64,000 bases of DNA from Terriglobia bacterium. Lineage in GTDB: Bacteria; Acidobacteriota; Terriglobia; Bryobacterales; Bryobacteraceae. The position numbers and the translations under genes were made by a program. Location of the stretch: assembly GCA_021325175.1 (NCBI GenBank), contig JAJPHS010000140.1:1-64000 (forward strand). Direction: 5' to 3'. Positions within the stretch are counted from its first letter, which is position 1. Each line of letters starts with the position of its first letter. The notes beneath the pieces are model-generated. The model was not told the DNA's origin. It searched no databases and was given only the letters and a program-made list of their open reading frames with translations. Positions 1 to 64,000 of this stretch are shown here, piece after piece.

Positions 1-311
1 AGATCCTCGTCGAAATCGTGCAGCTTGTGCAGATGCGCGGCGAGCGCGGGAATCTCGCGGCCCGAGGGCGTCCGCAGAAACATCTGATAGCCGCGGCTGA
101 CCAGCATCGCGATCTCGCCGCCGATCATCACCCCCGCTTTGCCGACCTTCACCGCGCCTTTGCCTGCATCCTCGACAATCGCGCCGCAACCGCCGCGCGT
201 GACCAGGGCGCGTCCGGGGGATTCGCGCATTACCTCGAATTTGAAGTCCTTGAGATTGGAGAGCCGCTCGTCGAACGTCGGAGTTTTCGGGGTCGCCCGG
301 CGAAAGAACAT
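1..311 (-). CDS. Unknown protein, partial (3' end beyond window)
   Basis: An open frame reads from an ATG at 309-311 to the window edge, giving 103 codons without a stop. The visible protein begins MFFRRATPKTPTFDERL and then reads LKDFKFEVMRESPGRALVTRGG, a short beta-rich stretch, and a region with MIGGEIAMLVSRGYQMF. No signal peptide, membrane helix or catalytic motif is visible. I do not recognise the family. It is transcribed divergently from glpK with only 21 bases between the two start codons. A perfect TATAAT on the minus strand (324-319) lies 7 bases before the ATG and there is no Shine-Dalgarno sequence, so a leaderless mRNA is likely. The reality of the gene rests on its clean start context and the codon-like composition of the frame. 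Confidence 0.65.
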   Translation of the reverse strand, partial: MFFRRATPKTPTFDERLSNLKDFKFEVMRESPGRALVTRGGCGAIVEDAGKGAVKVGKAGVMIGGEIAMLVSRGYQMFLRTPSGREIPALAAHLHKLHDFDED

Positions 312-318
312 AACACTC

Positions 319-326
319 ATTATAAT
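319..326. promoter_or_regulatory. Back-to-back -10 elements for glpK and its divergent neighbour
   Basis: The octamer ATTATAAT contains TATAAT on the plus strand (321-326) and TATAAT on the minus strand (324-319). The plus copy is 6 bases before the glpK GTG, and the minus copy is 7 bases before the divergent ATG. With a usual -10 to start-site distance, transcription would begin at or next to each start codon. No TTGACA-like -35 is obvious on either side. Confidence 0.6.
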
Positions 327-332
327 GCGTGA

Positions 333-1817
333 GTGCCATTTGTTATCGCTTTGGATGAAGGGACCACCAGCGCGCGCGCCGCGCTCTACAACGAAGAGGG
401 CCGCCGCGTGGCGGCGCAATCAGAACCGATCGAATGCTTTTATCCGCAGCCGGGCTGGGTGGAACAGGATGCGGAAGCCATCTGGCGGGCGCAGCTCGAC
501 GCCACCCGGCGGACGCTTGCCGCCGCCAACATAAGCGCGCGCGAGATCGCCGCCGTCGGCATTGCCAATCAACGCGAAACCACCATCGTCTGGGATAAAA
601 ACACGGGGCGGCCGGTCGCGCCCGCGATCGTATGGCAATGCCGCCGCACCGCCGCCTATTGCGATGCGCTGGCCCAGCGCGAAATGGTGCGGCGCAAAAC
701 CGGCCTGGTGATCGACGCTTATTTTTCGGCGAGCAAGATTCGCTGGCTGCTCGATCACGCCGGCGCGAGCCCGCGCGATCTTCTGTTCGGCAACGTCGAT
801 ACCTGGCTGATCTGGAAGCTTACCGGCGGGACCCATGTCACCGATCCGACCAACGCCTCCCGCACCATGCTGATGAATCTCGAATCAGGCGATTGGGATG
901 ACGAGCTTTTAAATCTCTTCGGCATTCCAGGCGAGATGATGCCGCGCATCGTCGCCTCCTCCGGCGTTTGCGGCACGGCGTTGGCGGAGCATCTGGGCGC
1001 CGAAATCCCGATCGCCGGAATCGCCGGAGATCAGCAAGCCGCGCTGTTCGGACAAGCCTGTTTCTCCCCCGGATTGTCCAAAAACACTTACGGCACGGGA
1101 TGTTTCGCATTAATGCACGCCGGCGCGCATGCGCCCGTTTCCCGGCACAGGCTTCTTGCCACTCGAGCCGCTTCGCCTGACCGGACGGCGCAATACGCGG
1201 TCGAGGGCAGCATCTTTATTGCGGGAGCCGCGGTGCAGTGGCTGCGCGATAAGCTGCAACTCATCTCCACCGCCGCGGAAAGCGAAGCGCTGGCGGCGTC
1301 CGTGCCGGATACCGGCGGAGCGTATCTGGTTCCGGCCTTTGTGGGATTGGGCGCGCCGTACTGGGATTCGTCGGCGCGAGGACTTTTCACCGGAATCACG
1401 GCCACCACCGATCGCGCCCGCCTGGTCCGCGCGACCCTGGAAAGCATCGCCTATCAAACGCGCGATCTGGTGGATGCAATGGAAGCCGACGCCGGTCAGA
1501 AGATCAAGGAGCTGCGCGTGGACGGCGGCGCCACGGCGAACAATTTTTTGATGCAGTTTCAGGCCGACATTTTGGGATGTCCCATCGTCCGGCCCGCGGA
1601 TACGGAGACGACAGCCTTAGGCGCCGCCTATTTAGCGGGCCTGGCGACGGGTTATTTCAAAAACATGGAAGAACTTTCGCGTTTCTGGCGAAGCGAGCGC
1701 GTTTTCCAGCCGCAAATGCCCGTGGACCGGCGCGAGGAATTATGGGCAGGCTGGAAACGCGCGGTCGCGCAGTGCCGCTTCGTTGGCTCCGAGCAGGCGC
1801 GCAAAACATCGCCCTAG
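333..1817 (+). CDS. glpK: Glycerol kinase
   Basis: This 494-residue protein has the usual length and layout of glycerol kinase, which phosphorylates glycerol to sn-glycerol-3-phosphate with ATP in the cytoplasm. The N-terminal FGGY phosphate-binding loop DEGTTS lies at residues 8-13. A GNVDTWLIWKLTGG motif and the TDPTNASRT segment of the sugar-kinase fold follow near residues 152-175. The C-terminal ATPase lobe carries DGGATANNFLMQFQADI near residue 398. The start is GTG with no ribosome binding site, 6 bases after a perfect TATAAT, so translation probably begins on a leaderless message. No glpF or glpD gene adjoins it, so the glycerol pathway is not clustered here. It could be another FGGY kinase, but the motif set fits GlpK well. 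Confidence 0.93.
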   Translation: MPFVIALDEGTTSARAALYNEEGRRVAAQSEPIECFYPQPGWVEQDAEAIWRAQLDATRRTLAAANISAREIAAVGIANQRETTIVWDKNTGRPVAPAIVWQCRRTAAYCDALAQREMVRRKTGLVIDAYFSASKIRWLLDHAGASPRDLLFGNVDTWLIWKLTGGTHVTDPTNASRTMLMNLESGDWDDELLNLFGIPGEMMPRIVASSGVCGTALAEHLGAEIPIAGIAGDQQAALFGQACFSPGLSKNTYGTGCFALMHAGAHAPVSRHRLLATRAASPDRTAQYAVEGSIFIAGAAVQWLRDKLQLISTAAESEALAASVPDTGGAYLVPAFVGLGAPYWDSSARGLFTGITATTDRARLVRATLESIAYQTRDLVDAMEADAGQKIKELRVDGGATANNFLMQFQADILGCPIVRPADTETTALGAAYLAGLATGYFKNMEELSRFWRSERVFQPQMPVDRREELWAGWKRAVAQCRFVGSEQARKTSP

Positions 1818-1836
1818 TGCCTTGATTCAGACACGC

Positions 1837-1858
1837 GCGGTTGTGCGCCTCGAACCGC
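1837..1858. terminator. Hairpin between convergent genes (candidate terminator)
   Basis: A perfect 6-bp stem (GCGGTT at 1837-1842 with AACCGC at 1853-1858) and a 10-base loop sits between the stops of glpK and the convergent PHP phosphatase gene. There is no T tract on either side, so intrinsic termination is uncertain. The rest of the 71-base gap shows nothing else. Confidence 0.3.
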
Positions 1859-1888
1859 AGAACGGGAGCCAGTGAAACCCTGAAGCGA

Positions 1889-2644
1889 TCATCGCCAAAT
1901 CTGATACCACTTCCTGGTCTCGCCGCGGGCGAACATTTCCATTGAGTTCACCGGCGCCCCATTGATGGCGGCGCGCGGGTTCGTCACGCACAGCAGATCG
2001 GCCAATTCGCGGCCGTAGCGCTTTTCGATCCAGGCGAACGCCTCCTCGAGCTTCGGCGGGCGATGTTGGCAATCGTGCGCGTCGCTGGCGATGAAGTGCG
2101 CCAGGCCACGGTCGATGAGCATCTCCGAAAATTCGCGGGCGCGGGGGCCGAAGCGGCCGAGCAGGCTCTGCGCCGTAAGCTGCACCCGCGCGCCGGATTC
2201 CACCCACTTCGCGATCTCGCCGATGCGCTGGCGCAGCAGGCCGTTGCGCTCCGGATGGGTCACGATCGGGACCATTCCGGCGTCCTGAAGGCGCGCGAAG
2301 ATTTCCGGCGTGTTCTTGAAGATGATCAAATCGGAAAACTCCACCAGCAGATAGCATTTCTGATTAATCGTGTACCTGGCCGGATTCGCGATGGCATCCT
2401 GAATGTTTTCGTAGCTCAGATGAAAATCGCAGCCGGAATAAACCCGCACGCCTTCGCCGGAAATTTCCTCCAGCCTCGCGCGAATTTTCTGCGGGTCGAA
2501 TTTGTATTTGAGGTTGGCGTGCGGCGTGGCGACCAGGTCCGTGGTGCCGCTCGCGCCGGCCATGCGAATCATGGCAAGGGATTCTTCGAGCGTTTTCGCG
2601 CCGTCGTCAACTCCGTAGAGGACGTGCGTGTGAATATCGATCAC
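1889..2644 (-). CDS. PHP-fold tyrosine phosphatase, CpsB/YwqE type
   Basis: The protein (251 residues from a GTG at 2644) begins MIDIHTHVLYGVDDG, the hallmark opening of CpsB/CapC/YwqE manganese-dependent tyrosine phosphatases, which dephosphorylate bacterial tyrosine kinases that control capsule export. ATPHAN and THPERN motifs supply further metal-binding histidines. I choose GTG 2644 because it overlaps the TGA of the upstream deacylase as GTGA and gives the normal family N-terminus. A GTG at 2665 would add seven residues. It is the third gene of a minus-strand run after a TPR protein and a D-amino-acid deacylase. No tyrosine kinase is adjacent. The only Wzc-like protein in the window, near 47-49 kb, has a degenerate kinase domain, so the substrate is unclear. 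It might act in general carbohydrate or phosphoester metabolism instead. Confidence 0.8.
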   Translation of the reverse strand: MIDIHTHVLYGVDDGAKTLEESLAMIRMAGASGTTDLVATPHANLKYKFDPQKIRARLEEISGEGVRVYSGCDFHLSYENIQDAIANPARYTINQKCYLLVEFSDLIIFKNTPEIFARLQDAGMVPIVTHPERNGLLRQRIGEIAKWVESGARVQLTAQSLLGRFGPRAREFSEMLIDRGLAHFIASDAHDCQHRPPKLEEAFAWIEKRYGRELADLLCVTNPRAAINGAPVNSMEMFARGETRKWYQIWR

Positions 2645-4299
2645 TTCTGGTGTCCCGGCCCCCACACGATTCGGCCGGGCTTGGCTCCCGTGACCACGCC
2701 GTTGTGGAGCACCGAGACGCCGTTGACGAACACTTCCTTGATCCCGGTCGAGATCTGATGCGGATTTTCATATGTCGCGCGATCGGCGATGGTCGCGGGA
2801 TCGAAAACGACCACGTCGGCGTAAAAACCCTCCTTCAGCAGCCCGCGATCCTGAATCGAAAGGCGATTCGCCGTCGCCGATGTCATCTTGCGCACCGCGT
2901 CTTCAAGCGTCAGCACGTGTTCCTCGCGGACATATTTCCCGAGGATGCGCGGGAAATTTCCGTAGGCGCGCGGATGCGCCAGACTGCGCGTGTTCGCCGG
3001 ATCGATGCCGGCCGAATCACTGCCGATCTTGATCCACGGCTGCTGGAGCTGGAGCTTCACGTTTTCCTCGCTGCCGATGAAAAACATCGTTTCGATGCGA
3101 GAATGCTCGGCGGAAATTAAATCGATGGCCGTCTCGGCCCAGTCCTTATGCAGCGCCGCGGCGATTTCCGAGAGGCGCTTGCCCTGATATTGGCGATATT
3201 CGGGCGAGACCAGGCGTAGAATCATCACGCCAGCCGGCGTCGATTCGCGGCAGATATTTTCCCAATCCCGCGGCGCCGCCATGGCTTCGTCGTGAATTTT
3301 TTGACGCGTCGCCGGATCTTTCAAATTTTCGAACAGCTTTCCGTCCGCGGCGGACCAGGGAGGCAGGCATGCCGTCAATCCCGTTCCTCCGGCGACATAG
3401 GGATACATGTCCGCGCTGATATCGATGCCGGCGCGGCGCGCTTCATCGATCCTGGCGATGGCCTGTTTCATCTTCGGCCAGTTCGCTTCCCCCGAAGCTT
3501 TCAAATGATAAATTTCAACCGGCACGCCACCGTCGCGGCCGATCTCGATCCCTTCCTCGATCGCCTCCAGCAAATGGTCGGACTCCGATCGCATGTGAGT
3601 GATGTAAACGCCACCGTACGGGGCCATCACCTTGGCGAGTTCGATAAGTTCGCGCGTGGTGGCGTATTCGCCGGGCGGATAGATCAGCGCCGACGCCATG
3701 CCGAACGCGCCATCTTCCATGGCTCGTTTAAGCGCGCCGCGCATTTCCTCCAGTTCCGCTTCGGTCGGCGCGCCCTGCGCCATGCCTTTGCCGTACATGC
3801 GTAGCGTGGCCGCGCCGGCGAACGATCCGAAATTGAGCGACGATCCGTGCTGCTGCATAGCTTCGAGCCAGTCGCGAAATCCGTGCGGGCCGGTGAAGCG
3901 CGAATCGAGCTTGCGCGCTTCCTCGGATTCGTTGGCGAGCGTTTTGTCGTTGGCCGGCGCGTCGGTGCCGCCTTCGCCCATGATTTCCGTGGTGATTCCC
4001 TGCGTCAGATGACTAATCAGCCGTCCGTCGCCGGTCAGCAACTGGACGCGCGACTGCCCCTGAATATCGATGAAGCCGGGCGAAACGACCATCCCCCGCG
4101 CGTCGATTTTCTGCCTTGCCGGCGCGCCCGCGAGCATCCCGCGCGGCGCGATTCGCGCGATGCGATCCCCGCGGATGCCCACATCGCCGTAGAACCATGG
4201 GTCGCCGGCGCCGTCAACGACGCGCCCGCCGGAGATTATGACATCATAAGTCTGCGCGGATGCGCACGCGCAGACGAGCAACAACAGCTTGAGCCGCAT
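2641..4299 (-). CDS. N-acyl-D-amino-acid deacylase family amidohydrolase
   Basis: This 552-residue protein belongs to the D-aminoacylase branch of the amidohydrolase superfamily, which removes acyl groups from N-acyl-D-amino acids. It opens with a short secretion signal (MRLKLLLLVCACASA). A SGGRVVDGAGDPWFYGDV segment follows, typical of the amidohydrolase N-terminal beta domain. The HLTQGITTEIMGEGG segment, the THMRSES metal site and EIYHLKASG near residues 235-270 follow the family pattern. The signal peptide suggests activity in the periplasm, perhaps on D-amino-acid conjugates from peptidoglycan. The ATG lies 6 bases after a TAAACT hexamer whose first three bases are the stop of the upstream TPR gene, and no ribosome binding site is visible. 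Its end overlaps the start of the PHP phosphatase gene. The exact D-amino-acid preference cannot be read from sequence. Confidence 0.85.
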   Translation of the reverse strand: MRLKLLLLVCACASAQTYDVIISGGRVVDGAGDPWFYGDVGIRGDRIARIAPRGMLAGAPARQKIDARGMVVSPGFIDIQGQSRVQLLTGDGRLISHLTQGITTEIMGEGGTDAPANDKTLANESEEARKLDSRFTGPHGFRDWLEAMQQHGSSLNFGSFAGAATLRMYGKGMAQGAPTEAELEEMRGALKRAMEDGAFGMASALIYPPGEYATTRELIELAKVMAPYGGVYITHMRSESDHLLEAIEEGIEIGRDGGVPVEIYHLKASGEANWPKMKQAIARIDEARRAGIDISADMYPYVAGGTGLTACLPPWSAADGKLFENLKDPATRQKIHDEAMAAPRDWENICRESTPAGVMILRLVSPEYRQYQGKRLSEIAAALHKDWAETAIDLISAEHSRIETMFFIGSEENVKLQLQQPWIKIGSDSAGIDPANTRSLAHPRAYGNFPRILGKYVREEHVLTLEDAVRKMTSATANRLSIQDRGLLKEGFYADVVVFDPATIADRATYENPHQISTGIKEVFVNGVSVLHNGVVTGAKPGRIVWGPGHQK

Positions 4300-4308
4300 A
4301 AAAGGAGT

Positions 4309-5127
4309 TTACTGCTCGCCCAGCTTCTTGCGCGCGAATGGAATTGCATACGCCGCCGGGGGATTGTGGCCGCGCGCCGAAGCGGCTTTGCGATAGTATT
4401 CCATCGCTTTGTCCCGGTCGCCGAGTTTTTCGTATGTCTGCGCGATCATGCAGGTGATAAACGGATCCTGCTGGGCTTTCTGAAGGTCCTCGAGGGCGGT
4501 TTTGTAATCGCCCAGGTAGAAAGCGACATATCCGGTGAGATATCGAAAGAACGGTTCCTGCTCCGAGCGCAGTTCCGACATTCGATCGAGAGCGGCGCGA
4601 GCCGCCGCGACGTGCTTCTCTGCCTCCGCCCGATTCCCGCGCCGCGCCGCAATCCGCGCTTGCGCATGTTCCCAGCGAAAATCCCACAAAGCGCGCCGGT
4701 CCGGCGATATGTTCGGCTCCTTGAGGCCGAAGTCGTGGCCCTTACGATACCATTCCGCCGCCGCGTCCAAATCGCCCGAGTCGATGCAAACGCGGCCGGC
4801 TTCATCGGCCATCTCGCCTTCCTGGTAGAAGGCGGTCTGCGGCTGATCTTTCTCGCGGGTGGCCCAATAATCGATCACCATCTGCTCGTATTCGCCTGTC
4901 TTCCGGCAATTACCTTCGAACGCCCAGGACATGGCCATGGCGCGTTGTGCATTGGCCTTCGCCGCTGCTGAGGTCGCGGTCTCGATCGCTTTTTGAAAGA
5001 CCGCGCGGGCCTGTACCCGCTTGCCTTCAAGATCCAGTTGAACGCCCTCCGATGCGGGCCCGCGGCCGGGGAATTGCGCCAACAAAACATAGGGCGCGAG
5101 AAGAACAGCAGCAACCACAAAGCGCAT
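4309..5127 (-). CDS. Secreted tetratricopeptide-repeat protein
   Basis: The predicted product has 272 residues, beginning MRFVVAAVLLAPYVLLAQFPGRG, a clear signal peptide. The rest is helical, with TPR-like units, for example GYVAFYLGDYKTALEDLQKAQ followed by IAQTYEKLGDRDKAMEYYRKA near the C-terminus. TPR arrays mediate protein-protein contacts; no enzymatic motif is present. I place the start at 5127 rather than at an in-frame ATG 132 bases upstream, because the upstream extension is Arg-rich and unlike a signal sequence. A GATAAT hexamer lies 7 bases before the chosen ATG. It is followed by the deacylase gene after 9 bases and probably forms an operon with it. Confidence 0.75.
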   Translation of the reverse strand: MRFVVAAVLLAPYVLLAQFPGRGPASEGVQLDLEGKRVQARAVFQKAIETATSAAAKANAQRAMAMSWAFEGNCRKTGEYEQMVIDYWATREKDQPQTAFYQEGEMADEAGRVCIDSGDLDAAAEWYRKGHDFGLKEPNISPDRRALWDFRWEHAQARIAARRGNRAEAEKHVAAARAALDRMSELRSEQEPFFRYLTGYVAFYLGDYKTALEDLQKAQQDPFITCMIAQTYEKLGDRDKAMEYYRKAASARGHNPPAAYAIPFARKKLGEQ

Positions 5128-5188
5128 CCACTCAATTATCGCACCGGCCCTCGTAAGCTGGCACGGCTTTCGCCGCAACAGAGGGGCG

Positions 5189-6703
5189 CTACAGCTTTGC
5201 CGACGGCGCAAACGACGGCGGCTTGCGGGCTTTGGTCGCCTGCTCAAACGCGAACGCATATTTGATCAACTTCACTTCGCTGCGCGCCGAGCCGAAGAAC
5301 GAAATTCCCACCGGCAGTCCGAACACGTATCCCGCCGGAACGGTTACGTGCGGGTACCCCGCGACCGCGGCGGGCATCGACGAGCCGCCGGTGAAGTGAT
5401 CGCCTAGCACATAATCGGTCAGCCACGCCGGACCGTCCGTCGGCGCCACCAGCGCATCGAGCGCCAGCCGGGTCATCGCCGAATCGATCCCCTCCTGCCG
5501 CGCCAGCCGATTCAGCCGCGAAACCAGATCACGATAGGCTTTGCTCGTCACCGGACCTTTTTCCTGCGCCTTCAGCATCTGATCCTGGCCGAACCAGGGC
5601 ATCTCGCGATCGCGGTTTTTTTCGTTGAACGCGATCACCTCTTGCAGGCTCTTGACGGGCCCGCCGCGCGCTTCCAGATACGCGTTTAAATCCGCCTTGA
5701 ACTCGTAAAGCATCGCCTCATTTTCAAGTTCGCCGATTCGCGAATAGGTGGGGATCATGGCCGGATCGACAATTTCCGCGCCCAACTGCTTCATGGTGTC
5801 GATGGCGGATTGCATCAGCCGATCCACGCGATCGTTAAAGCCGAAAATTTGCCGCGCGATCCCCAGGCGCGCCCCGCGCAACCCGCCAGGATCGAGCGCC
5901 TGGCCGTAACTTGCCCCGGCCAATGCCTCAAGAAGCAGCGCCGCGTCGGCCACCGTTCGCGCCATCGGACCGGCCGTATCCTGGCGGCGCGAAACGGGTA
6001 CGATGCCCGCGCCGGGAATCAATCCTACCGTCGGTTTAATCCCTACAATGCCGTTAATCGACGATGGAGAAACGATCGATCCATCCGTTTCCGTGCCGAC
6101 GCCGGCGGCGCAGAGATTGGCGGCGACCGCCGCGGCGGTTCCGGAACTCGATCCCGATGGATTGCGGTCGAGCGCGTAGGGATTTCGCGTCTGGCCGCCG
6201 CGTCCGCTCCATCCGCTGGTCGAATGGGTCGAGCGGAAATTCGCCCACTCGCTGAGATTCGTTTTCCCGAGAACGATCGCGCCCGCCGCGCGTAATCGCT
6301 CCACCAGCGCGGCGTCTTTCAAAGCGCGGCTCGCCAGCGCCAGCGATCCGGCCGAGGTCATCATCTTGTCGCCGGTATCGATATTGTCTTTAATCAGAAT
6401 CGGGATGCCGTGCAGCGGCCCGCGCGGGCCTTTTTCCTTGCGCTCGCGATCGAGCGCGGCGGCGATCGCGGGCGCGTCGGGATTCATTTCGATGACGGCG
6501 TTAACGCGCGGGCCGGATTTGTCGATTTTTTGAATGCGCTCGGCGTAGATTTCAACCAGGCGCTCGGAAGTAATCTGCGATGCGGCCAGCGCGGTTTGCA
6601 GATCGGCCAGGGCCGGGTCTTCGAAGGTCCACTGAGCGGAGCTGAGCTGGTCGAGCGCGAGAGCAACCGCACCCATCTTCAGAATTTCACGGCGGGAGGG
6701 CAT
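5189..6703 (-). CDS. Exported amidase (amidase-signature family)
   Basis: A 504-residue amidase-signature hydrolase related to GatA-type amidases, which cleave carbon-nitrogen amide bonds. The catalytic Ser-cisSer-Lys triad is visible: Lys105 in HGIPILIKDNID, the glycine/serine-rich NPSGSSSGTAAAVAA loop with the cis-Ser at about 185, and the nucleophile Ser at about 209 in GTETDGSI. The N-terminus (SRREILKMGAVALAL) resembles a short Tat-type signal, so the enzyme is probably exported. No gatB or gatC adjoins it, which argues against a role in tRNA amidation. Substrates of such lone exported amidases are usually unknown. A TACCAT hexamer 8 bases before the ATG and the lack of a ribosome binding site suggest a leaderless message. 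Confidence 0.88.
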   Translation of the reverse strand: MPSRREILKMGAVALALDQLSSAQWTFEDPALADLQTALAASQITSERLVEIYAERIQKIDKSGPRVNAVIEMNPDAPAIAAALDRERKEKGPRGPLHGIPILIKDNIDTGDKMMTSAGSLALASRALKDAALVERLRAAGAIVLGKTNLSEWANFRSTHSTSGWSGRGGQTRNPYALDRNPSGSSSGTAAAVAANLCAAGVGTETDGSIVSPSSINGIVGIKPTVGLIPGAGIVPVSRRQDTAGPMARTVADAALLLEALAGASYGQALDPGGLRGARLGIARQIFGFNDRVDRLMQSAIDTMKQLGAEIVDPAMIPTYSRIGELENEAMLYEFKADLNAYLEARGGPVKSLQEVIAFNEKNRDREMPWFGQDQMLKAQEKGPVTSKAYRDLVSRLNRLARQEGIDSAMTRLALDALVAPTDGPAWLTDYVLGDHFTGGSSMPAAVAGYPHVTVPAGYVFGLPVGISFFGSARSEVKLIKYAFAFEQATKARKPPSFAPSAKL

Positions 6704-6791
6704 TGCAATCTATGGTATCCCGGCAGTGATCCGCCGGCCATTCCAAAGCCGCCGGCGGAGTTCGCTATCCTCACTTTGAAGCGTCACAACC

Positions 6792-8180
6792 ATGCAATCT
6801 TTCGACATGATCGTCATTGGCTCCGGACCGGCCGGGCAGCGCGCGGCGATTCAGGCCGCCAAATCGGGCAAACGCGTCGCGCTGGTCGAAAAATCGCAGT
6901 GCCTGGGCGGAGTCTGCATCAACACCGGAACCATCCCCAGCAAGACCATGCGCGAAGCCGTGCTGCATCTTTCCGGCTACCTTTATCAGAACATCTACGG
7001 CGTCAGCTATCGGGTTAAGGAAAGAATCACCATGGCCGACCTCGTGTTTCGCGTGCAGCACGTGATCAAGACCGAAATCGACGTGACGGTCGCGCAGCTT
7101 GCCCGGAATAACGTCGAAGTCCTGTTTGGAACCGCGCGGTTTCTCGACCCGCATACCATTCGCGTGTGCAGCGCGCGCGGCGACGCGGACTATCGCGCCG
7201 AAACGATCGTGATCGCAACGGGAACCAAGCCCGCTGTTTCACCGAAAGTGCCGATCAACGGGCGCAATATTATCAACAGCGATCAGGTGCTCGATATGCC
7301 CGAGTTGCCGAAAACGCTGATCGTGGTCGGCGGCGGCGTGATCGGCGTCGAGTATACGTGCATGTTCGCGACGCTCGGAGTACGGGTAATTCTGGTGGAA
7401 AGACGGCCGCGCCTGCTGGAGTTCGCCGACGCCGAAATTGTGGAGGCGCTGTCCTATCATCTTCGCGATACCCGCGTCACCCTGCGGCTCAATGAAGAGG
7501 TGGCGAGCGTGGAAGAGGTTCCCGAAGGAGGCGTGGTCGCGAATCTGCAAAGCAAGAAAAAAATTTCAGGCGATGCGCTGCTCTACGCGGTGGGGCGGCA
7601 GGGCAACGTCGACGAGTTGAACCTCGCCGCCGCCGGTATTGAAGCCGACGCGCGCGGCCGTATCGCCGTCGACGCGGATTACCGCACCAAAGTCGAGCAT
7701 ATTTTCGCCGTGGGCGACGTGATCGGGTTCCCGAGCCTTGCTTCGGTCTCCATGGAGCAGGGCCGCATCGCCGCCGCGCGCGCCTATCACAAGCCGGCGC
7801 ATTCCAACCCAGCGACGTATCCTTATGGGATTTACACCATCCCCGAAATTTCGTTTATTGGCAAGACCGAAGAGCAGCTCACCGGAGAAGACGTGCCTTA
7901 CGAAGTCGGCATCGCCTATTATCGCGAGATCGCGCGCGGCCAGATCCGCGGCGACACGACAGGCCGGCTGAAGATCATCTTTCATCGCGAAACCAAGGAG
8001 ATATTGGGCATCCACATTATCGGGGAAGGCGCAAGCGAGCTGCTGCACATCGGCCAGGCGGTGCTCAGCCTGAAGGGAACGGTCGATTATTTTGTCGACA
8101 CGGTGTTCAATTATCCGACGCTGGCCGAATGCTATAAAGCCGCCGCGTTCAACGGGTTGAACAAGCTGGCGCGGCTCTGA
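6792..8180 (+). CDS. sthA: Soluble NAD(P) transhydrogenase
   Basis: A 462-residue flavoprotein disulfide reductase-family enzyme. It has an FAD-binding IGSGPAG near residues 9-15, a NAD-binding VVGGGVIGVEY near 178-188, and a dimerisation domain at the C-terminus. In the redox-loop position it reads GGVCINTGTIPSKTM, so the second cysteine of the usual Cys-x4-Cys pair is threonine. This matches soluble transhydrogenase (SthA), which swaps hydride between NADPH and NAD without a disulfide, rather than lipoamide dehydrogenase or mercuric reductase. HLSGY and GVSYRV segments also fit SthA. The gene lies alone between a divergent amidase and clpX and has no strong promoter motif close to the ATG. 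Confidence 0.87.
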   Translation: MQSFDMIVIGSGPAGQRAAIQAAKSGKRVALVEKSQCLGGVCINTGTIPSKTMREAVLHLSGYLYQNIYGVSYRVKERITMADLVFRVQHVIKTEIDVTVAQLARNNVEVLFGTARFLDPHTIRVCSARGDADYRAETIVIATGTKPAVSPKVPINGRNIINSDQVLDMPELPKTLIVVGGGVIGVEYTCMFATLGVRVILVERRPRLLEFADAEIVEALSYHLRDTRVTLRLNEEVASVEEVPEGGVVANLQSKKKISGDALLYAVGRQGNVDELNLAAAGIEADARGRIAVDADYRTKVEHIFAVGDVIGFPSLASVSMEQGRIAAARAYHKPAHSNPATYPYGIYTIPEISFIGKTEEQLTGEDVPYEVGIAYYREIARGQIRGDTTGRLKIIFHRETKEILGIHIIGEGASELLHIGQAVLSLKGTVDYFVDTVFNYPTLAECYKAAAFNGLNKLARL

Positions 8181-8351
8181 GCTGCTTGATGCATTACAAG
8201 AGCAGGGCGTTTGAATCGTATCGCGATCCGGCCTCGCGCACTGGTTGAGGATGGATCTGTTCGAGCGCGAGTTTGGCGGTTGGTTTGTTTCGGCGGCGCT
8301 GTGGGCTCGCGTTAGGTAGACTGTACTATGTTCGTTTGGCTCGAAGTCAGG

Positions 8352-8357
8352 TATAAT
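8352..8357 (+). promoter_or_regulatory. Candidate -10 element of clpX promoter
   Basis: A perfect TATAAT lies about 50 bases upstream of the clpX start in the 227-base gap after sthA. No good -35 is present 16-18 bases upstream, although TTGGCT occurs 10 bases before it. Unlike several other genes here, this promoter would give a leader of about 44 bases with a proper ribosome binding site. The remainder of the gap (8181-8350) shows no gene or clear structure. Confidence 0.45.
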
Positions 8358-8396
8358 CGGAGTGTCCGTAACATTAACCACAACTCTATGCTGACC

Positions 8397-8402
8397 AGGA
8401 GA
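8397..8402 (+). promoter_or_regulatory. Ribosome binding site deciding the clpX GTG start
   Basis: AGGAGA ends 5 bases before GTG 8408. This supports the non-ATG start and the complete N-terminal zinc domain of ClpX. Confidence 0.7.
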
Positions 8403-8407
8403 CTCCG

Positions 8408-9685
8408 GTGAAGCGCGCTGGCTCCGATGATTCCTTACGCTGTTCGTTTTGTGCTAAGAGCCAGGACGTAGTAGGTAAGCTGATCTCCTCCCCCTCCGAT
8501 TACCCCCGTGCCTATATTTGCGACGAGTGCATCGCCGTATGCAACTCGATTCTTGAAGACGATCGTCACGAGCAGCAGTACGGAACTCCGCACAAGCTGC
8601 CTAAGCCTCTGGAATTAAAAGAATATCTCGATCAGTACGTGATCGGCCAGGACGCCACTAAAAAGAAGCTCGCCGTAGCGGTTTACAACCATTACAAGCG
8701 GATTCAAATGAATAAGCAGCGGGCGGGCGAGGTGGAACTGTCGAAATCGAACATTCTGCTGATCGGGCCGACCGGGACCGGCAAAACGTTACTAGCCCAG
8801 ACCTTAGCCAGAATTCTCGATGTGCCGTTCGCCATTGTCGATGCAACCACTTTGACCGAAGCGGGTTATGTTGGCGAAGACGTGGAAAATATCATCCTGC
8901 GGCTGCTGCAAAATTCGGACTGGGACGTGCAGCGTTGCCAGCAGGGGATTATCTACATCGACGAAATCGATAAGATCGGGCGCAAGGACGAAAATCCCTC
9001 GATTACGCGGGATGTTTCGGGCGAAGGCGTGCAGCAGGCGCTGCTGAAAATCCTGGAAGGAACGATCGCCAACGTTCCTCCGCAGGGCGGAAGAAAGCAC
9101 CCGCATCAGGAATTTACGCCGGTGGATACGACGAATATCCTGTTTATCTGCGGCGGCGCGTTTATCGGTTTGGAAAAGACGATTTCGCGGCGCGTGGGCA
9201 CGCGGACCATCGGCTTTTCGAATCCCGAGGAAGCGACGCAGCAGACCACGCGCCGCGCGGGCAGTTCCGGCCGGCGTGACGTCAGTATGCTCGAACAGGT
9301 CCAACCCGTCGATCTGATCAAGAGCGGATTTATTCCGGAGTTCATCGGGCGGCTGCCGGTAGTTGCGGTCCTGGAGGATTTGAGCAAAGAGGCTCTGGTT
9401 CAAATCCTTACCAAGCCCAAGAACGCGATCGTGCGGCAATATCAAAAGCTGTTTGAGTTTGAAAATGTTAGACTGAAGTTTAGCGACGATGCGCTCGACG
9501 CCATCGCGCAGCTCGCCATGGAGCGCAAGGTTGGGGCGCGCGGCCTGCGAATGATCCTCGAAGACTTGATGCTGGATCTGATGTACTACCTGCCTTCCTA
9601 CAAAAAGGTCCGCGAGTTCCTGGTCACCAAGGAGATGGTGATGACGCAGAAGATCAACATGGCCCTGCTGGAGAAGGCGGGGTAA
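8408..9685 (+). CDS. clpX: ATP-dependent Clp protease, ATP-binding subunit ClpX
   Basis: A 425-residue AAA+ unfoldase that recognises substrates and threads them into the ClpP peptidase. The N-terminal zinc-binding domain has Cys12/Cys15 and Cys38/Cys41. Walker A GPTGTGKT is near residue 119, the pore-1 loop GYVGEDVE near 153, and Walker [11 protein letters not shown] near 180. The TIGFSNPEE loop near 264 is the IGF-type contact that docks into ClpP, so a ClpP partner must be encoded elsewhere. Many bacteria have tig-clpP-clpX-lon, but here the gene before clpX is sthA. lon follows in the same direction after a 97-base gap filled by heptamer repeats. Confidence 0.97.
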
Positions 9686-9692
9686 ACTGAAA

Positions 9693-9777
9693 GTGGCCGA
9701 TGGCCGGTGGCCGGTGACCAGCGCAAATCGCTCGGTTTTGCCTGGCCAGCGACCCTTGGACATTGACCACTGACCAC
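9693..9777. repeat. Heptamer-repeat element, copy 1 (clpX-lon gap)
   Basis: The left arm has four contiguous 7-base units: GTGGCCG, ATGGCCG, GTGGCCG and GTGACCA (9693-9720). The right arm has TGGACAT, TGACCAC and TGACCAC (9757-9777), whose complement (GTGGTCA, GTGGTCA, ATGTCCA) is the same heptamer family in inverted orientation. The two arms could pair as a long imperfect stem with a loop of about 36 bases. The element fills the gap between clpX and lon. A second copy lies directly after lon. Confidence 0.75.
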
Positions 9778-9782
9778 GAGCA

Positions 9783-12206
9783 ATGCTTACTTCCAAAGAA
9801 AAATCCGATACGCGCCGCTTGCCGATGATGCCCATCCGGGAGGTGGTGATCTTTCCGCACGGAATGACGCCATTTCTGGTCGGGCGCGAGCCGAGCGTAC
9901 GCGCGATTGAAGAAGCGCTGGCGGCGGACAAGAAAATTTTTCTGGCGACGCAGCATGATGCAAGCGTCGACGATCCCCGGCCCGATGAGATCTATTCGGT
10001 CGGTACCGTGGCCAACATCGTCCAAAGCTTGAAGCAGGCCGATGGCAACCTGAAAGTTCTCGTCGAGGGCGTGGAGCGCGGAAAAATTCTTTCCGTCAGC
10101 GAAGATGAAGGATATTTTCGCGCGACCATCAAAACTTTTAGCTTCAAAGTCGAGGCCGGCCCGCAGCTCGACGCGCTGACATCTCGCGTGACGAGCCTGT
10201 TTGAGCAGTACGTCAAGCTGAGCCAGAACGTGAATTACGACACGATGGTGGCGGCGATTCGCGGCGACGATCCGGGCAAGCTGGCCGACACGGTCGGCGC
10301 AAACATGCAGCTTTCGACGGAAGAAAAGCAGGAGTTGCTCGAAATCTTCGATCCCATCGACCGGCTGACGCGCGTGGCCGAGATGCTGGACATCGAGATC
10401 GAGAAGCTGAACGTCGATCGCACCATTCAGGGCCGCGTGAAGCGCCAGATGGAAAAGGCGCAAAAAGAGTATTACCTCAACGAAAAAATCAAGGCCATCC
10501 AGAAAGAGCTGGGGCGCGGCGAAAAGAGCGAGTTCGACGAGCTGAAGAAGAAAATTGAAACCGCCGGCATGACCAAGGACGCCTACGAAAAGGCCATGGC
10601 GGAGCTGAAGCGCCTGGAGAACATGCCGCCGATGTCGGCCGAATCGACGGTCTCGCGCAATTATCTCGACTGGCTGCTGGCCGTACCGTGGAAGAAAAAA
10701 TCGAAAGAGATTCGCGATCTTCCCTACGCGCAGACGGTGCTTGAAAGCGATCATTACGGCCTCGAGAAAATCAAGGAGCGGATTCTTGAGTTTCTCGCCG
10801 TGCGGCGTCTGGTGAAGGATCCCAAGGGCTCGATTCTGTGCTTTGTCGGGCCTCCCGGCGTCGGCAAGACGTCGCTTGGAATGTCCATCGCCAAGGCGAC
10901 CGGCCGCAAGTTCGTCCGGCTGTCGCTCGGCGGCGTGCGCGATGAAGCGGAAATTCGCGGCCACCGGCGCACCTATATCGGAGCCTTACCCGGCCAGATC
11001 CTGCAAATGATGAAAAAGGCGGGTGTGCGCAATCCGGTGTTCATGCTGGACGAAGTGGACAAGATGTCGACCGATTTTCGCGGCGATCCTTCGGCGGCGC
11101 TGCTGGAGGTGCTCGATCCGGAACAGAATTTCATGTTCATGGATCACTACCTGGACGTCGAATATGATCTGAGCCAGGTGTTTTTTATCGCCACGGCGAA
11201 CGTGCTGCACACCATTCCGCCGGCGCTTCAGGACCGCATGGAAGTGATTCGTCTCTCGGGCTATACCGAACTTGAAAAGATGGAGATCGCCAAGCGATTC
11301 CTGGTTCCCAAACAGGAAAAGGAAGCCGGTCTCAGCCATCAGCAGATCGAGTTTACCGAAGAAGGCATTAATGAGCTGATGCAGCACTACACGCGCGAGG
11401 CCGGCGTGCGAAATCTGGAACGCGAGATCGGTAACGTGTGCCGCAAGATCGCCCGCATCGTGGTGAACGCGCAATCGGCCAAACAGAAAGAAGCGCTCGA
11501 AAAAGCGGTGATCACGGCGGCGAAGGTCAACGATTTACTGGGTCCGCAGAAATTCCGCGAGCAGCAAACCGATAAGAAGAACGAAGTGGGGGCCACGGTC
11601 GGGCTGGCCTGGACCGAAGTCGGCGGATCGATTCTGACGACGGAGGCGGCGATCATGGAAGGCCGCGGCAAGCTGACGACGACGGGCAAGCTTGGCGACG
11701 TAATGCAGGAATCGGCGCAGGCGGCGATGAGCTATATTCGCAGCCGTTCGCACGTGATGGGCTTGCCGCGCGATTTCTACCGGCATATCGATATTCACCT
11801 TCACGTGCCGGAAGGCGCGATTCCCAAGGACGGCCCGTCGGCGGGAATTACCATTGCCACCAGTATTTGCAGCGCGCTGACCAGCATCCCGGTGCGGGCC
11901 GACATCGCCATGACAGGCGAGATCACGGTTCGCGGGCGCGTGCTGCCCATCGGCGGGCTGAAGGAAAAACTGCTTGCCGCATACCGGCAGGGGATTCGCG
12001 AAGTGGTTCTTCCCGCCGATAACGAAAAAGATTTGCCGGATATTCCCGAAAATATCCGCAAGGAAATGAAGCTGCACTTCGTCCATTCCATGGATGAGGT
12101 GCTGAAACTGGCGCTGGAGCGGGAAATTGAGATGGCTCCGATCGCCAATATGCTGACCGCGGCGGAAATCGTGGAGCGGTCCAGGGATGAGAAGGTAACG
12201 CATTAG
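9783..12206 (+). CDS. lon: ATP-dependent protease Lon
   Basis: A full-length 807-residue LonA protease that degrades misfolded and regulatory proteins in the cytoplasm. The N-terminal LON substrate-binding domain starts with [20 protein letters not shown] coiled-coil stretch follows, rich in Lys and Glu, near residues 220-290. The AAA+ module has Walker [10 protein letters not shown] near residue 356 and Walker [12 protein letters not shown] near 420. The C-terminal S16 peptidase domain carries the catalytic Ser in PKDGPSAGI near residue 687 and the Lys in the [10 protein letters not shown] region about 40 residues later. The last base of its TAG stop is the first base of the second heptamer-repeat element. 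The start ATG has no strong Shine-Dalgarno sequence, being preceded by the first repeat. Confidence 0.97.
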
Positions 12207-12285
12207 TGGCCGGTGGCCGGTGGCCAGTGGTCAGCAAAAACAACTGGCCGCCGGGCGCTGGACACGGACCGCCGATGGCCAGCCG
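12206..12285. repeat. Heptamer-repeat element, copy 2 (lon-engB gap)
   Basis: The left arm contains four contiguous heptamers: GTGGCCG, GTGGCCG, GTGGCCA and GTGGTCA (12206-12233). After a spacer containing CTGGCCG, a right arm begins with TGGACAC and GGACCGC (12259-12272) and is more degenerate than in copy 1. The order of arms, the A-rich spacer start (AGCAAAA against AGCGCAAA) and the total length closely match the copy before lon. The ATG of engB (12275) lies inside this right arm. Confidence 0.72.
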
Positions 12286-12880
12286 GTTTATAATAAGTGC
12301 AGCCAGTCCGGAGCAGTTTCCGCCGGAGAACGATCCGGAGGTCGCGTTTCTGGGCCGCAGCAATGTCGGCAAATCCAGCCTGCTGAATGCGCTGATGGAT
12401 GCCGGCAAGCTGGCGCACACCAGCTCGCGGCCGGGCTGTACGCAGTGGGTCAATTTCTACCAGGTGGACGGCGGTTTTCGATTCGTCGATCTTCCAGGGT
12501 ATGGGTTCGCAAGACTTCCCCGTGAAAAGACGTCGCAGTGGAAGGCTCTTATTGAGCAGTATCTGCTCGAACGGGAGGCGCTGCGGCTGTGCGTCATCGT
12601 CCTGGACGCGCGGCGAGGATGGATGGAAAAGGACATCGAGCTTCGAGACTGGCTCGAGGATCGCGGCCGGCCGTATATGGCGGTGGCGACCAAAGTGGAT
12701 AAGTTGAAGTCTCAGAAAGAAAGGCAACAAAGCCTGAGGGCTCTGCGGGATGGATATTCCGGGGAGCTGCTCGAATGCTCGGCCGTAACCGGCCGGGGAG
12801 TGAGGGAAATTTGGCAAGCGATCTCGAAAATCAAGAACGGGCAGCCATCGTTGCCCCCAACGGCAACGCCGAAGCGGTAA
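12275..12880 (+). CDS. engB: Ribosome-biogenesis GTPase EngB (YihA/YsxC)
   Basis: A 201-residue TRAFAC-class GTPase needed for assembly of the large ribosomal subunit. The G1 loop GRSNVGKSS is at residues 27-35, followed by the switch region [14 protein letters not shown]3 DLPGYGFA, G4 TKVDKL and G5 SAVTGRG. I choose ATG 12275 because it gives the usual family N-terminus just ahead of the G domain. An in-frame ATG at 12206 would merely translate the heptamer repeat. No ribosome binding site precedes 12275, since the start lies within the repeat element. The 3' end overlaps the rho reading frame, so the two genes are probably coupled. Confidence 0.92.
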
Positions 12881-14430
12881 AGGCGGAAACGCCCAAGACC
12901 GAAACGGCGCCAAAATCCGAGGTTTCGCCTCGATCCAAGGCGCCCAAGTCGGACGGCAAGGCCGCCGCCGAGCAGAAACCGGCCGCGGAGCTGAAAGCAG
13001 ATCCGAAACCGGAGGCCGCCGAGTCCAGCCCGGCGGAAACCAATGCCGCGGAAATAAAGCCCGCTGAAACCGAAGCCGCCGCGCCCGCCGGGCAAACTGC
13101 GCAAGCGCCCCAGATCACCGGGCGCCTGTTCGATTCCAAGCGCCGCGCGCAGGGTAATCAGGGGCGCAATGGCGGAAGCGCGCTCGATCTGGTCGAGTTG
13201 AAGGACATGAGCATCCAGAAACTCAATCAGATCGCCAAGGATCTCGGGGTGCAGGGTTTCGCCGGCTTGCGCAAGCAGGAGCTCATCTTTAAAATTTTGC
13301 AGGTTCAGGCGGAAAAAAGCGGCCTGATCTTTTCCGAAGGCGTGCTCGAATGCCTGCCCGACGGCTTCGGCTTCCTGCGCGCGCCGGAATATAATTATCT
13401 GCCCGGCCCCGACGACGTCTATGTTTCGCCGTCGCAGATCCGGCGCTTCGACCTGCGCACCGGCGACACCGTCAGCGGCCAGATTCGCCCGCCCAAGGAA
13501 GGCGAGCGGTATTTCGCGCTGATCAAAGTCGACGCGATCAACTTCGAGCCGCCGGAAGAGGCGCGCAACAAAATTTTCTTCGACAATCTCACGCCTCTGT
13601 ATCCGCAATCGCGCCTGAAGATGGAAACGGTGAAGGACAACTATTCCGGCCGCGTGATGGACCTGCTGACGCCGATCGGCAAAGGGCAGCGCGGCTTGAT
13701 CGTCGCCGCGCCGCGCACCGGAAAAACGATGCTGCTGCAATCGATCGCCAATTCGATTACGGCCAACCATCCTGAAGTGACGCTGATCGTGCTGCTGATC
13801 GATGAGCGCCCGGAGGAAGTCACGGATATGCAGCGGTCCGTCAAGGGCGAGGTGATCTCCTCCACCTTCGATGAGCCGGCCTCGCGCCACGTGCAGGTCG
13901 CCGAAATGGTGATCGAAAAGGCCAAGCGCCTGGTGGAGCACAAGAAGGACGTCGTGATTCTGCTCGATTCGATCACGCGCCTGGCCCGCGCTTATAATAC
14001 CGTGGTGCCGCCGTCGGGAAAGGTGCTTTCAGGCGGCGTCGATTCCAACGCCTTGCAGCGGCCCAAGCGATTCTTCGGGGCGGCGCGCAATATCGAGGAA
14101 GGCGGATCGCTGACCATCGTCGCATCGGCGCTGGTCGATACCGGCAGCCGCATGGACGACGTAATTTTTGAGGAGTTCAAGGGCACCGGCAACATGGAAA
14201 TTCACCTGGACCGGAAGCTGATGGACAAACGCGTGTTCCCGGCCATCGACATTTCCAAATCAGGCACGCGAAAGGAAGAGCTGCTGCTGCCGCGCGAGGA
14301 GTTGAATCGAGTCTGGGTGCTGCGCAAGGTGCTCAATCCGCTTTCGCCGGTGGAAAGCATGGAGCTGTTGATCGATAAACTATCCAAGACCCGGAACAAT
14401 GCCGAGTTCCTGGCGGCGATGAGCGGTTAG
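12775..14430 (+). CDS. rho: Transcription termination factor Rho
   Basis: The protein is 551 residues from ATG 12775, about 130 longer than E. coli Rho (419). The extra length is a low-complexity Ala/Glu/Lys/Pro-rich stretch at about residues 25-130. It is followed by the Rho_N helix bundle ([19 protein letters not shown]), the RNA-binding cold-shock-like domain ([17 protein letters not shown]) and the ATPase core. The core has a Walker [10 protein letters not shown] near residue 312 and the R-loop region near [21 protein letters not shown]. The start overlaps engB by about 100 bases. A TTG at 12811 preceded by GAGGGA is a credible alternative start. Disordered insertions at this position are known in Rho from several phyla, where they extend RNA binding. 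Confidence 0.95.
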
Positions 14431-14450
14431 GGCTGAAGTTCGGGCCAGCC
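14431..14450. terminator. Small hairpin between convergent rho and cpoB (candidate terminator)
   Basis: GGCTG (14431-14435) pairs with CAGCC (14446-14450) across a 10-base loop exactly between the two convergent stop codons. The following TCTATTTG is only weakly T-rich on the plus strand. Confidence 0.3.
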
Positions 14451-14451
14451 T

Positions 14452-15354
14452 CTATTTGTGCTGCTTTTTCGCGGTGGAGGCTTCCATGCCCATCGCCCGC
14501 AGATCGCGATGCGCCTGTTCCACGTGCTCGCCGCGAGGATACTTGGCGATGTAATCCTTCAACGTTTTGGCGGCCGCAGTCTTCTGCCCTAATTTTTGCA
14601 GCGCGACCCCTTTGTAGTACATCGCATCGGCGGTCTTGGGATTTTCCGGCCATCGCTCCAGCACGTCGTCGAAAGCCTTGGCGGCGTCGGCGTAATTCGT
14701 TCCGCTGTTGAAGTAAATATAGCCGATGTAATACTGCGCGGTGGGCGCGTCGGCGGTGTCGGGGAAGTTCTTGACGTAATCGGCGAACTCCTGCAAAGCC
14801 AGGTCGAACTGCCCCTTATTGTAATCGCGATAGGCGTTGTTGTAGCTGGTTTCGGCGGAGATCGCGGGAGCCCCCGCGGCTCCTGTGGCCGCGGCTCCGG
14901 CCGCCGGAGCCGGAGGCGTTGGCGGCGCCGAAAGCGTGCGCACGGCCTGCGAAATATCGTTCAGTTTGGTATCGAGCGCCGCCATTCTTCGAACCAGCTC
15001 TTCGACATTCGTCGCGACAGAGCTGAAATCGCTGGACATCTGATCGACCTTGGCGCCGAGCGTCGCCACCGGAGCGACCAGTTGCGTCTGCTCCGAGCTG
15101 AGCCGCTGATCGATCTGCCGTTGCAGCGAGGAAAGCCCGGCGGTCAGTTTATTGGAGACATCGACGGTTTGCTGAAGCATCGACTGAAGCGCGGCCATTT
15201 TATCGTCCTGCGATTTCTGAAGCTGCCGCACCTGATCCTGCAGCAGCGCGACGTCGCGCTGGATCTCGAGAATGTCTTCTTTTTTCTGGCCCGGCAATGC
15301 CACCGGGCCGGCAAGCAGAATCAGGCATGCCGTCAAGAATTTCAGGCGCTTCAT
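14452..15354 (-). CDS. cpoB: Tol-Pal system protein YbgF/CpoB
   Basis: A 300-residue periplasmic protein, the last gene of the tol-pal operon. CpoB coordinates peptidoglycan synthesis with outer-membrane constriction during division. A signal peptide (MKRLKFLTACLILLAGPVALPG) is followed by a long coiled coil at about residues 30-125, an Ala/Pro-rich linker, and a C-terminal TPR domain. The TPR part contains AYRDYNKGQFDLALQEFADYVKNFP and two further units with the YYIGYIYFNSG and MYYKGVALQKLGQ helices. This three-part layout is the standard YbgF architecture. A GGGAGG ribosome binding site precedes the ATG in the 91-base gap after pal. Confidence 0.92.
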   Translation of the reverse strand: MKRLKFLTACLILLAGPVALPGQKKEDILEIQRDVALLQDQVRQLQKSQDDKMAALQSMLQQTVDVSNKLTAGLSSLQRQIDQRLSSEQTQLVAPVATLGAKVDQMSSDFSSVATNVEELVRRMAALDTKLNDISQAVRTLSAPPTPPAPAAGAAATGAAGAPAISAETSYNNAYRDYNKGQFDLALQEFADYVKNFPDTADAPTAQYYIGYIYFNSGTNYADAAKAFDDVLERWPENPKTADAMYYKGVALQKLGQKTAAAKTLKDYIAKYPRGEHVEQAHRDLRAMGMEASTAKKQHK

Positions 15355-15445
15355 CCGAACCTCCCTTTATTAGTCAGGCCTCGTTAATTAGGGGACGATT
15401 GAGCGTCACCCCCTGTTACTTTCTCTCCCTACCAGCCCCGCGAGC

Positions 15446-16240
15446 CTACTTGGCCGGGGCCAGATGATCGCGCCGATTGCGCTGGTAGCAGGCCTCATTC
15501 GCCTCCGTGCACACCGGACGATCCTTGCCGTAGCTGATGGTCGAAATGCGATCGGCCGGCAAGCCGAGCTGGACCAGGAACTCTTTGGCCGCCGTCGCGC
15601 GGCGGTCGCCCAGGCCCAGGTTATATTCGGCCGAGCCGCGCTCGTCGCAGTTCCCCTCGATAACCACCATGAAATTCGGATCGGCGGCGAAGATACGCTT
15701 CAACAGTTCGGCGTCGTGTTGTAACGCGGCGCGCGCGTCCTCGCGCAGATCGCTCTTATCGTAATCGAAATAAATGTCCTGCGCCTCCCGGCTCAGCATA
15801 TCCGCTCCGGAAATGGTTTCTTTCACGGGCGGAGGCGGCGGCGGGGGGGGCGGCGCGGAAACTTCGACCGTTACCGAGCGCGTATCGGACCCTCCCGCGC
15901 CCCGAGCCGTCAGCGTATAGGTCACAGTATTGGAAGGAAAAACCTGCCGGCTGCCGTTGGCGGCCACTTGACCGAGTCCCTGATCGATGGAAATATCGGT
16001 CGCGTTCGCCACGCTCCAGCGAAGCGTGGCCGATTGCCCTTGCTCAATACTGCTGGGCTCGGCGGTGAAGCTGTTGATTCGAACCGCGGGGGGTGTGGAA
16101 GGCGGCGGCGGAGCCTCGGTCTTGGCCGGCGGAGGCGGCGGAGGCGGCGCCACCGGAGTTTTCTTTTTGCACCCGGAAACCGCCAAAATCAGAACTGCCG
16201 CGAACACCGCTGCACTCAGTGTCCTAAAGTTACGTTTCAT
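15446..16240 (-). CDS. pal: Peptidoglycan-associated lipoprotein Pal with inserted Ig-like domain
   Basis: A 264-residue lipoprotein with a LAVSGC lipobox at about residues 18-23. Its C-terminal OmpA-like domain (IYFDYDKSDLREDARAAL, IEGNCDERGSAEYNLGLGDRRA) binds peptidoglycan and anchors the outer membrane. Typical Pal proteins go almost directly from lipobox to OmpA domain. Here two polyproline linkers frame an extra beta-rich domain of about 80 residues (RINSFTAEPSSIEQGQSATLRW onward, ending in TVEVS) that looks immunoglobulin-like. The protein is therefore about 90 residues longer than the E. coli form (173). It sits between tolB and cpoB in the tol operon. A GGAGGAG ribosome binding site lies 10 bases before the ATG. 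Confidence 0.9.
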   Translation of the reverse strand: MKRNFRTLSAAVFAAVLILAVSGCKKKTPVAPPPPPPPAKTEAPPPPSTPPAVRINSFTAEPSSIEQGQSATLRWSVANATDISIDQGLGQVAANGSRQVFPSNTVTYTLTARGAGGSDTRSVTVEVSAPPPPPPPPPVKETISGADMLSREAQDIYFDYDKSDLREDARAALQHDAELLKRIFAADPNFMVVIEGNCDERGSAEYNLGLGDRRATAAKEFLVQLGLPADRISTISYGKDRPVCTEANEACYQRNRRDHLAPAK

Positions 16241-16287
16241 TTAGAAAATTCTCCTCCTCGCTTCTCACTTCTGTAACAGATTCAGTT

Positions 16288-17634
16288 TCAGTTTAGCCCT
16301 TTCGCCCACACGGGTTGAAGATTATTTCCGCGCGTGGTGAGCTGGGTAACCTGCGTCCCGTCGGCGAGCATTGTGTAGATCTGCGTCGACTGGCCCTTCT
16401 TAATGGAAAACACCAGGTGCACGCCGTCGGGCGCCCACCAGGGATTCTCATTGCGGCCATTTCCGTGCGTCAACTGTACCGGGACGCGCTTGGCCACATC
16501 CATAATGAAAATATTGTATGCGCCCGGCTCGTAGCCCTTGGTCCAGGCGAAGGCGATCTTCTGGCCGTCCGGGCTCCAGGCCGGATTGGCGACATAGCCG
16601 GTGCCATCGGTGATCTGGGCCAGGTCACCGCCGTCAATGTTCATGCGCCACATCTGTTCGGATCCGCTCCGGCCGCTGATGAACAGGATCTGCGTCGGAT
16701 TCGCCGGATTCACCTTGGGGGAGACCTCGATTGCGCGCACGTGCGAAAGACGGCGCATGTTGGCGCCAGTCAGATCGGAGATACAGATCTGCACCCAGCC
16801 GTCGATGGAGGCGCCGAACAGTATGTGCTTCATGTCCGGCGTAAATTCCGGTGTCTCCACGGCCGAGGAGACGGGATTATAAAACGGCAGGCGCCGGTTG
16901 GTTTCCGTCGAAAAGATCATTATTTTGGGATTGCCCTGCGCGTAAGTGGTGAAGGCGACCATCTTTCCATCCGGAGAAACGGCGGGCATGGTGGAGACGG
17001 AATGGTATTGCGTGATCTGCTTTTGATTGGAACCGTCGTAGTCCATCGACCAGATTTCCTTGCTGCCGGTGCGGTCGGAGACAAAATAGATTTTCGTTCC
17101 GGCGAGGCTTTTGGCTCCGAACTGCTGGAGGATATCGGCGGCGAACTCGCGCGCGACTTTTTTCGCGCCGTCGGCGTCGAGCGTGCCGTAGTAAAGCTTC
17201 CCGATCACCTGCGTCGCGCTGCTGACGTTGTAGAAATAGCCGAACAGCACGAGCTGGCCGCCCTGCACGCCGGTGTAGCCGAAGGCCAAAAAATTCGCGC
17301 GAACGGGCGGGTTCGCCCAATCGGCGGCGCGAAATTCGGCCGGCTGCTGCGGCACCGTGAGCGGATACATGCTCTTGGCGACCATATCGAGCACGCCTGA
17401 TCCGGACAGGGAATCCCACAGCGCCGGATTGAAGGTGTCCATCAGCCGCTGCGCGTCGCCGGAGCCGCGGAAATCGATGACGGCGACGCGCGGCTTATCG
17501 TGATTGCTGATGACGCCGCTGATATCGCTCTGCCCGGAGGAACGGACCGCCGTAAAGGCGAGCAGCAGCGCCGCCCCGGCCATGGCGTTCATCCGGGAGT
17601 TCGCAAAAACAAAAAAGAATGACGTCTGTTTCAT
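16288..17634 (-). CDS. tolB: Tol-Pal translocation protein TolB
   Basis: A 448-residue periplasmic protein with a signal-like N-terminus. An N-terminal alpha/beta domain (RVAVIDFRGSGDAQRLMDTFNPALWDSL) is followed by a six-bladed WD40-like beta-propeller. The blades repeat motifs such as MPAVSPDGKMVAFTTY, NPAWSPDGQKIAFAW and NPWWAPDGVHLVFS. TolB links Pal to the inner-membrane Tol complex and helps maintain outer-membrane integrity during division. Its start overlaps the end of the upstream TonB/TolA-like gene as ATGA, so translational coupling is expected. Confidence 0.93.
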   Translation of the reverse strand: MKQTSFFFVFANSRMNAMAGAALLLAFTAVRSSGQSDISGVISNHDKPRVAVIDFRGSGDAQRLMDTFNPALWDSLSGSGVLDMVAKSMYPLTVPQQPAEFRAADWANPPVRANFLAFGYTGVQGGQLVLFGYFYNVSSATQVIGKLYYGTLDADGAKKVAREFAADILQQFGAKSLAGTKIYFVSDRTGSKEIWSMDYDGSNQKQITQYHSVSTMPAVSPDGKMVAFTTYAQGNPKIMIFSTETNRRLPFYNPVSSAVETPEFTPDMKHILFGASIDGWVQICISDLTGANMRRLSHVRAIEVSPKVNPANPTQILFISGRSGSEQMWRMNIDGGDLAQITDGTGYVANPAWSPDGQKIAFAWTKGYEPGAYNIFIMDVAKRVPVQLTHGNGRNENPWWAPDGVHLVFSIKKGQSTQIYTMLADGTQVTQLTTRGNNLQPVWAKGLN

Positions 17635-18413
17635 CGCTTCAGCTCAAACCAAAACTCGACCGTTGCATAATCTTTGTCGAATCCCGCGCAGGCCGGGATC
17701 GGCGGAAAGTGCGAATCGCGGATCGCGCGCTGCACCGAAAAATCGAGCGACGGAATCCCGCTCGACTGCAAAATGGCGAGGCCGCGGATGCTGCCGTCGC
17801 GCATCAGATTGAACGTCGCAATGACCACCGGCGCCGTCGAATAACGGGCGTCCACGTCGCCGGTATTCCAGTTCCGGGCGACAATCTGCTGGATCTGAGT
17901 GGCGTAGGCGGCGCAGCGCGTCCCAAGCGTCGTATTCGCGCCCGTGCCCACGTTTCCCGAGCCCTGCTGCGCCGAATACATCGGGGTGGAAACCTGCGGC
18001 GCCTGCCGCGTCGTCACCTGATTTTCGAGCGCCTGATAAGAGCGGAAATGCTGCATTACCTGCGGCTTTTCCGCCTCTTTTTTGCGCGTTTTCATCTTCA
18101 GCGGAACCGCGTCCGGCTTCTCGACCTCTTTCTTCACGCGCTCGACCGGTTTCGATACCGGCTCAAGCGGCGCCTCGGAATGGGAATCGTTCGCCAGCGG
18201 ATTGGCCGGACCGCGATGCGGAATCGGAATAGTGTTCACGGCCTGCACCGGAACCGCTCCGCCGGCCACATCGGGCGCGCCGAGCGGCTCGCTGCGCCCG
18301 GCCCAGTTCACGATAATCGCCGTAAGCACGATGGCGGCATGCAGCCCGATCGCCCCCAGCAGGGCGCCGCGCACCGGTTCCCGGCTATCGAGAATGTCGG
18401 CGTGCTGCATCAT
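17631..18413 (-). CDS. TonB/TolA-like energy transducer
   Basis: A 260-residue inner-membrane protein in the tolA position. A single membrane helix near residues 17-37 (LLGAIGLHAAIVLTAIIVNW) is followed by a Pro/Glu/Lys-rich periplasmic linker. The C-terminal TonB-type domain includes IVARNWNTGDVDARYSTAPVVIATFNL, then GIPSLDFSVQRAIRDS. It probably transmits proton-motive-force energy from TolQR to TolB/Pal. TolA proper usually has a long helical middle domain, which is absent here, so I describe it as TonB-like. Its ATG overlaps the tolR stop. A role for the many TonB-dependent receptors typical of this lineage is also possible. Confidence 0.85.
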   Translation of the reverse strand: MMQHADILDSREPVRGALLGAIGLHAAIVLTAIIVNWAGRSEPLGAPDVAGGAVPVQAVNTIPIPHRGPANPLANDSHSEAPLEPVSKPVERVKKEVEKPDAVPLKMKTRKKEAEKPQVMQHFRSYQALENQVTTRQAPQVSTPMYSAQQGSGNVGTGANTTLGTRCAAYATQIQQIVARNWNTGDVDARYSTAPVVIATFNLMRDGSIRGLAILQSSGIPSLDFSVQRAIRDSHFPPIPACAGFDKDYATVEFWFELKR

Positions 18414-18856
18414 TTCTTCGAGGTGGTATCGAGCGGCTTGGTCACCATGCTGACGTCGAGCTTCGCCTCGCCCAGCTCGGCCACGACCTGCGCCAGCACG
18501 TCCCAGGTGACGGCGCGGTCGGCGACCACGTACACCGCCTTGGTGTCCTTGAATCTCCGCGCGATCTCGGAGGGAATTTCGCGCAGTTTTACCGTGTTGT
18601 CGTTCAGCTTCAAAATCCCGTTGCTGGTGACGCTGACCACCGGACGCTCCTGAATCGTGCTGGAGACGGGCTTCACTTCCGGGACGTGAATATCGAGCCC
18701 GAATTCCATCACCTGCGCGGTCAGCATGAAAATGATCAGCAGCACCAGCACGACGTCGACGAGCGGAACAATATTGATCTCCGACATCGTCCCCTGCGCC
18801 GCGCCGAAGCGCCGTCTTCCGTTACCGCCGTTAAGTCCGCCTAGCGAAAAAGCCAT
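18410..18856 (-). CDS. tolR: Biopolymer transport protein TolR/ExbD
   Basis: A 148-residue inner-membrane protein with one transmembrane helix at about residues 28-48. The helix contains the conserved proton-conducting aspartate in PLVDVVLVLLIIFMLTA (Asp34). The periplasmic part has the usual TolR/ExbD fold, with KDTKAVYVVADRAVTWDVLAQVVAEL near the C-terminus. Together with TolQ it forms the proton channel that powers the Tol-Pal system. It starts 24 bases after tolQ. Confidence 0.93.
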   Translation of the reverse strand: MAFSLGGLNGGNGRRRFGAAQGTMSEINIVPLVDVVLVLLIIFMLTAQVMEFGLDIHVPEVKPVSSTIQERPVVSVTSNGILKLNDNTVKLREIPSEIARRFKDTKAVYVVADRAVTWDVLAQVVAELGEAKLDVSMVTKPLDTTSKK

Positions 18857-18880
18857 ACTCGTTTTGCCGGCAAGGTACTT

Positions 18881-19564
18881 CTACCCCTCGAAATTGCGTT
18901 CGGTCAGGTTCAGAAACTCGAGCGAAAAATCTTCCATGCGCGCGCCGATCTCCTTGATCACATGACCAAAATAGTTGTAGAAAATCGCCGCGGGAATCGC
19001 GGCAAACAGACCCACGGCCGTGGTTCCCAGCGCCTCCGCGATTCCGGGGGCGACCACCCGCATGCTGGTCGAACCCCCCATGTTCAGCGCCTGAAAAGCG
19101 TTCATAATCCCCCACACGGTTCCGAACAGGCCAATGAAAGGCGAAACCGCGGCGGCAGTGGCGAGCCAGTTCATGCTTCGCTCCAGCCGCGTGATTTCCT
19201 CGCTCATTCCGAGTTGCAACGTTCGTTCCAGAGCGGTGAAGTTGGTGATCCGCTGGCGCGCCGTCATCTGGCGCGCGACCTCGCTGTAGCCGAAATCGAA
19301 GACGGTGGCAAGCGGCGCGGCGCGAAACTGCTCGGTGGCGGCGGCCACCGCGTCCAGGCGCGTCGCCTTCCGGAACGCGCGAAGAAAGCGCAGGTTGGCG
19401 TTTCGCGCCCGCCGGAACAGCGCCAGTTTTGCGAAGATAATCGTCCAGGACGCGACCGAGAACATGACCAGGATGGCCAGGACGGTCATCGGAACCGGGC
19501 CGTAATTCTTCACCAGTTCAAAGAAGTTGATGTCCGCCGGAATGGCGTTGGAAAGTACCGTCAC
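18881..19564 (-). CDS. tolQ: Proton channel protein TolQ/ExbB
   Basis: The product has 227 residues from GTG 19564. It has a first transmembrane helix near residues 20-40 (VPMTVLAILVMFSVASWTIIFAKL) and two later helices (NWLATAAAVSPFIGLFGTVWGIM and GTTAVGLFAAIPAAIFYNYF), the standard MotA/TolQ/ExbB layout. The start is chosen at the GTG giving MTVLSNAIPADINFF. Upstream in-frame ATGs would add a basic, aromatic segment unlike the family. A TACAAT hexamer lies 9 bases before the GTG with no ribosome binding site, so the operon mRNA is probably leaderless. It is the first gene of the six-gene tol operon and is divergent from recN. Confidence 0.92.
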   Translation of the reverse strand: MTVLSNAIPADINFFELVKNYGPVPMTVLAILVMFSVASWTIIFAKLALFRRARNANLRFLRAFRKATRLDAVAAATEQFRAAPLATVFDFGYSEVARQMTARQRITNFTALERTLQLGMSEEITRLERSMNWLATAAAVSPFIGLFGTVWGIMNAFQALNMGGSTSMRVVAPGIAEALGTTAVGLFAAIPAAIFYNYFGHVIKEIGARMEDFSLEFLNLTERNFEG

Positions 19565-19573
19565 GCTTTTTCT

Positions 19574-19579
19574 ATTGTA
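19574..19579 (-). promoter_or_regulatory. -10 element of the tol-pal operon
   Basis: TACAAT on the minus strand ends 9 bases before the GTG of tolQ, inside an AT-rich 110-base divergent gap. No clear -35 is seen. Confidence 0.5.
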
Positions 19580-19660
19580 AATCAGAAACCGTGATAAAAC
19601 GGAATAATAGATAAATGTTTTATATACCGTCCAGGCTGTATGGCGGGAGCCTGCACGCTT

Positions 19661-19666
19661 TATAAT
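19661..19666 (+). promoter_or_regulatory. -10 element of recN (leaderless)
   Basis: A perfect TATAAT ends 8 bases before the recN GTG at 19675. No Shine-Dalgarno sequence can fit, so translation probably starts at the 5' end of the mRNA. Confidence 0.6.
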
Positions 19667-19674
19667 CATCTCCA

Positions 19675-21339
19675 GTGCTGGTTGAACTGTCGATCGACAA
19701 CTATGCCGTAATCGAATCGCTGCGAGTCCGATTTCATCGCGGATTGAATCTTCTTTCCGGGGAAACGGGGAGCGGCAAATCGATCGTGGTGGATGCCCTG
19801 GGGGTACTGTTTGGCGCGCGCGCTTCGGCCGAAGTGGTCCGCGCCGGAGCCGACCGGGCGCGCGTCTCCGGAATTTTCGAAGTCGCCTCCAAACCGCCGC
19901 TGCTCGATGAGGCGGGGATCGAAATCGAGGAAAACGAAATTCTCATCGAGCGCGAGATCCTGGCCAACGGGAAATCGCGCGCCTTCATCGCCAATCGCCC
20001 GGCGACGGCCGCGCTGCTGCGCGATCTGGCGCCTTACCTGGGCGACATTCACGGCCAGCACGATCAGCAGCAGCTTTTTTCAAACGCGGTGCAGCGGGAC
20101 ATGCTCGATCAGTTCGCGGCCGCCGATACCTCCGCCGCCGCCGCGCTTTTTCGCGAGTGGCGCCGCGCATCCTCGGAGCTGGAGGAACTGGACCGCACCG
20201 CGCAGGAAAAGCTGCGGCTGGCGGATCTGTGGTCGTTTCAGTTGAAGGAGATCGAATCGGTTTCCCCGCGCGCGGGTGAGGATTCAGAACTTGAGAATGA
20301 GCGGCGCGTGCTGCGCAATTTCGTGCGGCTGGAGGAATCGGCCAACGCGGCCTACGCGGCCTTGTACGACGCTCCGGAAAGCGCGGCCGCGCAGCTTCGC
20401 TCCGTGATGAAGCGGTTGGAGGAGATTTCCCGCATCGACGAATCGATCGCGCCAATTCTCGCCTCCGTTCAGCCGGCGGCGATCGCCCTCGATGAAGGCG
20501 CGCACGCGCTCAGGCATTATCTGGCGAGGCTCGAGGCCGATCCGGCGCGGCTCGATGAAGTCGAATCGCGCCTGGCCGCGCTCGAAAAATTGAAGCGAAA
20601 ATACGGCGCGACCGTCGAAGAGGTGCTCGCGTTTCAGGAACGGGCGCGCGCGGACCTGCGCGGCGTGGAAACCTCGAATGACCGGCGGGAAGCGCTGCGA
20701 AAAAAGACGGCCGCGCTTGCGCGCGAATATGAGCAAGCCGCGGCGGCGCTGTCGGCGGCGAGAAAAGACGCGGCCCGCCAGCTTGCCCGGCGCGTCGAAG
20801 CGGAATTGGCATCATTGGCGATGGAGAAAACGCGCGTTGAGATTCGCGTTTCGCCGGCGGAGTGGTCCGAATGCGGAGCCGATTCGGTGGAATTTCTGAT
20901 TTCTCCGAATCCGGGCGAGGAGCCGAAGCCCCTCGAAAAAATCGCCTCCGGGGGGGAATTGTCGCGCGTGGCTTTGGCGCTCAAAACGTGCACCGCGCCG
21001 GCGCGCGCGCGGAAAGTTCCGCGAACGCTGGTGTTTGATGAAGTCGATGCCGGGGTCGGCGGCAGCGCGGCCGAAGCGGTGGGGAGGAGGCTGAAAAAAC
21101 TGTCGGCGTCCAGCCAGATCTTGTGTGTCACCCATCTGCCGCAGATCGCCGGATTCGCGGATCATCACTACTACGTCGAAAAACGGACCGAAAAATCGCG
21201 GACCTGCACGACCATCGAGGAATTGTCGCCGGCCGAACGGACCCGCGAGATCGGACGCATGATTTCCGGCGAGCGCGTGACGCCAGAGGCGCTCAAGCAC
21301 GCCGAGCAGTTGATTAAGCTCGCTGCGGAATCTTACTGA
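19675..21339 (+). CDS. recN: DNA repair protein RecN
   Basis: A 554-residue SMC-like ATPase for double-strand-break repair, with the full family length. Walker A GETGSGKSIVVDAL begins near residue 29. The DIHGQHDQQQLF motif near residues 123-134 is characteristic of RecN. A central coiled coil (about residues 150-390) separates it from the C-terminal ABC part, which has the signature KIASGGELSRVALALK and Walker B TLVFDEVDAGVGG. The start is GTG, 8 bases after a perfect TATAAT, indicating a leaderless message. It ends in a 7-base convergent overlap with the ankyrin gene. It is not linked to nadK or argR as in some other phyla. Confidence 0.95.
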   Translation: MLVELSIDNYAVIESLRVRFHRGLNLLSGETGSGKSIVVDALGVLFGARASAEVVRAGADRARVSGIFEVASKPPLLDEAGIEIEENEILIEREILANGKSRAFIANRPATAALLRDLAPYLGDIHGQHDQQQLFSNAVQRDMLDQFAAADTSAAAALFREWRRASSELEELDRTAQEKLRLADLWSFQLKEIESVSPRAGEDSELENERRVLRNFVRLEESANAAYAALYDAPESAAAQLRSVMKRLEEISRIDESIAPILASVQPAAIALDEGAHALRHYLARLEADPARLDEVESRLAALEKLKRKYGATVEEVLAFQERARADLRGVETSNDRREALRKKTAALAREYEQAAAALSAARKDAARQLARRVEAELASLAMEKTRVEIRVSPAEWSECGADSVEFLISPNPGEEPKPLEKIASGGELSRVALALKTCTAPARARKVPRTLVFDEVDAGVGGSAAEAVGRRLKKLSASSQILCVTHLPQIAGFADHHYYVEKRTEKSRTCTTIEELSPAERTREIGRMISGERVTPEALKHAEQLIKLAAESY

Positions 21340-23129
21340 TTCCCGCCCGGCTTTCTGGCGTTCTTATCGTCCTTGGGCGCGACCAGGCACTGATCCGACC
21401 GGCAGTTGTGCGAATTCGCCGAGCCCAGTTTTTCGAGCAGCGCGACCGTCTCCGGATGCGGGATGCCGAAGCGCGTCGGACCGTTCGCCATGTCGGCGAC
21501 CGTGTTCTTATCCTTGGCGACGGCCTTGACGTCCGCGCCATGATCGACCAGGTACTGGATCAGCTCGTTATTGCCGATGTAGGCCGCCCCATGCAGCGGA
21601 GTGTAGCCGCGATCGTCTGCATGATTCACATCCGCGCCAAGCTGCACCAGGTATTTCACGGCGTCCATCCAGGTGTAATCGGGCGAATTCATGTTGTAGT
21701 GATAGCCCCAGCCGATGCCGCACGCGGCTTCAAGGGGCGATACGCCGCCCGTGGTCGGAATATCGGGATTCGCGCCGTGCTCGACCAGCAGTTTCATCGC
21801 CGCCACATCCGTCGCCCAGGCGGCGCGCCAGAAGGCGGTCGATCCCGCCGTATCGGTCCAGGAGTGATCGCCAAAGGAGCGGAACCACAGTTTTTTAGTG
21901 GTGCGCGCGTCGGGATTGGCGCCGTCCTCAAGCAGCGTCTTCATCAAATCGAGATACGAAGTTTTCTCCTGGCCGACGTCGGGCGACGGGAACCAGCCTT
22001 TGGGCGCCCACTGCACATCGATCGTCGCATAGAGAGCCGTCAAGCCTTGTTCGTTTGAAAGATTCGGATCCGCCCCCCAGTCAATCAGGAACTTCGCCAG
22101 ATCGAAGTGCCCGTTCATGATCGCCATTACCAGCGGGCTGGTTTTTTCCGATGCCGAAACCTGGTTGATGTCTGCGCCGCCTTCAAGCAGCGCGCGCGCC
22201 GCCTCCATCTGGCCATCGCGCGCGGCGAACAACAGAGCGGTCATGCCGCCCATATCCGTGGTGCCGCGCTCGCGGATGATGCCGAACATGCTGCCGTTGG
22301 GGTCCTCGCCCTCTTTCGGTTTCTGCGCGGGCAGGCGCTTCTCGATGTCGTCAATTTTGGCGTTCAGCTTCGCGATCATCGCCCGCAGATCGCCCTCGCC
22401 GGGAGCGCCGCCCGGATTCACCGCGCCTTTCAATCCCATGCCCGCGGCCAGCGCGTCGAGGGCGGCCTTATCCGCGTTGGAATCGGCGGCAGGAGCGGCC
22501 TTAGGCGTCTGGGTGCTGTCTTCCGGGACCAGCTTGCCGTCCATAAAACGCGAGGGCGGCTTGGGCAGCTTCACGGCCTTGGTGGTGAGGCCCGGATCGG
22601 CGTGCGCATCCAGCAGAACCTTGATCGCCGCTCCGCGATTCAGCGCCGCGGCGAACATCAGCGCGGTCTGGCCGTGCGCGCCTTCCCGGGCGTTGACGTC
22701 GGCGCCGTGCTCGATCAGCGTTTTGACGGCCTCGGGATTGCCCGCGGCCGCGGCGGTCATCAGCACCGTGGTGCCGTGCTCGTCGGTCGCGTTGGCGTCC
22801 GCGCCGGAGTTGAGCAGCAGCTCGATCATCGCCGCGTTTCCGTTCTTGGCGGCCATGAAAATCGGCGTGATCGCGCCCACGCGCGTAGCGGCTTTCACGT
22901 TTGCGCCCGCGGCGACCAGCATCTTCGCCATCTCCAGATCGTCATTGAAGGCGGCCCAGTGAAGCGCCGTGGTGCCGTCGCCTTGAGGCGAGTTCACGTC
23001 GGCTTTGGCGGCGATCAGCGACGCGACGGCGCGCCGGTCGCTGTGCTCGGCCGCGTCCGCCACCCGCGTGTCGCCCGCATAAACCACCATGGTAGAAAGA
23101 ACCGCGCTGATCCAGATCTTTGCTCGCAT
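21333..23129 (-). CDS. Secreted ankyrin-repeat protein
   Basis: A 598-residue protein with a short signal sequence (MRAKIWISAVLSTMVVYAG). About a dozen ankyrin repeats of the form GTTALHWAAFNDDLEMAKMLVAAGANV occupy two blocks, about residues 25-190 and 285-560. A charged, Pro/Ala-rich linker with a KLNAKIDDIEKRL helix separates the blocks. Ankyrin arrays bind proteins; no catalytic motif is present. I use ATG 23129 instead of a TTG 12 bases upstream. It is the third gene after the DUF1592 cytochrome and DUF1552 protein, separated from the latter by only 27 bases, so it likely belongs to the same exported complex or process. Confidence 0.85.
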   Translation of the reverse strand: MRAKIWISAVLSTMVVYAGDTRVADAAEHSDRRAVASLIAAKADVNSPQGDGTTALHWAAFNDDLEMAKMLVAAGANVKAATRVGAITPIFMAAKNGNAAMIELLLNSGADANATDEHGTTVLMTAAAAGNPEAVKTLIEHGADVNAREGAHGQTALMFAAALNRGAAIKVLLDAHADPGLTTKAVKLPKPPSRFMDGKLVPEDSTQTPKAAPAADSNADKAALDALAAGMGLKGAVNPGGAPGEGDLRAMIAKLNAKIDDIEKRLPAQKPKEGEDPNGSMFGIIRERGTTDMGGMTALLFAARDGQMEAARALLEGGADINQVSASEKTSPLVMAIMNGHFDLAKFLIDWGADPNLSNEQGLTALYATIDVQWAPKGWFPSPDVGQEKTSYLDLMKTLLEDGANPDARTTKKLWFRSFGDHSWTDTAGSTAFWRAAWATDVAAMKLLVEHGANPDIPTTGGVSPLEAACGIGWGYHYNMNSPDYTWMDAVKYLVQLGADVNHADDRGYTPLHGAAYIGNNELIQYLVDHGADVKAVAKDKNTVADMANGPTRFGIPHPETVALLEKLGSANSHNCRSDQCLVAPKDDKNARKPGGNQ

Positions 23130-23156
23130 CGTTGCCCCCAAAGTCCTTGGCGATGG

Positions 23157-24530
23157 TTAAATCGCAATTTCTCCCGTGCTGTCGCCGATCGATTCCACCT
23201 GCATCCCAACCTTGTGCAGAATGGTCAGCAGAACATTGGCCATGGGAGTCCCATCGGCGCAGCGGACGTGCAGATTCCCTTTCACTTTTCCGTTCGCCTT
23301 GCCCGCCAGCAGGATCGGCACGCGTTTGTGGTTATGCGCGTTGGAATCGCCCATCGGGCTGCCGTAAAGAATCAGAGAATGGTCGAGCAGGTTGCCGTCG
23401 CCATCCGGGGTGTTCTTCAGCTTATGGAAGAAATACGGCAGCAAACTGACGTGATAACGATTGATTTTGGCGAAATCGGCAATGCGCGCCGGCGATTCGC
23501 CGTGATGCGACGCGGTGTGGAACGGCACCTTCACGCCGCTCTCATCGTAAACGCGCTGGCAGACGTCGCGTGACATTTTGAAAGCGGAGCAGCGCGTGGT
23601 ATCGGTGGCGAACGCCAGCGCCTGAAGATCGAACATCAGTTTGACATGCTCTTCAAAGGAATCCGGCACGCCCACCGGCGCCGCGGGAAGCTGGCGCGCC
23701 GCGCCGCTCAAATTGTGCTGCTCGGTTTTCTGAATGCGGCGCTCGATCTCGCGCACGTCGTCCAGAAAATCGCTCAGCCGCGCGCGATCGGCGGCGTTGA
23801 GGTCGCGCCGCAAGGCGGAAACGCGATGCGTGATGCGATCGAGAATGCTGCCGCTCATCTGCTGGCGCAGCGCGCGTTCTTCCGGCGTCGCGCCGTCGCC
23901 GAACATCTGCTCGAACGCCTGTCGCGGATCGACGGTCATCGGCAAAGGCTGCGTCGGCGACGCCCAACTGATCGTGTCGGCGTAAACGCAGGCGTAGCCG
24001 TAATCGCAGGCGCCGGAGCCGTCCACGCTTTCAATGCAAAGCTGGATCGAGGGCAGCGGCGTGTCCTGGCCGAACTGCTGCGCGTACATCTGGTCGATCG
24101 ACGTGCCGCAATAAATATCGGACCCTTCGGTCATCTTGGGATGCGCCGCGGTGAGGTACACCGAAGTCGAGCGGAAATGATCGCCGCCTTCTTCCTTCTC
24201 GGCGTACGCGCCGGCCGGGCGAAGATCGGTATCGCTGATGATCGTCAGATACTCGCGAAAGTCCTTAAGCGGCTCGAGCGTCTGCGAAAACTCGAAATCG
24301 GCGCCCTCCTTTTCGGGCGACCAGTAATGCTTATTGGACCCGTCCACCGTGCTGCCGGCCGCGCCGTGCACCATCTCGATGCAGCACAGCCGCGGGCGCG
24401 CCGCGGCCGCCGTTTTCGACAGCGGCGTCTGCGCCGGCGCCATCGCGTCCAGAAACGGAAGTCCCATCGCCACGCCCATGCCGCGCAGCATCGTGCGGCG
24501 CGAGAGATGTTTTTTCGTCAGAAAGGTCAT
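23157..24530 (-). CDS. DUF1552 protein with Tat signal
   Basis: A 457-residue protein of the DUF1552 family. The N-terminus (KKHLSRRTMLRGMGVAMGLPFLDAM) carries a twin-arginine signal, suggesting export in folded form. Family-typical segments include IEMVHGAAGSTVDGSNKHYWSP near residue 50 and HHGESPARIADFAKINRYHV near 350. The function is unknown, but this family is almost always encoded beside DUF1592/DUF1588 cytochromes in Planctomycetota and Acidobacteriota. That arrangement is reproduced here: its ATG overlaps the TGA of the DUF1592 gene. A part in an extracytoplasmic redox or polymer-degrading system is inference from context only. Confidence 0.88.
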   Translation of the reverse strand: MTFLTKKHLSRRTMLRGMGVAMGLPFLDAMAPAQTPLSKTAAAARPRLCCIEMVHGAAGSTVDGSNKHYWSPEKEGADFEFSQTLEPLKDFREYLTIISDTDLRPAGAYAEKEEGGDHFRSTSVYLTAAHPKMTEGSDIYCGTSIDQMYAQQFGQDTPLPSIQLCIESVDGSGACDYGYACVYADTISWASPTQPLPMTVDPRQAFEQMFGDGATPEERALRQQMSGSILDRITHRVSALRRDLNAADRARLSDFLDDVREIERRIQKTEQHNLSGAARQLPAAPVGVPDSFEEHVKLMFDLQALAFATDTTRCSAFKMSRDVCQRVYDESGVKVPFHTASHHGESPARIADFAKINRYHVSLLPYFFHKLKNTPDGDGNLLDHSLILYGSPMGDSNAHNHKRVPILLAGKANGKVKGNLHVRCADGTPMANVLLTILHKVGMQVESIGDSTGEIAI

Positions 24531-26902
24531 TGTCGATTCCCGTTCGCGGCCGATGGTGTCTCCGCCGCATCGGCCCTCCTCATCTGGAATGGCATGCTGT
24601 TCACGATTCCCAGCACAAACGCGGAAAAACGATTTCCGTCGCGCGCCGCGGCGTGCTCGATCGAGCGCACCATCGGCTCGTCCCGATAATCCACCACGCG
24701 CCCCAGCGCATATGCCAGCAGGTTTTCCGTGAAGGTCTGGAGAAACGCGTCGGAGTGGCCCAGGATCGCCTTGCGCAGACTCACCGGGCCGTCCAGCGCC
24801 GTCCCATCAAACATCTTGCCCTTGGCGTCCACCATCAGGCCGGCGTCCTTTGCGCGCCATTGGCCGACGGCGTCGAAATTTTCGAGCGCCAGCCCGATCG
24901 GATCCATCAACTGATGGCAGGACCGGCAGGGTTCGTTTTTCCGGTGCTCCTCCATTCGCTCGCGCACCGACAGCGCCTTCGTGTTCTCCTCGTTTTCCTT
25001 AAGCTGCGGAACGTTGGGGGGCGGCGGAGGAGGCGGAGTGCCCAGCAGCACGATCATCACCCACTTTCCGCGCTGCACCGGCGACGTTCGCGTGGCGATG
25101 GAGGTCAGCGTCAGAATACTCGCCTGCCCGAGCAGCCCGAAGCGGTTCGGATCGGTGAGGGGGACGCGCCGGAACCGCGTTCCCAACACGTTCGGGATGC
25201 CGTAGTGCTTGGCCAGAATCTCATCGACGAAGGTGTAGTTCGCCGTGAGCAGGTCCAGCACGCTGCGATCCTCGCGAACGATGCTGTCAAACAGCAGCTC
25301 GGTTTCCGAGCGCATCGATTCCGCCAGATTCTTGTTGAAATTCGGAAATTGATAGACGTCGGGTTGAACGTCTTTCAGATTTTGCAGGTGCAGCCACTCC
25401 GCCGCGAAAACCTTTGACAGCGCGTCCGATTTCGGGTCGGCCAGCATTCTGCGAACCTGCTGCTCTAAAACCTGCGGCTCTTTTAACCTGCCCTGCGCGG
25501 CGACCGTAAGCAGCTCGTCATCGGGCGCGCTCGACCACAGGAAATACGATAAGCGCGAGGCCAGCTCCAGATCGCTGATCCGATAGTTCGTTCCCGGAGC
25601 GATGCCGGCCGGGGTGTGCTCGAAACGGAACACAAACTCGGGATCGGAAAGGATCGCTTCGATCACCGCCCGGATGCCGCCTTCGAAATCCGATTTGTTG
25701 CGGCCCTTCTGATAGATGCTCAGCAGGTCTTCCGTATCGGCGTCGGTCACCGGACGGCGGTAGGCCTGGCGCGCCAGCGCCGCGATAATTTTTTTGGCGC
25801 AGGGAATCTCGTCAGCGCCGGGTTGGGGATGGCAGGTGAAGATCTTTTTCCGGCTCGGCGTTTCGGAGATGCCGGTGACGTTTTTCGGACCGGTGATCGT
25901 CATCTCCCGCAGATGCGGCAGCGAAGTCATGCCCGGCAGATCCGCGCGAGTCAGATCCACCAGCGTCTGCTCGAAGGGCGAGACCACATCCTCAAACGGA
26001 CCTTCGGCGCGCTGGATAAACGACGCCGAGATTTTCTGCGGACCCGCCTTAATCTTGATCGGCGGCGTCTGCAAAAAATCGGTCAGCAGGAAATTCGGGT
26101 TGATCGACATCAGCGCCACGCGCTCGCCGTTGACCGCTACTAAGATCTGCTCGGCTTTGCCCTGATTCTTGCCGAAGAGCGGACCACACAGGTCGTTATA
26201 AAAGAAAAGGCGGATGGTGTATTCGCCATCGGCGGGAAAATTGTGCACCACGGCCATTCCGCCCCGCGTGCCGAACGGCGTCCCCTCGATGTGCCGGATC
26301 TGATTAATCACCCGCGGCTCATGGAATGTCGCGGTGGACGGGGCGACATTCGGATCGCCTACCGCCATGCGGCTGATGCGGCCCGCCGCGCGAAGATATC
26401 CCTCCATCAGCGCCGGCGAAACCGTCAGCACGTCGGCCATGTTGTCGAATCCATGGGACATATCGTCGGCCGGCAGCAGCGAAGCGACATCAACGTCCAG
26501 ATCGAGCAGGTCGCGAACCGAGTTGTGATACTCGATGCGATTCAGCCGGTGCAGCGCCGGAGCGCCCGGGTTCGGATCGGCGGCGGAGGCCTTGTCGATG
26601 GCGTTTTCAATCGAAGCCGCGAATTTCCGGATCGTCGCCAGATCGGGCCGCGGAATTCCCGGCGGCGGCATCATGCCCGCGCGCAGGAAGCGGATCACCT
26701 GTTCGGCGCGCTCGGCGTTTTGCGCCGGATGCGCCAGGTCAATCGTGGTCCAGGAAAATCCGCCGGATTTAAGCTTATCGTTGTGGCAGCCGGTGCAATA
26801 TTGGTTCACCAGAGCCTGCTGCGCCGGGACCGGCAACGTTTCGGCAGTCTGGGCGTATGTCCAGCAGCTTGCCAGCGCAATCGCCAAACCGATCCGTTTC
26901 AT
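24527..26902 (-). CDS. Planctomycete-type DUF1592 cytochrome c protein
   Basis: A 791-residue secreted protein with a signal peptide (MKRIGLAIALASCWTYA). It has an N-terminal heme-binding CTGCH at about residues 36-40 and a second, CRSCH, near residue 660 in CRSCHQLMDPIGLALENFD. The intervening regions match the DUF1587/DUF1592/DUF1588/DUF1585 domain chain, with LHRLNRIEYHNSVRDLLDLDVD near 120 and LASRLSYFLWSSAPDDELL near 450. Such multi-domain cytochromes are abundant in Planctomycetota and in Solibacter-like Acidobacteriota. They are suspected to act in oxidative attack on polymers, but this is unproven. It heads an operon with the DUF1552 and ankyrin genes. Confidence 0.88.
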   Translation of the reverse strand: MKRIGLAIALASCWTYAQTAETLPVPAQQALVNQYCTGCHNDKLKSGGFSWTTIDLAHPAQNAERAEQVIRFLRAGMMPPPGIPRPDLATIRKFAASIENAIDKASAADPNPGAPALHRLNRIEYHNSVRDLLDLDVDVASLLPADDMSHGFDNMADVLTVSPALMEGYLRAAGRISRMAVGDPNVAPSTATFHEPRVINQIRHIEGTPFGTRGGMAVVHNFPADGEYTIRLFFYNDLCGPLFGKNQGKAEQILVAVNGERVALMSINPNFLLTDFLQTPPIKIKAGPQKISASFIQRAEGPFEDVVSPFEQTLVDLTRADLPGMTSLPHLREMTITGPKNVTGISETPSRKKIFTCHPQPGADEIPCAKKIIAALARQAYRRPVTDADTEDLLSIYQKGRNKSDFEGGIRAVIEAILSDPEFVFRFEHTPAGIAPGTNYRISDLELASRLSYFLWSSAPDDELLTVAAQGRLKEPQVLEQQVRRMLADPKSDALSKVFAAEWLHLQNLKDVQPDVYQFPNFNKNLAESMRSETELLFDSIVREDRSVLDLLTANYTFVDEILAKHYGIPNVLGTRFRRVPLTDPNRFGLLGQASILTLTSIATRTSPVQRGKWVMIVLLGTPPPPPPPNVPQLKENEENTKALSVRERMEEHRKNEPCRSCHQLMDPIGLALENFDAVGQWRAKDAGLMVDAKGKMFDGTALDGPVSLRKAILGHSDAFLQTFTENLLAYALGRVVDYRDEPMVRSIEHAAARDGNRFSAFVLGIVNSMPFQMRRADAAETPSAANGNRQ

Positions 26903-27046
26903 TGAGGTTATCTCGTCATTAACCTGTAGCTCTATTTAGTTTCAGATTTCCCACCGTGCATGTCAATGGTCAGAAGGCCAGGTCCGCCGCTTTCCGGCGG
27001 GCAAAAGCCATTGCCGCGCCTGAAATGTTAAACTCAAGCCAAGTAA

Positions 27047-27826
27047 ATGGCTGCTGCCGTTCTGCTGGCAGCCCTCTTGTTCGGGCCCATCTGGGCCGAT
27101 TCAAGTGGCAACGCGGGAGCGCCGGTCTACTCCGCCGCCAGCATCGCCAATTCCGCCGCCGCCAGCGCCGGCTACTACGCTCCCGATACTTTCATCAGCA
27201 TTTACGGGACAAATCTTTCGACTGTTGTTCGAACCATCAGCGCCTCCGATGTTTCCGGAGGATTGCTGCCCACGACGCTCGGCGGCGTTCATGTTCTGAT
27301 CAACGGCATTCCGGCGGATATATGGTACGTCTCGCCGACGCTGGTGAATGCGCTCGTGCCATCGCTGCTGGCTTCCGGCGCCGCGACCCTTCAGGTCATC
27401 TCCAACGGCATCGCCGGTCCGGCGGTTCAAATACAGTTGGGAGCGACGGCGCCCGCCTTTTTTCAAATCGATGCCAGCCACGTGCTTGCCACACACCTGG
27501 ATGGCTCCGTGGTGAGCTCGTCATCGCCCGCCCATGGCGGCGAGTGGATCATTTTGTGGACCACGGGCATGGGCCCGACTGTTCCCGCCGCGATCCCCAA
27601 TCAGGTGGCGCAAATCGCCGCGCCGCTGGCCTCCCCCATTCAGATTTTGTTGAATGGCGCCGCGGTGAGCCCCTCCAATATCGATTATGCGGGCGCGGTG
27701 GTCGGCTACGCCGGTTTGTACCAAATCAATCTGCTGCTGCCGGACGGCATCGCCCCCAATGCCGAGATCCGAGTCGCAACGCCGGACCAGATCAGCCCCG
27801 CCGGCCGATTCTTAATCGTGCAGTAG
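27047..27826 (+). CDS. Stand-alone TIGR03437 (Solibacter C-terminal domain) protein
   Basis: A 259-residue secreted protein made of a signal peptide (MAAAVLLAALLFGPIWA) and essentially one TIGR03437 domain. Recognisable family segments are PVYSAASIANSAAA, YAPDTFISIYGTNLS, VLINGIPADIWYVSPTLVNALVP and VVGYAGLYQINLLLP. The domain is greatly expanded in Solibacter-type Acidobacteriota, normally as the C-terminus of large secreted proteins. Here it stands alone. Its function is unknown; the fold looks like tandem Ig/TIG-type beta sandwiches. TAAACT lies 12 bases upstream of the ATG, giving at most a very short leader. It converges on fabH with a 2-base gap. Confidence 0.85.
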   Translation: MAAAVLLAALLFGPIWADSSGNAGAPVYSAASIANSAAASAGYYAPDTFISIYGTNLSTVVRTISASDVSGGLLPTTLGGVHVLINGIPADIWYVSPTLVNALVPSLLASGAATLQVISNGIAGPAVQIQLGATAPAFFQIDASHVLATHLDGSVVSSSSPAHGGEWIILWTTGMGPTVPAAIPNQVAQIAAPLASPIQILLNGAAVSPSNIDYAGAVVGYAGLYQINLLLPDGIAPNAEIRVATPDQISPAGRFLIVQ

Positions 27827-27828
27827 GC

Positions 27829-28818
27829 TTAATACGCCCAGCGCCACAAATTTACGCCGGCGGTGAATCCCGCCCCAACGGTGGCGAACACCACCAGATC
27901 GCCCTTTTGCAATTTCCCCTGTTCGATGGCATCGCGCGTGGCCAAAGGGATTGTGCCCGCGGTGGTGTTGCCGTAGCGATCGATGTTGATGATCACCTGA
28001 TCGCAGCTCACCCCCAGCCGCTCGGCAGCCGCGGTGATGATCCGGCGATTGGCCTGATGAGGGATCAAAACCTTCACATCTTTGCTCGATAAACCGTGCT
28101 TTTGAAGCAAATCGCGGCTCATTTCATACATTTTGCGCACCGCGTATTTAAACACCTGCTGCCCATCCTGTTTGACGAAGTGCAGCCGCTGCTCCACCGT
28201 TTCGGCCGAGGCCGGCAAGCGGCTCCCGCCGGCGGGCTGCTTCAGAAAATCGCCGCCCGATCCGTCGATCTCGTTCAGGAAGCCGATAAAGCCTTCGCCG
28301 GGGACGTCGGTGGGCTCGATCAACATCGCGCCGGCGCCGTCGCCAAAGAGGATGCAGGTGCCGCGATCGGTGTAATCGATGATGCGCGACATCGTGTCCG
28401 AGCCGATCACCAGAACTTTTTTGTGCGTTCCGGCCATCACCAGATGCGCGGCGGTGGTCAATCCATAAACGAATCCGGAACAGGCCGCGATCAGATCGAA
28501 TCCCCAGGCCCCTTTCGCCCCGATGCGATCCTGCACCAGGCAGGCCGTGGAGGGAAACAGCATATCGGGCGTGACGGTGCAAACAATCACCGCCTCGATC
28601 TCGCGAGCGTCGATGCCGCGCTGCGCCAGCGCGATTTTGGCGGCTTCGACCGCCATATCCGAGGTGGCGATGTCCTTGGAAGCGATGTGGCGCTCGACGA
28701 TTCCGGTGCGCTCCAGAATCCATTCATTTGAGGTCTCGACCATTCTTTCGAGATCCTGATTGGTCAGCACGCCGGGCGGGACGTAGCAGCCGAGCGCGCT
28801 GATTTTTGCTCCGGGCAA
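27829..28818 (-). CDS. fabH: Beta-ketoacyl-ACP synthase III
   Basis: A 329-residue thiolase-fold enzyme that condenses acetyl-CoA (or branched acyl-CoA) with malonyl-ACP to start fatty-acid synthesis. The Cys-His-Asn triad is visible: Cys113 in AACSGF, the His in IPHQANRRI near 252, and the Asn in YGNTTAGTIP near 282. The start is TTG at 28818, supported by AGGAGG ending four bases before it. No other fab genes flank it, so it is a solo copy and may be one of several. It is divergent from the SprT-like protease gene. Confidence 0.93.
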   Translation of the reverse strand: MPGAKISALGCYVPPGVLTNQDLERMVETSNEWILERTGIVERHIASKDIATSDMAVEAAKIALAQRGIDAREIEAVIVCTVTPDMLFPSTACLVQDRIGAKGAWGFDLIAACSGFVYGLTTAAHLVMAGTHKKVLVIGSDTMSRIIDYTDRGTCILFGDGAGAMLIEPTDVPGEGFIGFLNEIDGSGGDFLKQPAGGSRLPASAETVEQRLHFVKQDGQQVFKYAVRKMYEMSRDLLQKHGLSSKDVKVLIPHQANRRIITAAAERLGVSCDQVIINIDRYGNTTAGTIPLATRDAIEQGKLQKGDLVVFATVGAGFTAGVNLWRWAY

Positions 28819-28822
28819 AAGG

Positions 28823-28828
28823 CCTCCT
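28823..28828 (-). promoter_or_regulatory. Ribosome binding site deciding the fabH TTG start
   Basis: A perfect AGGAGG on the minus strand ends 4 bases before the TTG. It supports the unusual start codon and contrasts with the leaderless starts elsewhere in the window. Confidence 0.7.
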
Positions 28829-28859
28829 AAAATTTGAACTGCGAGCTAACCAACCATGT

Positions 28860-28865
28860 TACATT
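28860..28865 (+). promoter_or_regulatory. -10 element of the SprT-like gene
   Basis: TACATT ends 8 bases before ATG 28874. A TTGAAC 20 bases upstream could act as a -35 with a long spacer. No ribosome binding site is visible. Confidence 0.45.
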
Positions 28866-28873
28866 CGTCATGA

Positions 28874-29560
28874 ATGGAAGTGGAAACCGGGCGGATTTTT
28901 GCTCGAGTGTTTCAGGAGATGAAGCCCCGCACGCCGCTCCCGGAAATCCGCGTTCAGTTTCGTCGCTACGCCAACGCAAACGCGCAGGTGCGGCTGGAAA
29001 ACGGCTCTCTGTTTATCAGACTCGCGGATACGCTGGCGGGCGCGCCGGAAACGGTCATCGAAGCGCTCGCGGAAATTCTGTTGTCGAAGCTCTTCCGGCG
29101 GCCGGTTCCGGCATCAAGCAATGACCGCTACAAACGCTATCTGAACCGCCGCGACGTTCGAAGGAATCTGGATCTGGTGCGCCAGATTCGCGGCCGCAAG
29201 CGCGTGGAGCATCCGCGGGGGCACGCCTACAACCTGGAAGAAATTTTCGAGGATCTGAACTTCCGGTATTTCCACGGTTTGATGGCGCGCCCGCTGCTGG
29301 GCTGGAGCCCGAACGCATCGCGCACGCTTTTGGGCCATTACGATCCCTCGCACAACGCGATCGTATTGAGCCGCATCCTCGATCGCCCGCAGGTCCCGCG
29401 CCTGGCGGTGGAGTACGTGATGTTTCATGAGATGCTCCATCTGCGCCACCCGGCCGAGCACGACGGCGCTCGCCGCTGCGTCCACACCCGCGCGTTTAAG
29501 GAGGCCGAAAAGCAGTTCGAAAAATTGCGCGAAGCCAAGGCGCTGCTGCGCAGGTTGTAA
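28874..29560 (+). CDS. SprT-like zinc metalloprotease
   Basis: A 228-residue cytoplasmic protein with a zinc-protease motif HEMLH at about residues 184-188 inside YVMFHEMLHLRHPAEH. The preceding region (LNFRYFHGLMARPLLGWSPN, then LLGHYDPSHNAIVLSRILD) matches SprT-like proteins, where a beta sheet packs against the HExxH helix. The N-terminal half is basic and lacks a signal peptide. SprT-like proteases act on DNA-protein crosslinks in eukaryotes; bacterial roles are poorly known. The start lies 8 bases after a TACATT hexamer. It could alternatively be called a YgjP-like (DUF45) metallopeptidase, as the two families share this fold. Confidence 0.75.
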   Translation: MEVETGRIFARVFQEMKPRTPLPEIRVQFRRYANANAQVRLENGSLFIRLADTLAGAPETVIEALAEILLSKLFRRPVPASSNDRYKRYLNRRDVRRNLDLVRQIRGRKRVEHPRGHAYNLEEIFEDLNFRYFHGLMARPLLGWSPNASRTLLGHYDPSHNAIVLSRILDRPQVPRLAVEYVMFHEMLHLRHPAEHDGARRCVHTRAFKEAEKQFEKLREAKALLRRL

Positions 29561-29601
29561 TCCCGCCGATTTGATGCTGAGATAGGAAAAGGCCAATCCA
29601 G

Positions 29602-29964
29602 ATGCGCCGCGCCCTGGCATCGCTGCTGATCGCCGTCCTCAGCTTCCCGCTGATCGCCGCGACGCTATTTGCCGGGGATAGTCCAACACTGGCGGCCTGC
29701 TGCCGCCGCGGCGGCAAACATCATTGCGAAATGGCTGTTGCCGCGCCGGGCGATGGGCCCGCGATTTCCGCCGCCAGATGCCCGTCCTGGCCAAAGTCCG
29801 CAAGCGCGCTCTCGGCTTCGCAAGCATTTTCGGCCGCACCCGCGATTGTGCCCGCATCGCGGCTGGCTGCGCACGGGCGGGTTGCTCAGCCCGTTTCGCG
29901 CCGCGGCTACTCGATCTCGATCGCTTCTCTCCGCAAGCGCGGCCCTCCTTCGCGGCTCGCTTAA
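29602..29964 (+). CDS. Small secreted Cys/His-rich protein
   Basis: A 120-residue protein with a signal peptide (MRRALASLLIAVLSFPLIAATLF) followed by a compact metal-ligand-like cluster, ACCRRGGKHHCEM, with Cys33, Cys34, His40, His41, Cys42 and Met44. The remainder is Ala/Ser/Pro/Arg-rich and probably disordered. The cluster resembles copper or heme ligand sites, but I know of no characterised homologue. It is followed after 134 bases by a TonB-dependent receptor and then by a BNR protein with its own CECCH motif, which suggests a shared metal-related job. The 29965-30098 gap holds only the receptor's ribosome binding site. Confidence 0.6.
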   Translation: MRRALASLLIAVLSFPLIAATLFAGDSPTLAACCRRGGKHHCEMAVAAPGDGPAISAARCPSWPKSASALSASQAFSAAPAIVPASRLAAHGRVAQPVSRRGYSISIASLRKRGPPSRLA

Positions 29965-30087
29965 TTCGTTGCTTGAAACCCTGACGCCGGCGCTGTGCGC
30001 GATCTCCGCCATGTGCCTTCGCACGGCGATGAGTTGTCCGGCAACGTCTTAATCCGACCGGAATCGCCGTTGTTCTTCAAATCGATA

Positions 30088-30096
30088 AAGGAGGAG
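30088..30096 (+). promoter_or_regulatory. Strong ribosome binding site deciding the receptor GTG start
   Basis: AAGGAGGAG ends 2-3 bases before GTG 30099. The core AGGAGG sits at usable spacing and fixes the start ahead of the signal peptide. Confidence 0.65.
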
Positions 30097-30098
30097 TT

Positions 30099-32924
30099 GT
30101 GAGGAACCTGCGTTTGAGCCTGGCGTTTGTTGCCGCGCTGGTGGCGGTGGAGCGCGTGTGCGCGCAGGAATCCGTGAACAATGCAACCATCAGCGGGCGG
30201 GTGGTCGATCCGAGCGGAGCGGTGATTGCCGGCGCTCAGGTCACGGCTCGCCAGATGGAAACGAATCTCAAGGCAACCACCACGACGGATGGTGAAGGGC
30301 GCTTCCGCTTTCCTTATCTCCGCGTCGGCCGGTATGAACTCACGATTCACAAGGAGGGCTTCGTCGATGCGACGCGCGATCTTACGCTTTTGGCCGGATC
30401 GGCGTTCGAGGTTCCCGTCTCTATGGCCATCGCCGCGGCGCAAGAAAGTGTCGCCGTCAGTTCCGAAGCCGGGCTTATCGAAACGGCGCGTACGCAGGTG
30501 GCGGGCACGGTTTCGCAGACCGAAATCTCGGAAGTGCCGCTCAACGGCCGCAATTTTCTCGATTTGGCGCTGTTCATTCCGGGAGTTTCTCCGACCAACA
30601 CCGCCTCCAACCAGATGTTCGCCGAGACGTCGGCGGTTCCCGGACGGGGAATTTCGGTGGACAGCCAGCGAAATTTCTCCAACAGCTTCCTTGTCGACGG
30701 GCTTTCCAATAACGACGACGCAGCGGGCCTTACTGGGGCCTCCTACGGCGTCGATACGATCCAGGAGTTTCAGGTGGTGACCTCGGGCGGCCAGGCCGAG
30801 TTCGGGCGCGCGCTCGGCGGCTACATCAATGTCGTCACTCGCAGCGGGACCAACACGCTGCACGGCGATCTCTACGGGTATTTTCGCAACCAGCGCCTCA
30901 ACGCCGATAATGCGCTTTCTCACACCGCGCTCCCGTTGACCCAAGCGCAGTTTGGCGCGAGCGCAGACGGCCCGATCCGCCGCGACCGTACTTTTTATTT
31001 CGCGAATTTCGAGCAGCGCGAGCTCAATCAATCCGGCCTGACCACCATCACAGCGGCGAATCTCCTCGCCATTAACGCCAAGCTTGCGGCCGTCGGATAT
31101 CCCGGCCCGCTGGTTTCGACGGGAATTTATCCGAACCCGATCCACAGTTCGAATGGGTTCGCCAAAGCCGACCATCAGTTCAATCCGAAAGATCAGTTCA
31201 GCGTTCGCTACAGCGTATATCACGTGACCAGCATCAATTCGCGCGGGGCAGGCGGGTTGAGCGCTGCGACGGCTTCGGCGAATCTGGACGACACGGATCA
31301 GGTTTTGGCGGCCAGCAATGTCGCCACCCTCTCTCCACGGATCGTGAACGAAACCCGGGGGCAGTTCTGGAACAGCGCGCTGAGCGCGCCGCCGTCCGAT
31401 CCGATCGGCCCGGCGGTCTCCATCTCTGGGGTCGCTTCCTTCGGCACCTTGTCCGTGTCCCCGACGGCGCGCCGCAACAAGCTGGGCGAACTGGTCGACA
31501 ATCTTTCTTATCAAGCTGGCGGGCACGCGATTCGCGCCGGCGCCGATTTTCTCTACAACGACGATACGATTGTTTTCCCCCGTTCCAATCGCGGGAGCTA
31601 TTCGTTCTCCTCGCTCGCAAATTTCCTGGCCGGAGTTTATAACACCTCCGGATTTACGCAGACGTTCGCAAATTCGACCGTTTTTCAGACGAATCCGAAT
31701 ATCGGTTTTTACGCGCAGGATGAGTGGACCGTGAACCGCCGCCTGACGCTCAACGCCGGCGTCCGCTACGATCTTCAGTTCCTGAAAACCATCGCGACGG
31801 ACACCCACAACGTTTCTCCGCGAGCCGGCTTCGCCTGGACCCCGTTTGCGGCGCGAAAAACGGTCATTCGCGGCGGATTCGGGCTGTTTTACGATCGGCT
31901 GCCGCTGCGCGCGCTGGCCAACGCCCTGCTTTCCGCAAACAACACCACCGATCCGGCCGAGCTGAGCCAGATCACCGTGAGCCTTTCGCCTGGGCAAGCG
32001 GGCGCGCCTTTGTTCCCGAACATCCTGAACGGCCTTACCTTGCCGCCTGGCGTGCTGTTCAATTTCACGACCATGGACCGGCATATTCAAAACCCTTACT
32101 CCGAGCAGGGGAGTTTCGAGATCGAGCACCAGCTTGGCTCTGGCAGCACCATTGAGGCCGGTTATCAACATCTGCGCGGCCTGCACCTGGTTCTTTCCGT
32201 CAATCAGAACGTTCCGGGCTGCATCGCCTCGGGAAACAACAACGGATGCCGGCCGAATCCGGCATACGGCAACGATAACCAGTATTCATCGCTGGGTGAT
32301 TCGCGCTACGACGGCCTGCACGTCTCGTTTGTGCAAAGGCCGGCTGGATGGGGCAGCTATCGCGTTTCCTACACCTATTCGAAGGCGCTGGATGATGTCG
32401 GCGAATTTTTCTTCAGCTCGCCCATCGACAATTTCGATATCTGGCGGGATTATGGGCGTTCCGACGACGATCAGCGCCATCGTCTTGTGTTTGACGGGAC
32501 CATTCATAGTCCTGTCGGGGAGGCGCGCTCGGCGTGGGAACGCCTCAGTCATGGTTTTCAATTGACCGCCGTCGTCCAGTATTATTCGGCGCTGCCGTTC
32601 AACATCACGACCGGAGCGAACACGATTCAAGGAACCCCGGCCCGCCCGATGATCAACGGCGCCTTCATCAATCGTAACGCCGGCACGGGATTCGATTTCT
32701 TTAGTGTTAACGCCCGCCTCGGCCGCGCTTTCCATTTCGGCGAAAAACTTCGAATTGCCGCGCTGGCCGAAGGATTCAACCTGACCAACCACGTGAACGG
32801 CGTAACCCTCAACGGCGTGTTCGGAACAGGAAGTTATCCGTCGAATCCATTGCCAACCTTCAGACAGACCACGGCGGTGGGAGACCCGAGAGCGTTCCAG
32901 CTTGCGCTCCGGCTCGCGTTTTGA
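30099..32924 (+). CDS. TonB-dependent receptor, Oar-like, with carboxypeptidase-like N-domain
   Basis: A 941-residue outer-membrane receptor. After a signal peptide comes a carboxypeptidase-regulatory-like beta sandwich (TISGRVVDPSGAVIAGAQVTA, residues about 28-110). The plug domain (EVPLNGRNFLDLALFIPGVSP near 147, then DGLSNNDDAAGLTGASYGVD) and a 22-stranded-type barrel follow, ending in LALRLAF with the terminal aromatic expected by the Bam machinery. This architecture is the dominant TonB receptor type in Solibacter-like Acidobacteriota. The ligand is not evident. The neighbouring small Cys/His protein and BNR protein make metal or a metal chelate one candidate, and glycans or peptides others. 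Barrel segments contain NERG-like and SYTYSKALDD motifs common to the family. Confidence 0.92.
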   Translation: MRNLRLSLAFVAALVAVERVCAQESVNNATISGRVVDPSGAVIAGAQVTARQMETNLKATTTTDGEGRFRFPYLRVGRYELTIHKEGFVDATRDLTLLAGSAFEVPVSMAIAAAQESVAVSSEAGLIETARTQVAGTVSQTEISEVPLNGRNFLDLALFIPGVSPTNTASNQMFAETSAVPGRGISVDSQRNFSNSFLVDGLSNNDDAAGLTGASYGVDTIQEFQVVTSGGQAEFGRALGGYINVVTRSGTNTLHGDLYGYFRNQRLNADNALSHTALPLTQAQFGASADGPIRRDRTFYFANFEQRELNQSGLTTITAANLLAINAKLAAVGYPGPLVSTGIYPNPIHSSNGFAKADHQFNPKDQFSVRYSVYHVTSINSRGAGGLSAATASANLDDTDQVLAASNVATLSPRIVNETRGQFWNSALSAPPSDPIGPAVSISGVASFGTLSVSPTARRNKLGELVDNLSYQAGGHAIRAGADFLYNDDTIVFPRSNRGSYSFSSLANFLAGVYNTSGFTQTFANSTVFQTNPNIGFYAQDEWTVNRRLTLNAGVRYDLQFLKTIATDTHNVSPRAGFAWTPFAARKTVIRGGFGLFYDRLPLRALANALLSANNTTDPAELSQITVSLSPGQAGAPLFPNILNGLTLPPGVLFNFTTMDRHIQNPYSEQGSFEIEHQLGSGSTIEAGYQHLRGLHLVLSVNQNVPGCIASGNNNGCRPNPAYGNDNQYSSLGDSRYDGLHVSFVQRPAGWGSYRVSYTYSKALDDVGEFFFSSPIDNFDIWRDYGRSDDDQRHRLVFDGTIHSPVGEARSAWERLSHGFQLTAVVQYYSALPFNITTGANTIQGTPARPMINGAFINRNAGTGFDFFSVNARLGRAFHFGEKLRIAALAEGFNLTNHVNGVTLNGVFGTGSYPSNPLPTFRQTTAVGDPRAFQLALRLAF

Positions 32925-32937
32925 GTAAGAAGTTTTG

Positions 32938-32953
32938 AGTAAGTAAGTAAGTA
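32938..32953. repeat. Tetranucleotide repeat (AGTA)4 before the BNR gene
   Basis: Four perfect AGTA units lie between the receptor stop and the ribosome binding site of the next gene. A longer duplication, TTTTGAGTAAG, also occurs twice (32919-32929 and 32933-32943), suggesting slippage in this 42-base gap. The AAGGAG that serves the next gene is at 32956-32961. Confidence 0.7.
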
Positions 32954-32966
32954 AGAAGGAGACGAG

Positions 32967-34031
32967 ATGAATTTATTGCTTGCCGCGATGTTTGCGATTC
33001 AAATCGGGCCGAGCGGAACGGATGCGCCGGCGAAGCAGCCTCAAATGGCGGTCCGCGGCTCCATGGTGGCGCTCACCTTCGGCGCGGGGAACTCGATCTA
33101 TTTCAGCTTGTCCACCGATTCCGGACGAACCTTCTCCGAGGCGAAGAGGGTGGTTGACGCGCCGGTGATTCCGCTCACGCGCCACCGCGGACCGCGAATC
33201 GCCTTCGCCGGCGATGCGATCGTGATCACCGCGGTTTGGGGCGGGACAAATGGCGAGGGTCCGCATGCTCACGGGCTGCCGCCGGATGGCGATCTGTTCA
33301 CGTTGAGATCGGCCGATATGGGCAAGACATGGTCCAGGCCCGCGGTCATCAACGACGTTCCGGGCGCGGCCACGGAAGGATTGCACGCGCTGGCCTCCGA
33401 CGGCAAGGCGAAGTTGTTCGCCGCGTGGCTCGACAATCGCGGGGGGAAAGGAAAAAAGCTTTATGGCTCGCAATCGAGCGATGGCGGAGTTACGTGGTCG
33501 AAGAACGTTCTGATTTATGAATCGCCCTCCGGAACGATTTGCGAATGCTGCCACCCTTCGCTTGCCATCGAGCCGAACGGGGAAATTCTGGTGATGTGGC
33601 GCAACTGGCTGGACGGCAGCCGCGATATGTATCTGGCGCGGTCGCGCGATGGGGTTCGGTTCTCGACGGCGGGGAAATTAGGTGCCGGCACATGGAAACT
33701 GAACGCCTGCCCGATGGATGGCGGAGGAATCGCGGTCGCCGGGGGCAAAATCGCGACCGCATGGCGGCGGGAACGTCAAATTTTCCTCGCCAGCCCCGGC
33801 GCGACGGAAATGCAAATTGGCGAAGGAACGGACGTGGCGATCGCCGGGAGCGGGGCGGGATTTTACGCGGCGTGGTCGACCGCGGCAGGGATCCGAGTTT
33901 TGCGGCCGGGCAGTTCCGATCCTGCGCTGCTCGCGCCGCGAGGTTCGTTTCCGAGTCTCATTGCGCTTCCCGGCGGCGCCGTTGTTGCGTGGGAAGACAG
34001 CGGCAAAATTGCTGTCGAACAATTACGCTAA
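32967..34031 (+). CDS. BNR/sialidase-like beta-propeller protein with CECCH motif
   Basis: A 354-residue protein with a weak signal sequence and a six-bladed sialidase-like propeller. Asp-box (BNR) repeats are visible: STDSGRTFS near residue 50, SADMGKTWS near 115 and SSDGGVTWS near 170. Catalytic sialidase residues (the Arg triad and Tyr/Glu pair) are not obvious, so it may be a binding protein. An unusual TICECCHPS segment places Cys192, Cys194, Cys195 and His196 in one loop, which could bind metal or form disulfides. It follows the TonB-dependent receptor by 42 bases and has AAGGAG 5 bases before the ATG, so co-expression is likely. It ends in a 4-base convergent overlap with the P5C dehydrogenase gene. 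Confidence 0.75.
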   Translation: MNLLLAAMFAIQIGPSGTDAPAKQPQMAVRGSMVALTFGAGNSIYFSLSTDSGRTFSEAKRVVDAPVIPLTRHRGPRIAFAGDAIVITAVWGGTNGEGPHAHGLPPDGDLFTLRSADMGKTWSRPAVINDVPGAATEGLHALASDGKAKLFAAWLDNRGGKGKKLYGSQSSDGGVTWSKNVLIYESPSGTICECCHPSLAIEPNGEILVMWRNWLDGSRDMYLARSRDGVRFSTAGKLGAGTWKLNACPMDGGGIAVAGGKIATAWRRERQIFLASPGATEMQIGEGTDVAIAGSGAGFYAAWSTAAGIRVLRPGSSDPALLAPRGSFPSLIALPGGAVVAWEDSGKIAVEQLR

Positions 34032-35599
34032 ATTTTCTCGCCGATCGATTTGGGCTGGAGGAATTGCAGCAGATAATCCGGCCCTCCCGCTTTCGAATCG
34101 GTCCCCGACATATTGAAGCCGCCGAAAGGATGCGCGCCGACCATCGCTCCGGTGCATTTCCGGTTGATGTACAGGTTGCCGACGAAGAATTCGTCCTTCG
34201 CGCGGCGAATTTTTTCGGGATTTCGCGTGTAAACGGCGCCCGTTAAGCCGTATTCGCTGTCGTTGGCGAGCGCCAGGGCGTGATCGAAATCGCGCGCCTT
34301 AGTCACCGCGAGCACGGGTCCGAAAATTTCTTCCTGGAAAATGCGCGCTTTCGAATCGACGTCGGCGATGACTGTGGGCTGGACGAAATAGCCGTCGCCA
34401 GGAGCCGCATCGCCGCCGGCAACCAAACGGCCTTCGCGCTTGCCGGTCTCGATGTAATCGAGAATGGTTTTCTTGGCGCCGGCGCTGATCACCGGCCCCA
34501 TGTAATTCTCCGGTTCTTCCGGAGGACCCACGGTCAGCGCCGCGACCTTGGCCTGAAGCTTCTGGAGAAATTCGTCATAAACGGACTGATCGACAATCGC
34601 GCGCGAACAAGCCGAGCATTTTTGTCCCTGATATCCGTAGGCCGATTGCACGACTCCAGCCACCGCCGCGTCGAGATCGGCTTCCCGATCGATGATGATG
34701 GCGTCTTTGCCGCCCATTTCCGCCACCACGCGCTTGATCCAGATCTGGCCTTTGCGCGGCTTGGCGGCCAGCTCATTGATGCGCAGTCCGACGTCGCGCG
34801 AGCCGGTGAAGGAGATGAAACGGGTCTTGGGATGCTCCACCAGCAGGTCGCCAACGATCGATCCGCTGCCGGTGCACAGGGCGAAGCTGCGCGGCGGGAA
34901 TCCGGCCTCAAGCAGCACTTCGGCCAGCTTCTGCGCGATGGTCGGCGTTTCGCTGGAAGGCTTGATCACGATGGTGTTGCCCGTCACCAGCGCGGCGGCG
35001 CTCATTCCGGTCATGATCGCCAGCGGAAAGTTCCAGGGTGGAATGATAATGCCCGCGCCGAGCGGGAGATAGACCATTTCGTCGCGCTCGCCGGGCATCT
35101 GCACAAGCTGCGGCGGGGACGCGAAGCGCTGCATCTGCCGCGCGTAATATTCACAGAAATCGATGGCTTCGCTGACGTCGGCGTCGGCTTCGGGCCATGT
35201 TTTTCCGGCCTCACAAACCAGCCACGCATCGAATTCGAGCTTTCTTTCGCGGATGATCGAGGCAGCGCGAACCACCAGATTCACGCGCGTTTCAACCGGC
35301 GTGCGGCTCCATTCGGGGAAGTACGCATGCACGTCCTCGATTGCCTTGGCGGCCAGCGCGGCGTTGGCCCGGTGGTGCCGGCCGACGATCTCGGAAGGAC
35401 GCGCGGGGTTGACGCTGCTCAACAGATCGCCTGTTTTATGGCGCCCGCCGGCGATCCACAATTCGTATTCGCGGCCGAATTCCGCGCGCACTTTTTTGAG
35501 CGCCGCCCGCGCCGCCTGGATCTCTTCGGGCCTGGAAAAGGCGCAGACAGGTTCATTCGTAAACGCGGCCAGCGGCCGGGACACAGCAGTAGTCGTCAT
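34028..35599 (-). CDS. pruA: L-glutamate gamma-semialdehyde (P5C) dehydrogenase
   Basis: A 523-residue aldehyde dehydrogenase of the RocA/PruA group, oxidising glutamate semialdehyde to glutamate with NAD in proline catabolism. GIIIPPWNFPLAIMTGM and FTGSRDVGLRI are NAD-site motifs. The general base Glu lies in VVAEMGGKDA near 289, and the catalytic Cys is in GYQGQKCSACSR near 325. The C-terminal SGTDSKAGGPDYL motif is characteristic of P5C dehydrogenases. No proline dehydrogenase gene is adjacent, so the two steps are not fused or clustered here. A GGAGAA sequence precedes the ATG at about 9 bases. Confidence 0.88.
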   Translation of the reverse strand: MTTTAVSRPLAAFTNEPVCAFSRPEEIQAARAALKKVRAEFGREYELWIAGGRHKTGDLLSSVNPARPSEIVGRHHRANAALAAKAIEDVHAYFPEWSRTPVETRVNLVVRAASIIRERKLEFDAWLVCEAGKTWPEADADVSEAIDFCEYYARQMQRFASPPQLVQMPGERDEMVYLPLGAGIIIPPWNFPLAIMTGMSAAALVTGNTIVIKPSSETPTIAQKLAEVLLEAGFPPRSFALCTGSGSIVGDLLVEHPKTRFISFTGSRDVGLRINELAAKPRKGQIWIKRVVAEMGGKDAIIIDREADLDAAVAGVVQSAYGYQGQKCSACSRAIVDQSVYDEFLQKLQAKVAALTVGPPEEPENYMGPVISAGAKKTILDYIETGKREGRLVAGGDAAPGDGYFVQPTVIADVDSKARIFQEEIFGPVLAVTKARDFDHALALANDSEYGLTGAVYTRNPEKIRRAKDEFFVGNLYINRKCTGAMVGAHPFGGFNMSGTDSKAGGPDYLLQFLQPKSIGEKI

Positions 35600-35626
35600 G
35601 ATAAGTTCTCCGGAAATGTAGCCGTT

Positions 35627-35884
35627 TCAGCCTTCGACAATACGCCGGCCGCGCTCGATCAGATCCGCCGCCTCATCGGCCACGCGCAAACCTTTTTCGT
35701 AGAGTTCGCGGCCTTTTTCCATCCATTCACGGCCGGATTCGGAGAGCGCTTCGCGGCCCTCGCGCGTTTTGCGCTTGATGGTGCGGCGCATTTCCTTGCC
35801 GGACTGCGGCGCATAAAGAAGAGCGACGGTAGCGCCGATGGCCGCCCCCGCCACAAACCACACGAACTTTCCGTTATCTTCCAT
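35627..35884 (-). CDS. YtxH-domain small membrane protein
   Basis: An 85-residue protein with one membrane helix near residues 7-24 (FVWFVAGAAIGATVALLYAP). It is followed by the characteristic SGKEMRRTIKRK motif and a charged amphipathic helix. This is the YtxH/GvpP-like layout, associated with general stress in Firmicutes; the molecular role is unknown. TAGACT lies 6 bases before the ATG and GGAG overlaps that gap, so either leaderless or leadered initiation is possible. It is divergent from the DUF2007 gene with 31 bases between starts. Confidence 0.8.
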   Translation of the reverse strand: MEDNGKFVWFVAGAAIGATVALLYAPQSGKEMRRTIKRKTREGREALSESGREWMEKGRELYEKGLRVADEAADLIERGRRIVEG

Positions 35885-35890
35885 ATCTCC

Positions 35891-35908
35891 AGTCTAACGC
35901 GCTAAGCT
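35891..35908. promoter_or_regulatory. Divergent -10 elements for the YtxH-like and DUF2007 genes
   Basis: TAGACT on the minus strand (35896-35891) is 6 bases from the YtxH-like ATG. TAAGCT on the plus strand (35903-35908) is 7 bases from the DUF2007 ATG. Only six bases separate the two hexamers. Confidence 0.45.
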
Positions 35909-35915
35909 CGGATTG

Positions 35916-36413
35916 ATGGACGAACTAGTAACGGTTTTTCGATCGCCGGACGAGAGCGCAGAACAGGATGCCAGCGCGATCGCGGAACTTCTGCGCGAGG
36001 CTGGCATTTCGCCGGTCGTGCTCGACGATGAAGCCCCCGGCGTTCCCGAAGGCGTCTGGGAAGTGCGCGTGCCCGCCGCCGATAGCGCCCGCGCGGAACA
36101 GTTAATCGCCGCCTGGCGCGCGCCTGAAGATGAGTTCTCCAGTCCCGACCGTTCACCCGAGTTGGATTTCATCACGGTGTACAGCTCCGGCGACGGCGGC
36201 GAATCGGAAAGCGAGGCGTTGACCATCCAGAGCCTGCTCAAGGCGAACGGAATCGACGCAGAGATCGCCGGCGTGCGCGGCCCGTTTCCCAATCTGGCCT
36301 GGGAGGTGCGCGTCGCCAAGGAGCACGCCCTGGAAGCGCGGCGGATTATCGAGGAAGCGCGGGCGGCTGGACCCTCCGCCGCCGAAGAGGCCGAAGCCGA
36401 GACAGAAACATAA
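35916..36413 (+). CDS. Tandem DUF2007 (putative signal-transducing) protein
   Basis: A 165-residue acidic cytoplasmic protein with two DUF2007-like units. The first has LVTVFRSPDESAEQDASAIAELL then WEVRVPAADSARAEQLI. The second has FITVYSSGDGGESESEALTIQSLL then WEVRVAKEHALEARRII. The repeat is clear by eye, at residues about 4-68 and 84-150. DUF2007 domains occur near PII-like and membrane proteins, but their ligand is not known. I use ATG 35916 rather than the in-frame TTG immediately before it. TAAGCT 7 bases upstream suggests leaderless translation. The last 68 bases overlap the convergent PEP-CTERM gene. Confidence 0.75.
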   Translation: MDELVTVFRSPDESAEQDASAIAELLREAGISPVVLDDEAPGVPEGVWEVRVPAADSARAEQLIAAWRAPEDEFSSPDRSPELDFITVYSSGDGGESESEALTIQSLLKANGIDAEIAGVRGPFPNLAWEVRVAKEHALEARRIIEEARAAGPSAAEEAEAETET

Positions 36414-37464
36414 GACCCAAACCCGCCAGCGCCAGCGCGACCGTCGCGGGTTCAGGAGCGGAGGCGGCGTCGAGGGAAGAATCCGGCGCTGGCGGATCGA
36501 CCAATAAAACCGCGTGCTCGACGCCGTTCAGCATGGCGGTTCCGGCGATCTCGTTGCTGTCGTTGATCGCGTATGCTGCGGTGATGGTCCAGCCGGGCGT
36601 TCCGAGCAGCGAGTTCAGATCGATCAGCGCGCCGTTCTCGTACAGAAACGCGTGCGTCATAGCGTTGCCGGCGACATACGAATATCCGACCACGTCGCCG
36701 GCGGAGTTGATCCCGTAGGCGTAGCTGCTGTTGCCGCCGAGGGTTCCCAAGTTGATCATCACGCCGCCGGCGTCGAGAAATGCGCTCGAATATCCCGAAA
36801 ATGTCTGCGAATCTCCCACCACTTCCCCGGCATCATTGATTCCCATCGCATAACTGTTGGCCCCGCCCAGTGTTCCGAGAATCGTGAAGCCGGTCTGCGG
36901 CGACCACACGAAACCGCGAAACACGCCTCCGATTTGGCCGTATCCCGCCACTTCGCCCCGATCGTTGATCCCGTATGCCGCTGACCAGCTTCCGCCCGGC
37001 AGCGTCCCCAAATCCGTGACCACGCCGTTTTCTGTGATGAAGGCATTTCCCTGACCGTTGGAGGTCATCATGCCCGCGACCTGGCCGGAGTCGCTTATCG
37101 CCATCGCGTACGACCCCGCGCCGGCGATCGCCTGATTGGCCGAGCCGGTCCAGACGGTCGCATACGCTTCGCCGTTCACATACGCGGTTCCCGCGACCTG
37201 TCCCGATGCGTTCACCCCGCTGGCCGTCCCCTCGCTGGCGTTGCTGTTACTGGTCAGATCGGTCAGGCCCGAGCCGTTGCTCACAAAGGCGTGCTGGTAG
37301 CCGTAGGCGGTCGTCGCCGCGCCCGCGACGAGGCCGTTCGAACTCAGCCCGAACGCCTGCGCGCTGGTCCCGCCGAGCGTTCCCAGATCGTAGACGTTAT
37401 AGATCGGCCCGGCCGCGGCCAAGCTCGCCGCAAATAAAATCGAAGCGAAGCGGATCGAATTCAT
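36346..37464 (-). CDS. HAF-repeat protein with PEP-CTERM sorting signal
   Basis: A 372-residue secreted protein. A signal peptide (MNSIRFASILFAASLAAAG) is followed by about seven HAF-type repeats, for example YNVYDLGTLGGTSAQAFGLS, TDLGTLPGGSWSAAYGIND and INLGTLGGNSSYAYGIN. The C-terminus has the tripartite PEP-CTERM signal: the PEP motif in SAPEPATVALA, a hydrophobic helix, and a basic tail RLRPLRRRRV. Such proteins are cleaved and anchored by exosortase, usually along with exopolysaccharide export. No exosortase gene is present in the window, although an exopolysaccharide cluster lies about 8 kb away. Its coding end overlaps the convergent DUF2007 gene by 68 bases, within the basic tail. Confidence 0.85.
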   Translation of the reverse strand: MNSIRFASILFAASLAAAGPIYNVYDLGTLGGTSAQAFGLSSNGLVAGAATTAYGYQHAFVSNGSGLTDLTSNSNASEGTASGVNASGQVAGTAYVNGEAYATVWTGSANQAIAGAGSYAMAISDSGQVAGMMTSNGQGNAFITENGVVTDLGTLPGGSWSAAYGINDRGEVAGYGQIGGVFRGFVWSPQTGFTILGTLGGANSYAMGINDAGEVVGDSQTFSGYSSAFLDAGGVMINLGTLGGNSSYAYGINSAGDVVGYSYVAGNAMTHAFLYENGALIDLNSLLGTPGWTITAAYAINDSNEIAGTAMLNGVEHAVLLVDPPAPDSSLDAASAPEPATVALALAGLGLMFLSRLRPLRRRRVQPPALPR

Positions 37465-37540
37465 AAATGTGATTCGATTATGCCCGGCAATGTCCCGCGA
37501 TTTAAAGATTCGAGGATACTATATTCGCTGGTACCACGTC

Positions 37541-37570
37541 GCTACCCCATGAATAAAAGAGGGGTAAAGC
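37541..37570 (-). terminator. Hairpin directly after bcp (candidate terminator)
   Basis: GCTACCCC (37541-37548) pairs with GGGGTAAAGC (37561-37570), with one bulged A and a 12-base AT-rich loop, starting immediately after the bcp stop codon. No T run follows on the minus strand. The rest of the 106-base gap up to the PEP-CTERM gene shows nothing else clear. Confidence 0.4.
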
Positions 37571-38014
37571 TTAGCGAAGAGCCTCTAAAACCTGCTCGGC
37601 GTGCCCGTCTGGCTTCACCTTGGAGAAAATTTTTTCGATTTTTCCATCCGCGCCGATCAGGAAGGTGGTTCGCTCGACTCCCATGTATTTGCGCCCGTAC
37701 ATATTTTTCTCTTTCCAGACGCCGTACGCCTCGGCGATGGAGTGATCGGGATCGGGCACGAAGGTGAACTCGAATCCGTACTTCGCCGCGAATTTTTTCT
37801 GAGCCGCTGCTTCATCCGGCGACACGCCGACAATCTCCGCCTGGAGTTTGGCAAACCGGCGCGAGGCGTCGCGAAATTCGCAGGCCTCCCGGGTGCATCC
37901 CGGCGTATCGGACTTGGGAAAAAAGAACAGCACCACAGGCTTGCCGCGGAGATTCGCAAGCTGAAAGGAGCCGGAGCGAATTTCCGGCGCGAGATCGCCA
38001 ATCCCTGGATTCAT
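37571..38014 (-). CDS. bcp: Thioredoxin-dependent thiol peroxidase (bacterioferritin comigratory protein)
   Basis: A 147-residue peroxiredoxin of the Bcp/PrxQ class that reduces hydroperoxides. The active-site region SDTPGCTREACEFRD places the peroxidatic cysteine at Cys40 and the resolving cysteine at Cys45, the atypical 2-Cys spacing of this class. There is no signal peptide, so it is cytoplasmic. I choose ATG 38014. The longer in-frame start at 38065 would run over the promoter and start of the divergent cytochrome gene. TACAAT lies 8 bases before the ATG and there is no ribosome binding site. Confidence 0.92.
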   Translation of the reverse strand: MNPGIGDLAPEIRSGSFQLANLRGKPVVLFFFPKSDTPGCTREACEFRDASRRFAKLQAEIVGVSPDEAAAQKKFAAKYGFEFTFVPDPDHSIAEAYGVWKEKNMYGRKYMGVERTTFLIGADGKIEKIFSKVKPDGHAEQVLEALR

Positions 38015-38022
38015 CTCAGAAA

Positions 38023-38032
38023 ATTGTAAACT
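38023..38032. promoter_or_regulatory. Overlapping divergent -10 elements for bcp and cytochrome c
   Basis: ATTGTAAACT holds TACAAT on the minus strand (38028-38023) and TAAACT on the plus strand (38027-38032), overlapping by two bases. The gaps to the start codons are 8 bases (bcp) and 7 bases (cytochrome c). Both transcripts would be leaderless, and the two promoters should compete for polymerase. Confidence 0.55.
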
Positions 38033-38039
38033 AAACAAT

Positions 38040-38387
38040 ATGCGAATTTTGAGCCACCTCCGCACGACTCTGATCGCCGCCGCCTGCTTTGCGATGATTG
38101 CCGTTGGACCGAACCTGCTCGGTCAGGATAAAGGCGACGCGGCGAAGGGAAAAGAAGTTTTCGACTCGAATTGTTCGGTATGCCACAACGCCGATAGCAC
38201 GGAAAAGAAAATGGGGCCGGGCCTGAAGGGGCTTTTCAAGCGATCCAAACTGGCCAATGGCAAGCCGATGAATGAAGCGAACGTTCGCGCGCAGATCAAC
38301 GAGGGTGGCGGCGGCATGCCGGCCTACAGCGACATGCTGAGCGCGGAAGAAAAAGACAATCTGATCGCGTATTTGAAGACCCTGTAG
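38040..38387 (+). CDS. Secreted class I cytochrome c
   Basis: A 115-residue mono-heme cytochrome c with a signal peptide ending near residue 28 (AMIAVGPNLLGQ). The CSVCH heme site is at residues 45-49, and a probable distal Met ligand is in GGMPAYSDM near residue 98. The GKEVFDSNC lead-in and final EEKDNLIAYLKTL helix match small soluble electron carriers. It is divergent from the peroxiredoxin bcp and just upstream of tRNA-Glu and the succinate dehydrogenase operon. Its partner oxidase is not encoded here. Confidence 0.88.
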   Translation: MRILSHLRTTLIAAACFAMIAVGPNLLGQDKGDAAKGKEVFDSNCSVCHNADSTEKKMGPGLKGLFKRSKLANGKPMNEANVRAQINEGGGGMPAYSDMLSAEEKDNLIAYLKTL

Positions 38388-38411
38388 TAGCGCGCGCCGG
38401 GATCGCGCTGG

Positions 38412-38417
38412 TATTCT
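38412..38417 (+). promoter_or_regulatory. Possible -10 element for tRNA-Glu
   Basis: TATTCT lies 29 bases before the mature tRNA 5' end in a short gap after the cytochrome gene. No convincing -35 is seen. Confidence 0.3.
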
Positions 38418-38446
38418 GAAGGAGCGCGCCATTCGGCTCGCCAAGC

Positions 38447-38524
38447 GTCCCCATCGTCTAGCCCGGCCTAGGACATCGCCCTTTCACGGCGGTAACGGGG
38501 GTTCGAATCCCCCTGGGGACGCCA
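38447..38524 (+). tRNA. tRNA-Glu (UUC)
   Basis: A full cloverleaf can be drawn. The acceptor stem is GTCCCCA pairing with TGGGGAC. The anticodon loop is CTTTCAC with anticodon TTC at 38483-38485, and the T arm contains GGGGGTTCGAATCCCCC. The discriminator is G38521 and an encoded CCA follows at 38522-38524. No integrase or duplicated tRNA end is visible nearby. The 38525-38745 gap between this tRNA and the next gene holds no gene I can support. It is GC-rich with several short inverted repeats around GCCGGC. Confidence 0.96.
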
Positions 38525-38745
38525 CATTTACGCGTGCTTTTGTTACCCGACGTTCAGGAAGTCGCGCTCGTAAACGGGTAGCGGCCGGCCGTTGTTGGCT
38601 CCCTCCTGCGCCTGGCCCTTCAGGCGAACGCCGGCGTTGCCGGCACGCTTTGCCGGGAACGGCCGGCGATGGGCGAGCCGGTTGAAATCGCTTGCTGCGG
38701 AGCGATATTCTGAAATGCTGCACCTCGCTTTGGAGCCTTCCACAT

Positions 38746-39507
38746 ATGTCCTCGATTGATGTTCCGCTGCACGACGGCGGCTTCGGAAAAACTGCGCGTA
38801 GAGATCGCTGGTGGGTCGAGCCGCTGCTGGTCTTCCTGGGATTCGCAACGTTCATCGTATATTCCACCTGGGCCGCGCTGCAGGGCAACAATTACACCTA
38901 CGGCCCGTATTTGTCACCGTTTTATTCGCCGCTTTTAATGACCAGCGCGCCGGGTTGGTGGCCTTCGCTCGTGCCGTTTTCCGCGGCCATGCTGATCCTG
39001 TGGGCGCCTGGCGGCTTCCGGCTGACCTGCTACTACTATCGCGGCGCTTATTACAAAGCATTCTGGGCGGATCCGCCGTCGTGCGCGGTGGGGGAGCCGC
39101 GAAAAACATATTGGGGCGAACGATCGTTCCCGCTCATCCTGCAAAACGTCCATCGTTATTTTCTCTATCTGGCGATTCTGTTCATTTTTATTTTGGCGGC
39201 TGACGCTTATCGCGCGATGTGGTTCGACGGACACTTCGGGTGGGGAATCGGGACGATCGTTATGATCGTGAACCCGATTCTGCTCGGCGGCTACACGTTC
39301 GGATGCCATTCGCTGCGCCATCTGGCCGGCGGGCGGCTGGATGAGATATCGGCCAAGCCGGTTCGCAAGGCGGCCTACGACTGCGTCTCGTGCCTGAATC
39401 GCAAGCACATGCTGTGGGCCTGGATGAGTCTGTTTTGGGTCGGCTTCACGGATCTCTACATTCGCCTGTGCGCGATGGGAATCTGGCGCGATGTGAGGAT
39501 TTTTTAA
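38746..39507 (+). CDS. Succinate dehydrogenase membrane-anchor subunit
   Basis: A 253-residue polytopic protein with about five hydrophobic helices: LLVFLGFATFIVYSTWA, WPSLVPFSAAMLILWAPGG, RYFLYLAILFIFILAADAY, GTIVMIVNPILLGGYTFG and MLWAWMSLFWVGFTDLYI. Candidate heme ligands are His in QNVHRYF and in CHSLRHLAGG. It precedes sdhA by 9 bases and is clearly part of that complex. Its sequence does not look like the short SdhC/SdhD pair of proteobacteria; it resembles the single large anchor found in some Acidobacteriota and Actinomycetota. I use ATG 38746 because the 18 residues upstream of it are unlike a membrane-protein start. Confidence 0.75.
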   Translation: MSSIDVPLHDGGFGKTARRDRWWVEPLLVFLGFATFIVYSTWAALQGNNYTYGPYLSPFYSPLLMTSAPGWWPSLVPFSAAMLILWAPGGFRLTCYYYRGAYYKAFWADPPSCAVGEPRKTYWGERSFPLILQNVHRYFLYLAILFIFILAADAYRAMWFDGHFGWGIGTIVMIVNPILLGGYTFGCHSLRHLAGGRLDEISAKPVRKAAYDCVSCLNRKHMLWAWMSLFWVGFTDLYIRLCAMGIWRDVRIF

Positions 39508-39516
39508 AGAAAAACC

Positions 39517-41331
39517 ATGCCGGAATATCAGAAATTCGAATTTGACGTTTTGGTCGTTGGAGCAGGCGGAGCGGGATTACGCGCCGCGATTGAGGCGTCA
39601 GCGGCGGGAGTGAAGGTCGGGGTAGTGTCGAAATCGCTGCTCGGCAAGGCGCATACGGTTATGGCCGAAGGCGGGATGGCGGCGGCGATGGGCAACGTGG
39701 ACGATCGCGACAACTGGCGCGTCCATTTCGCCGATACCATGCGCGGCGGCCAGTATCTGAATAACTGGCGCATGGCGGAGCTGCACGCAAAAGAAGCTCC
39801 CGCGCGCGTGAAGGAACTCGAAGCCTGGGGCGCGATGTTCGATCGCACCAAAGACGGCCGCATCCTTCAGAGAAACTTCGGCGGGCATCGCTATCCGCGC
39901 CTGGCGCACGTCGGCGACCGGACGGGCCTGGAGATGATCCGCACCTTACAGGATCACGGCATTCATCAGGGCATCGATTTTCATATGGAAACGACGGTCC
40001 TGACGTTATTGAAGGATGGAGAGCGCTGCGCCGGAGCGTTCGCCTACGATCGGGAGCGCGGGCGCTTCAAATTGTTTCACGCCAAAGCGGTGGTGCTGGC
40101 GACGGGCGGCATCGGTCGGGCGTTTCAGATCACTTCCAATAGCTGGGAGTATACGGGCGATGGTCATTCGCTCGCCTATCATGCGGGAGCGGAACTGCTC
40201 GACATGGAATTCGTGCAATTCCATCCGACCGGCATGGTTTGGCCGCCGAGCGTCCGCGGCATTCTGGTGACCGAGGGCGTGCGCGGCGAAGGCGGAGTGC
40301 TGCGCAACAAGAACGGCAAGCGGTTCATGTTCGACGACATTCCGGAGAACTACCGTTCGCAGACCGCCGACAACGAAGACGAGGGCTGGCGCTACACGCA
40401 GGGGGACAAGAGCGCCCGCCGCCCGCCGGAATTGCTGACGCGCGATCACGTGGCGCGCTGCATTCGCCGCGAGGTGAAGGAGGGCCGCGGCAGCCCGCAC
40501 GGCGGCGTGTTTCTCGATATCGCCTGGATTAAAGAGAAGATTCCGAATGCGGCCGAGCACATCAAGAAAAAATTGCCGAGCATGTATCACCAGTTCAAAC
40601 AGCTCGCCGATGTCGATATCACCAAGGAGCCGATGGAGATCGGTCCCACGATGCATTACGTGATGGGCGGGGTGAAGGTGGACGCGGAGACGCAGATGTC
40701 CAACGTGCCGGGCCTTTTCGCCGCCGGCGAGTCGGCGGCGGGATTGCACGGAGCCAACCGGCTGGGCGGAAATTCGCTGTCGGATCTTCTGGTGTTCGGC
40801 AAGCGCGCCGGCGAATTCGCCGCCAAATACGCGAAAGAGCACGGAGCCGGCGAGATCCACAACGATCAGGTGGAGGAGACGGCGTGCTGGGCGCTGGCTC
40901 CGTTTGAGCGCGGGCCGGGCGGCGAAAATCCTTATGCCATCCAGCATGAATTGCAGGAAATGATGCAGGATCTGGTCGGGATCGTGCGGCGGCAGGAGGA
41001 AATGGAGCGCGCGCTGGAGCGAATCCAGGAGCTGAAGGCTCGCGCCGCGCGGGCTGGCGTTGGCGGAAATCGCGAATATAACAACGGCTGGCACACCGCG
41101 CTCGATTTGCGGAATCTGCTGACGGTGGCCGAGATCGTGGCGCTCGCCGGCCTGACGCGCAAGGAAAGCCGTGGCGCGCATTTTCGCGACGATTATCCGC
41201 AGAAAGACGAGCGTTGGGGCGGCGTCAATCTGGCCGTAAGCAAGGGCGCCGATGGCGCGGCGCGCATTGAGGAGATCCCCGTAAAACCGATGCCCGAGGA
41301 GTTGAAACAAGTGATCGAGGAGAACAAATGA
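39517..41331 (+). CDS. sdhA: Succinate dehydrogenase/fumarate reductase flavoprotein subunit
   Basis: A 604-residue FAD subunit that interconverts succinate and fumarate. The dinucleotide fold VLVVGAGGAGLRAA begins at residue 11. The FAD-linking histidine is expected at His46 in GKAHTVMAEGG. Substrate-site motifs include GHRYPRLAHVGDRTG near 127, QFHPTGMVWPP near 233 and the GGVKVDAETQMSNVPGLFAAGE segment near 387. The C-terminal domain carries the AGLTRKESRGAHFRDDYP motif. It is the middle gene of a three-gene operon, and its stop overlaps the sdhB start. Direction of the reaction cannot be read from the sequence; aerobic oxidation is the default inference. Confidence 0.94.
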   Translation: MPEYQKFEFDVLVVGAGGAGLRAAIEASAAGVKVGVVSKSLLGKAHTVMAEGGMAAAMGNVDDRDNWRVHFADTMRGGQYLNNWRMAELHAKEAPARVKELEAWGAMFDRTKDGRILQRNFGGHRYPRLAHVGDRTGLEMIRTLQDHGIHQGIDFHMETTVLTLLKDGERCAGAFAYDRERGRFKLFHAKAVVLATGGIGRAFQITSNSWEYTGDGHSLAYHAGAELLDMEFVQFHPTGMVWPPSVRGILVTEGVRGEGGVLRNKNGKRFMFDDIPENYRSQTADNEDEGWRYTQGDKSARRPPELLTRDHVARCIRREVKEGRGSPHGGVFLDIAWIKEKIPNAAEHIKKKLPSMYHQFKQLADVDITKEPMEIGPTMHYVMGGVKVDAETQMSNVPGLFAAGESAAGLHGANRLGGNSLSDLLVFGKRAGEFAAKYAKEHGAGEIHNDQVEETACWALAPFERGPGGENPYAIQHELQEMMQDLVGIVRRQEEMERALERIQELKARAARAGVGGNREYNNGWHTALDLRNLLTVAEIVALAGLTRKESRGAHFRDDYPQKDERWGGVNLAVSKGADGAARIEEIPVKPMPEELKQVIEENK

Positions 41332-42068
41332 TGTCCACGGCGACGTTTCGCATCTGGCGCGGCAATGCCTCCGGGGGCGGGTTCAAGGAGTATCGGACCG
41401 AAGTCGAGAGCGGAATGGTGGTGCTCGACGTGGTGCACCGGATTCAGGCGACACAAGCCAATGATCTGGCGGTGCGCTGGAATTGCAAGGCGGGAAAATG
41501 CGGGTCGTGCAGCGCGGAGATCAACGGCCGGCCGCGTCTGATGTGCATGACGCGTTTGAGTCAACTGAATCTTGAGGAGCCGGTGACGGTGGAGCCGATG
41601 CATACCTTCCCGCGCATCAAGGATCTGGTAACGGATGTTTCCTGGAATTATCGGGTGAAGGAGCGGATTCCGAAGTTCGTGCCGCGCAAGCCCGATGCGA
41701 CCGACGGAACGTGGCGCATGCAGCAGGCCGACGTGGATCGCGTGCAGGAATTTCGCAAATGCATCGAATGCTTTTTGTGCCAGGATGTGTGTCATGTTTT
41801 GCGCGAGCATCACCTGCACGATAAATTTATCGGGCCGCGGTTTCTGGTGTACGCGGCGGCGATGGAGATGAATCCGCTCGATACGCAGGATCGTTTGGGC
41901 GATCTGCGGGAGAATTGCGGCATCGGATACTGCAATATCACCAAGTGCTGCACGAAGGTCTGTCCGGAAGAGATCAAGATCACCGATAACGCGATTATTC
42001 CTTTGAAAGAGCGCGTTGTCGATGAATATTACGATCCGCTGCGGCGTCTGTTTAAAGTCTTCCGGTAG
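41328..42068 (+). CDS. sdhB: Succinate dehydrogenase iron-sulfur subunit
   Basis: A 246-residue subunit carrying three Fe-S clusters. The plant-type [2Fe-2S] ligands lie in NCKAGKCGSCSAEI with a downstream LMC. The [4Fe-4S] site is in CIECFLCQDVCHV near residue 144. Further ligands are in CGIGYCNITKCCTKVCPEE near 198-216. It passes electrons from the flavin to the quinone. The start ATG overlaps the sdhA stop (ATGATG); a second ATG directly follows and may be used instead. Confidence 0.93.
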   Translation: MMSTATFRIWRGNASGGGFKEYRTEVESGMVVLDVVHRIQATQANDLAVRWNCKAGKCGSCSAEINGRPRLMCMTRLSQLNLEEPVTVEPMHTFPRIKDLVTDVSWNYRVKERIPKFVPRKPDATDGTWRMQQADVDRVQEFRKCIECFLCQDVCHVLREHHLHDKFIGPRFLVYAAAMEMNPLDTQDRLGDLRENCGIGYCNITKCCTKVCPEEIKITDNAIIPLKERVVDEYYDPLRRLFKVFR

Positions 42069-42077
42069 AATGAATTC

Positions 42078-42149
42078 ATGGCGGCCACCGCGCTTCGGCG
42101 GGCCGAATGGGCGGGCCGCGAGCCCGAGTCCCTGATCGTGCCAAACTGA
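42078..42149 (+). CDS. Possible 23-codon leader peptide before the Hsp70-like gene
   Basis: A short frame, ATG to TGA, fills most of the 88-base gap between sdhB and the Hsp70-like gene. A TAGAAT hexamer (42066-42071), overlapping the sdhB stop, lies 6 bases before its ATG, matching the leaderless pattern seen elsewhere in the window. The peptide (MAATALRRAEWAGREPES and five more residues) has no recognisable feature. It may be chance. Confidence 0.2.
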   Translation: MAATALRRAEWAGREPESLIVPN

Positions 42150-42156
42150 AAATAGC

Positions 42157-43833
42157 TTGTCTCAAGAAGTCATTGGAATCGATCTGGGCACCACCAACTG
42201 CGCCCTGGCATATTCACGCGGCGAATCGGTGGATGTTTTTGGCATCCCGCAGCTCGTCAATCCGGGCGAGGAGCGGGAGGAGCCGCTGCTGCCTTCGTTT
42301 CTTTTTATCGAAGACCCGCCGATTGTCGGCGTGCTCGCGCAGAAAAAGGGACTGGAAAACGCGGGGCGTCTGGTTTCCTCGGCGAAGTCGTGGCTGAGCC
42401 ATGCGGGCGTCGATCGAACCGCTGCGATTCTCCCGCCGAATGCCCCGGAAGGCGTGCCGAAGGTATCGCCGGTCGAAGCGTCGCGGCAATATTTGCGGCA
42501 TCTGCGCGAGGCCTGGAATCGGAAACACGGAAACTTCGAAGAGCACCAGGTGCTGGTGACGGTGCCGGCATCGTTCGATGCGGTCGCGCGCGATCTGACG
42601 CTTAAAGCGGCCGAAGAAGCCGGATACCGGAACGTGATTCTGCTGGAGGAGCCGCAGGCGGCCTTTTACGCCTGGATCGAGCGGCATCCCGACTGGCGGG
42701 AACGCGTGCACGTCGGCGATCTGATTCTGGTGATCGATATCGGCGGCGGGACGACGGACTTCACGCTGATCGCGGTGCGCGAGCGCGAAGGCGAGCTGAT
42801 GCTGGAGCGAATCGCCGTCGGCGATCACATTCTGCTGGGCGGAGATAACATCGACGTCGCGCTGGCGCATCATGTGGCGGCGCAAATCCCGCAGAAGCTC
42901 GACATGATGCAGTTTCACGCGCTGTGGCAGCAGTGCCGCGCGGCGAAGGAAAAATTGCTGGCGGCCGACGAGGCGGCCAAGGATGCCGGGGTGACGATTC
43001 TCGGGCGCGGCGCCGGTTTAGTTGGCGGAACGATCAAGACGAAGATCAAGCGAGCCGACGTGGAGCAGATTCTGCTCGATGGATTTTTGCCGGTGGTCGC
43101 GATGGACGAGGTTCCGCAGCGGCGGCGCGCGGGGCTGGCGGAATTGGGCTTGCCATACGCCTCCGACGCGGCGATCACGCGGCATCTCGGATATTTTCTG
43201 AAGCGGCAGGGCGTGACGCCGACGCAGGTTCTGTTCAATGGCGGGGTGCTGCGCGCGGATCTGATCCGGCGGCGGATCCTGGAAGTGCTGAACGGATGGC
43301 TGCCGCGGCCGGTGACGCCGCTGGTTGGCGAGGATCTGATGCACGCGGTGGCGCGAGGCGCGGCGTATTATGGTTTGGCGCGCGCGGGCAAGGGCGTGCG
43401 TATTCGCGGCGGCGTGCCGCGATCGTATTACGTCGGGATCGAAACGGCGATGCCCGCGGTGCCCGGGGTTCCGGCTCCACTGAAGGCGTTGACGGTGGCG
43501 CCGTTCGGCATGGAAGAAGGGACCGGCCACAAATTTCCGAATCGCGTTTTCGCGCTGACCGTCGGCGAGCCGGCGCAGTTCCGCTTCTTCCAATCGGCGA
43601 CGCGCAAGAACGATCCGCCGGGATCGATGATTGAAGAGGTCGGCGACGATTTCGAGGAGCTCGCGCCGATTGAAGTTTTCCTGCCGGGAAACGCCGGCGA
43701 ATCCGTGCCGGTGACGCTCGAAGCCCTGGTGACCGAGACCGGCGTGATGGAGCTGTGGTGCGTGGCGCGCGACGGGCGCCGCTGGAAGCTGGAATTCAAC
43801 GTTCGCGCGCCGCAAGAGCCCGTGCCGGCGTGA
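42157..43833 (+). CDS. Hsp70-like (DnaK-family) protein
   Basis: A 558-residue actin-fold ATPase of the Hsp70 superfamily. Phosphate-1 motif VIGIDLGTTNCALAYS begins at residue 5. Phosphate-2 motif VIDIGGGTTDFTLIAV is near 193, and an adenosine-type motif LFNGGVLRADLIRRRIL near 360. The C-terminal part is about 160 residues with a beta-rich domain but no long lid, so it is shorter than DnaK (about 640). No dnaJ or grpE is adjacent. The start is TTG with no evident ribosome binding site. It overlaps the downstream PfkB kinase gene by GTGA. The function is probably a specialised chaperone, but it could be another actin-like ATPase. Confidence 0.82.
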   Translation: MSQEVIGIDLGTTNCALAYSRGESVDVFGIPQLVNPGEEREEPLLPSFLFIEDPPIVGVLAQKKGLENAGRLVSSAKSWLSHAGVDRTAAILPPNAPEGVPKVSPVEASRQYLRHLREAWNRKHGNFEEHQVLVTVPASFDAVARDLTLKAAEEAGYRNVILLEEPQAAFYAWIERHPDWRERVHVGDLILVIDIGGGTTDFTLIAVREREGELMLERIAVGDHILLGGDNIDVALAHHVAAQIPQKLDMMQFHALWQQCRAAKEKLLAADEAAKDAGVTILGRGAGLVGGTIKTKIKRADVEQILLDGFLPVVAMDEVPQRRRAGLAELGLPYASDAAITRHLGYFLKRQGVTPTQVLFNGGVLRADLIRRRILEVLNGWLPRPVTPLVGEDLMHAVARGAAYYGLARAGKGVRIRGGVPRSYYVGIETAMPAVPGVPAPLKALTVAPFGMEEGTGHKFPNRVFALTVGEPAQFRFFQSATRKNDPPGSMIEEVGDDFEELAPIEVFLPGNAGESVPVTLEALVTETGVMELWCVARDGRRWKLEFNVRAPQEPVPA

Positions 43834-44657
43834 AGATCGTTAGCGCGGGCGAGATTCTGTGGGATATTTTTCCCGGCGCGGAACGCCTGGGCGGCGCGGC
43901 GTTCAATTTCGCGGTGAACACGCACCGGCTGGGGCACGAGGTTCTCTTGGTCAGCGCGGTCGGCGAAGACGACCGCGGGCGGCGCGCGCTTGAGCAGATG
44001 CGCCGCATCGGGCTTTCCACCGATTTTGTGCGCATCGCGCCGCGGGCGACCGGAGTGGCGACAGTCGCGCTCGAAGCGGGCGAGCCGCGGTTTACGATTC
44101 ATCGTCCGGCGGCCTACGATCTTCTCGAATTTGATCCGCGGCTGATCGATTTTCGTCCGGATTGGATCTATTTCGGCACGCTGCTGTCGATGGAGGAGCG
44201 GGCCGGGCGGGTGCTTCAGCAAATCCTCACGCACATACCAGGCAGATGTCTGTATGATGCCAATCTGCGGCCGGATTCGTTCACCCGGGAACTGGCCATC
44301 CGGCTGGCTCAGCGGGCGGACGCGATCAAGTTGACCGAAAGCGAGCTCGCCGAGCTGGGCTGGAGAATCGAGGAGATTCCGGCGCGATTTAAGTGCGTCA
44401 CGCGAGGCGAGCGCGGATGCACCGTGATTTCCGGCGACGATCGCGCCGATTGCGGCGGATATCGCGTTCCGGTCGCCGACACAGTGGGAGCGGGCGATGC
44501 ATTCGCGGCGGCATTTCTGCATGGCATCGATAAAGGATGGCCCGCGGCCGAGGTGGGGGATTTCGCCAATCGCCTGGCGGCGCTGGTGGTGAGCCGTCCC
44601 GGCGCGATTCCGGAATGGACGATTACGGAGCTGGAGAAACGGCCGCGGCCGGTTTGA
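43830..44657 (+). CDS. PfkB-family sugar kinase (fructokinase-like)
   Basis: A 275-residue ribokinase-fold kinase. The N-terminus (MKIVSAGEILWDIFPGAERLGGAAFNFAVN) has the conserved Gly-Gly sugar-binding motif. The C-terminal PfkB signature VADTVGAGDAFAAAF holds the catalytic Asp at residue 223. Fructokinases that phosphorylate fructose to fructose-6-phosphate are the closest match by eye, but other hexoses or ribose are possible. The GTG start overlaps the stop of the Hsp70-like gene, so translation is coupled. The upstream in-frame start lies inside the Hsp70-like coding region and is not needed. It overlaps the convergent ATP-grasp gene by 35 bases. Confidence 0.85.
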   Translation: MKIVSAGEILWDIFPGAERLGGAAFNFAVNTHRLGHEVLLVSAVGEDDRGRRALEQMRRIGLSTDFVRIAPRATGVATVALEAGEPRFTIHRPAAYDLLEFDPRLIDFRPDWIYFGTLLSMEERAGRVLQQILTHIPGRCLYDANLRPDSFTRELAIRLAQRADAIKLTESELAELGWRIEEIPARFKCVTRGERGCTVISGDDRADCGGYRVPVADTVGAGDAFAAAFLHGIDKGWPAAEVGDFANRLAALVVSRPGAIPEWTITELEKRPRPV

Positions 44658-45822
44658 TTCTCGATGCGCTGCCGCGGGTTTTCAGGCGGCGGAACAGAAG
44701 CGGAAGGTCCATCAAGCCGGGCAGCGGATCGTCGGCGGCGAAGCAGGCGAACTCGATCGGCGAGGCGAACGAGCGAAGATAATTCCTCAGCGAAATTCCG
44801 GAGCGGCGCATTTCGCAGATTGCGGCGGGCAGATCGCGCGAGAAATGCATCCATCCGGCGTCGGCGCGCCCGCGCTTCGGCGAGACGGGCAGACCCGCCG
44901 CCGCGCGCCACATGATGTAGGGAAAATCGACGCCGGCCGCGCGTCCGAGCGAGATCCAAGCCCAGGTGCGGGCGTTCACGTCGAGAATTTTGTAGCGATC
45001 GTCGCGGGCGTCGTGCTTGAACTCGATTTCGACCAGGCCCGTATAGCCGATGGAGCGCAGAAACCGGCAGGCCGCTTCCTCCACGCGCTCCTGCACGGCG
45101 GATTGAACGAAGGTGCTGGTGTAGCCGAACTCGATCGGATATTGCCGCAATCGCCGCGCAACCAGCGAAGCCAGCGGTCCGTTCTCATCCCATACCGCGG
45201 CATAGGACCATTGCGCCGTTCCGGCGCCGGGGATCATCTCCTGAAGCACCACGCCGTCGTCCGCCATCAGTTCCGAGGCTTCGGCGAAGCGCTCCATTAA
45301 CTCGGTGCGCGTGTTTACGCGCCACGCCTTATCGGCGGTCAACGCATTCGATTCAAGCCGCTGAGCAGGCTTCAGAATCACCGGAAATTTGATATCGAGC
45401 CGCGCCAGCGCGCCGCGATCCGGCGCATGATACGTGCGCGGGTAATCGATGCCGATCTGTTCGGCGCGTTCGTAGGTGAGCCGCTTATCGGCGGCCCAGC
45501 GCATCACCTCCCAGGGAGGCGTGATCAGCCGGAAGACTTTCGACAACTGCTCATGATGACGAGAAAGCAACTGCGCTTCGGCGTCGCCGCCGGGAAAAAC
45601 CACCCAGCCGTCCAGTCCTTCATGCTGCGCCAGATCGAGCAAAAAATTCGCGGCGGAAGGATGGTTCGGCCCCGGCCATGTCACGCTTTTTTTTGTGTAG
45701 CGCGAAAAGGCGGCGATCGGATGATCCTTGACGGCGGCCCATACGGGGATGTCCTTCCGGCCGAGGCTGCGGACCACCGCAAGCGATCCGTGCGCGCCGC
45801 CGAGGATCAGGGCTCCATTCAT
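44623..45822 (-). CDS. ATP-grasp enzyme, carbamoyl-phosphate-synthase-like
   Basis: A 399-residue ATP-grasp protein. The N-terminal pre-ATP-grasp fold starts ALILGGAHGSLAVVRSLGRK. The nucleotide-binding motif FPVILKPAQR lies near residue 150, and the magnesium-ligand region GLVEIEFKHDARDDRYKILDVNARTW lies near 265-290. Such enzymes join a carboxylate to an amine or thiol. Relatives are common in exopolysaccharide and PEP-CTERM/exosortase gene neighbourhoods. It lies directly upstream of, and divergent from, the exopolysaccharide cluster, so it may modify that polymer or a lipid precursor. The substrate is unknown. Confidence 0.8.
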   Translation of the reverse strand: MNGALILGGAHGSLAVVRSLGRKDIPVWAAVKDHPIAAFSRYTKKSVTWPGPNHPSAANFLLDLAQHEGLDGWVVFPGGDAEAQLLSRHHEQLSKVFRLITPPWEVMRWAADKRLTYERAEQIGIDYPRTYHAPDRGALARLDIKFPVILKPAQRLESNALTADKAWRVNTRTELMERFAEASELMADDGVVLQEMIPGAGTAQWSYAAVWDENGPLASLVARRLRQYPIEFGYTSTFVQSAVQERVEEAACRFLRSIGYTGLVEIEFKHDARDDRYKILDVNARTWAWISLGRAAGVDFPYIMWRAAAGLPVSPKRGRADAGWMHFSRDLPAAICEMRRSGISLRNYLRSFASPIEFACFAADDPLPGLMDLPLLFRRLKTRGSASRIKPAAAVSPAP

Positions 45823-45983
45823 CTATTGGTGATCTTCGAACGCGAAGCACGCGCCGTCAACGGTACTTGCGGACCATCGCCGATTTGAGAGTACTGAACC
45901 GGTACTCGCCTGAAATGCAATTTGTACTAGCCGCACTGCGTCGTTTGCTCTATTGCTGATGTTCGCCGGAGGACGCCATATTT

Positions 45984-45988
45984 GAGGA
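45984..45988 (+). promoter_or_regulatory. Ribosome binding site deciding the exopolysaccharide operon start
   Basis: GAGGA sits 5 bases before ATG 45994. It favours that ATG over the in-frame TTG at 45982. The 171-base gap (45823-45993) also has GGTACT three times (45861, 45888, 45901 areas), two of them as ACCGGTACT or ACGGTACT, possibly an operator. No consensus promoter is obvious. Confidence 0.45.
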
Positions 45989-45993
45989 ACATC

Positions 45994-46935
45994 ATGCAAA
46001 ATAAAGCTCGGCTTGCGGCTCGAACCGGATTTTGCCTGGCCTTTTCGGTGATCGTCTGCGCGCAGCCTTCCGGCCGCCCGGATTATATTCTGGGCGCCGG
46101 AGATCTGATCCTGGTGCGCGCACTGCATGTTCCGGAAATGCCCGATAAACCGATCCCCATAGCGGCCGATGGTACTGTGGATCTGCCCATGACCGGGCGC
46201 GTGAAGGCCGCGGGCGGCACGGCGGCCGATCTCGGCCGCAAGCTCGAAACTCTACTGGCGCGCGACATTCGCGATCCGCACGTATCGGTGGAACTGGCCG
46301 AGGCCCGGAGCCACCCGGTTTCGGTGCTTGGCGCGGTAAAAAATCCGGGCGTTTATCAGGCGCAAGGCCAGAAACATTTGTTGGAGATTTTGTCGGCGGC
46401 CGGCGGACCGGACGCGGACGCGGGCGATACGGTACGCGTCAGCCGTCCGCTCAGCCGCGGCATCATTCCGCTTGAAGGCGCGCGGGAGATTGAAGGCGCG
46501 AGCGTGGTGGAGGTCAGCCTGCCGGATCTGCTTGAGGCCAAACATCCCAAGGATAATTTGCTGCTCGAGCCGGACGATGTCGTCACGGTGCCGCGGGCCA
46601 AGCTGGTTTACGTGGTCGGCGAGGTGAAAAAATCCGGCGGGTTCGTTCTGCACGATCGCGCGTCGATGCCGGTTTTGCAGGCGATTTCGCTGGCCGAAGG
46701 ACTGACGGCGGTGGCCGGGGCGGCGCACGCCAAGATCGTGCGGCAAGGCGCGGGAGCGGATCGCCAGGAGATCCCGGTCAACATCAAGGACCTGCTCGCC
46801 GGCAAAACGGCCGACCCGATGCTACAGGCCGGCGACATTCTGTTTGTGCCCGACAGCCAGGCAAAGAGCGCGGGGCTGCGCGCGGTGGAAGCCGCGATTC
46901 AGATGGGAACCGGAGTCGTGATCTGGCGGCACTAG
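45994..46935 (+). CDS. Polysaccharide export protein (Wza-like, SLBB)
   Basis: A 313-residue secreted protein, first gene of the exopolysaccharide cluster. A signal peptide (LAARTGFCLAFSVIVCA) is followed by the polysaccharide export domain (DYILGAGDLILVRALHVPEMPDKPI, VDLPMTGRVKAAGGT). Two SLBB beta-grasp domains follow (VSVLGAVKNPGVYQAQG near 110 and VYVVGEVKKSGGFVLHD near 205). It should form the outer-membrane or periplasmic portion of the export channel. No lipobox cysteine is apparent after the signal sequence, unlike Wza. It is followed by the Wzc-like gene after 17 bases. Confidence 0.9.
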   Translation: MQNKARLAARTGFCLAFSVIVCAQPSGRPDYILGAGDLILVRALHVPEMPDKPIPIAADGTVDLPMTGRVKAAGGTAADLGRKLETLLARDIRDPHVSVELAEARSHPVSVLGAVKNPGVYQAQGQKHLLEILSAAGGPDADAGDTVRVSRPLSRGIIPLEGAREIEGASVVEVSLPDLLEAKHPKDNLLLEPDDVVTVPRAKLVYVVGEVKKSGGFVLHDRASMPVLQAISLAEGLTAVAGAAHAKIVRQGAGADRQEIPVNIKDLLAGKTADPMLQAGDILFVPDSQAKSAGLRAVEAAIQMGTGVVIWRH

Positions 46936-46952
46936 CCGAAGTCGAGACACGG

Positions 46953-49031
46953 ATGAACCGCTCTTCAGAAATTCTTCTCTATAACCCGCCGCCGGCCGGC
47001 GCGGTTCCGGCGATGGCCGGGCCGGAGTACGTCGACTTCAGCAGCGTCATGTCGCTGTTGTGGCGGCGCAAGCGGACCATCGCCATCTGCGTAGGCGCGG
47101 GTCTGGCGCTGGCGGCGGCCTTTGTTTTCACGCAGGAAAAAGTTTACGGCGCGCGCGCCTCCATCGAGATTCAGGTTCCTAACGAGGATTACTTGAATCG
47201 CCGCCAGTTGAATCCGGTGAGCGAGCTGAACAGCATCATGCTGGAGCCATTTCTGCAAACCCAGCTCCGCCTGATCCAGAGCGACACGCTGCTGTTGAAG
47301 GTGGCGCATCAGCTTGATCTTGCGAGCCTGCCCGAGTACCGTCCCGCGCCGCCGCTGATGACGCGCGTCAAAGGCGGATTCCGGCACATCGCCCGAAAGC
47401 CGCCGACGGATCTGGAGCTGCTCGAAATGATTCGCGCGCGGCTCAATCTGCGGCTGGCCGGACAAACGCAGATTCTCGATATTACGTACGAATCCTCCGA
47501 TCCCGCGCTGGCGGCGCGCGTCGCCAACGGCATCGCGGAGGCTTATCAGACCGCTTCGCTGAGCGCGACCAATGGATCCGCCAGCCAGACCGCGGCGCTG
47601 CTTTCGACGCAGATGGCAAGCCTTAAAGCCGCGCTCGATCAATCCGAGGCGCAACTGCGGAATTTCGTCGATTCGAACAAACTTCTGGGGAGCGCGAATC
47701 AGGAAAGCGTGGCGCAGCTTCGTCTGAAACAGATTCAGACCGATCTCGGCGCGGCGCACGATGCGCGAGTCGCCGCGCAGTCCAAGTACGAAATGCTTTC
47801 GAGCGCTCCGCCGGAGCTGCTGGCGCAGCAGCTCGATAGCGAAACGCTGCGCGCCTACCGGGTCAAGCTGACCGAATTGCGGCAGCAGTACGCCGAAAAT
47901 ATTCAAATTTTCACGCCGGAGCATTATAAAATCCGGCAGCTTCAGGCCGAAATCGACGAGGTGCAGCAGGCTTTCGATCGCGAGCGAGCCGGGATTCTCG
48001 GCCGGCTGCGGAACGAGTACCGGTCCGCGGAATTTCGCGAGAACGCGCTGGCCAAGGACTACGAGCAGCAGGCGCGGATGGTGGCGTCGGAAAGCGGCGA
48101 AGCGATCCGTTACGAAACGCTCAAACACGAAGTCGACATGAACCGGCAGATTTACGACGCGACGCTGCAAAAATTGAAGGAAGCCGATCTGGCGGCGGCG
48201 CTGGAGGCGAGCAATGTGCGGATCGTGGACCGCGCCGTGCCCGCCGAGCAGCCGTCCAAGCCGAACAAGCCGCTGTTTGCGGGGATCGGCCTGGGCGCGG
48301 GATTTCTTTTCGGAATGATGCTGGTGTTCGCGCAATCGCGCGGACCGAGGCCCGGCCCGGCGGTGATTCAGGAACCGATGCTCGCCGCGACCGCGCCGTC
48401 CTGGACGAGCCTGCCCGCCGAACCAGCTGCCCAGGCCGAAGCGGAGCCGTCCGATCCGCTGGAGAACACGCGCAGTTGGCTGATGCGTCGCAGCGAAAAC
48501 GGATGCGGCCAGGTGGTCTGCGTCAGCAGCGTTTCGCCGCGCGATGGAGCGCTGGAGACGGCGTGCGCGCTGGCGCGCCAATTGGCGGAAGCGGGACGAA
48601 AAACGCTGCTGGTGGACGCCGACGGAGTGAGTCCGACGACGCAGCCGTCCCTGCGGTTGGGCGATGTTTTCGGATTTTTCGATCTCTTAAAGGTGCAGTG
48701 GTGGAAGGATCCGGCGCTGCGCGAAAACGCGATCTGGATGGCGAGCAGCGGCGGATTTTTCATCATGCCGGCCGGCGCGGTAACGGATCACCGCGAGGCG
48801 TTCGCGCATCGCGCTCGCGTACGGATGCTGTTCGACTCGCTGCGCCGCGACTTCGATCTTGTTCTGGTGGTGATGCCGCCGGCGCTGGCTGATAGCGAAG
48901 CGCAATCGCTGGCATCGTTCGCCGACGGAACTGTTGTCGCCTCGCGCGGCGCCGCGATTGCCTCCACGGCGAGACAGATCGAGGCGGCGATCGTAACGCC
49001 GGCCGACGGGAAGTCCGGGGAGCCGGCATGA
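46953..49031 (+). CDS. Wzz/Wzc-like chain-length protein with degenerate kinase domain
   Basis: A 692-residue inner-membrane protein. A Wzz domain is bounded by transmembrane helices near residues 47-64 (TIAICVGAGLALAAAFVF) and 443-461 (FAGIGLGAGFLFGMMLVFA). Between them are a long periplasmic coiled coil and a GNVR-like segment. The C-terminal 190 residues have the fold of the bacterial tyrosine kinase CpsD/Wzc: QVVCVSSVSPRDGALETACA, then TLLVDADGV and DLVLVVMPPALADSEA. The P-loop Lys and Ser are missing (RDGALE in place of GEGKS), the Walker B Asp is replaced, and there is no C-terminal tyrosine cluster. It therefore cannot work as a normal kinase. It overlaps the flippase gene by 4 bases. 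Confidence 0.87.
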   Translation: MNRSSEILLYNPPPAGAVPAMAGPEYVDFSSVMSLLWRRKRTIAICVGAGLALAAAFVFTQEKVYGARASIEIQVPNEDYLNRRQLNPVSELNSIMLEPFLQTQLRLIQSDTLLLKVAHQLDLASLPEYRPAPPLMTRVKGGFRHIARKPPTDLELLEMIRARLNLRLAGQTQILDITYESSDPALAARVANGIAEAYQTASLSATNGSASQTAALLSTQMASLKAALDQSEAQLRNFVDSNKLLGSANQESVAQLRLKQIQTDLGAAHDARVAAQSKYEMLSSAPPELLAQQLDSETLRAYRVKLTELRQQYAENIQIFTPEHYKIRQLQAEIDEVQQAFDRERAGILGRLRNEYRSAEFRENALAKDYEQQARMVASESGEAIRYETLKHEVDMNRQIYDATLQKLKEADLAAALEASNVRIVDRAVPAEQPSKPNKPLFAGIGLGAGFLFGMMLVFAQSRGPRPGPAVIQEPMLAATAPSWTSLPAEPAAQAEAEPSDPLENTRSWLMRRSENGCGQVVCVSSVSPRDGALETACALARQLAEAGRKTLLVDADGVSPTTQPSLRLGDVFGFFDLLKVQWWKDPALRENAIWMASSGGFFIMPAGAVTDHREAFAHRARVRMLFDSLRRDFDLVLVVMPPALADSEAQSLASFADGTVVASRGAAIASTARQIEAAIVTPADGKSGEPA

Positions 49032-50296
49032 GCTGCGTTGTTTCCTCTCCGGCCGTGGTCTCTAAACCCGCCGAAGCTCTGTCGATCCGCGGCAACTTCG
49101 GCTGGACCGCGGCGGGCAACGCCGTCAACGCGGCCTGCCAGTGGGGAACGATCAGCGTGCTGGCGAAGCTGGCGAGTTCCGACCTGGTGGGCCAGTACGC
49201 GCTGGCGGTAGCGATCGCGACGCCGGTATTCATGCTCGCGCAGCTCAACCTGCGGAGCGTTCTGGCGACCGACGTCACGGGCTCTCATGCGTTCCGCGAT
49301 TACCGGCGCCTGCGATTTCTTTCGATACTCGCGGGATTCGCGGCGACGCTCGTTTTCGCCTGGGCGAATGGCTCGAAGGGCGAAGGCTGGATCATCGCGG
49401 CGATGGGATTGATCCAATCGGCGGAATGGGCTTCCGACATTTATTTCGGCTGGCTGCAACTGCACGAGCGCATGGACCGCATCGCCATTTCGCTGATCAT
49501 TCGCGGCATTGGAGCGCTGGCGGCGCTGGCCTTTGTGATGTTCCTCACGCGCAATTTGCTGCTGGCCGTGGCGGCGGCGTTTCTCGTCCGCGTGATTCTG
49601 TACGCCGTCTACGATTCCGGAATCGCGGTGCGCGGGATGATCGAGCCGGCGGCGGGCAAGCCGCGCTGGGCCGATCAGTGGCTGCTGCTGCGGACCGCTC
49701 TGCCGCTGGGCCTGGTGATGATGGCGCTGTCGCTTTCAAGCAACGTCCCGCGTTACTTCATCGCGGACCGGATGAGCAACTCCGCGCTGGGAATTTTCGC
49801 GGCGCTGGCTTCGCTGACGTCGGCGGGCGGCATGGTGGTCAACGCGCTCGGCCAGACGGTGACTCCGCGGCTGGCAAGGCTGTTCGCGGCGGGCGATTTC
49901 ATTGCGTTCCGGCGGATGACCGCGCGGCTGGTGTGGCTCGGCCTGGCGATCGGCGCCTCGGGCGCGGCGCTTGCCTTGATTGCAGGGCGGCGCATTCTGC
50001 TGCTGCTGTTTCGCCCGGAATACGCGGACCAGGCAAACGTGCTCGCGCTGCTGAGCGGCGCGGCGGGCATCGGATTCGCGGCGCAGTTCGCCGGATACGC
50101 AATCACCGCCGCGCGCCGTTTTCGGGAGCAGGTGCCGATTCAAGCCGCGGCCATCGCCGTGTCGGCCGCAGCGGCATATTTGCTGATTCCCAGGATCGGT
50201 TTGACCGGAGCCGCGCTCTCCATCGCGGCGTCGTATGTGGCGCAAGCTGCCGCATCCTGGCAGGTGTTGCGCAGCGCGCTGGAGGCGCGGCAATGA
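49028..50296 (+). CDS. Lipopolysaccharide/exopolysaccharide flippase (Wzx-like, MATE fold)
   Basis: A 422-residue polytopic membrane protein with about 12 hydrophobic helices, for example GNAVNAACQWGTISVLAKLA near residue 27, AALAFVMFLTRNLLLAVAAAF near 160, and several C-terminal pairs. The pattern fits the polysaccharide biosynthesis (Wzx/RfbX) family, which flips undecaprenyl-linked repeat units across the inner membrane. Start and stop overlap the flanking genes as ATGA. The substrate would be the unit built by the downstream glycosyltransferases. Confidence 0.82.
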   Translation: MSCVVSSPAVVSKPAEALSIRGNFGWTAAGNAVNAACQWGTISVLAKLASSDLVGQYALAVAIATPVFMLAQLNLRSVLATDVTGSHAFRDYRRLRFLSILAGFAATLVFAWANGSKGEGWIIAAMGLIQSAEWASDIYFGWLQLHERMDRIAISLIIRGIGALAALAFVMFLTRNLLLAVAAAFLVRVILYAVYDSGIAVRGMIEPAAGKPRWADQWLLLRTALPLGLVMMALSLSSNVPRYFIADRMSNSALGIFAALASLTSAGGMVVNALGQTVTPRLARLFAAGDFIAFRRMTARLVWLGLAIGASGAALALIAGRRILLLLFRPEYADQANVLALLSGAAGIGFAAQFAGYAITAARRFREQVPIQAAAIAVSAAAAYLLIPRIGLTGAALSIAASYVAQAAASWQVLRSALEARQ

Positions 50297-51513
50297 AACC
50301 GCGATCCAGCTTTTTCTCGAAGCTCGCCTTCGCGCTGCTGTGGATCTTCGTGTTTTCGATTCCGGTGGAGAAGACGATCGAAATTCCAGGTCTCGGCACG
50401 ATCGGCCGGCTGGCGGGATTGCTCGCGCTCGCCGGCGGCGCGCTGGCGATCGCGCTCGAAGGGCGGTTCCGCATTCCCACCGCGACGCACCTTCTGATGG
50501 CCGCCTTCGTGTTGTGGGCCGCCCTCAGCTATCGCTGGAGCGTCGCGCCGGAGTTTACCGAGGAGCGCTTTTTCACCAATCTGCAGTTGCTCACGGTTCC
50601 GCTGCTCATCTGGATGCTCTGCTCCTTTGAACAGCGATGCCTCGCACTGCTCGATGCCTATGTGTTCGGCGCGCTGCTCACTTCCGCGCAAACGGTCGAG
50701 CGGTTTCTCAGCGGCACGCAAACTTATTACGACCGTTTCGCGGCCGGGGGCTTCGATCCGAACGATCTGGCTTTGACGCTCGCAATCAGCCTGCCGATCG
50801 CGTATTACCTCAGCCTGCGGCGCGGCTTGAAATGGCAATGGGCGTATCTGCTGCACATGGCCTCGGCCTGTTTCGCGATCCTGCTGACGGCCTCGCGCGG
50901 CGGGACGCTGGCGATGGTTGCCGGGCTCAGCCTGATCATCTGGACGCTGCCCTCGATTCCCGCGCGGCGGAGAATGTTTCTTTTGGCAGGCGGCATCGCC
51001 GCGCTGGCGATCGCGCTGATCCTGGTTCCGGCGGCGTCCTGGCAACGTCTGCTGACGCTCGCTTCGGAAATGAGCGAGGGCACGCTCAACGATCGCAGCG
51101 TGCTGTGGCGCGAAGGCTGGCGAGTTTTTCAGCGCTCGCCTTTCCTGGGCATCGGCGCGGGAGCTTATCCGGTGGCGCTGATTCCAGCCTTCGGCGAGCC
51201 GTGGCATTTCACGCCGGTGGCGCACAATTCGTTTCTCTCGGTGCTGGTCGAAACAGGCGTGGTGGGATTTGTTCTATTCGCCGCGATGCTGCTGGTGATG
51301 GCCGCTATGGCGCTTCGTCTTCCCTGGCTGGAGCGGTGCTTCTGGCTCACCGTTCTGGCGGTCTGGTGCCTGGGAGTCTCCGCGCTTACCTGGGAATATC
51401 GAAAGCCCACCTGGTTTCTTTTCGGAATTCTGGTGGCGCACACGGCCTTGTGCCTGGACAATCGCGCGCGGCGATGGAGCCCGGCGCCTTCGCCCGCAGG
51501 AGTCCTGGCATGA
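50293..51513 (+). CDS. O-antigen ligase/polymerase-like membrane protein
   Basis: A 406-residue membrane protein with 10-12 hydrophobic helices. A large extracytoplasmic loop includes NDRSVLWREGWRVFQRSPFLGIGAGAYP (residues about 258-290) and HFTPVAHNSFLSVLVETGVVGF, the O-antigen ligase (Wzy_C) signature containing the conserved RSVLWR and HNSFL motifs. It likely polymerises the repeat units or ligates the finished chain. The ATG overlaps the flippase stop. An open frame continuing far upstream is only a shadow over the flippase gene. Confidence 0.85.
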   Translation: MKPRSSFFSKLAFALLWIFVFSIPVEKTIEIPGLGTIGRLAGLLALAGGALAIALEGRFRIPTATHLLMAAFVLWAALSYRWSVAPEFTEERFFTNLQLLTVPLLIWMLCSFEQRCLALLDAYVFGALLTSAQTVERFLSGTQTYYDRFAAGGFDPNDLALTLAISLPIAYYLSLRRGLKWQWAYLLHMASACFAILLTASRGGTLAMVAGLSLIIWTLPSIPARRRMFLLAGGIAALAIALILVPAASWQRLLTLASEMSEGTLNDRSVLWREGWRVFQRSPFLGIGAGAYPVALIPAFGEPWHFTPVAHNSFLSVLVETGVVGFVLFAAMLLVMAAMALRLPWLERCFWLTVLAVWCLGVSALTWEYRKPTWFLFGILVAHTALCLDNRARRWSPAPSPAGVLA

Positions 51514-52652
51514 AACGCATTCGCGTCATGCACATCCTGCCGGATCTGGTGCCTTACGGGCTAGAGCGGATCGTCGCCAATCTCGCTCTGCTGGGCGATC
51601 GGGATCGCTTCGAGCCCATCGTGACCAGTCTCTACGGATACGTGCCCGGCAGCCTGGCCGGCGATTTTGAGCGGGCGGGCGTTCGCGTTTTTCATCTCGA
51701 CAAACGCCGCGGCTTCGATCCACGGATGATCACGCGGCTGGCGCGCGCCGTTCGCCAGGTGAAGCCCGAAATCCTGCACACGCACAATTACGTCCTGCGC
51801 TACGTTCTGCCCGCAGCCGCGCTCGGCGGATCGCCGCGAATCGTCCACACCGTTCACAATCTTGCCGATCGCGAGACGGATCGCATCGGCGTGTGGATTC
51901 AGAAGCGCGCCTTCGCCGGGCGCGTTCAGCCGGTGGCGATCTCGGAAGAGTGCGCGGCGAGCTTTGAACGCGTCTACGGCCGCGGCGCTCCGATCATCCG
52001 CAACGGCATTACGGTCGAGAAGTACCAGCGCCCATCCGTTTCCCGGCTGGAGTGGCGGCGGGTTCACGGCTTTGCGATGCAGGACCTGCTGATCACCTGC
52101 GTGGCGCGCTTCGATCCGCAGAAAAATCACCGGACGCTGATTGAAGCCTTCGCTCGCGTGGCGCGCGAAATTCCCGCGGCGAAGCTGGTGCTGGCCGGAA
52201 GCGGGCGATTGCAAGAGGCGGCCGGGCGGCAGGTTCGCCAGCTCGGCCTTGAGCCGCGGGTGTTTTTTTTGGGGCAGCGCGGCGACATCGCCGACATCCT
52301 GGGCGCGAGCGACATCTTCGCGCTGGCCTCGCTGTGGGAAGGCAATCCGCTCTCGGTGATGGAGGCGATGGCCGCCGGACTGCCCATCGCCGCCACGCGC
52401 GTCGGTGCGATTCCGGAGCTGGCCGAACACGAAACGCACGGCCTGCTGGCGGCCGCCGGAGACGGCGTTGCGCTCGCCGAAGCGATGCTCGGCCTTGCGC
52501 GCCACGCCGATCGCCGCCGCCATCTCGGCCGCGCCGCCGCCGAACGCGCGCGCCAGCGTTTCGACCATCGCGGCATGGTTGCGGCTTATGAGGATCTGTA
52601 TCGCCAGGTGCTCGGCGCGCCGGCGAAGGAAAGCGAGGTGACTTATCGATGA
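51510..52652 (+). CDS. Glycosyltransferase, GT4 type
   Basis: A 380-residue GT-B glycosyltransferase. The N-terminal acceptor domain begins VMHILPDLVPYGLERIVANLA. The C-terminal donor domain has VARFDPQKNHRTLIEAFARV near residue 198 and the E-x7-E motif EGNPLSVME near 277, as in retaining GT4 enzymes. It probably adds one sugar to the lipid-linked repeat. Its ATG overlaps the stop of the ligase gene and its TGA overlaps the next glycosyltransferase. Confidence 0.88.
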   Translation: MKRIRVMHILPDLVPYGLERIVANLALLGDRDRFEPIVTSLYGYVPGSLAGDFERAGVRVFHLDKRRGFDPRMITRLARAVRQVKPEILHTHNYVLRYVLPAAALGGSPRIVHTVHNLADRETDRIGVWIQKRAFAGRVQPVAISEECAASFERVYGRGAPIIRNGITVEKYQRPSVSRLEWRRVHGFAMQDLLITCVARFDPQKNHRTLIEAFARVAREIPAAKLVLAGSGRLQEAAGRQVRQLGLEPRVFFLGQRGDIADILGASDIFALASLWEGNPLSVMEAMAAGLPIAATRVGAIPELAEHETHGLLAAAGDGVALAEAMLGLARHADRRRHLGRAAAERARQRFDHRGMVAAYEDLYRQVLGAPAKESEVTYR

Positions 52653-53689
52653 GCGCGCCGGCCCCAGCTTTTTCGCCCGCCATTGCGCAGCCCGCGCGGA
52701 AACCGTGGCGCGTCCTGATTCTCGCGCACGCGCCGGACGCGGACCGCTCCGCCTATCAACTGGCGCACCGGCTGCGGTCGCGCCAGTGGCAGGTGATCGT
52801 CGCAGACGCGAAAAACGCGCCGCTTGCGAAACTGCTGAAGCGCGACCGGCCGCACATTCTGCACTGCCACGCGCCGGAGATCACCTTCAACCCGCGGACC
52901 ATTGCGGCTCTGCTGAAAATTCCCGTTCGCATCACGACGCTTCAGGCGGGCACAAGCGCGTTCGGCAGGTTGCTGCAAAAGCTCAGCGACGCGAGCATCG
53001 CCAACTGCCCGGAAGAAATGCGGGGAGGACCGGGTAAGGTGGCGATGATCCGGCCCGGCGTCGATCTGGTCCGATTTCGTCCGGATCGCGAACTGCGGCG
53101 GCGCACGCGCGAAGCGCTCGGCTTGGGCCGGTCCTTTGCATGGCTTTCGGCGTCTCCGCTCGATCCGCGAGAGGATCATCACAGCCTGATTCGAGGATTC
53201 GCGCGCGTCGCCGCGCAACAGCCGGACGCCGCTCTTGTTCTGGCGGGCGACGGCGCGATGCGCGGCGAATTGGCGGAGCTGGCCGCGAGTCTGAACATCG
53301 CGCCTCGCGTTCTGTTTCTGGGAACGCGCTCCGATATCCCGGCGCTGATGAACGCCGCCGACGCCTACGTGTCGGCGTCGCCCGGCGAAGCGCTGCCGCC
53401 GGTGCTGCTCGAAGCGGGCGCCGCGCATCTGCCGGTGGTCGCCACCGATGCGCAATCGACGGCGAGCATGCTGGCGCACGGCGTCAGCGGCCTGGCCGCG
53501 CCGCCCTCGAATCCGGAAGCGCTGGCCGACACCATGCTCCATCTGATGACGCTCCCGGATCAGGAGCGGGAGCAGTTGGCCCGGAACGCTTTCGCTCACG
53601 TGTTGCGCCATCACGACCTCGAGCAAATCGCCGGGCAATGGGAGCAGCTTTACGAAACGCTGCTCGCCAGGAAAGGAGTCCAACCATGA
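52649..53689 (+). CDS. Glycosyltransferase, GT4 type (short)
   Basis: A 346-residue GT-B enzyme. The N-terminal Rossmann half starts WRVLILAHAPDADRSAYQLAHRLR. The donor half has SPLDPREDHHSLIRGFARVAAQ and the E-x7-E motif EALPPVLLE near residue 250. The N-terminal domain is shorter than in most GT4 enzymes. It overlaps the preceding gene by ATGA and the next gene by ATGA. The sugar donor is unknown. Confidence 0.85.
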   Translation: MSAPAPAFSPAIAQPARKPWRVLILAHAPDADRSAYQLAHRLRSRQWQVIVADAKNAPLAKLLKRDRPHILHCHAPEITFNPRTIAALLKIPVRITTLQAGTSAFGRLLQKLSDASIANCPEEMRGGPGKVAMIRPGVDLVRFRPDRELRRRTREALGLGRSFAWLSASPLDPREDHHSLIRGFARVAAQQPDAALVLAGDGAMRGELAELAASLNIAPRVLFLGTRSDIPALMNAADAYVSASPGEALPPVLLEAGAAHLPVVATDAQSTASMLAHGVSGLAAPPSNPEALADTMLHLMTLPDQEREQLARNAFAHVLRHHDLEQIAGQWEQLYETLLARKGVQP

Positions 53690-54438
53690 TTCAGTACTCG
53701 AAGTCGAGCGTGCGTATCGCCGAATTGCATTACGACGAGCCCGCGAAGGCCGGCGTCAAGGCCGATGTAATCCGTTATCAGTGGCGTTTCGAAAAAGTGC
53801 GCGGAACGTTTTCCTTCGCGCTTCAGACGCGTGTCATCGATCTTTCCGAAGATCCCGACAAGCTCTTCGGCCAAATGAATGCGATGGCCAGGCGGCACGT
53901 CCGCAAAGCCGCGGCCGATCCGGTGACCGCCGTCTTTCATTCCGATCCGAGCCGGGCGCTGGCGGAGCAGTTCGAAACTTTTTATAGCGAGTTCGCGCGC
54001 GCTAAACAAATTCCCGGTGTGAACCGCGCCCGCATCGACGCCATGCGAGCCGAAGGGCGGCTGTGCTTGAGCCGGATCGATAACGCGCAAGGCAGCGCGC
54101 TGGTCTGGCACGCCTACTTTCGCGATCGCGGCTGGGCGCGGCTTCTGCATTCGGCCAGCGTCTATCGTTTGGACCATTCGAAAGACAAGGAAGCCGAGCT
54201 CGCCCGCGCCAACCGCCTTCTCCACTGGCGCGACATGCTGGCTTTGCGCGAGCTGGGCGTCACCACTTACGATCTGGGCGGCTGGTACGCCGGCAGCCAA
54301 GACACGGCCAAGCTGAAAATCAACCAGTTCAAGGAAAGCTTCGGAGGCCGCGTGATCGATCTCCACAACACCTACGATGCCGTGACGATGAAAGGCCGGC
54401 TGGCGGTGCAGCTTCATCGCTGGAAAGGCGGCGAATAG
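53686..54438 (+). CDS. FemAB/GNAT-like acyl- or aminoacyltransferase
   Basis: A 250-residue cytoplasmic protein with a double-GNAT-like outline. GQMNAMARRHVRKAA near residue 65 and YDLGGWYAGSQDTAKLKINQFKESFGG near residues 200-226 are typical of FemAB-family proteins found in PEP-CTERM and exopolysaccharide loci. Members attach amino acids or acyl groups to cell-wall or polysaccharide precursors. The ATG is preceded by AAAGGAG at 7 bases and overlaps the previous stop. The next gene begins 2 bases after its stop. The donor is not known. Confidence 0.72.
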   Translation: MIQYSKSSVRIAELHYDEPAKAGVKADVIRYQWRFEKVRGTFSFALQTRVIDLSEDPDKLFGQMNAMARRHVRKAAADPVTAVFHSDPSRALAEQFETFYSEFARAKQIPGVNRARIDAMRAEGRLCLSRIDNAQGSALVWHAYFRDRGWARLLHSASVYRLDHSKDKEAELARANRLLHWRDMLALRELGVTTYDLGGWYAGSQDTAKLKINQFKESFGGRVIDLHNTYDAVTMKGRLAVQLHRWKGGE

Positions 54439-54440
54439 CC

Positions 54441-55181
54441 ATGGCCGCGCGCTATCTACTTCGCATCGACGATCTGTGTCCGGCCATGAACTGGTCCGTG
54501 TGGGAGCAGGTCGAGCGCATTCTCGACAACGCGGGCGCGCAACCGCTGCTTGCGGTGGTGCCCGCCAATCGCGATCCGCACCTGGAGGTGGATGCGCCGG
54601 ATCCGGATTTTTGGAATCGCGTCCGCGGCTGGCAGCGGCGCGGCTGGGCCATCGGCCTGCACGGATACGAGCATCGCTACGTCACCCGATCGGCGGGCAT
54701 CATCGGCCGCAACGCCTATAGTGAATTTGCGGGCGTGCCGGAAACGGAGCAGCGCCGCAAGCTCGAAAACGCTCTGGCGATTTTCGCCGCGGAAGGGGTT
54801 CGCGCCGACGCCTGGGTCGCGCCCGCTCATTCCTTCGATAAAACCACCGTTGCCTTACTCGCCGAACTGGGCATCGATTGCATCAGCGACGGCTACGCGC
54901 TCGCGCCGTTTGCCGATGCGCGCGGCTTGTTGTGGGTTCCGCAACAGCTCGGCCGATTCCGCTCGATGCCGGCCGGCACATGGACGGTTTGCCTTCACCT
55001 GAATGCCTGGGGTACCGCGCAGATCGCGCGATTCAAGGCCGATGTCGAGAGATATCGCGGCCGGCTGGTGAGCCTGGCCGAGCTGAAATCGCAGTTCCGT
55101 TCGCGGCGGCGCTCGCTGGAAGACACGCTGTTTGAAGCATGTTTTCGAAAGCTCCGCGCGGCGGCCGGAGCGGGGCAGTAG
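54441..55181 (+). CDS. DUF2334-like polysaccharide deacetylase-fold protein
   Basis: A 246-residue protein beginning AARYLLRIDDLCPAMNW, with the Asp-Asp pair of NodB-type deacetylases at residues 9-10. Further active-site motifs are GLHGYEHRYV near 72 and APAHSFDKTTV near 130. DUF2334 proteins share the deacetylase barrel and probably hydrolyse N-acetyl groups on polysaccharides. There is no signal peptide, so it would act on a precursor in the cytoplasm. It lies between the FemAB-like and the third glycosyltransferase gene. An enzyme removing an acetyl group followed by a FemAB-type acylation is an attractive but unproven pair. Confidence 0.78.
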   Translation: MAARYLLRIDDLCPAMNWSVWEQVERILDNAGAQPLLAVVPANRDPHLEVDAPDPDFWNRVRGWQRRGWAIGLHGYEHRYVTRSAGIIGRNAYSEFAGVPETEQRRKLENALAIFAAEGVRADAWVAPAHSFDKTTVALLAELGIDCISDGYALAPFADARGLLWVPQQLGRFRSMPAGTWTVCLHLNAWGTAQIARFKADVERYRGRLVSLAELKSQFRSRRRSLEDTLFEACFRKLRAAAGAGQ

Positions 55182-55183
55182 CC

Positions 55184-56317
55184 ATGCATGTCGTCTATCT
55201 GATCACGCGCGGCGATGCGGTCGGAGGCGCCACCATTCACGTCCGCGATCTGGCGCGCGTGCTGATCCGCTCCGGAAACCGCGCCACCGTCCTCGCCGGC
55301 GGCGCCGGCGAAGCCTATCAGGAGTTTCAACGTCACGGCATCCCCTGCGAAGTTGTTCCGGCGCTGCGGCGCAGCATTCATCCGCTGCGCGACGCCGCGG
55401 CCCTGGTACGGATCGTGGCCGCGCTGCGCCGCCTCCGGCCCGATCTGGTTTCGGCGCACACGGCCAAAGCCGGTCTGCTAGGCCGCGTGGCCGCAAAAAT
55501 CGCGGGCGTGCCGTGTCTGTTCACGGCGCACGGATGGTCCATCGGCGACCGCGTGTCGCGCGCCGGCGGGTTGATTTTCACGTTGGCCGAGCGGCTCGCC
55601 GCGCCGCTCGCCGCGCGCATCGTGAATGTCTGTCAGGCTGAGCAGGATCTCGCCGCGCGCCGCGGCATCGGCCCAATGGATCGATTCGAAGTGATTCACA
55701 ACGGCGTACACGATGTTCCGCCCGATCTGCGTGCCCATCCGGAGACCGAACCGCCGCACCTGATCACTGTGGCCCGGTTCGAACCCCCCAAGGATCAGGC
55801 TTTGCAGCTTGAAGCCTTATCGCGTCTGCGCGATATTCCGTGGAGCCTTGAATTCATCGGCGCCGGTCCGCTGCTCGAGCAGGCCAAACGCCGCGCGTGG
55901 CGGCTCGGGCTTGAAAACCGCGTCCTGTTTTCCGGCTCATCGACGAACGTCGCCGAACGGTTAAGCCAGGCTCAGCTTTTTGTGTTGAGCTCGCGTTCGG
56001 AGGGTTTTCCGCGCGGCATTCTGGAAGCGATGCGCGCGGGCCTTCCGGTGGTCGCCACCGATGTCGGCGGAGTCGCGGAAGCCGTGATCCCGGAAACGGG
56101 TTTGCTGGTCCCGCGCGGCGATGCCGGAGCGCTCGCCGGTGCGTTGCGCCGCCTGATCGCCGATCCGGACCTTCGCGCGCGAATGGGCCGCGCCGCGCGC
56201 GCGCGTTACCAGCGCCACTTCACTTTTTCGATGACCTGCGCCAAAACGTTCGACCTTTATCAACGCCTGCTCGGCGCCGCGATCGAGCAGCGAGTTCCGG
56301 CGGGGGAACAGGTATGA
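55184..56317 (+). CDS. Glycosyltransferase, GT4 type
   Basis: A 377-residue GT-B enzyme starting MHVVYLITRGDAVGGATIHVRDLA. TAHGWSIGDRVSR lies near residue 110. The donor half has ITVARFEPPKDQALQLEALSRL near residue 196 and the E-x7-E motif EGFPRGILE near 275. It resembles WfgS/Wcf-type capsule glycosyltransferases. The start ATG at 55184 is 2 bases after the deacetylase stop. Its TGA overlaps the sugar-transferase start. Confidence 0.87.
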   Translation: MHVVYLITRGDAVGGATIHVRDLARVLIRSGNRATVLAGGAGEAYQEFQRHGIPCEVVPALRRSIHPLRDAAALVRIVAALRRLRPDLVSAHTAKAGLLGRVAAKIAGVPCLFTAHGWSIGDRVSRAGGLIFTLAERLAAPLAARIVNVCQAEQDLAARRGIGPMDRFEVIHNGVHDVPPDLRAHPETEPPHLITVARFEPPKDQALQLEALSRLRDIPWSLEFIGAGPLLEQAKRRAWRLGLENRVLFSGSSTNVAERLSQAQLFVLSSRSEGFPRGILEAMRAGLPVVATDVGGVAEAVIPETGLLVPRGDAGALAGALRRLIADPDLRARMGRAARARYQRHFTFSMTCAKTFDLYQRLLGAAIEQRVPAGEQV

Positions 56318-57747
56318 CTCCGGCTCTCGCGCTCGCCGCGCCAGCCGCTGGAAAATTCCGGCCGGGCTTGCGCATTTTGAATATTCTCTGCGCCGATCTC
56401 GCCGGCGCCGCCGTTCCGTTCCTGGCGGCGGTGCTGCTGCGTTCCGCCCTCGGCGGACATTTCGAGCTGGCCTTCTACGCCCGAAGCTGCGCAGCGCTGC
56501 TGCTGTTCCCGCTGGCCTACGCCCTGTTTGGACAATATTCACCAGTGGCGCATCATCCGGTGCGCGAAATTCGCCGCCTCAGCGCGGCCACCACGCTGGT
56601 TTTCGTTCTTTTCGCGGTTTTGTTGTTTCTATTCAAGGCCGGTATCGATTATTCCCGCGCGGCGTTTCTCGGGGCCTGGCTGATGACGCTGGTCGCGGTG
56701 CCCTGCGCCCGCGCGCTGGTTCGCAAAGCCAGTTCGGGTGCGCCGTCCTGGGGGTGTCCGGTCGCGGTTTTCGGCACGCAGGAAACGGCCCGCCAGTTGA
56801 TTGAGGGATTGCAGGCTCAGCCGGAAACCGGCCTGCGTCCGGCCGCCGTGTTCCTGGCCGAGGGCGGCGCGCCTGCGACAATTCTTGGCGTTCCTGTTTT
56901 GGGCCCGTATACCTCCGCGCCGCTCTACGCGCGCCGTCTGCGGATTCGCCGCGCCATTGTAATGTTCTCCGATCTTCAGCGCCAGGGCCTGCCGCGCATG
57001 CTCGAATCACACGCCAATGTTTTTTCCAAAATCTACCTGATGCCCGGCCTGGGCGGATTTTCGAGCTTCGGCGTCGAGACGCGGGACGTCTGCGGCGGCG
57101 TCGCGCTGGAGCTGCGGCGCGATCTTCTGGTCCCCAGCCACCGCCTGGCAAAGCGCGCCTTCGATCTCGCCGTCAGCGGCGCGTTATTGATTCTCCTGCT
57201 CCCGCTGATGCTGTTGATCGCCGCATTGATCCGCCTGGAATCGCCCGGCGGCGTGCTGTTCAGCCATGGCCGCATCGGACGCGGCGGGCGGAGGTTCAAA
57301 ATGTGGAAGTTCCGCACCATGTATTTGAATGGCGCGGAGATTCTCGAAAAATATTTCAAGGATCATCCCGCCGAAGAACAGTATTGGCGCGAGAACATGA
57401 AGCTGCGCCGCGACCCGCGCATCACGCCGCTCGGCCGGCTGCTGCGCAAAATCAGCTTCGATGAGCTGCCGCAGCTCTGGAACGTGCTGCGCGGAGAAAT
57501 GAGCCTGGTGGGTCCGCGGCCCATCGTGAATGACGAAGTGACGAAATACGGCGACGGCTTCAACCTCTATTGCCGCGTCACCCCGGGGCTCACCGGATTA
57601 TGGCAGGTCTCCGGACGCAGCACGACATCGTATTCGAAACGCGTGGAGCTCGACGCCTATTATGTGCGCAACTGGTCGCCGTGGCTGGATATCTATTTGC
57701 TGGCGCGCACCATCCGTACGGTGCTCCTTGGCGAAGGGGCGTACTAA
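56314..57747 (+). CDS. Polyprenyl-phosphate sugar-1-phosphate transferase (WbaP-like)
   Basis: A 477-residue membrane enzyme that starts repeat-unit synthesis by moving a sugar-1-phosphate from a nucleotide sugar to undecaprenyl phosphate. Four to five N-terminal helices (residues about 20-130) are followed by a cytoplasmic Rossmann-like segment ([19 protein letters not shown]). The catalytic bacterial sugar-transferase domain begins at [14 protein letters not shown] near 285, with [28 protein letters not shown] and [13 protein letters not shown]. The full-length layout matches WbaP (galactose) more than the short PglC type. It is mid-operon, overlapping the preceding glycosyltransferase gene. 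Confidence 0.92.
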
Positions 57748-57772
57748 CGAAGCAAGGATCCCGGTTTTTGCG

Positions 57773-59017
57773 ATGAAGAAAAATTTTTTAATTCTGACGG
57801 TGATCCTGGCCGCTCCGGCGGGCGCCACCGTTTATTACGCCGATCGCGCCAACGGATCGGATCTGGCTTCCGGCCAATCGCCGGATCAGGCCTGGCAGAC
57901 GCTTGCCCGCGCCGCCGCGCAGCAGCTTCAGCCCGGCGATTCCGTCCTGCTCAAGCGCGGTGATGTGTGGCATGAGCCGCTGATTTTTGAAAGCTCCGGC
58001 GCGCCGCTCGCTCCCGTCACGATCGGCGCCTACGGCGATGCGGCGGATCCCGCGCCGGCGATCGATGGAACCGGCGTCGCCTCCGCCGCCTCGACCGGAC
58101 TTCTCAAAGCCCATAATCTGCACGACGTGGTGATCACCGCGATCATCGTCAGAAACTCTTCCGGCGCCGGGATCAACATCTATGGCGGAACCGGTATCCG
58201 GATTCGCGACGTGATCGTGACCGGCTCGAAAACATTCGGAATTTTAGTTTACAATTCCAACGACGTAACCATCGAAGATAGCCAGATCTTCGGCAACGCG
58301 CTGGACACCACCGCATCCTGGGACGGCATCCGCATCGACGGCGACGCCAACACTTACCACCGCTTCCTCATCCGCAACAATTCGATTCATCATCAGATCG
58401 GCGGAACCGGTTGGAACTCCGCCAACGGCATCTTTCTCGGCCACACCTCGCCGGACTTCACCACGCTTCAGGACGTCCGCATCGCGGGCAACGACGTCTA
58501 CGCCAACGGCAATCCGGCGCAAAACCAGGCCGGACGAGGCATCACCGGCACCTTCCACGGCGACGTCAAGATAACCGGCAATTACATTCATGAAAACGCC
58601 TCGGCCGGGCTCTATCTGGGAAACGAAGGAATGCGGCTCGATATTCTGCTTGAGAACAATACGTTTTACGACAACGCGCTGCGCCAGTACGGCGGCTACA
58701 CCGCCACCCGCGCCTACGCGCGCCGCAACCTGGTGCTGGTCGATAGCCCGGCGATCACCGCGATGGGGGTCGAGATCGGCGGCAGCGGCTCCTGGCGCAT
58801 CGAGCAAAACACGTTCTGCTATCTCACCCCCACCGCCGATACTTTCCGCGGCTATATCCGCCTGAATGACTCCGCCACGCAGCCGGGGCTGATCTCGAAT
58901 CACAACATGTTTTATTCCGTCACGCCACTCGCCTGGGTGCTCCCCAGCGGCACGCGCCTCACTTTTTCCCAGTGGCAATCGCTGGGCTTCGACTTAGAGA
59001 GCCAAAATCCCCAATGA
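57773..59017 (+). CDS. Secreted right-handed beta-helix protein
   Basis: A 414-residue protein with a signal peptide (MKKNFLILTVILAAPAGATVYYA). It contains parallel beta-helix repeats such as DVVITAIIVRNSSGAGINIYGG, IRIRDVIVTGSKTFGILVYNSNDVTIEDSQI and VKITGNYIHENASAGLYLGNEG. The N-terminus (YYADRANGSDLASGQSPDQAWQTL) is common in polysaccharide lyase or epimerase-type helices. It may trim or modify the exported polymer in the periplasm. No specific catalytic residues can be assigned. ATG 57773 is chosen because it starts the signal peptide; the frame upstream overlaps the sugar-transferase gene. Its stop overlaps the next gene as ATGA. Confidence 0.78.
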   Translation: MKKNFLILTVILAAPAGATVYYADRANGSDLASGQSPDQAWQTLARAAAQQLQPGDSVLLKRGDVWHEPLIFESSGAPLAPVTIGAYGDAADPAPAIDGTGVASAASTGLLKAHNLHDVVITAIIVRNSSGAGINIYGGTGIRIRDVIVTGSKTFGILVYNSNDVTIEDSQIFGNALDTTASWDGIRIDGDANTYHRFLIRNNSIHHQIGGTGWNSANGIFLGHTSPDFTTLQDVRIAGNDVYANGNPAQNQAGRGITGTFHGDVKITGNYIHENASAGLYLGNEGMRLDILLENNTFYDNALRQYGGYTATRAYARRNLVLVDSPAITAMGVEIGGSGSWRIEQNTFCYLTPTADTFRGYIRLNDSATQPGLISNHNMFYSVTPLAWVLPSGTRLTFSQWQSLGFDLESQNPQ

Positions 59018-60048
59018 ACGGCACAACAAACGATATCATGAGAGACCAAGACCGTTTCCCGACCGGAGTTTTCACCGTCAGCCTCGACTTCGAGCTGCTC
59101 TGGGGCACCATCGACCGCTCCAGCCGCAATTCGTTCCGCCGGCTCTGCGCCGAGGAGCGCGCGACCATCGTCGATGGACTGCTCGATCTGTTCCGCGAGT
59201 TCCGCCTTCCGGCCACCTGGTGCGTTGTCGGCCAGCTTTTTCTCGATCCCGAAGCCGCTATCGCCGCGCGCCGCCGGCTGCGCAGCGGAGCGCGCTCGAA
59301 CGACTCGCGTCTCGGCGATTTCAGCGGCTTGGCGAAAGAAGAGCTGTACGCCCGCGACCTGGTCCGCCGCATTTACGATTGTCCGGTTCCCCAGGAAATC
59401 GGAGGACACGGCTTCACGCACCTGCCCTTCACCGATCCGATGTGCACGGCGGAAGCCGCCGCCGCCGAACTCGCGCAACTTCAAGCAAGCGCGCGCTCGA
59501 TGAACCTGGTTCTGAAATCCTTCGCGTTCCCGCGCAATCGCGTCGCGCACACCGCCCTGCTGGCCAAATTCGGATACGCCATTTTCCGCTGCCAGGACGC
59601 GAGCTGGCATCATCAGACGAACCGGCGCGGCTGGAAACATCGCCTCGGCCACGCCTGGGATATTGTGCGCGCCGCGCCACCGCCGGTGGTGATGCCTGCG
59701 CGTCACCCGGACGGCCTCTGGCAGGTCCCCGGCTCTATGCTGTTTACTCCAGCGCGCGGCGTCCGCAGCGCGATCCCGGTCGCGCGCCGCGTCGAACGGG
59801 CGGTGAAAGGACTGGAGGCGGCCGCCGAAAGCGGCCGCGTATTTCATCTCTGGTTTCATCCCACCGATCTCGCGCCGAAATCGGCGGAGATGCTCGGCGG
59901 CCTGCGCCAAATTCTCCAGTGCGCCCGCCACCTCCGCGATGAAGGCAAATTGCAATTCATGAGTATGCAGTCGCTCGCCCAAATGGCCGCGGTTTTCAGC
60001 CAAGAAAGCCAACCGGTTTTAGCGGCGGCCGCGGGGAGGAGCGAATGA
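59014..60048 (+). CDS. Polysaccharide deacetylase (NodB-homology)
   Basis: A 344-residue protein with the NodB fold. TVSLDFELLWGTID near residue 18 holds the catalytic Asp/Glu region, GGHGFTHLPF near 130 the metal His pair, and SFAFPRNRVAH near 169 a third motif. Such enzymes remove N-acetyl groups from the polymer, giving positive charge. No signal peptide is visible with either ATG 59014 or ATG 59038, so it may act in the cytoplasm. Members of this group are frequent in exosortase-linked exopolysaccharide clusters. It overlaps the following glycosyltransferase gene. Confidence 0.82.
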   Translation: MNGTTNDIMRDQDRFPTGVFTVSLDFELLWGTIDRSSRNSFRRLCAEERATIVDGLLDLFREFRLPATWCVVGQLFLDPEAAIAARRRLRSGARSNDSRLGDFSGLAKEELYARDLVRRIYDCPVPQEIGGHGFTHLPFTDPMCTAEAAAAELAQLQASARSMNLVLKSFAFPRNRVAHTALLAKFGYAIFRCQDASWHHQTNRRGWKHRLGHAWDIVRAAPPPVVMPARHPDGLWQVPGSMLFTPARGVRSAIPVARRVERAVKGLEAAAESGRVFHLWFHPTDLAPKSAEMLGGLRQILQCARHLRDEGKLQFMSMQSLAQMAAVFSQESQPVLAAAAGRSE

Positions 60049-61274
60049 CCGCATCGTTTCCCATGCTCGCACCCACAATCGCCGGCGCCGGCGAGGGCCG
60101 TAAAATTCTGCTGCTTTCGACCAACCTGATGACGCACGGCGGAGCCGAAGTGCAGGTGATGCAGCTCGCCGCCGCGCTGCATCGCCGCGGATGGAACGCC
60201 GTCCTGGTTTCGATGCTCCCGCCCGGGGAGCTTTCTGCCGAAGTTCGCGCGGCGCGCATACCGGTTTATTCGTTGTCTATGAAACGCGGCGTGCCCGATC
60301 CCCGCGCCGTGCTTCGCCTCAAAAAAATCATCGATCTGTTCCAGCCGGATCTTGTGCACAGTCACATGACCCACGCCAATCTGCTGGCGCGCGCGGTTCG
60401 CCCGCTCACCCGGGTACCGGTGCTGATCTGCACTTTGCACGGATTGCACATGAACGCCGTGCGCCGCGGATCGCCCCGGATGCGCGAAATCGCGCACCGT
60501 ATTACGGATCGCTGGGCGGATCTTACCACCACCGTCTGCCGCGCCGCCGCCGAGCAGTGCATCCTGAACGGATCTGTACCCCAAGGAAAGGTTTTGCCGC
60601 TTCCGAACTTCGTCGATACCGGTCTTTATCGCCCCGATCCGGAGACGCGCGCTCGCCTGCGGTCGATGCTCGCTCTCGATGGACGCTTTGTCTGGCTCGC
60701 CGCCGGGCGCCTGGAGGCGGTCAAGGATTACTCCACCATGATCGACGCGTTTGCCAGCGTTTGCGCGGGCCAGCGCCGCGCGACCCTGCTCATTTGCGGG
60801 AACGGCTCGTTAACGGACGCGATCCGCCGGCAGATCGCGGCCCGGACCTTGAACGAATCGGTTCGCCTGATGGGCGTTCGCCAGGATATCCCGGAGTTGA
60901 TGGCTGCCGCCGACGCCTACGTCATGTCCTCGCGCAGCGAAGGCTTGCCGATGGCGCTGCTGCAAGCCTCGGCCGCGTCGCTGCCCATTGTCGCTACCGA
61001 TGTGGGCGGAAATTCCGAAGTGGTGGAGGATGGCGAAACCGGCTACCTGGTCCGCCCGGCCGACCCTGACGCGCTCGGCTCGGCGATGTTGCGGCTGATG
61101 GCGCTTCCGGACGTCGATCGGTGGGCGATGGGCGCCGCCGGCCGCGCCCGAACCAATTCGCTGTTTTCCCAGGATCGCGTCGCCTCGCGCTGGGAGGAGC
61201 TTTATACCCGGCTTCTGACCGCGAAAGCCGCGGATCCAGTTCTAAAGTTCAAGGCCGCACAGTACCATCGATAG
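60045..61274 (+). CDS. Glycosyltransferase, GT4 type, with altered E-x7-E motif
   Basis: A 409-residue GT-B enzyme. The acceptor domain has ILLLSTNLMTHGGAEVQVMQLAAAL near residue 23. The donor domain has WLAAGRLEAVKDYSTMIDAFASV near 220. The usual E-x7-E motif reads EGLPMALLQ, so the second Glu is Gln. The first Glu is kept and is the more important one in many GT4 enzymes, so activity may persist. It is the last overlapping gene of the run that starts at 59014. The 124-base gap after it (61275-61398) shows no clear promoter or terminator. Confidence 0.85.
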   Translation: MTASFPMLAPTIAGAGEGRKILLLSTNLMTHGGAEVQVMQLAAALHRRGWNAVLVSMLPPGELSAEVRAARIPVYSLSMKRGVPDPRAVLRLKKIIDLFQPDLVHSHMTHANLLARAVRPLTRVPVLICTLHGLHMNAVRRGSPRMREIAHRITDRWADLTTTVCRAAAEQCILNGSVPQGKVLPLPNFVDTGLYRPDPETRARLRSMLALDGRFVWLAAGRLEAVKDYSTMIDAFASVCAGQRRATLLICGNGSLTDAIRRQIAARTLNESVRLMGVRQDIPELMAAADAYVMSSRSEGLPMALLQASAASLPIVATDVGGNSEVVEDGETGYLVRPADPDALGSAMLRLMALPDVDRWAMGAAGRARTNSLFSQDRVASRWEELYTRLLTAKAADPVLKFKAAQYHR

Positions 61275-61398
61275 ATTTTCAACTTGAGCATCCTTTGTAA
61301 ATGATGACCTTTCATCGAGTTTTGACGAAACCCGCCTGCAATGGCCAGGTGCTACCAGCGATAACCACCCTTCAACGAAAAAAGGTGAACTAGATCCC

Positions 61399-62628
61399 AT
61401 GAATGCCAGCCTGACACCCGTAAAACCGGCCGCGGCCAGCGCGAAAGTTCGCGCGCCCAAATCCGCCTGCCGCATGACGGTCATCGGAGCCGGACCCTCC
61501 GGCCTTTCCGCGACGGCGCACCTGCGCGGCGCGGGAATTGAAACGCGCACTTTCGGCGAGCCCATGTCTTTCTGGCGCGGTCACATGCCCACCGGCATGA
61601 AGCTGCGCTCGGCCTGGGACGCATCGAACTTTTCCGCGCCTGGCGGGCGATATTCGCTCAATGAGTATGCCGCCACCGGCGCGATCCGCCGCACCGCGCC
61701 GATTCCGATTGAAGATTTCATCCACTACGGCGAGTGGTTCCAGCGCCAAACCGTGCCCGACCTCGATCGCCGCAAGGTGCTGCGCGTCGAAGGCATCGGC
61801 GATCGGTTCCGCATACTCTTGGAAGACGGCGAACGCTTCGATAGCGAAAGCGTCGTGGTCGCCACCGGCCTTCTGAATCAGGAATTCGTCCCGGAAGTGT
61901 TCCGGGGCTTGCCCCCGGAGCTGGTCAGCCACACCGCCGGTCATATTGACCTGGGCAGGTTTAAAGGGCAGCGGGTAGCCGTCATCGGGCGCGGGCAGAG
62001 CGCGGTGGAATCCGCGGCCCTGCTCGCCGAATCGGGCGCGGAAGTCGAGTTGATTTCGCGCGGGGAAATCCGCTGGATCGGTTGGGAAGGAGCGAAAACG
62101 ATGATGCACTGGATGCGCGCTCCGAGCGGCGTCGGGCCGTTCCCGCTGGATTGGCTGGTGGAGGTTCCGCACGTCGTTCGCCTGTGGCCGCACGCGCTTC
62201 GCGAGAAATTCAGCAAGCGCTGCCTGCGTCCAGCCGCCGCCGGATGGCTGGCGCCGCGCATGGGCGGGGTTCGCTACAAGCCGGGACGAGTGGTCGTCTC
62301 GGCAAAACCCGAAGGGACCGGAATCGCGCTGGTGTTCGACGATTCCTCGCGCGCCTCCGCCGATCACGTTTTGCTCGCCACCGGATACTCGCTCGATGTC
62401 GCCAAACCGGGCATTCTCTCGGCGAGCCTGCTGGAGCGCGTTCGCATGCAAACGGGCACTCACTGCCCGGCGCTGTCGGCGCATCTGGAGTCGTCGGTTC
62501 CGGGGTTGTACTTTACCGGAGCGAGCGCGGTGCCGGCGCACGGCCCGCTGCTGCGATTCGTCGCCGGCGTCGGATATTCCGCGCGCGCAATCGCCAAGGG
62601 CGCCGCCGCGCGCAAGGGGCGCGGTTAA
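61399..62628 (+). CDS. FAD/NAD(P)-dependent oxidoreductase, monooxygenase-like
   Basis: A 409-residue two-dinucleotide-fold flavoprotein. VIGAGPSGLSATAHL near residue 28 binds FAD and VAVIGRGQSAVESAALLAE near 195 binds NAD(P)H. The segment FWRGHMPTGMKLRSAWDASNFS resembles flavin monooxygenases of the FMO/lysine-ornithine type. It probably hydroxylates or oxidises a small substrate, perhaps a sugar or lipid of the cluster, but no substrate is evident. AAAAGGTGA lies about 10 bases before the ATG. It follows the exopolysaccharide genes in the same direction and converges with the small Cys-rich gene. Confidence 0.75.
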   Translation: MNASLTPVKPAAASAKVRAPKSACRMTVIGAGPSGLSATAHLRGAGIETRTFGEPMSFWRGHMPTGMKLRSAWDASNFSAPGGRYSLNEYAATGAIRRTAPIPIEDFIHYGEWFQRQTVPDLDRRKVLRVEGIGDRFRILLEDGERFDSESVVVATGLLNQEFVPEVFRGLPPELVSHTAGHIDLGRFKGQRVAVIGRGQSAVESAALLAESGAEVELISRGEIRWIGWEGAKTMMHWMRAPSGVGPFPLDWLVEVPHVVRLWPHALREKFSKRCLRPAAAGWLAPRMGGVRYKPGRVVVSAKPEGTGIALVFDDSSRASADHVLLATGYSLDVAKPGILSASLLERVRMQTGTHCPALSAHLESSVPGLYFTGASAVPAHGPLLRFVAGVGYSARAIAKGAAARKGRG

Positions 62629-62656
62629 ATCTCCCAACGTGGATTAGCCCCGGTAT

Positions 62657-62848
62657 TCATGCCGTGGGTTCGGAACGTTCCGTTTCGTCCGGCCGGCCGC
62701 GATAACCGTTGCAGGCGAGCACGGGAAGACGCGGATATTTCGGGTACGCCGGATCGTCAAACGATCGCTCGCATAGATAGAAGATGGATCCGCGATCGGA
62801 CCGGATCAGCCTGCAAAACGCGCAGCTTTCACAAAGCCCGATGGTCAC
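62657..62848 (-). CDS. Small Cys-rich (zinc-ribbon-like) protein
   Basis: A 63-residue protein from GTG 62848, directly downstream of hemL. It reads CESCAFCRLIRS, then GSIFYLCERSFDDPAYPKYPRLPVLACNGY, with five cysteines (a C-x2-C-x2-C cluster and two later single Cys) that could bind zinc or Fe-S. No signal peptide is present. The start could also be further upstream (a CTG overlapping the hemL stop). It is probably co-transcribed with hemL. I do not know its function. Confidence 0.6.
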   Translation of the reverse strand: MTIGLCESCAFCRLIRSDRGSIFYLCERSFDDPAYPKYPRLPVLACNGYRGRPDETERSEPTA

Positions 62849-62871
62849 TTTGGATCGGGCGGGTTCATCGC

Positions 62872-64000
62872 TCAGTTCGAGAACTCGCGCGCGGCTTCCA
62901 CCGTCCGCCGGATATCCTCTTGGCTGTGCGCCGCCGAGACAAAACCCGCCTCGAACTGCGACGGCGCCAGATACACCCCGCGCTCCAGCATGTGATGGAA
63001 AAATTTCGCGAACCGCACCGTATCGCACCGCCTGGCCGATTCCCAATCGGTCACCGGGCGATCGGTAAAGAAGAACGTGAACATCGATCCGGCGCGATTC
63101 ACCGTCACTGCCGGCGGCGGCGACGCGCATAGTTCCGCGGCGCGCGTCTCTAGTTGCTGGTAAATATCGGGATGCGCCAGCAAAAAGCGCAGTATCGCCA
63201 GCCCCGCGGCCACCGCCAGCGGATTGCCCGATAATGTTCCCGCCTGATACACCGGCCCCAGCGGCGCAACGCGCTTCATCACTTCGGCGCGGCCGCCATA
63301 AGCCGCCATCGGCAATCCTCCGCCGATAATTTTCCCGAGCGTCGTCAGATCGGGCGTAATGCCGAATCGCTGTTGCGCGCCGCCCAGCGCCAGACGAAAC
63401 CCCGTCATCACCTCATCGAAAATCAGCAGCGCGCCGTGGCGCGCGGTCAGCTCGCGCAGGGCTTCGAGAAATCCCGGAAGCGGCGGAACGCAGCCCATAT
63501 TGCCGGCCACCGGCTCGACGATCACGCACGCGATCTTATCGCCGTGCTGCCCGAACGCTTTCTCCACCGCCGCGATCGAGTTGAACGGCAGCGCGATCGT
63601 GCTCGAGGCAAATCCAGCGGGCACGCCGGCCGTGTCGGCGATTCCCAGCGTCGCCATGCCCGAACCCGCCTTCACCAGCAGCGAATCGACGTGCCCGTGA
63701 TAGCATCCTTCGAATTTGATGGTCAGCTCGCGGCCCGTGAATCCGCGCGCCAGGCGCAGGGCGCTCATCGTCGCCTCGGTTCCGGAGTTGACCAGCCGCG
63801 ACATCTCCATCGACGGCATGATCTGCGCGATCAGTTCCGCCATTTCCACTTCGCGCTCGGTGGGCGCGCCGAAGCTGGTGCCGTCTTCGAGCGCGGCGCG
63901 CACCGCTTCGATCACCGCGACGTGCCGGTGTCCTAAATCAGCGGTCCCCAGGACCCGACGTAGTCGAGGTAGGAGTTGCCGTCGATATCGAAGATGCGCG
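62872..64000 (-). pseudogene. hemL: Glutamate-1-semialdehyde aminomutase, frameshifted, 5' end beyond window
   Basis: The frame from 63915 down encodes most of glutamate-1-semialdehyde 2,1-aminomutase, the PLP enzyme that makes 5-aminolevulinate for tetrapyrroles. [19 protein letters not shown] and [15 protein letters not shown] are family motifs. [14 protein letters not shown] and the PLP-lysine region [18 protein letters not shown] follow. Upstream, bases 63938-64000 encode [21 protein letters not shown] in a different frame. Joining these needs one extra base in the A run at 63935-63937 (T run on the coding strand), after which [11 protein letters not shown] continues normally. Either the gene is broken or the assembly has lost a base. 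Everything else looks intact, so an error is quite possible. Confidence 0.85.

Follow-up and report, generated by a model that had tools for sequence, protein, structure and literature searches.

Leaderless genes are a known feature of the Acidobacteria. In the available text of Zheng et al. (2011, PMC3160421), genes of this kind marked by the motif TANNNT are reported in three of three acidobacterial genomes, at a mean of 13.3% (9.7–19.4%), and the motif, lying about 12 bases upstream of the start, is taken as the -10 box of leaderless genes. A large leaderless class has also been described in the transcriptome of Mycobacterium tuberculosis (PMC3898074, as far as its available text goes). A different kind of compact arrangement is found in the accessible parts of two studies of enteric bacteria (PMC10268837, PMC12825309), in which two-way promoters consist of overlapping, nearly symmetric -10 boxes on opposite strands, with starts 7–25 bases apart and most often 18. 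The window analysed here, a stretch of 64,000 nucleotides with 57–66% GC in steps of 4 kb, comes from an uncultured Bryobacterales genome and has features of both descriptions. The leaderless signature itself is well supported in it; the new part, as far as can be read from the DNA, would be a head-to-head pair of leaderless-type genes with a conserved two-way box and a switch of start type.

The first-pass annotation had proposed that twelve starts of the window share a TANNNT hexamer 6–9 bases before the start codon and mostly lack a Shine-Dalgarno (SD) sequence. The second part stands, since GGAG, GAGG or AGGA ending 3–12 bases upstream occurs at none of the twelve. The first part holds for eleven of them. 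The exception is the TPR gene (ATG 5127), which was removed from the set because the hexamer there is GATAAT (5135–5140, minus strand), with no TANNNT at that spacer. We also discounted the deacylase-like gene (ATG 4299) as a promoter-led start: its TAAACT (4306–4311, minus strand) opens with TAA, the codon that ends the TPR gene (4309–5127), so that it marks an operon junction and gives no evidence for a promoter. Four other hexamers precede single genes, namely TACCAT (6712–6717, minus strand, spacer 8) before the amidase ATG 6703, TACAAT (19574–19579, minus strand, spacer 9) before the tolQ-like GTG 19564, TATAAT (19661–19666, plus strand, spacer 8) before the recN GTG 19675, and TACATT (28860–28865, plus strand, spacer 8) before the SprT-like ATG 28874. 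The six remaining starts form three back-to-back pairs, an arrangement that the first-pass annotation did not point out, nor did it refer to the earlier acidobacterial work on the signature. Pfam matches fit the gene names in kind (FGGY kinase, amidohydrolase, TPR, Amidase, MotA_ExbB of the MotA/TolQ/ExbB type, SprT-like, YtxH, DUF2007, AhpC-TSA and cytochrome c, with RecF/RecN/SMC for recN). A 103-residue piece of the unknown gene (311) gave no Pfam match, and its N-terminus was found again in two relatives, G012 and G015. Starts with SD-like sequences are present in the window too, for example upstream of 30099 and 32967.

Enrichment of the motif at -7 to -15 across the genome had been set beforehand as a test of the proposal. 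The assembly (4.26 Mb in 178 contigs, 94% complete) was sampled over about 952 kb, window included, as a first sample of 570 kb and 382 kb of held-out contigs. Genes were called with a script based on codon statistics and blind to upstream sequence, so that starts were placed from coding statistics only. In the first sample TANNNT stands at spacer 6–9 in 69 of 413 genes, whereas ten other 4-base offsets average 14.9 and reach 20 at most, and the held-out contigs repeat this with 39 of 285 (mean 8.4, maximum 14). The test gave a strong result that recurs in contigs kept apart, the claim that the constant spacing goes beyond chance is borne out, and the reading of these starts as leaderless gains support from both. 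Pooling the two samples gives 108 of 698 genes against about 23 expected, an excess of about 12%. Internal in-frame ATG or GTG codons carry the motif in 79 of 7046 cases in the first sample. The spacer distribution there has a sharp edge, with 0, 24, 12, 17, 18 and 3 genes at spacers 5, 6, 7, 8, 9 and 10, respectively. Six permuted A/T hexamers at the same place were found in 7–20 genes each, against 45 for TANNNT, and the same script applied to 250 kb of E. coli K-12 gave no enrichment (4 of 170 genes, with an average of 10.7 at the other offsets). When checked on 43 annotated E. coli genes in one 50-kb stretch, the caller found 34 of the stops and placed 19 starts exactly, and the motif rates are therefore rough, probably diluted by miscalled starts. 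A genome scan independent of gene calls, for TATAAT followed by ATG within 1–24 bases, placed 32 of the 100 matches listed (of 135) at spacer 6–9, 8 at spacer 1–5 and 60 at spacer 10–24. The motif also varies with gene context, being rare where the gap to a same-strand neighbour is no longer than 15 bases (7 of 108 in the first sample, 3 of 62 held out) and commoner at gaps of 16–60 bases (10 of 55 and 17 of 61).

The composition of the hexamer fits a promoter element. Among 165 TA-led genes from this genome and the genus, position 4 is A in 54% and position 5 is A or C in 79%, both positions lying outside the selection, and a G is found two bases upstream of the hexamer in 52%, compared with a background of 29%. 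Judged by the positions left out of the selection, the hexamer qualifies as an extended -10 box. A -35 element sought in the same 165 genes gave no clear preference: agreement with TTGACA at five or six positions occurs in 5.4%, and in 2.1% of controls. The proposal that two initiation classes exist side by side is also upheld, since SD tetramers accompany 2 of 69 TA-led genes and 77 of 344 others in the first sample, and the cytochrome c orthologues described below occur in both states behind one box. A search of the assembly for 16S rRNA, from which the anti-SD end could be read, found no match.

In the three divergent pairs of the window, the start codons are separated by 21, 31 and 25 bases. 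In the first, a palindromic two-way -10 box, ATTATAAT (319–326, both strands), holds one TATAAT at 321–326 on the plus strand, with spacer 6 to the glpK GTG 333, and another at 324–319 on the minus strand, with spacer 7 to the ATG 311 of the unknown gene. This pair is found again in G012 and G015, and TATAAT stands 5–6 bases from the glpK GTG in this genome, G012, G015 and G017; it was absent from the five more distant glpK loci shown. In the second pair, TAGACT (35891–35896, minus strand, spacer 6) precedes the YtxH-like ATG 35884 and TAAGCT (35903–35908, plus strand, spacer 7) the DUF2007 ATG 35916. G012 keeps this pair and, read by eye, G004 has a 43-base gap with TANNNT still 6–7 bases from the start on both sides, while the printed sequences of L119, L120 and L122 do not keep it. 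The third pair has the two-way box ATTGTAAACT (38023–38032, both strands), in which TACAAT (38028–38023, minus strand, spacer 8 to the bcp ATG 38014) and TAAACT (38027–38032, plus strand, spacer 7 to the cytochrome c ATG 38040) have the TA in common. Overlapping two-way boxes with predicted starts 7–25 bases apart are present, by sequence, at 319–326 and approximately so at 38023–38032 (26 bases, should both RNAs begin with their start codons), and the boxes at 35891–35908 are separate.

For divergent gaps of 1–50 bases in this genome and the genus samples, motifs on both sides occur in 4 of 28 pairs against 0.38 expected from shuffles, and motifs on one side in 13 against 4.5. In this genome, genes at divergent gaps of up to 50 bases have the motif in 13 of 32 cases in the first sample and 0 of 4 held out. 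Short divergent gaps were considered as a genome-wide hallmark and rejected: gaps of up to 50 bases make up 15 of 60 divergent pairs in the first sample and 1 of 44 in the held-out contigs (6 of 40 and 6 of 39 in the genus samples, 0 of 33 in another family), and, as the frequency failed to replicate, we claim no genome-wide rate.

The bcp locus was compared within the genus. Thirty loci were fetched, and TANNNT is found at spacer 6–9 of bcp in all 21 that were tallied; the tally leaves out nine loci from more distant genomes (L098–L106), which have no shared TACAAT box, although L102 has TANNNT at spacer 7 when read by eye and L104–L106 have TATAGT about 10 bases ahead of a bcp-like start. 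Three genomes of the genus (G002, G016 and G017) gave weak bcp matches only, and no locus was taken from them. Of the 21, five lack a nearby cytochrome c partner, which leaves 16, our own included. Where two in-frame starts were available one was picked, the GTG at 26 over the ATG at 38 in L081 and the ATG at 25 over the GTG at 19 in L092. The shared box is kept in all 16 loci. In 12 of them both starts lie 6–9 bases from the box, the -10 boxes overlap, the bcp and divergent cytochrome c starts are 23–26 bases apart, and the cytochrome c gene has TANNNT 6–8 bases from its start without an SD tetramer near. At these 12 cytochrome c starts the anti-SD duplex energies range between -0.1 and -6.6, and the three at -6.6 owe this value to a GGAG upstream of the -10 box. 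In the other four loci the box is kept, the cytochrome c start lies 23–58 bases from it and an SD-like sequence is present, which in the printed sequences is GGAG five bases upstream of the start in three loci and AGAGGT eleven bases upstream in one. A bcp tree implies at least two changes of state, weakly supported. The cytochrome c orthologues read as a natural switch between predicted leaderless and leadered starts behind one promoter.

Beyond this locus, the motif was counted in relatives. Two genus samples gave 19 of 300 genes against a background of 10.8, which is weak, and 38 of 283 against 9.8, and another family gave 18 of 234 against 6.0. In 101 genomes of the class, TATAAT precedes ATG by 6–8 bases 2412 times and by 19–21 bases 1461 times, the first count being the larger in 88 of the 101; one family of three genomes is an exception (85 against 91, summed), and this genome alone is borderline (34 against 19, p 0.053). 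Gene sets from Chloroflexi (4 of 56, background 0.4), from Firmicutes, Chlamydiae and Fusobacteria (3 of 46, background 7.8) and from other Acidobacteria (2 of 49, background 1.4) were too small to use. For recN, the closest sequence among named genomes is 85% identical and comes from a Terriglobia MAG, and close loci are mostly labelled Bryobacterales, Bryobacteraceae or Acidobacteria. Among 25 Bryobacterales recN loci, window included, 16 carry TATAAT at spacer 6–9, with a spacer of exactly 8 in 14; the hexamer is absent from L034, L040 and five other acidobacterial loci (L042–L046).

Some recN loci place the box further out, at spacers 10–14 in six of the 25 and at about 18–19 in one or two (about 19 in L023, read by eye), so that some leaders may be short and not absent. 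Together with the TATAGT of L104–L106, they favour a reading in which the hexamers are -10 boxes of transcripts whose leaders, of some 3–13 bases, still matter. We regard this as an unlikely account of the set, because the spacer counts are sharp at 6–9 and fall to three genes at spacer 10. Unstructured A/T-rich regions aid initiation in some bacteria, and the hexamers could on that ground be SD-free ribosome-binding regions inside longer leaders, with no promoter function, which would suit the TA-led genes without SD. A fixed hexamer with an extended -10 G and an A at position 4, the lower enrichment of permuted A/T hexamers, the rarity of the motif at the shortest same-strand gaps and a cytochrome c box that stays put while the start shifts make this disfavoured reading very improbable. 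The least probable is that chance picked A/T hexamers from many starts, or that TAA and TAG stops near starts yield TANNNT: it retains its force for two of the twelve, the deacylase gene and the TPR gene (the latter does not fit the motif), and is refuted for the whole set by the held-out enrichment, with further evidence against it from motif conservation in bcp and recN orthologues and from the one- and two-sided excess at divergent genes, which have no upstream stop there.

We hold to promoters that fire at the start codon or a few bases before it, giving leaderless or nearly leaderless mRNAs, as the highly probable reading of the TANNNT hexamers. What supports it at the level of sequence is the motif, its spacing, the missing SD, conservation and the changed start distance behind one box. 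A -10 box lies at a usual distance from the transcription start and, with spacers as sharp as 6–9, transcription would begin on the start codon or no more than about three bases away from it. The A/T hexamers would be -10 elements of housekeeping-sigma promoters, RNA polymerase would begin on the start codon itself or 1–3 bases ahead of it, and the ribosome would initiate on these mRNAs without SD. At back-to-back genes, the -10 boxes could overlap in a gap of about 20–30 bases, which would then accommodate two promoters and leave no space for leaders. We also lean, by a small measure, towards the wider idea that, thanks to leaderless initiation, divergent genes can be joined head to head over a single two-way -10 box. 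There, about 16–45 bases would hold both promoters and reach both start codons with no untranslated RNA, and orthologues would enter or leave the state through changes in start distance and gain or loss of SD while the box is kept, as bcp and cytochrome c appear to do within this genus.

In our opinion, these results give gene-level support for leaderless and SD-led starts occurring together in a large and little-studied soil phylum. They also bear on the annotation of starts, as when the coding-only caller placed that of glpK at 351 and not at 333. The bcp/cytochrome c locus offers a natural experiment: the sixteen orthologues share one box, some with a leaderless-type start and others with a leadered one, so that the effect of a leader can be tested at a constant promoter.

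Searches of open-licence PMC text found no paper on leaderless divergent pairs that share a -10 box, and none was found for leaderless genes in combination with Terriglobus. Compared with the leaderless class of M. tuberculosis (PMC3898074), which belongs to another phylum and was demonstrated by mapping of 5' ends, in a paper whose available text has the word TANNNT twelve times, the starts proposed here are read from motif and spacing. The enteric two-way promoters (PMC10268837, PMC12825309) rest on mapped 5' ends as well, and leaderless pairs are not mentioned in the accessible parts of those papers, whereas here the two-way starts are inferred and both start codons would coincide with RNA starts. 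The geometry is alike: assuming transcription from the start codons themselves, the two starts would be 22 bases apart for the 311/333 pair and 26 for the 38014/38040 pair. As to the Acidobacteria, the excess of about 12% in this genome is similar to the mean of 13.3% in the available text of Zheng et al. (PMC3160421), and where that text gives percentages for the phylum, we add single genes, conservation among orthologues and a putative switch of start type in an uncultured Bryobacterales genome.

Start codons preceded at 6–9 bases by TANNNT, which we read as the -10 box of a leaderless gene, are frequent at same-strand gaps of 16–60 bases in the two samples of the own genome (10 of 55 gaps in the first sample, 17 of 61 in the held-out contigs), as if many genes of apparent operons had a putative leaderless promoter of their own.

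The divergent pair of bcp (ATG 38014) and cytochrome c (ATG 38040) has an orthologous locus in another genome of the genus (L079, G015:C456), in which the reading frame of the bcp orthologue runs for about 39 residues before it meets a TGA, while the bcp promoter box and the pairing with cytochrome c are retained. In another family, three bcp-like loci (L104, L105 and L106) carry TATAGT about 10 bases 5' of the ATG, possibly a short-leader variant of the bcp promoter.

The glpK start (GTG 333) lies exactly 332 bases from the contig beginning both here (1–332) and in the close relative G012 (L108, 1–332), and thus the two assemblies seem to be broken at the identical base. For recN (GTG 19675), two loci very similar to those of Bryobacterales (L027 and L040) are recorded under names that look wrong, one as a MAG of Bordetella parapertussis and the other as Nevskia soli.
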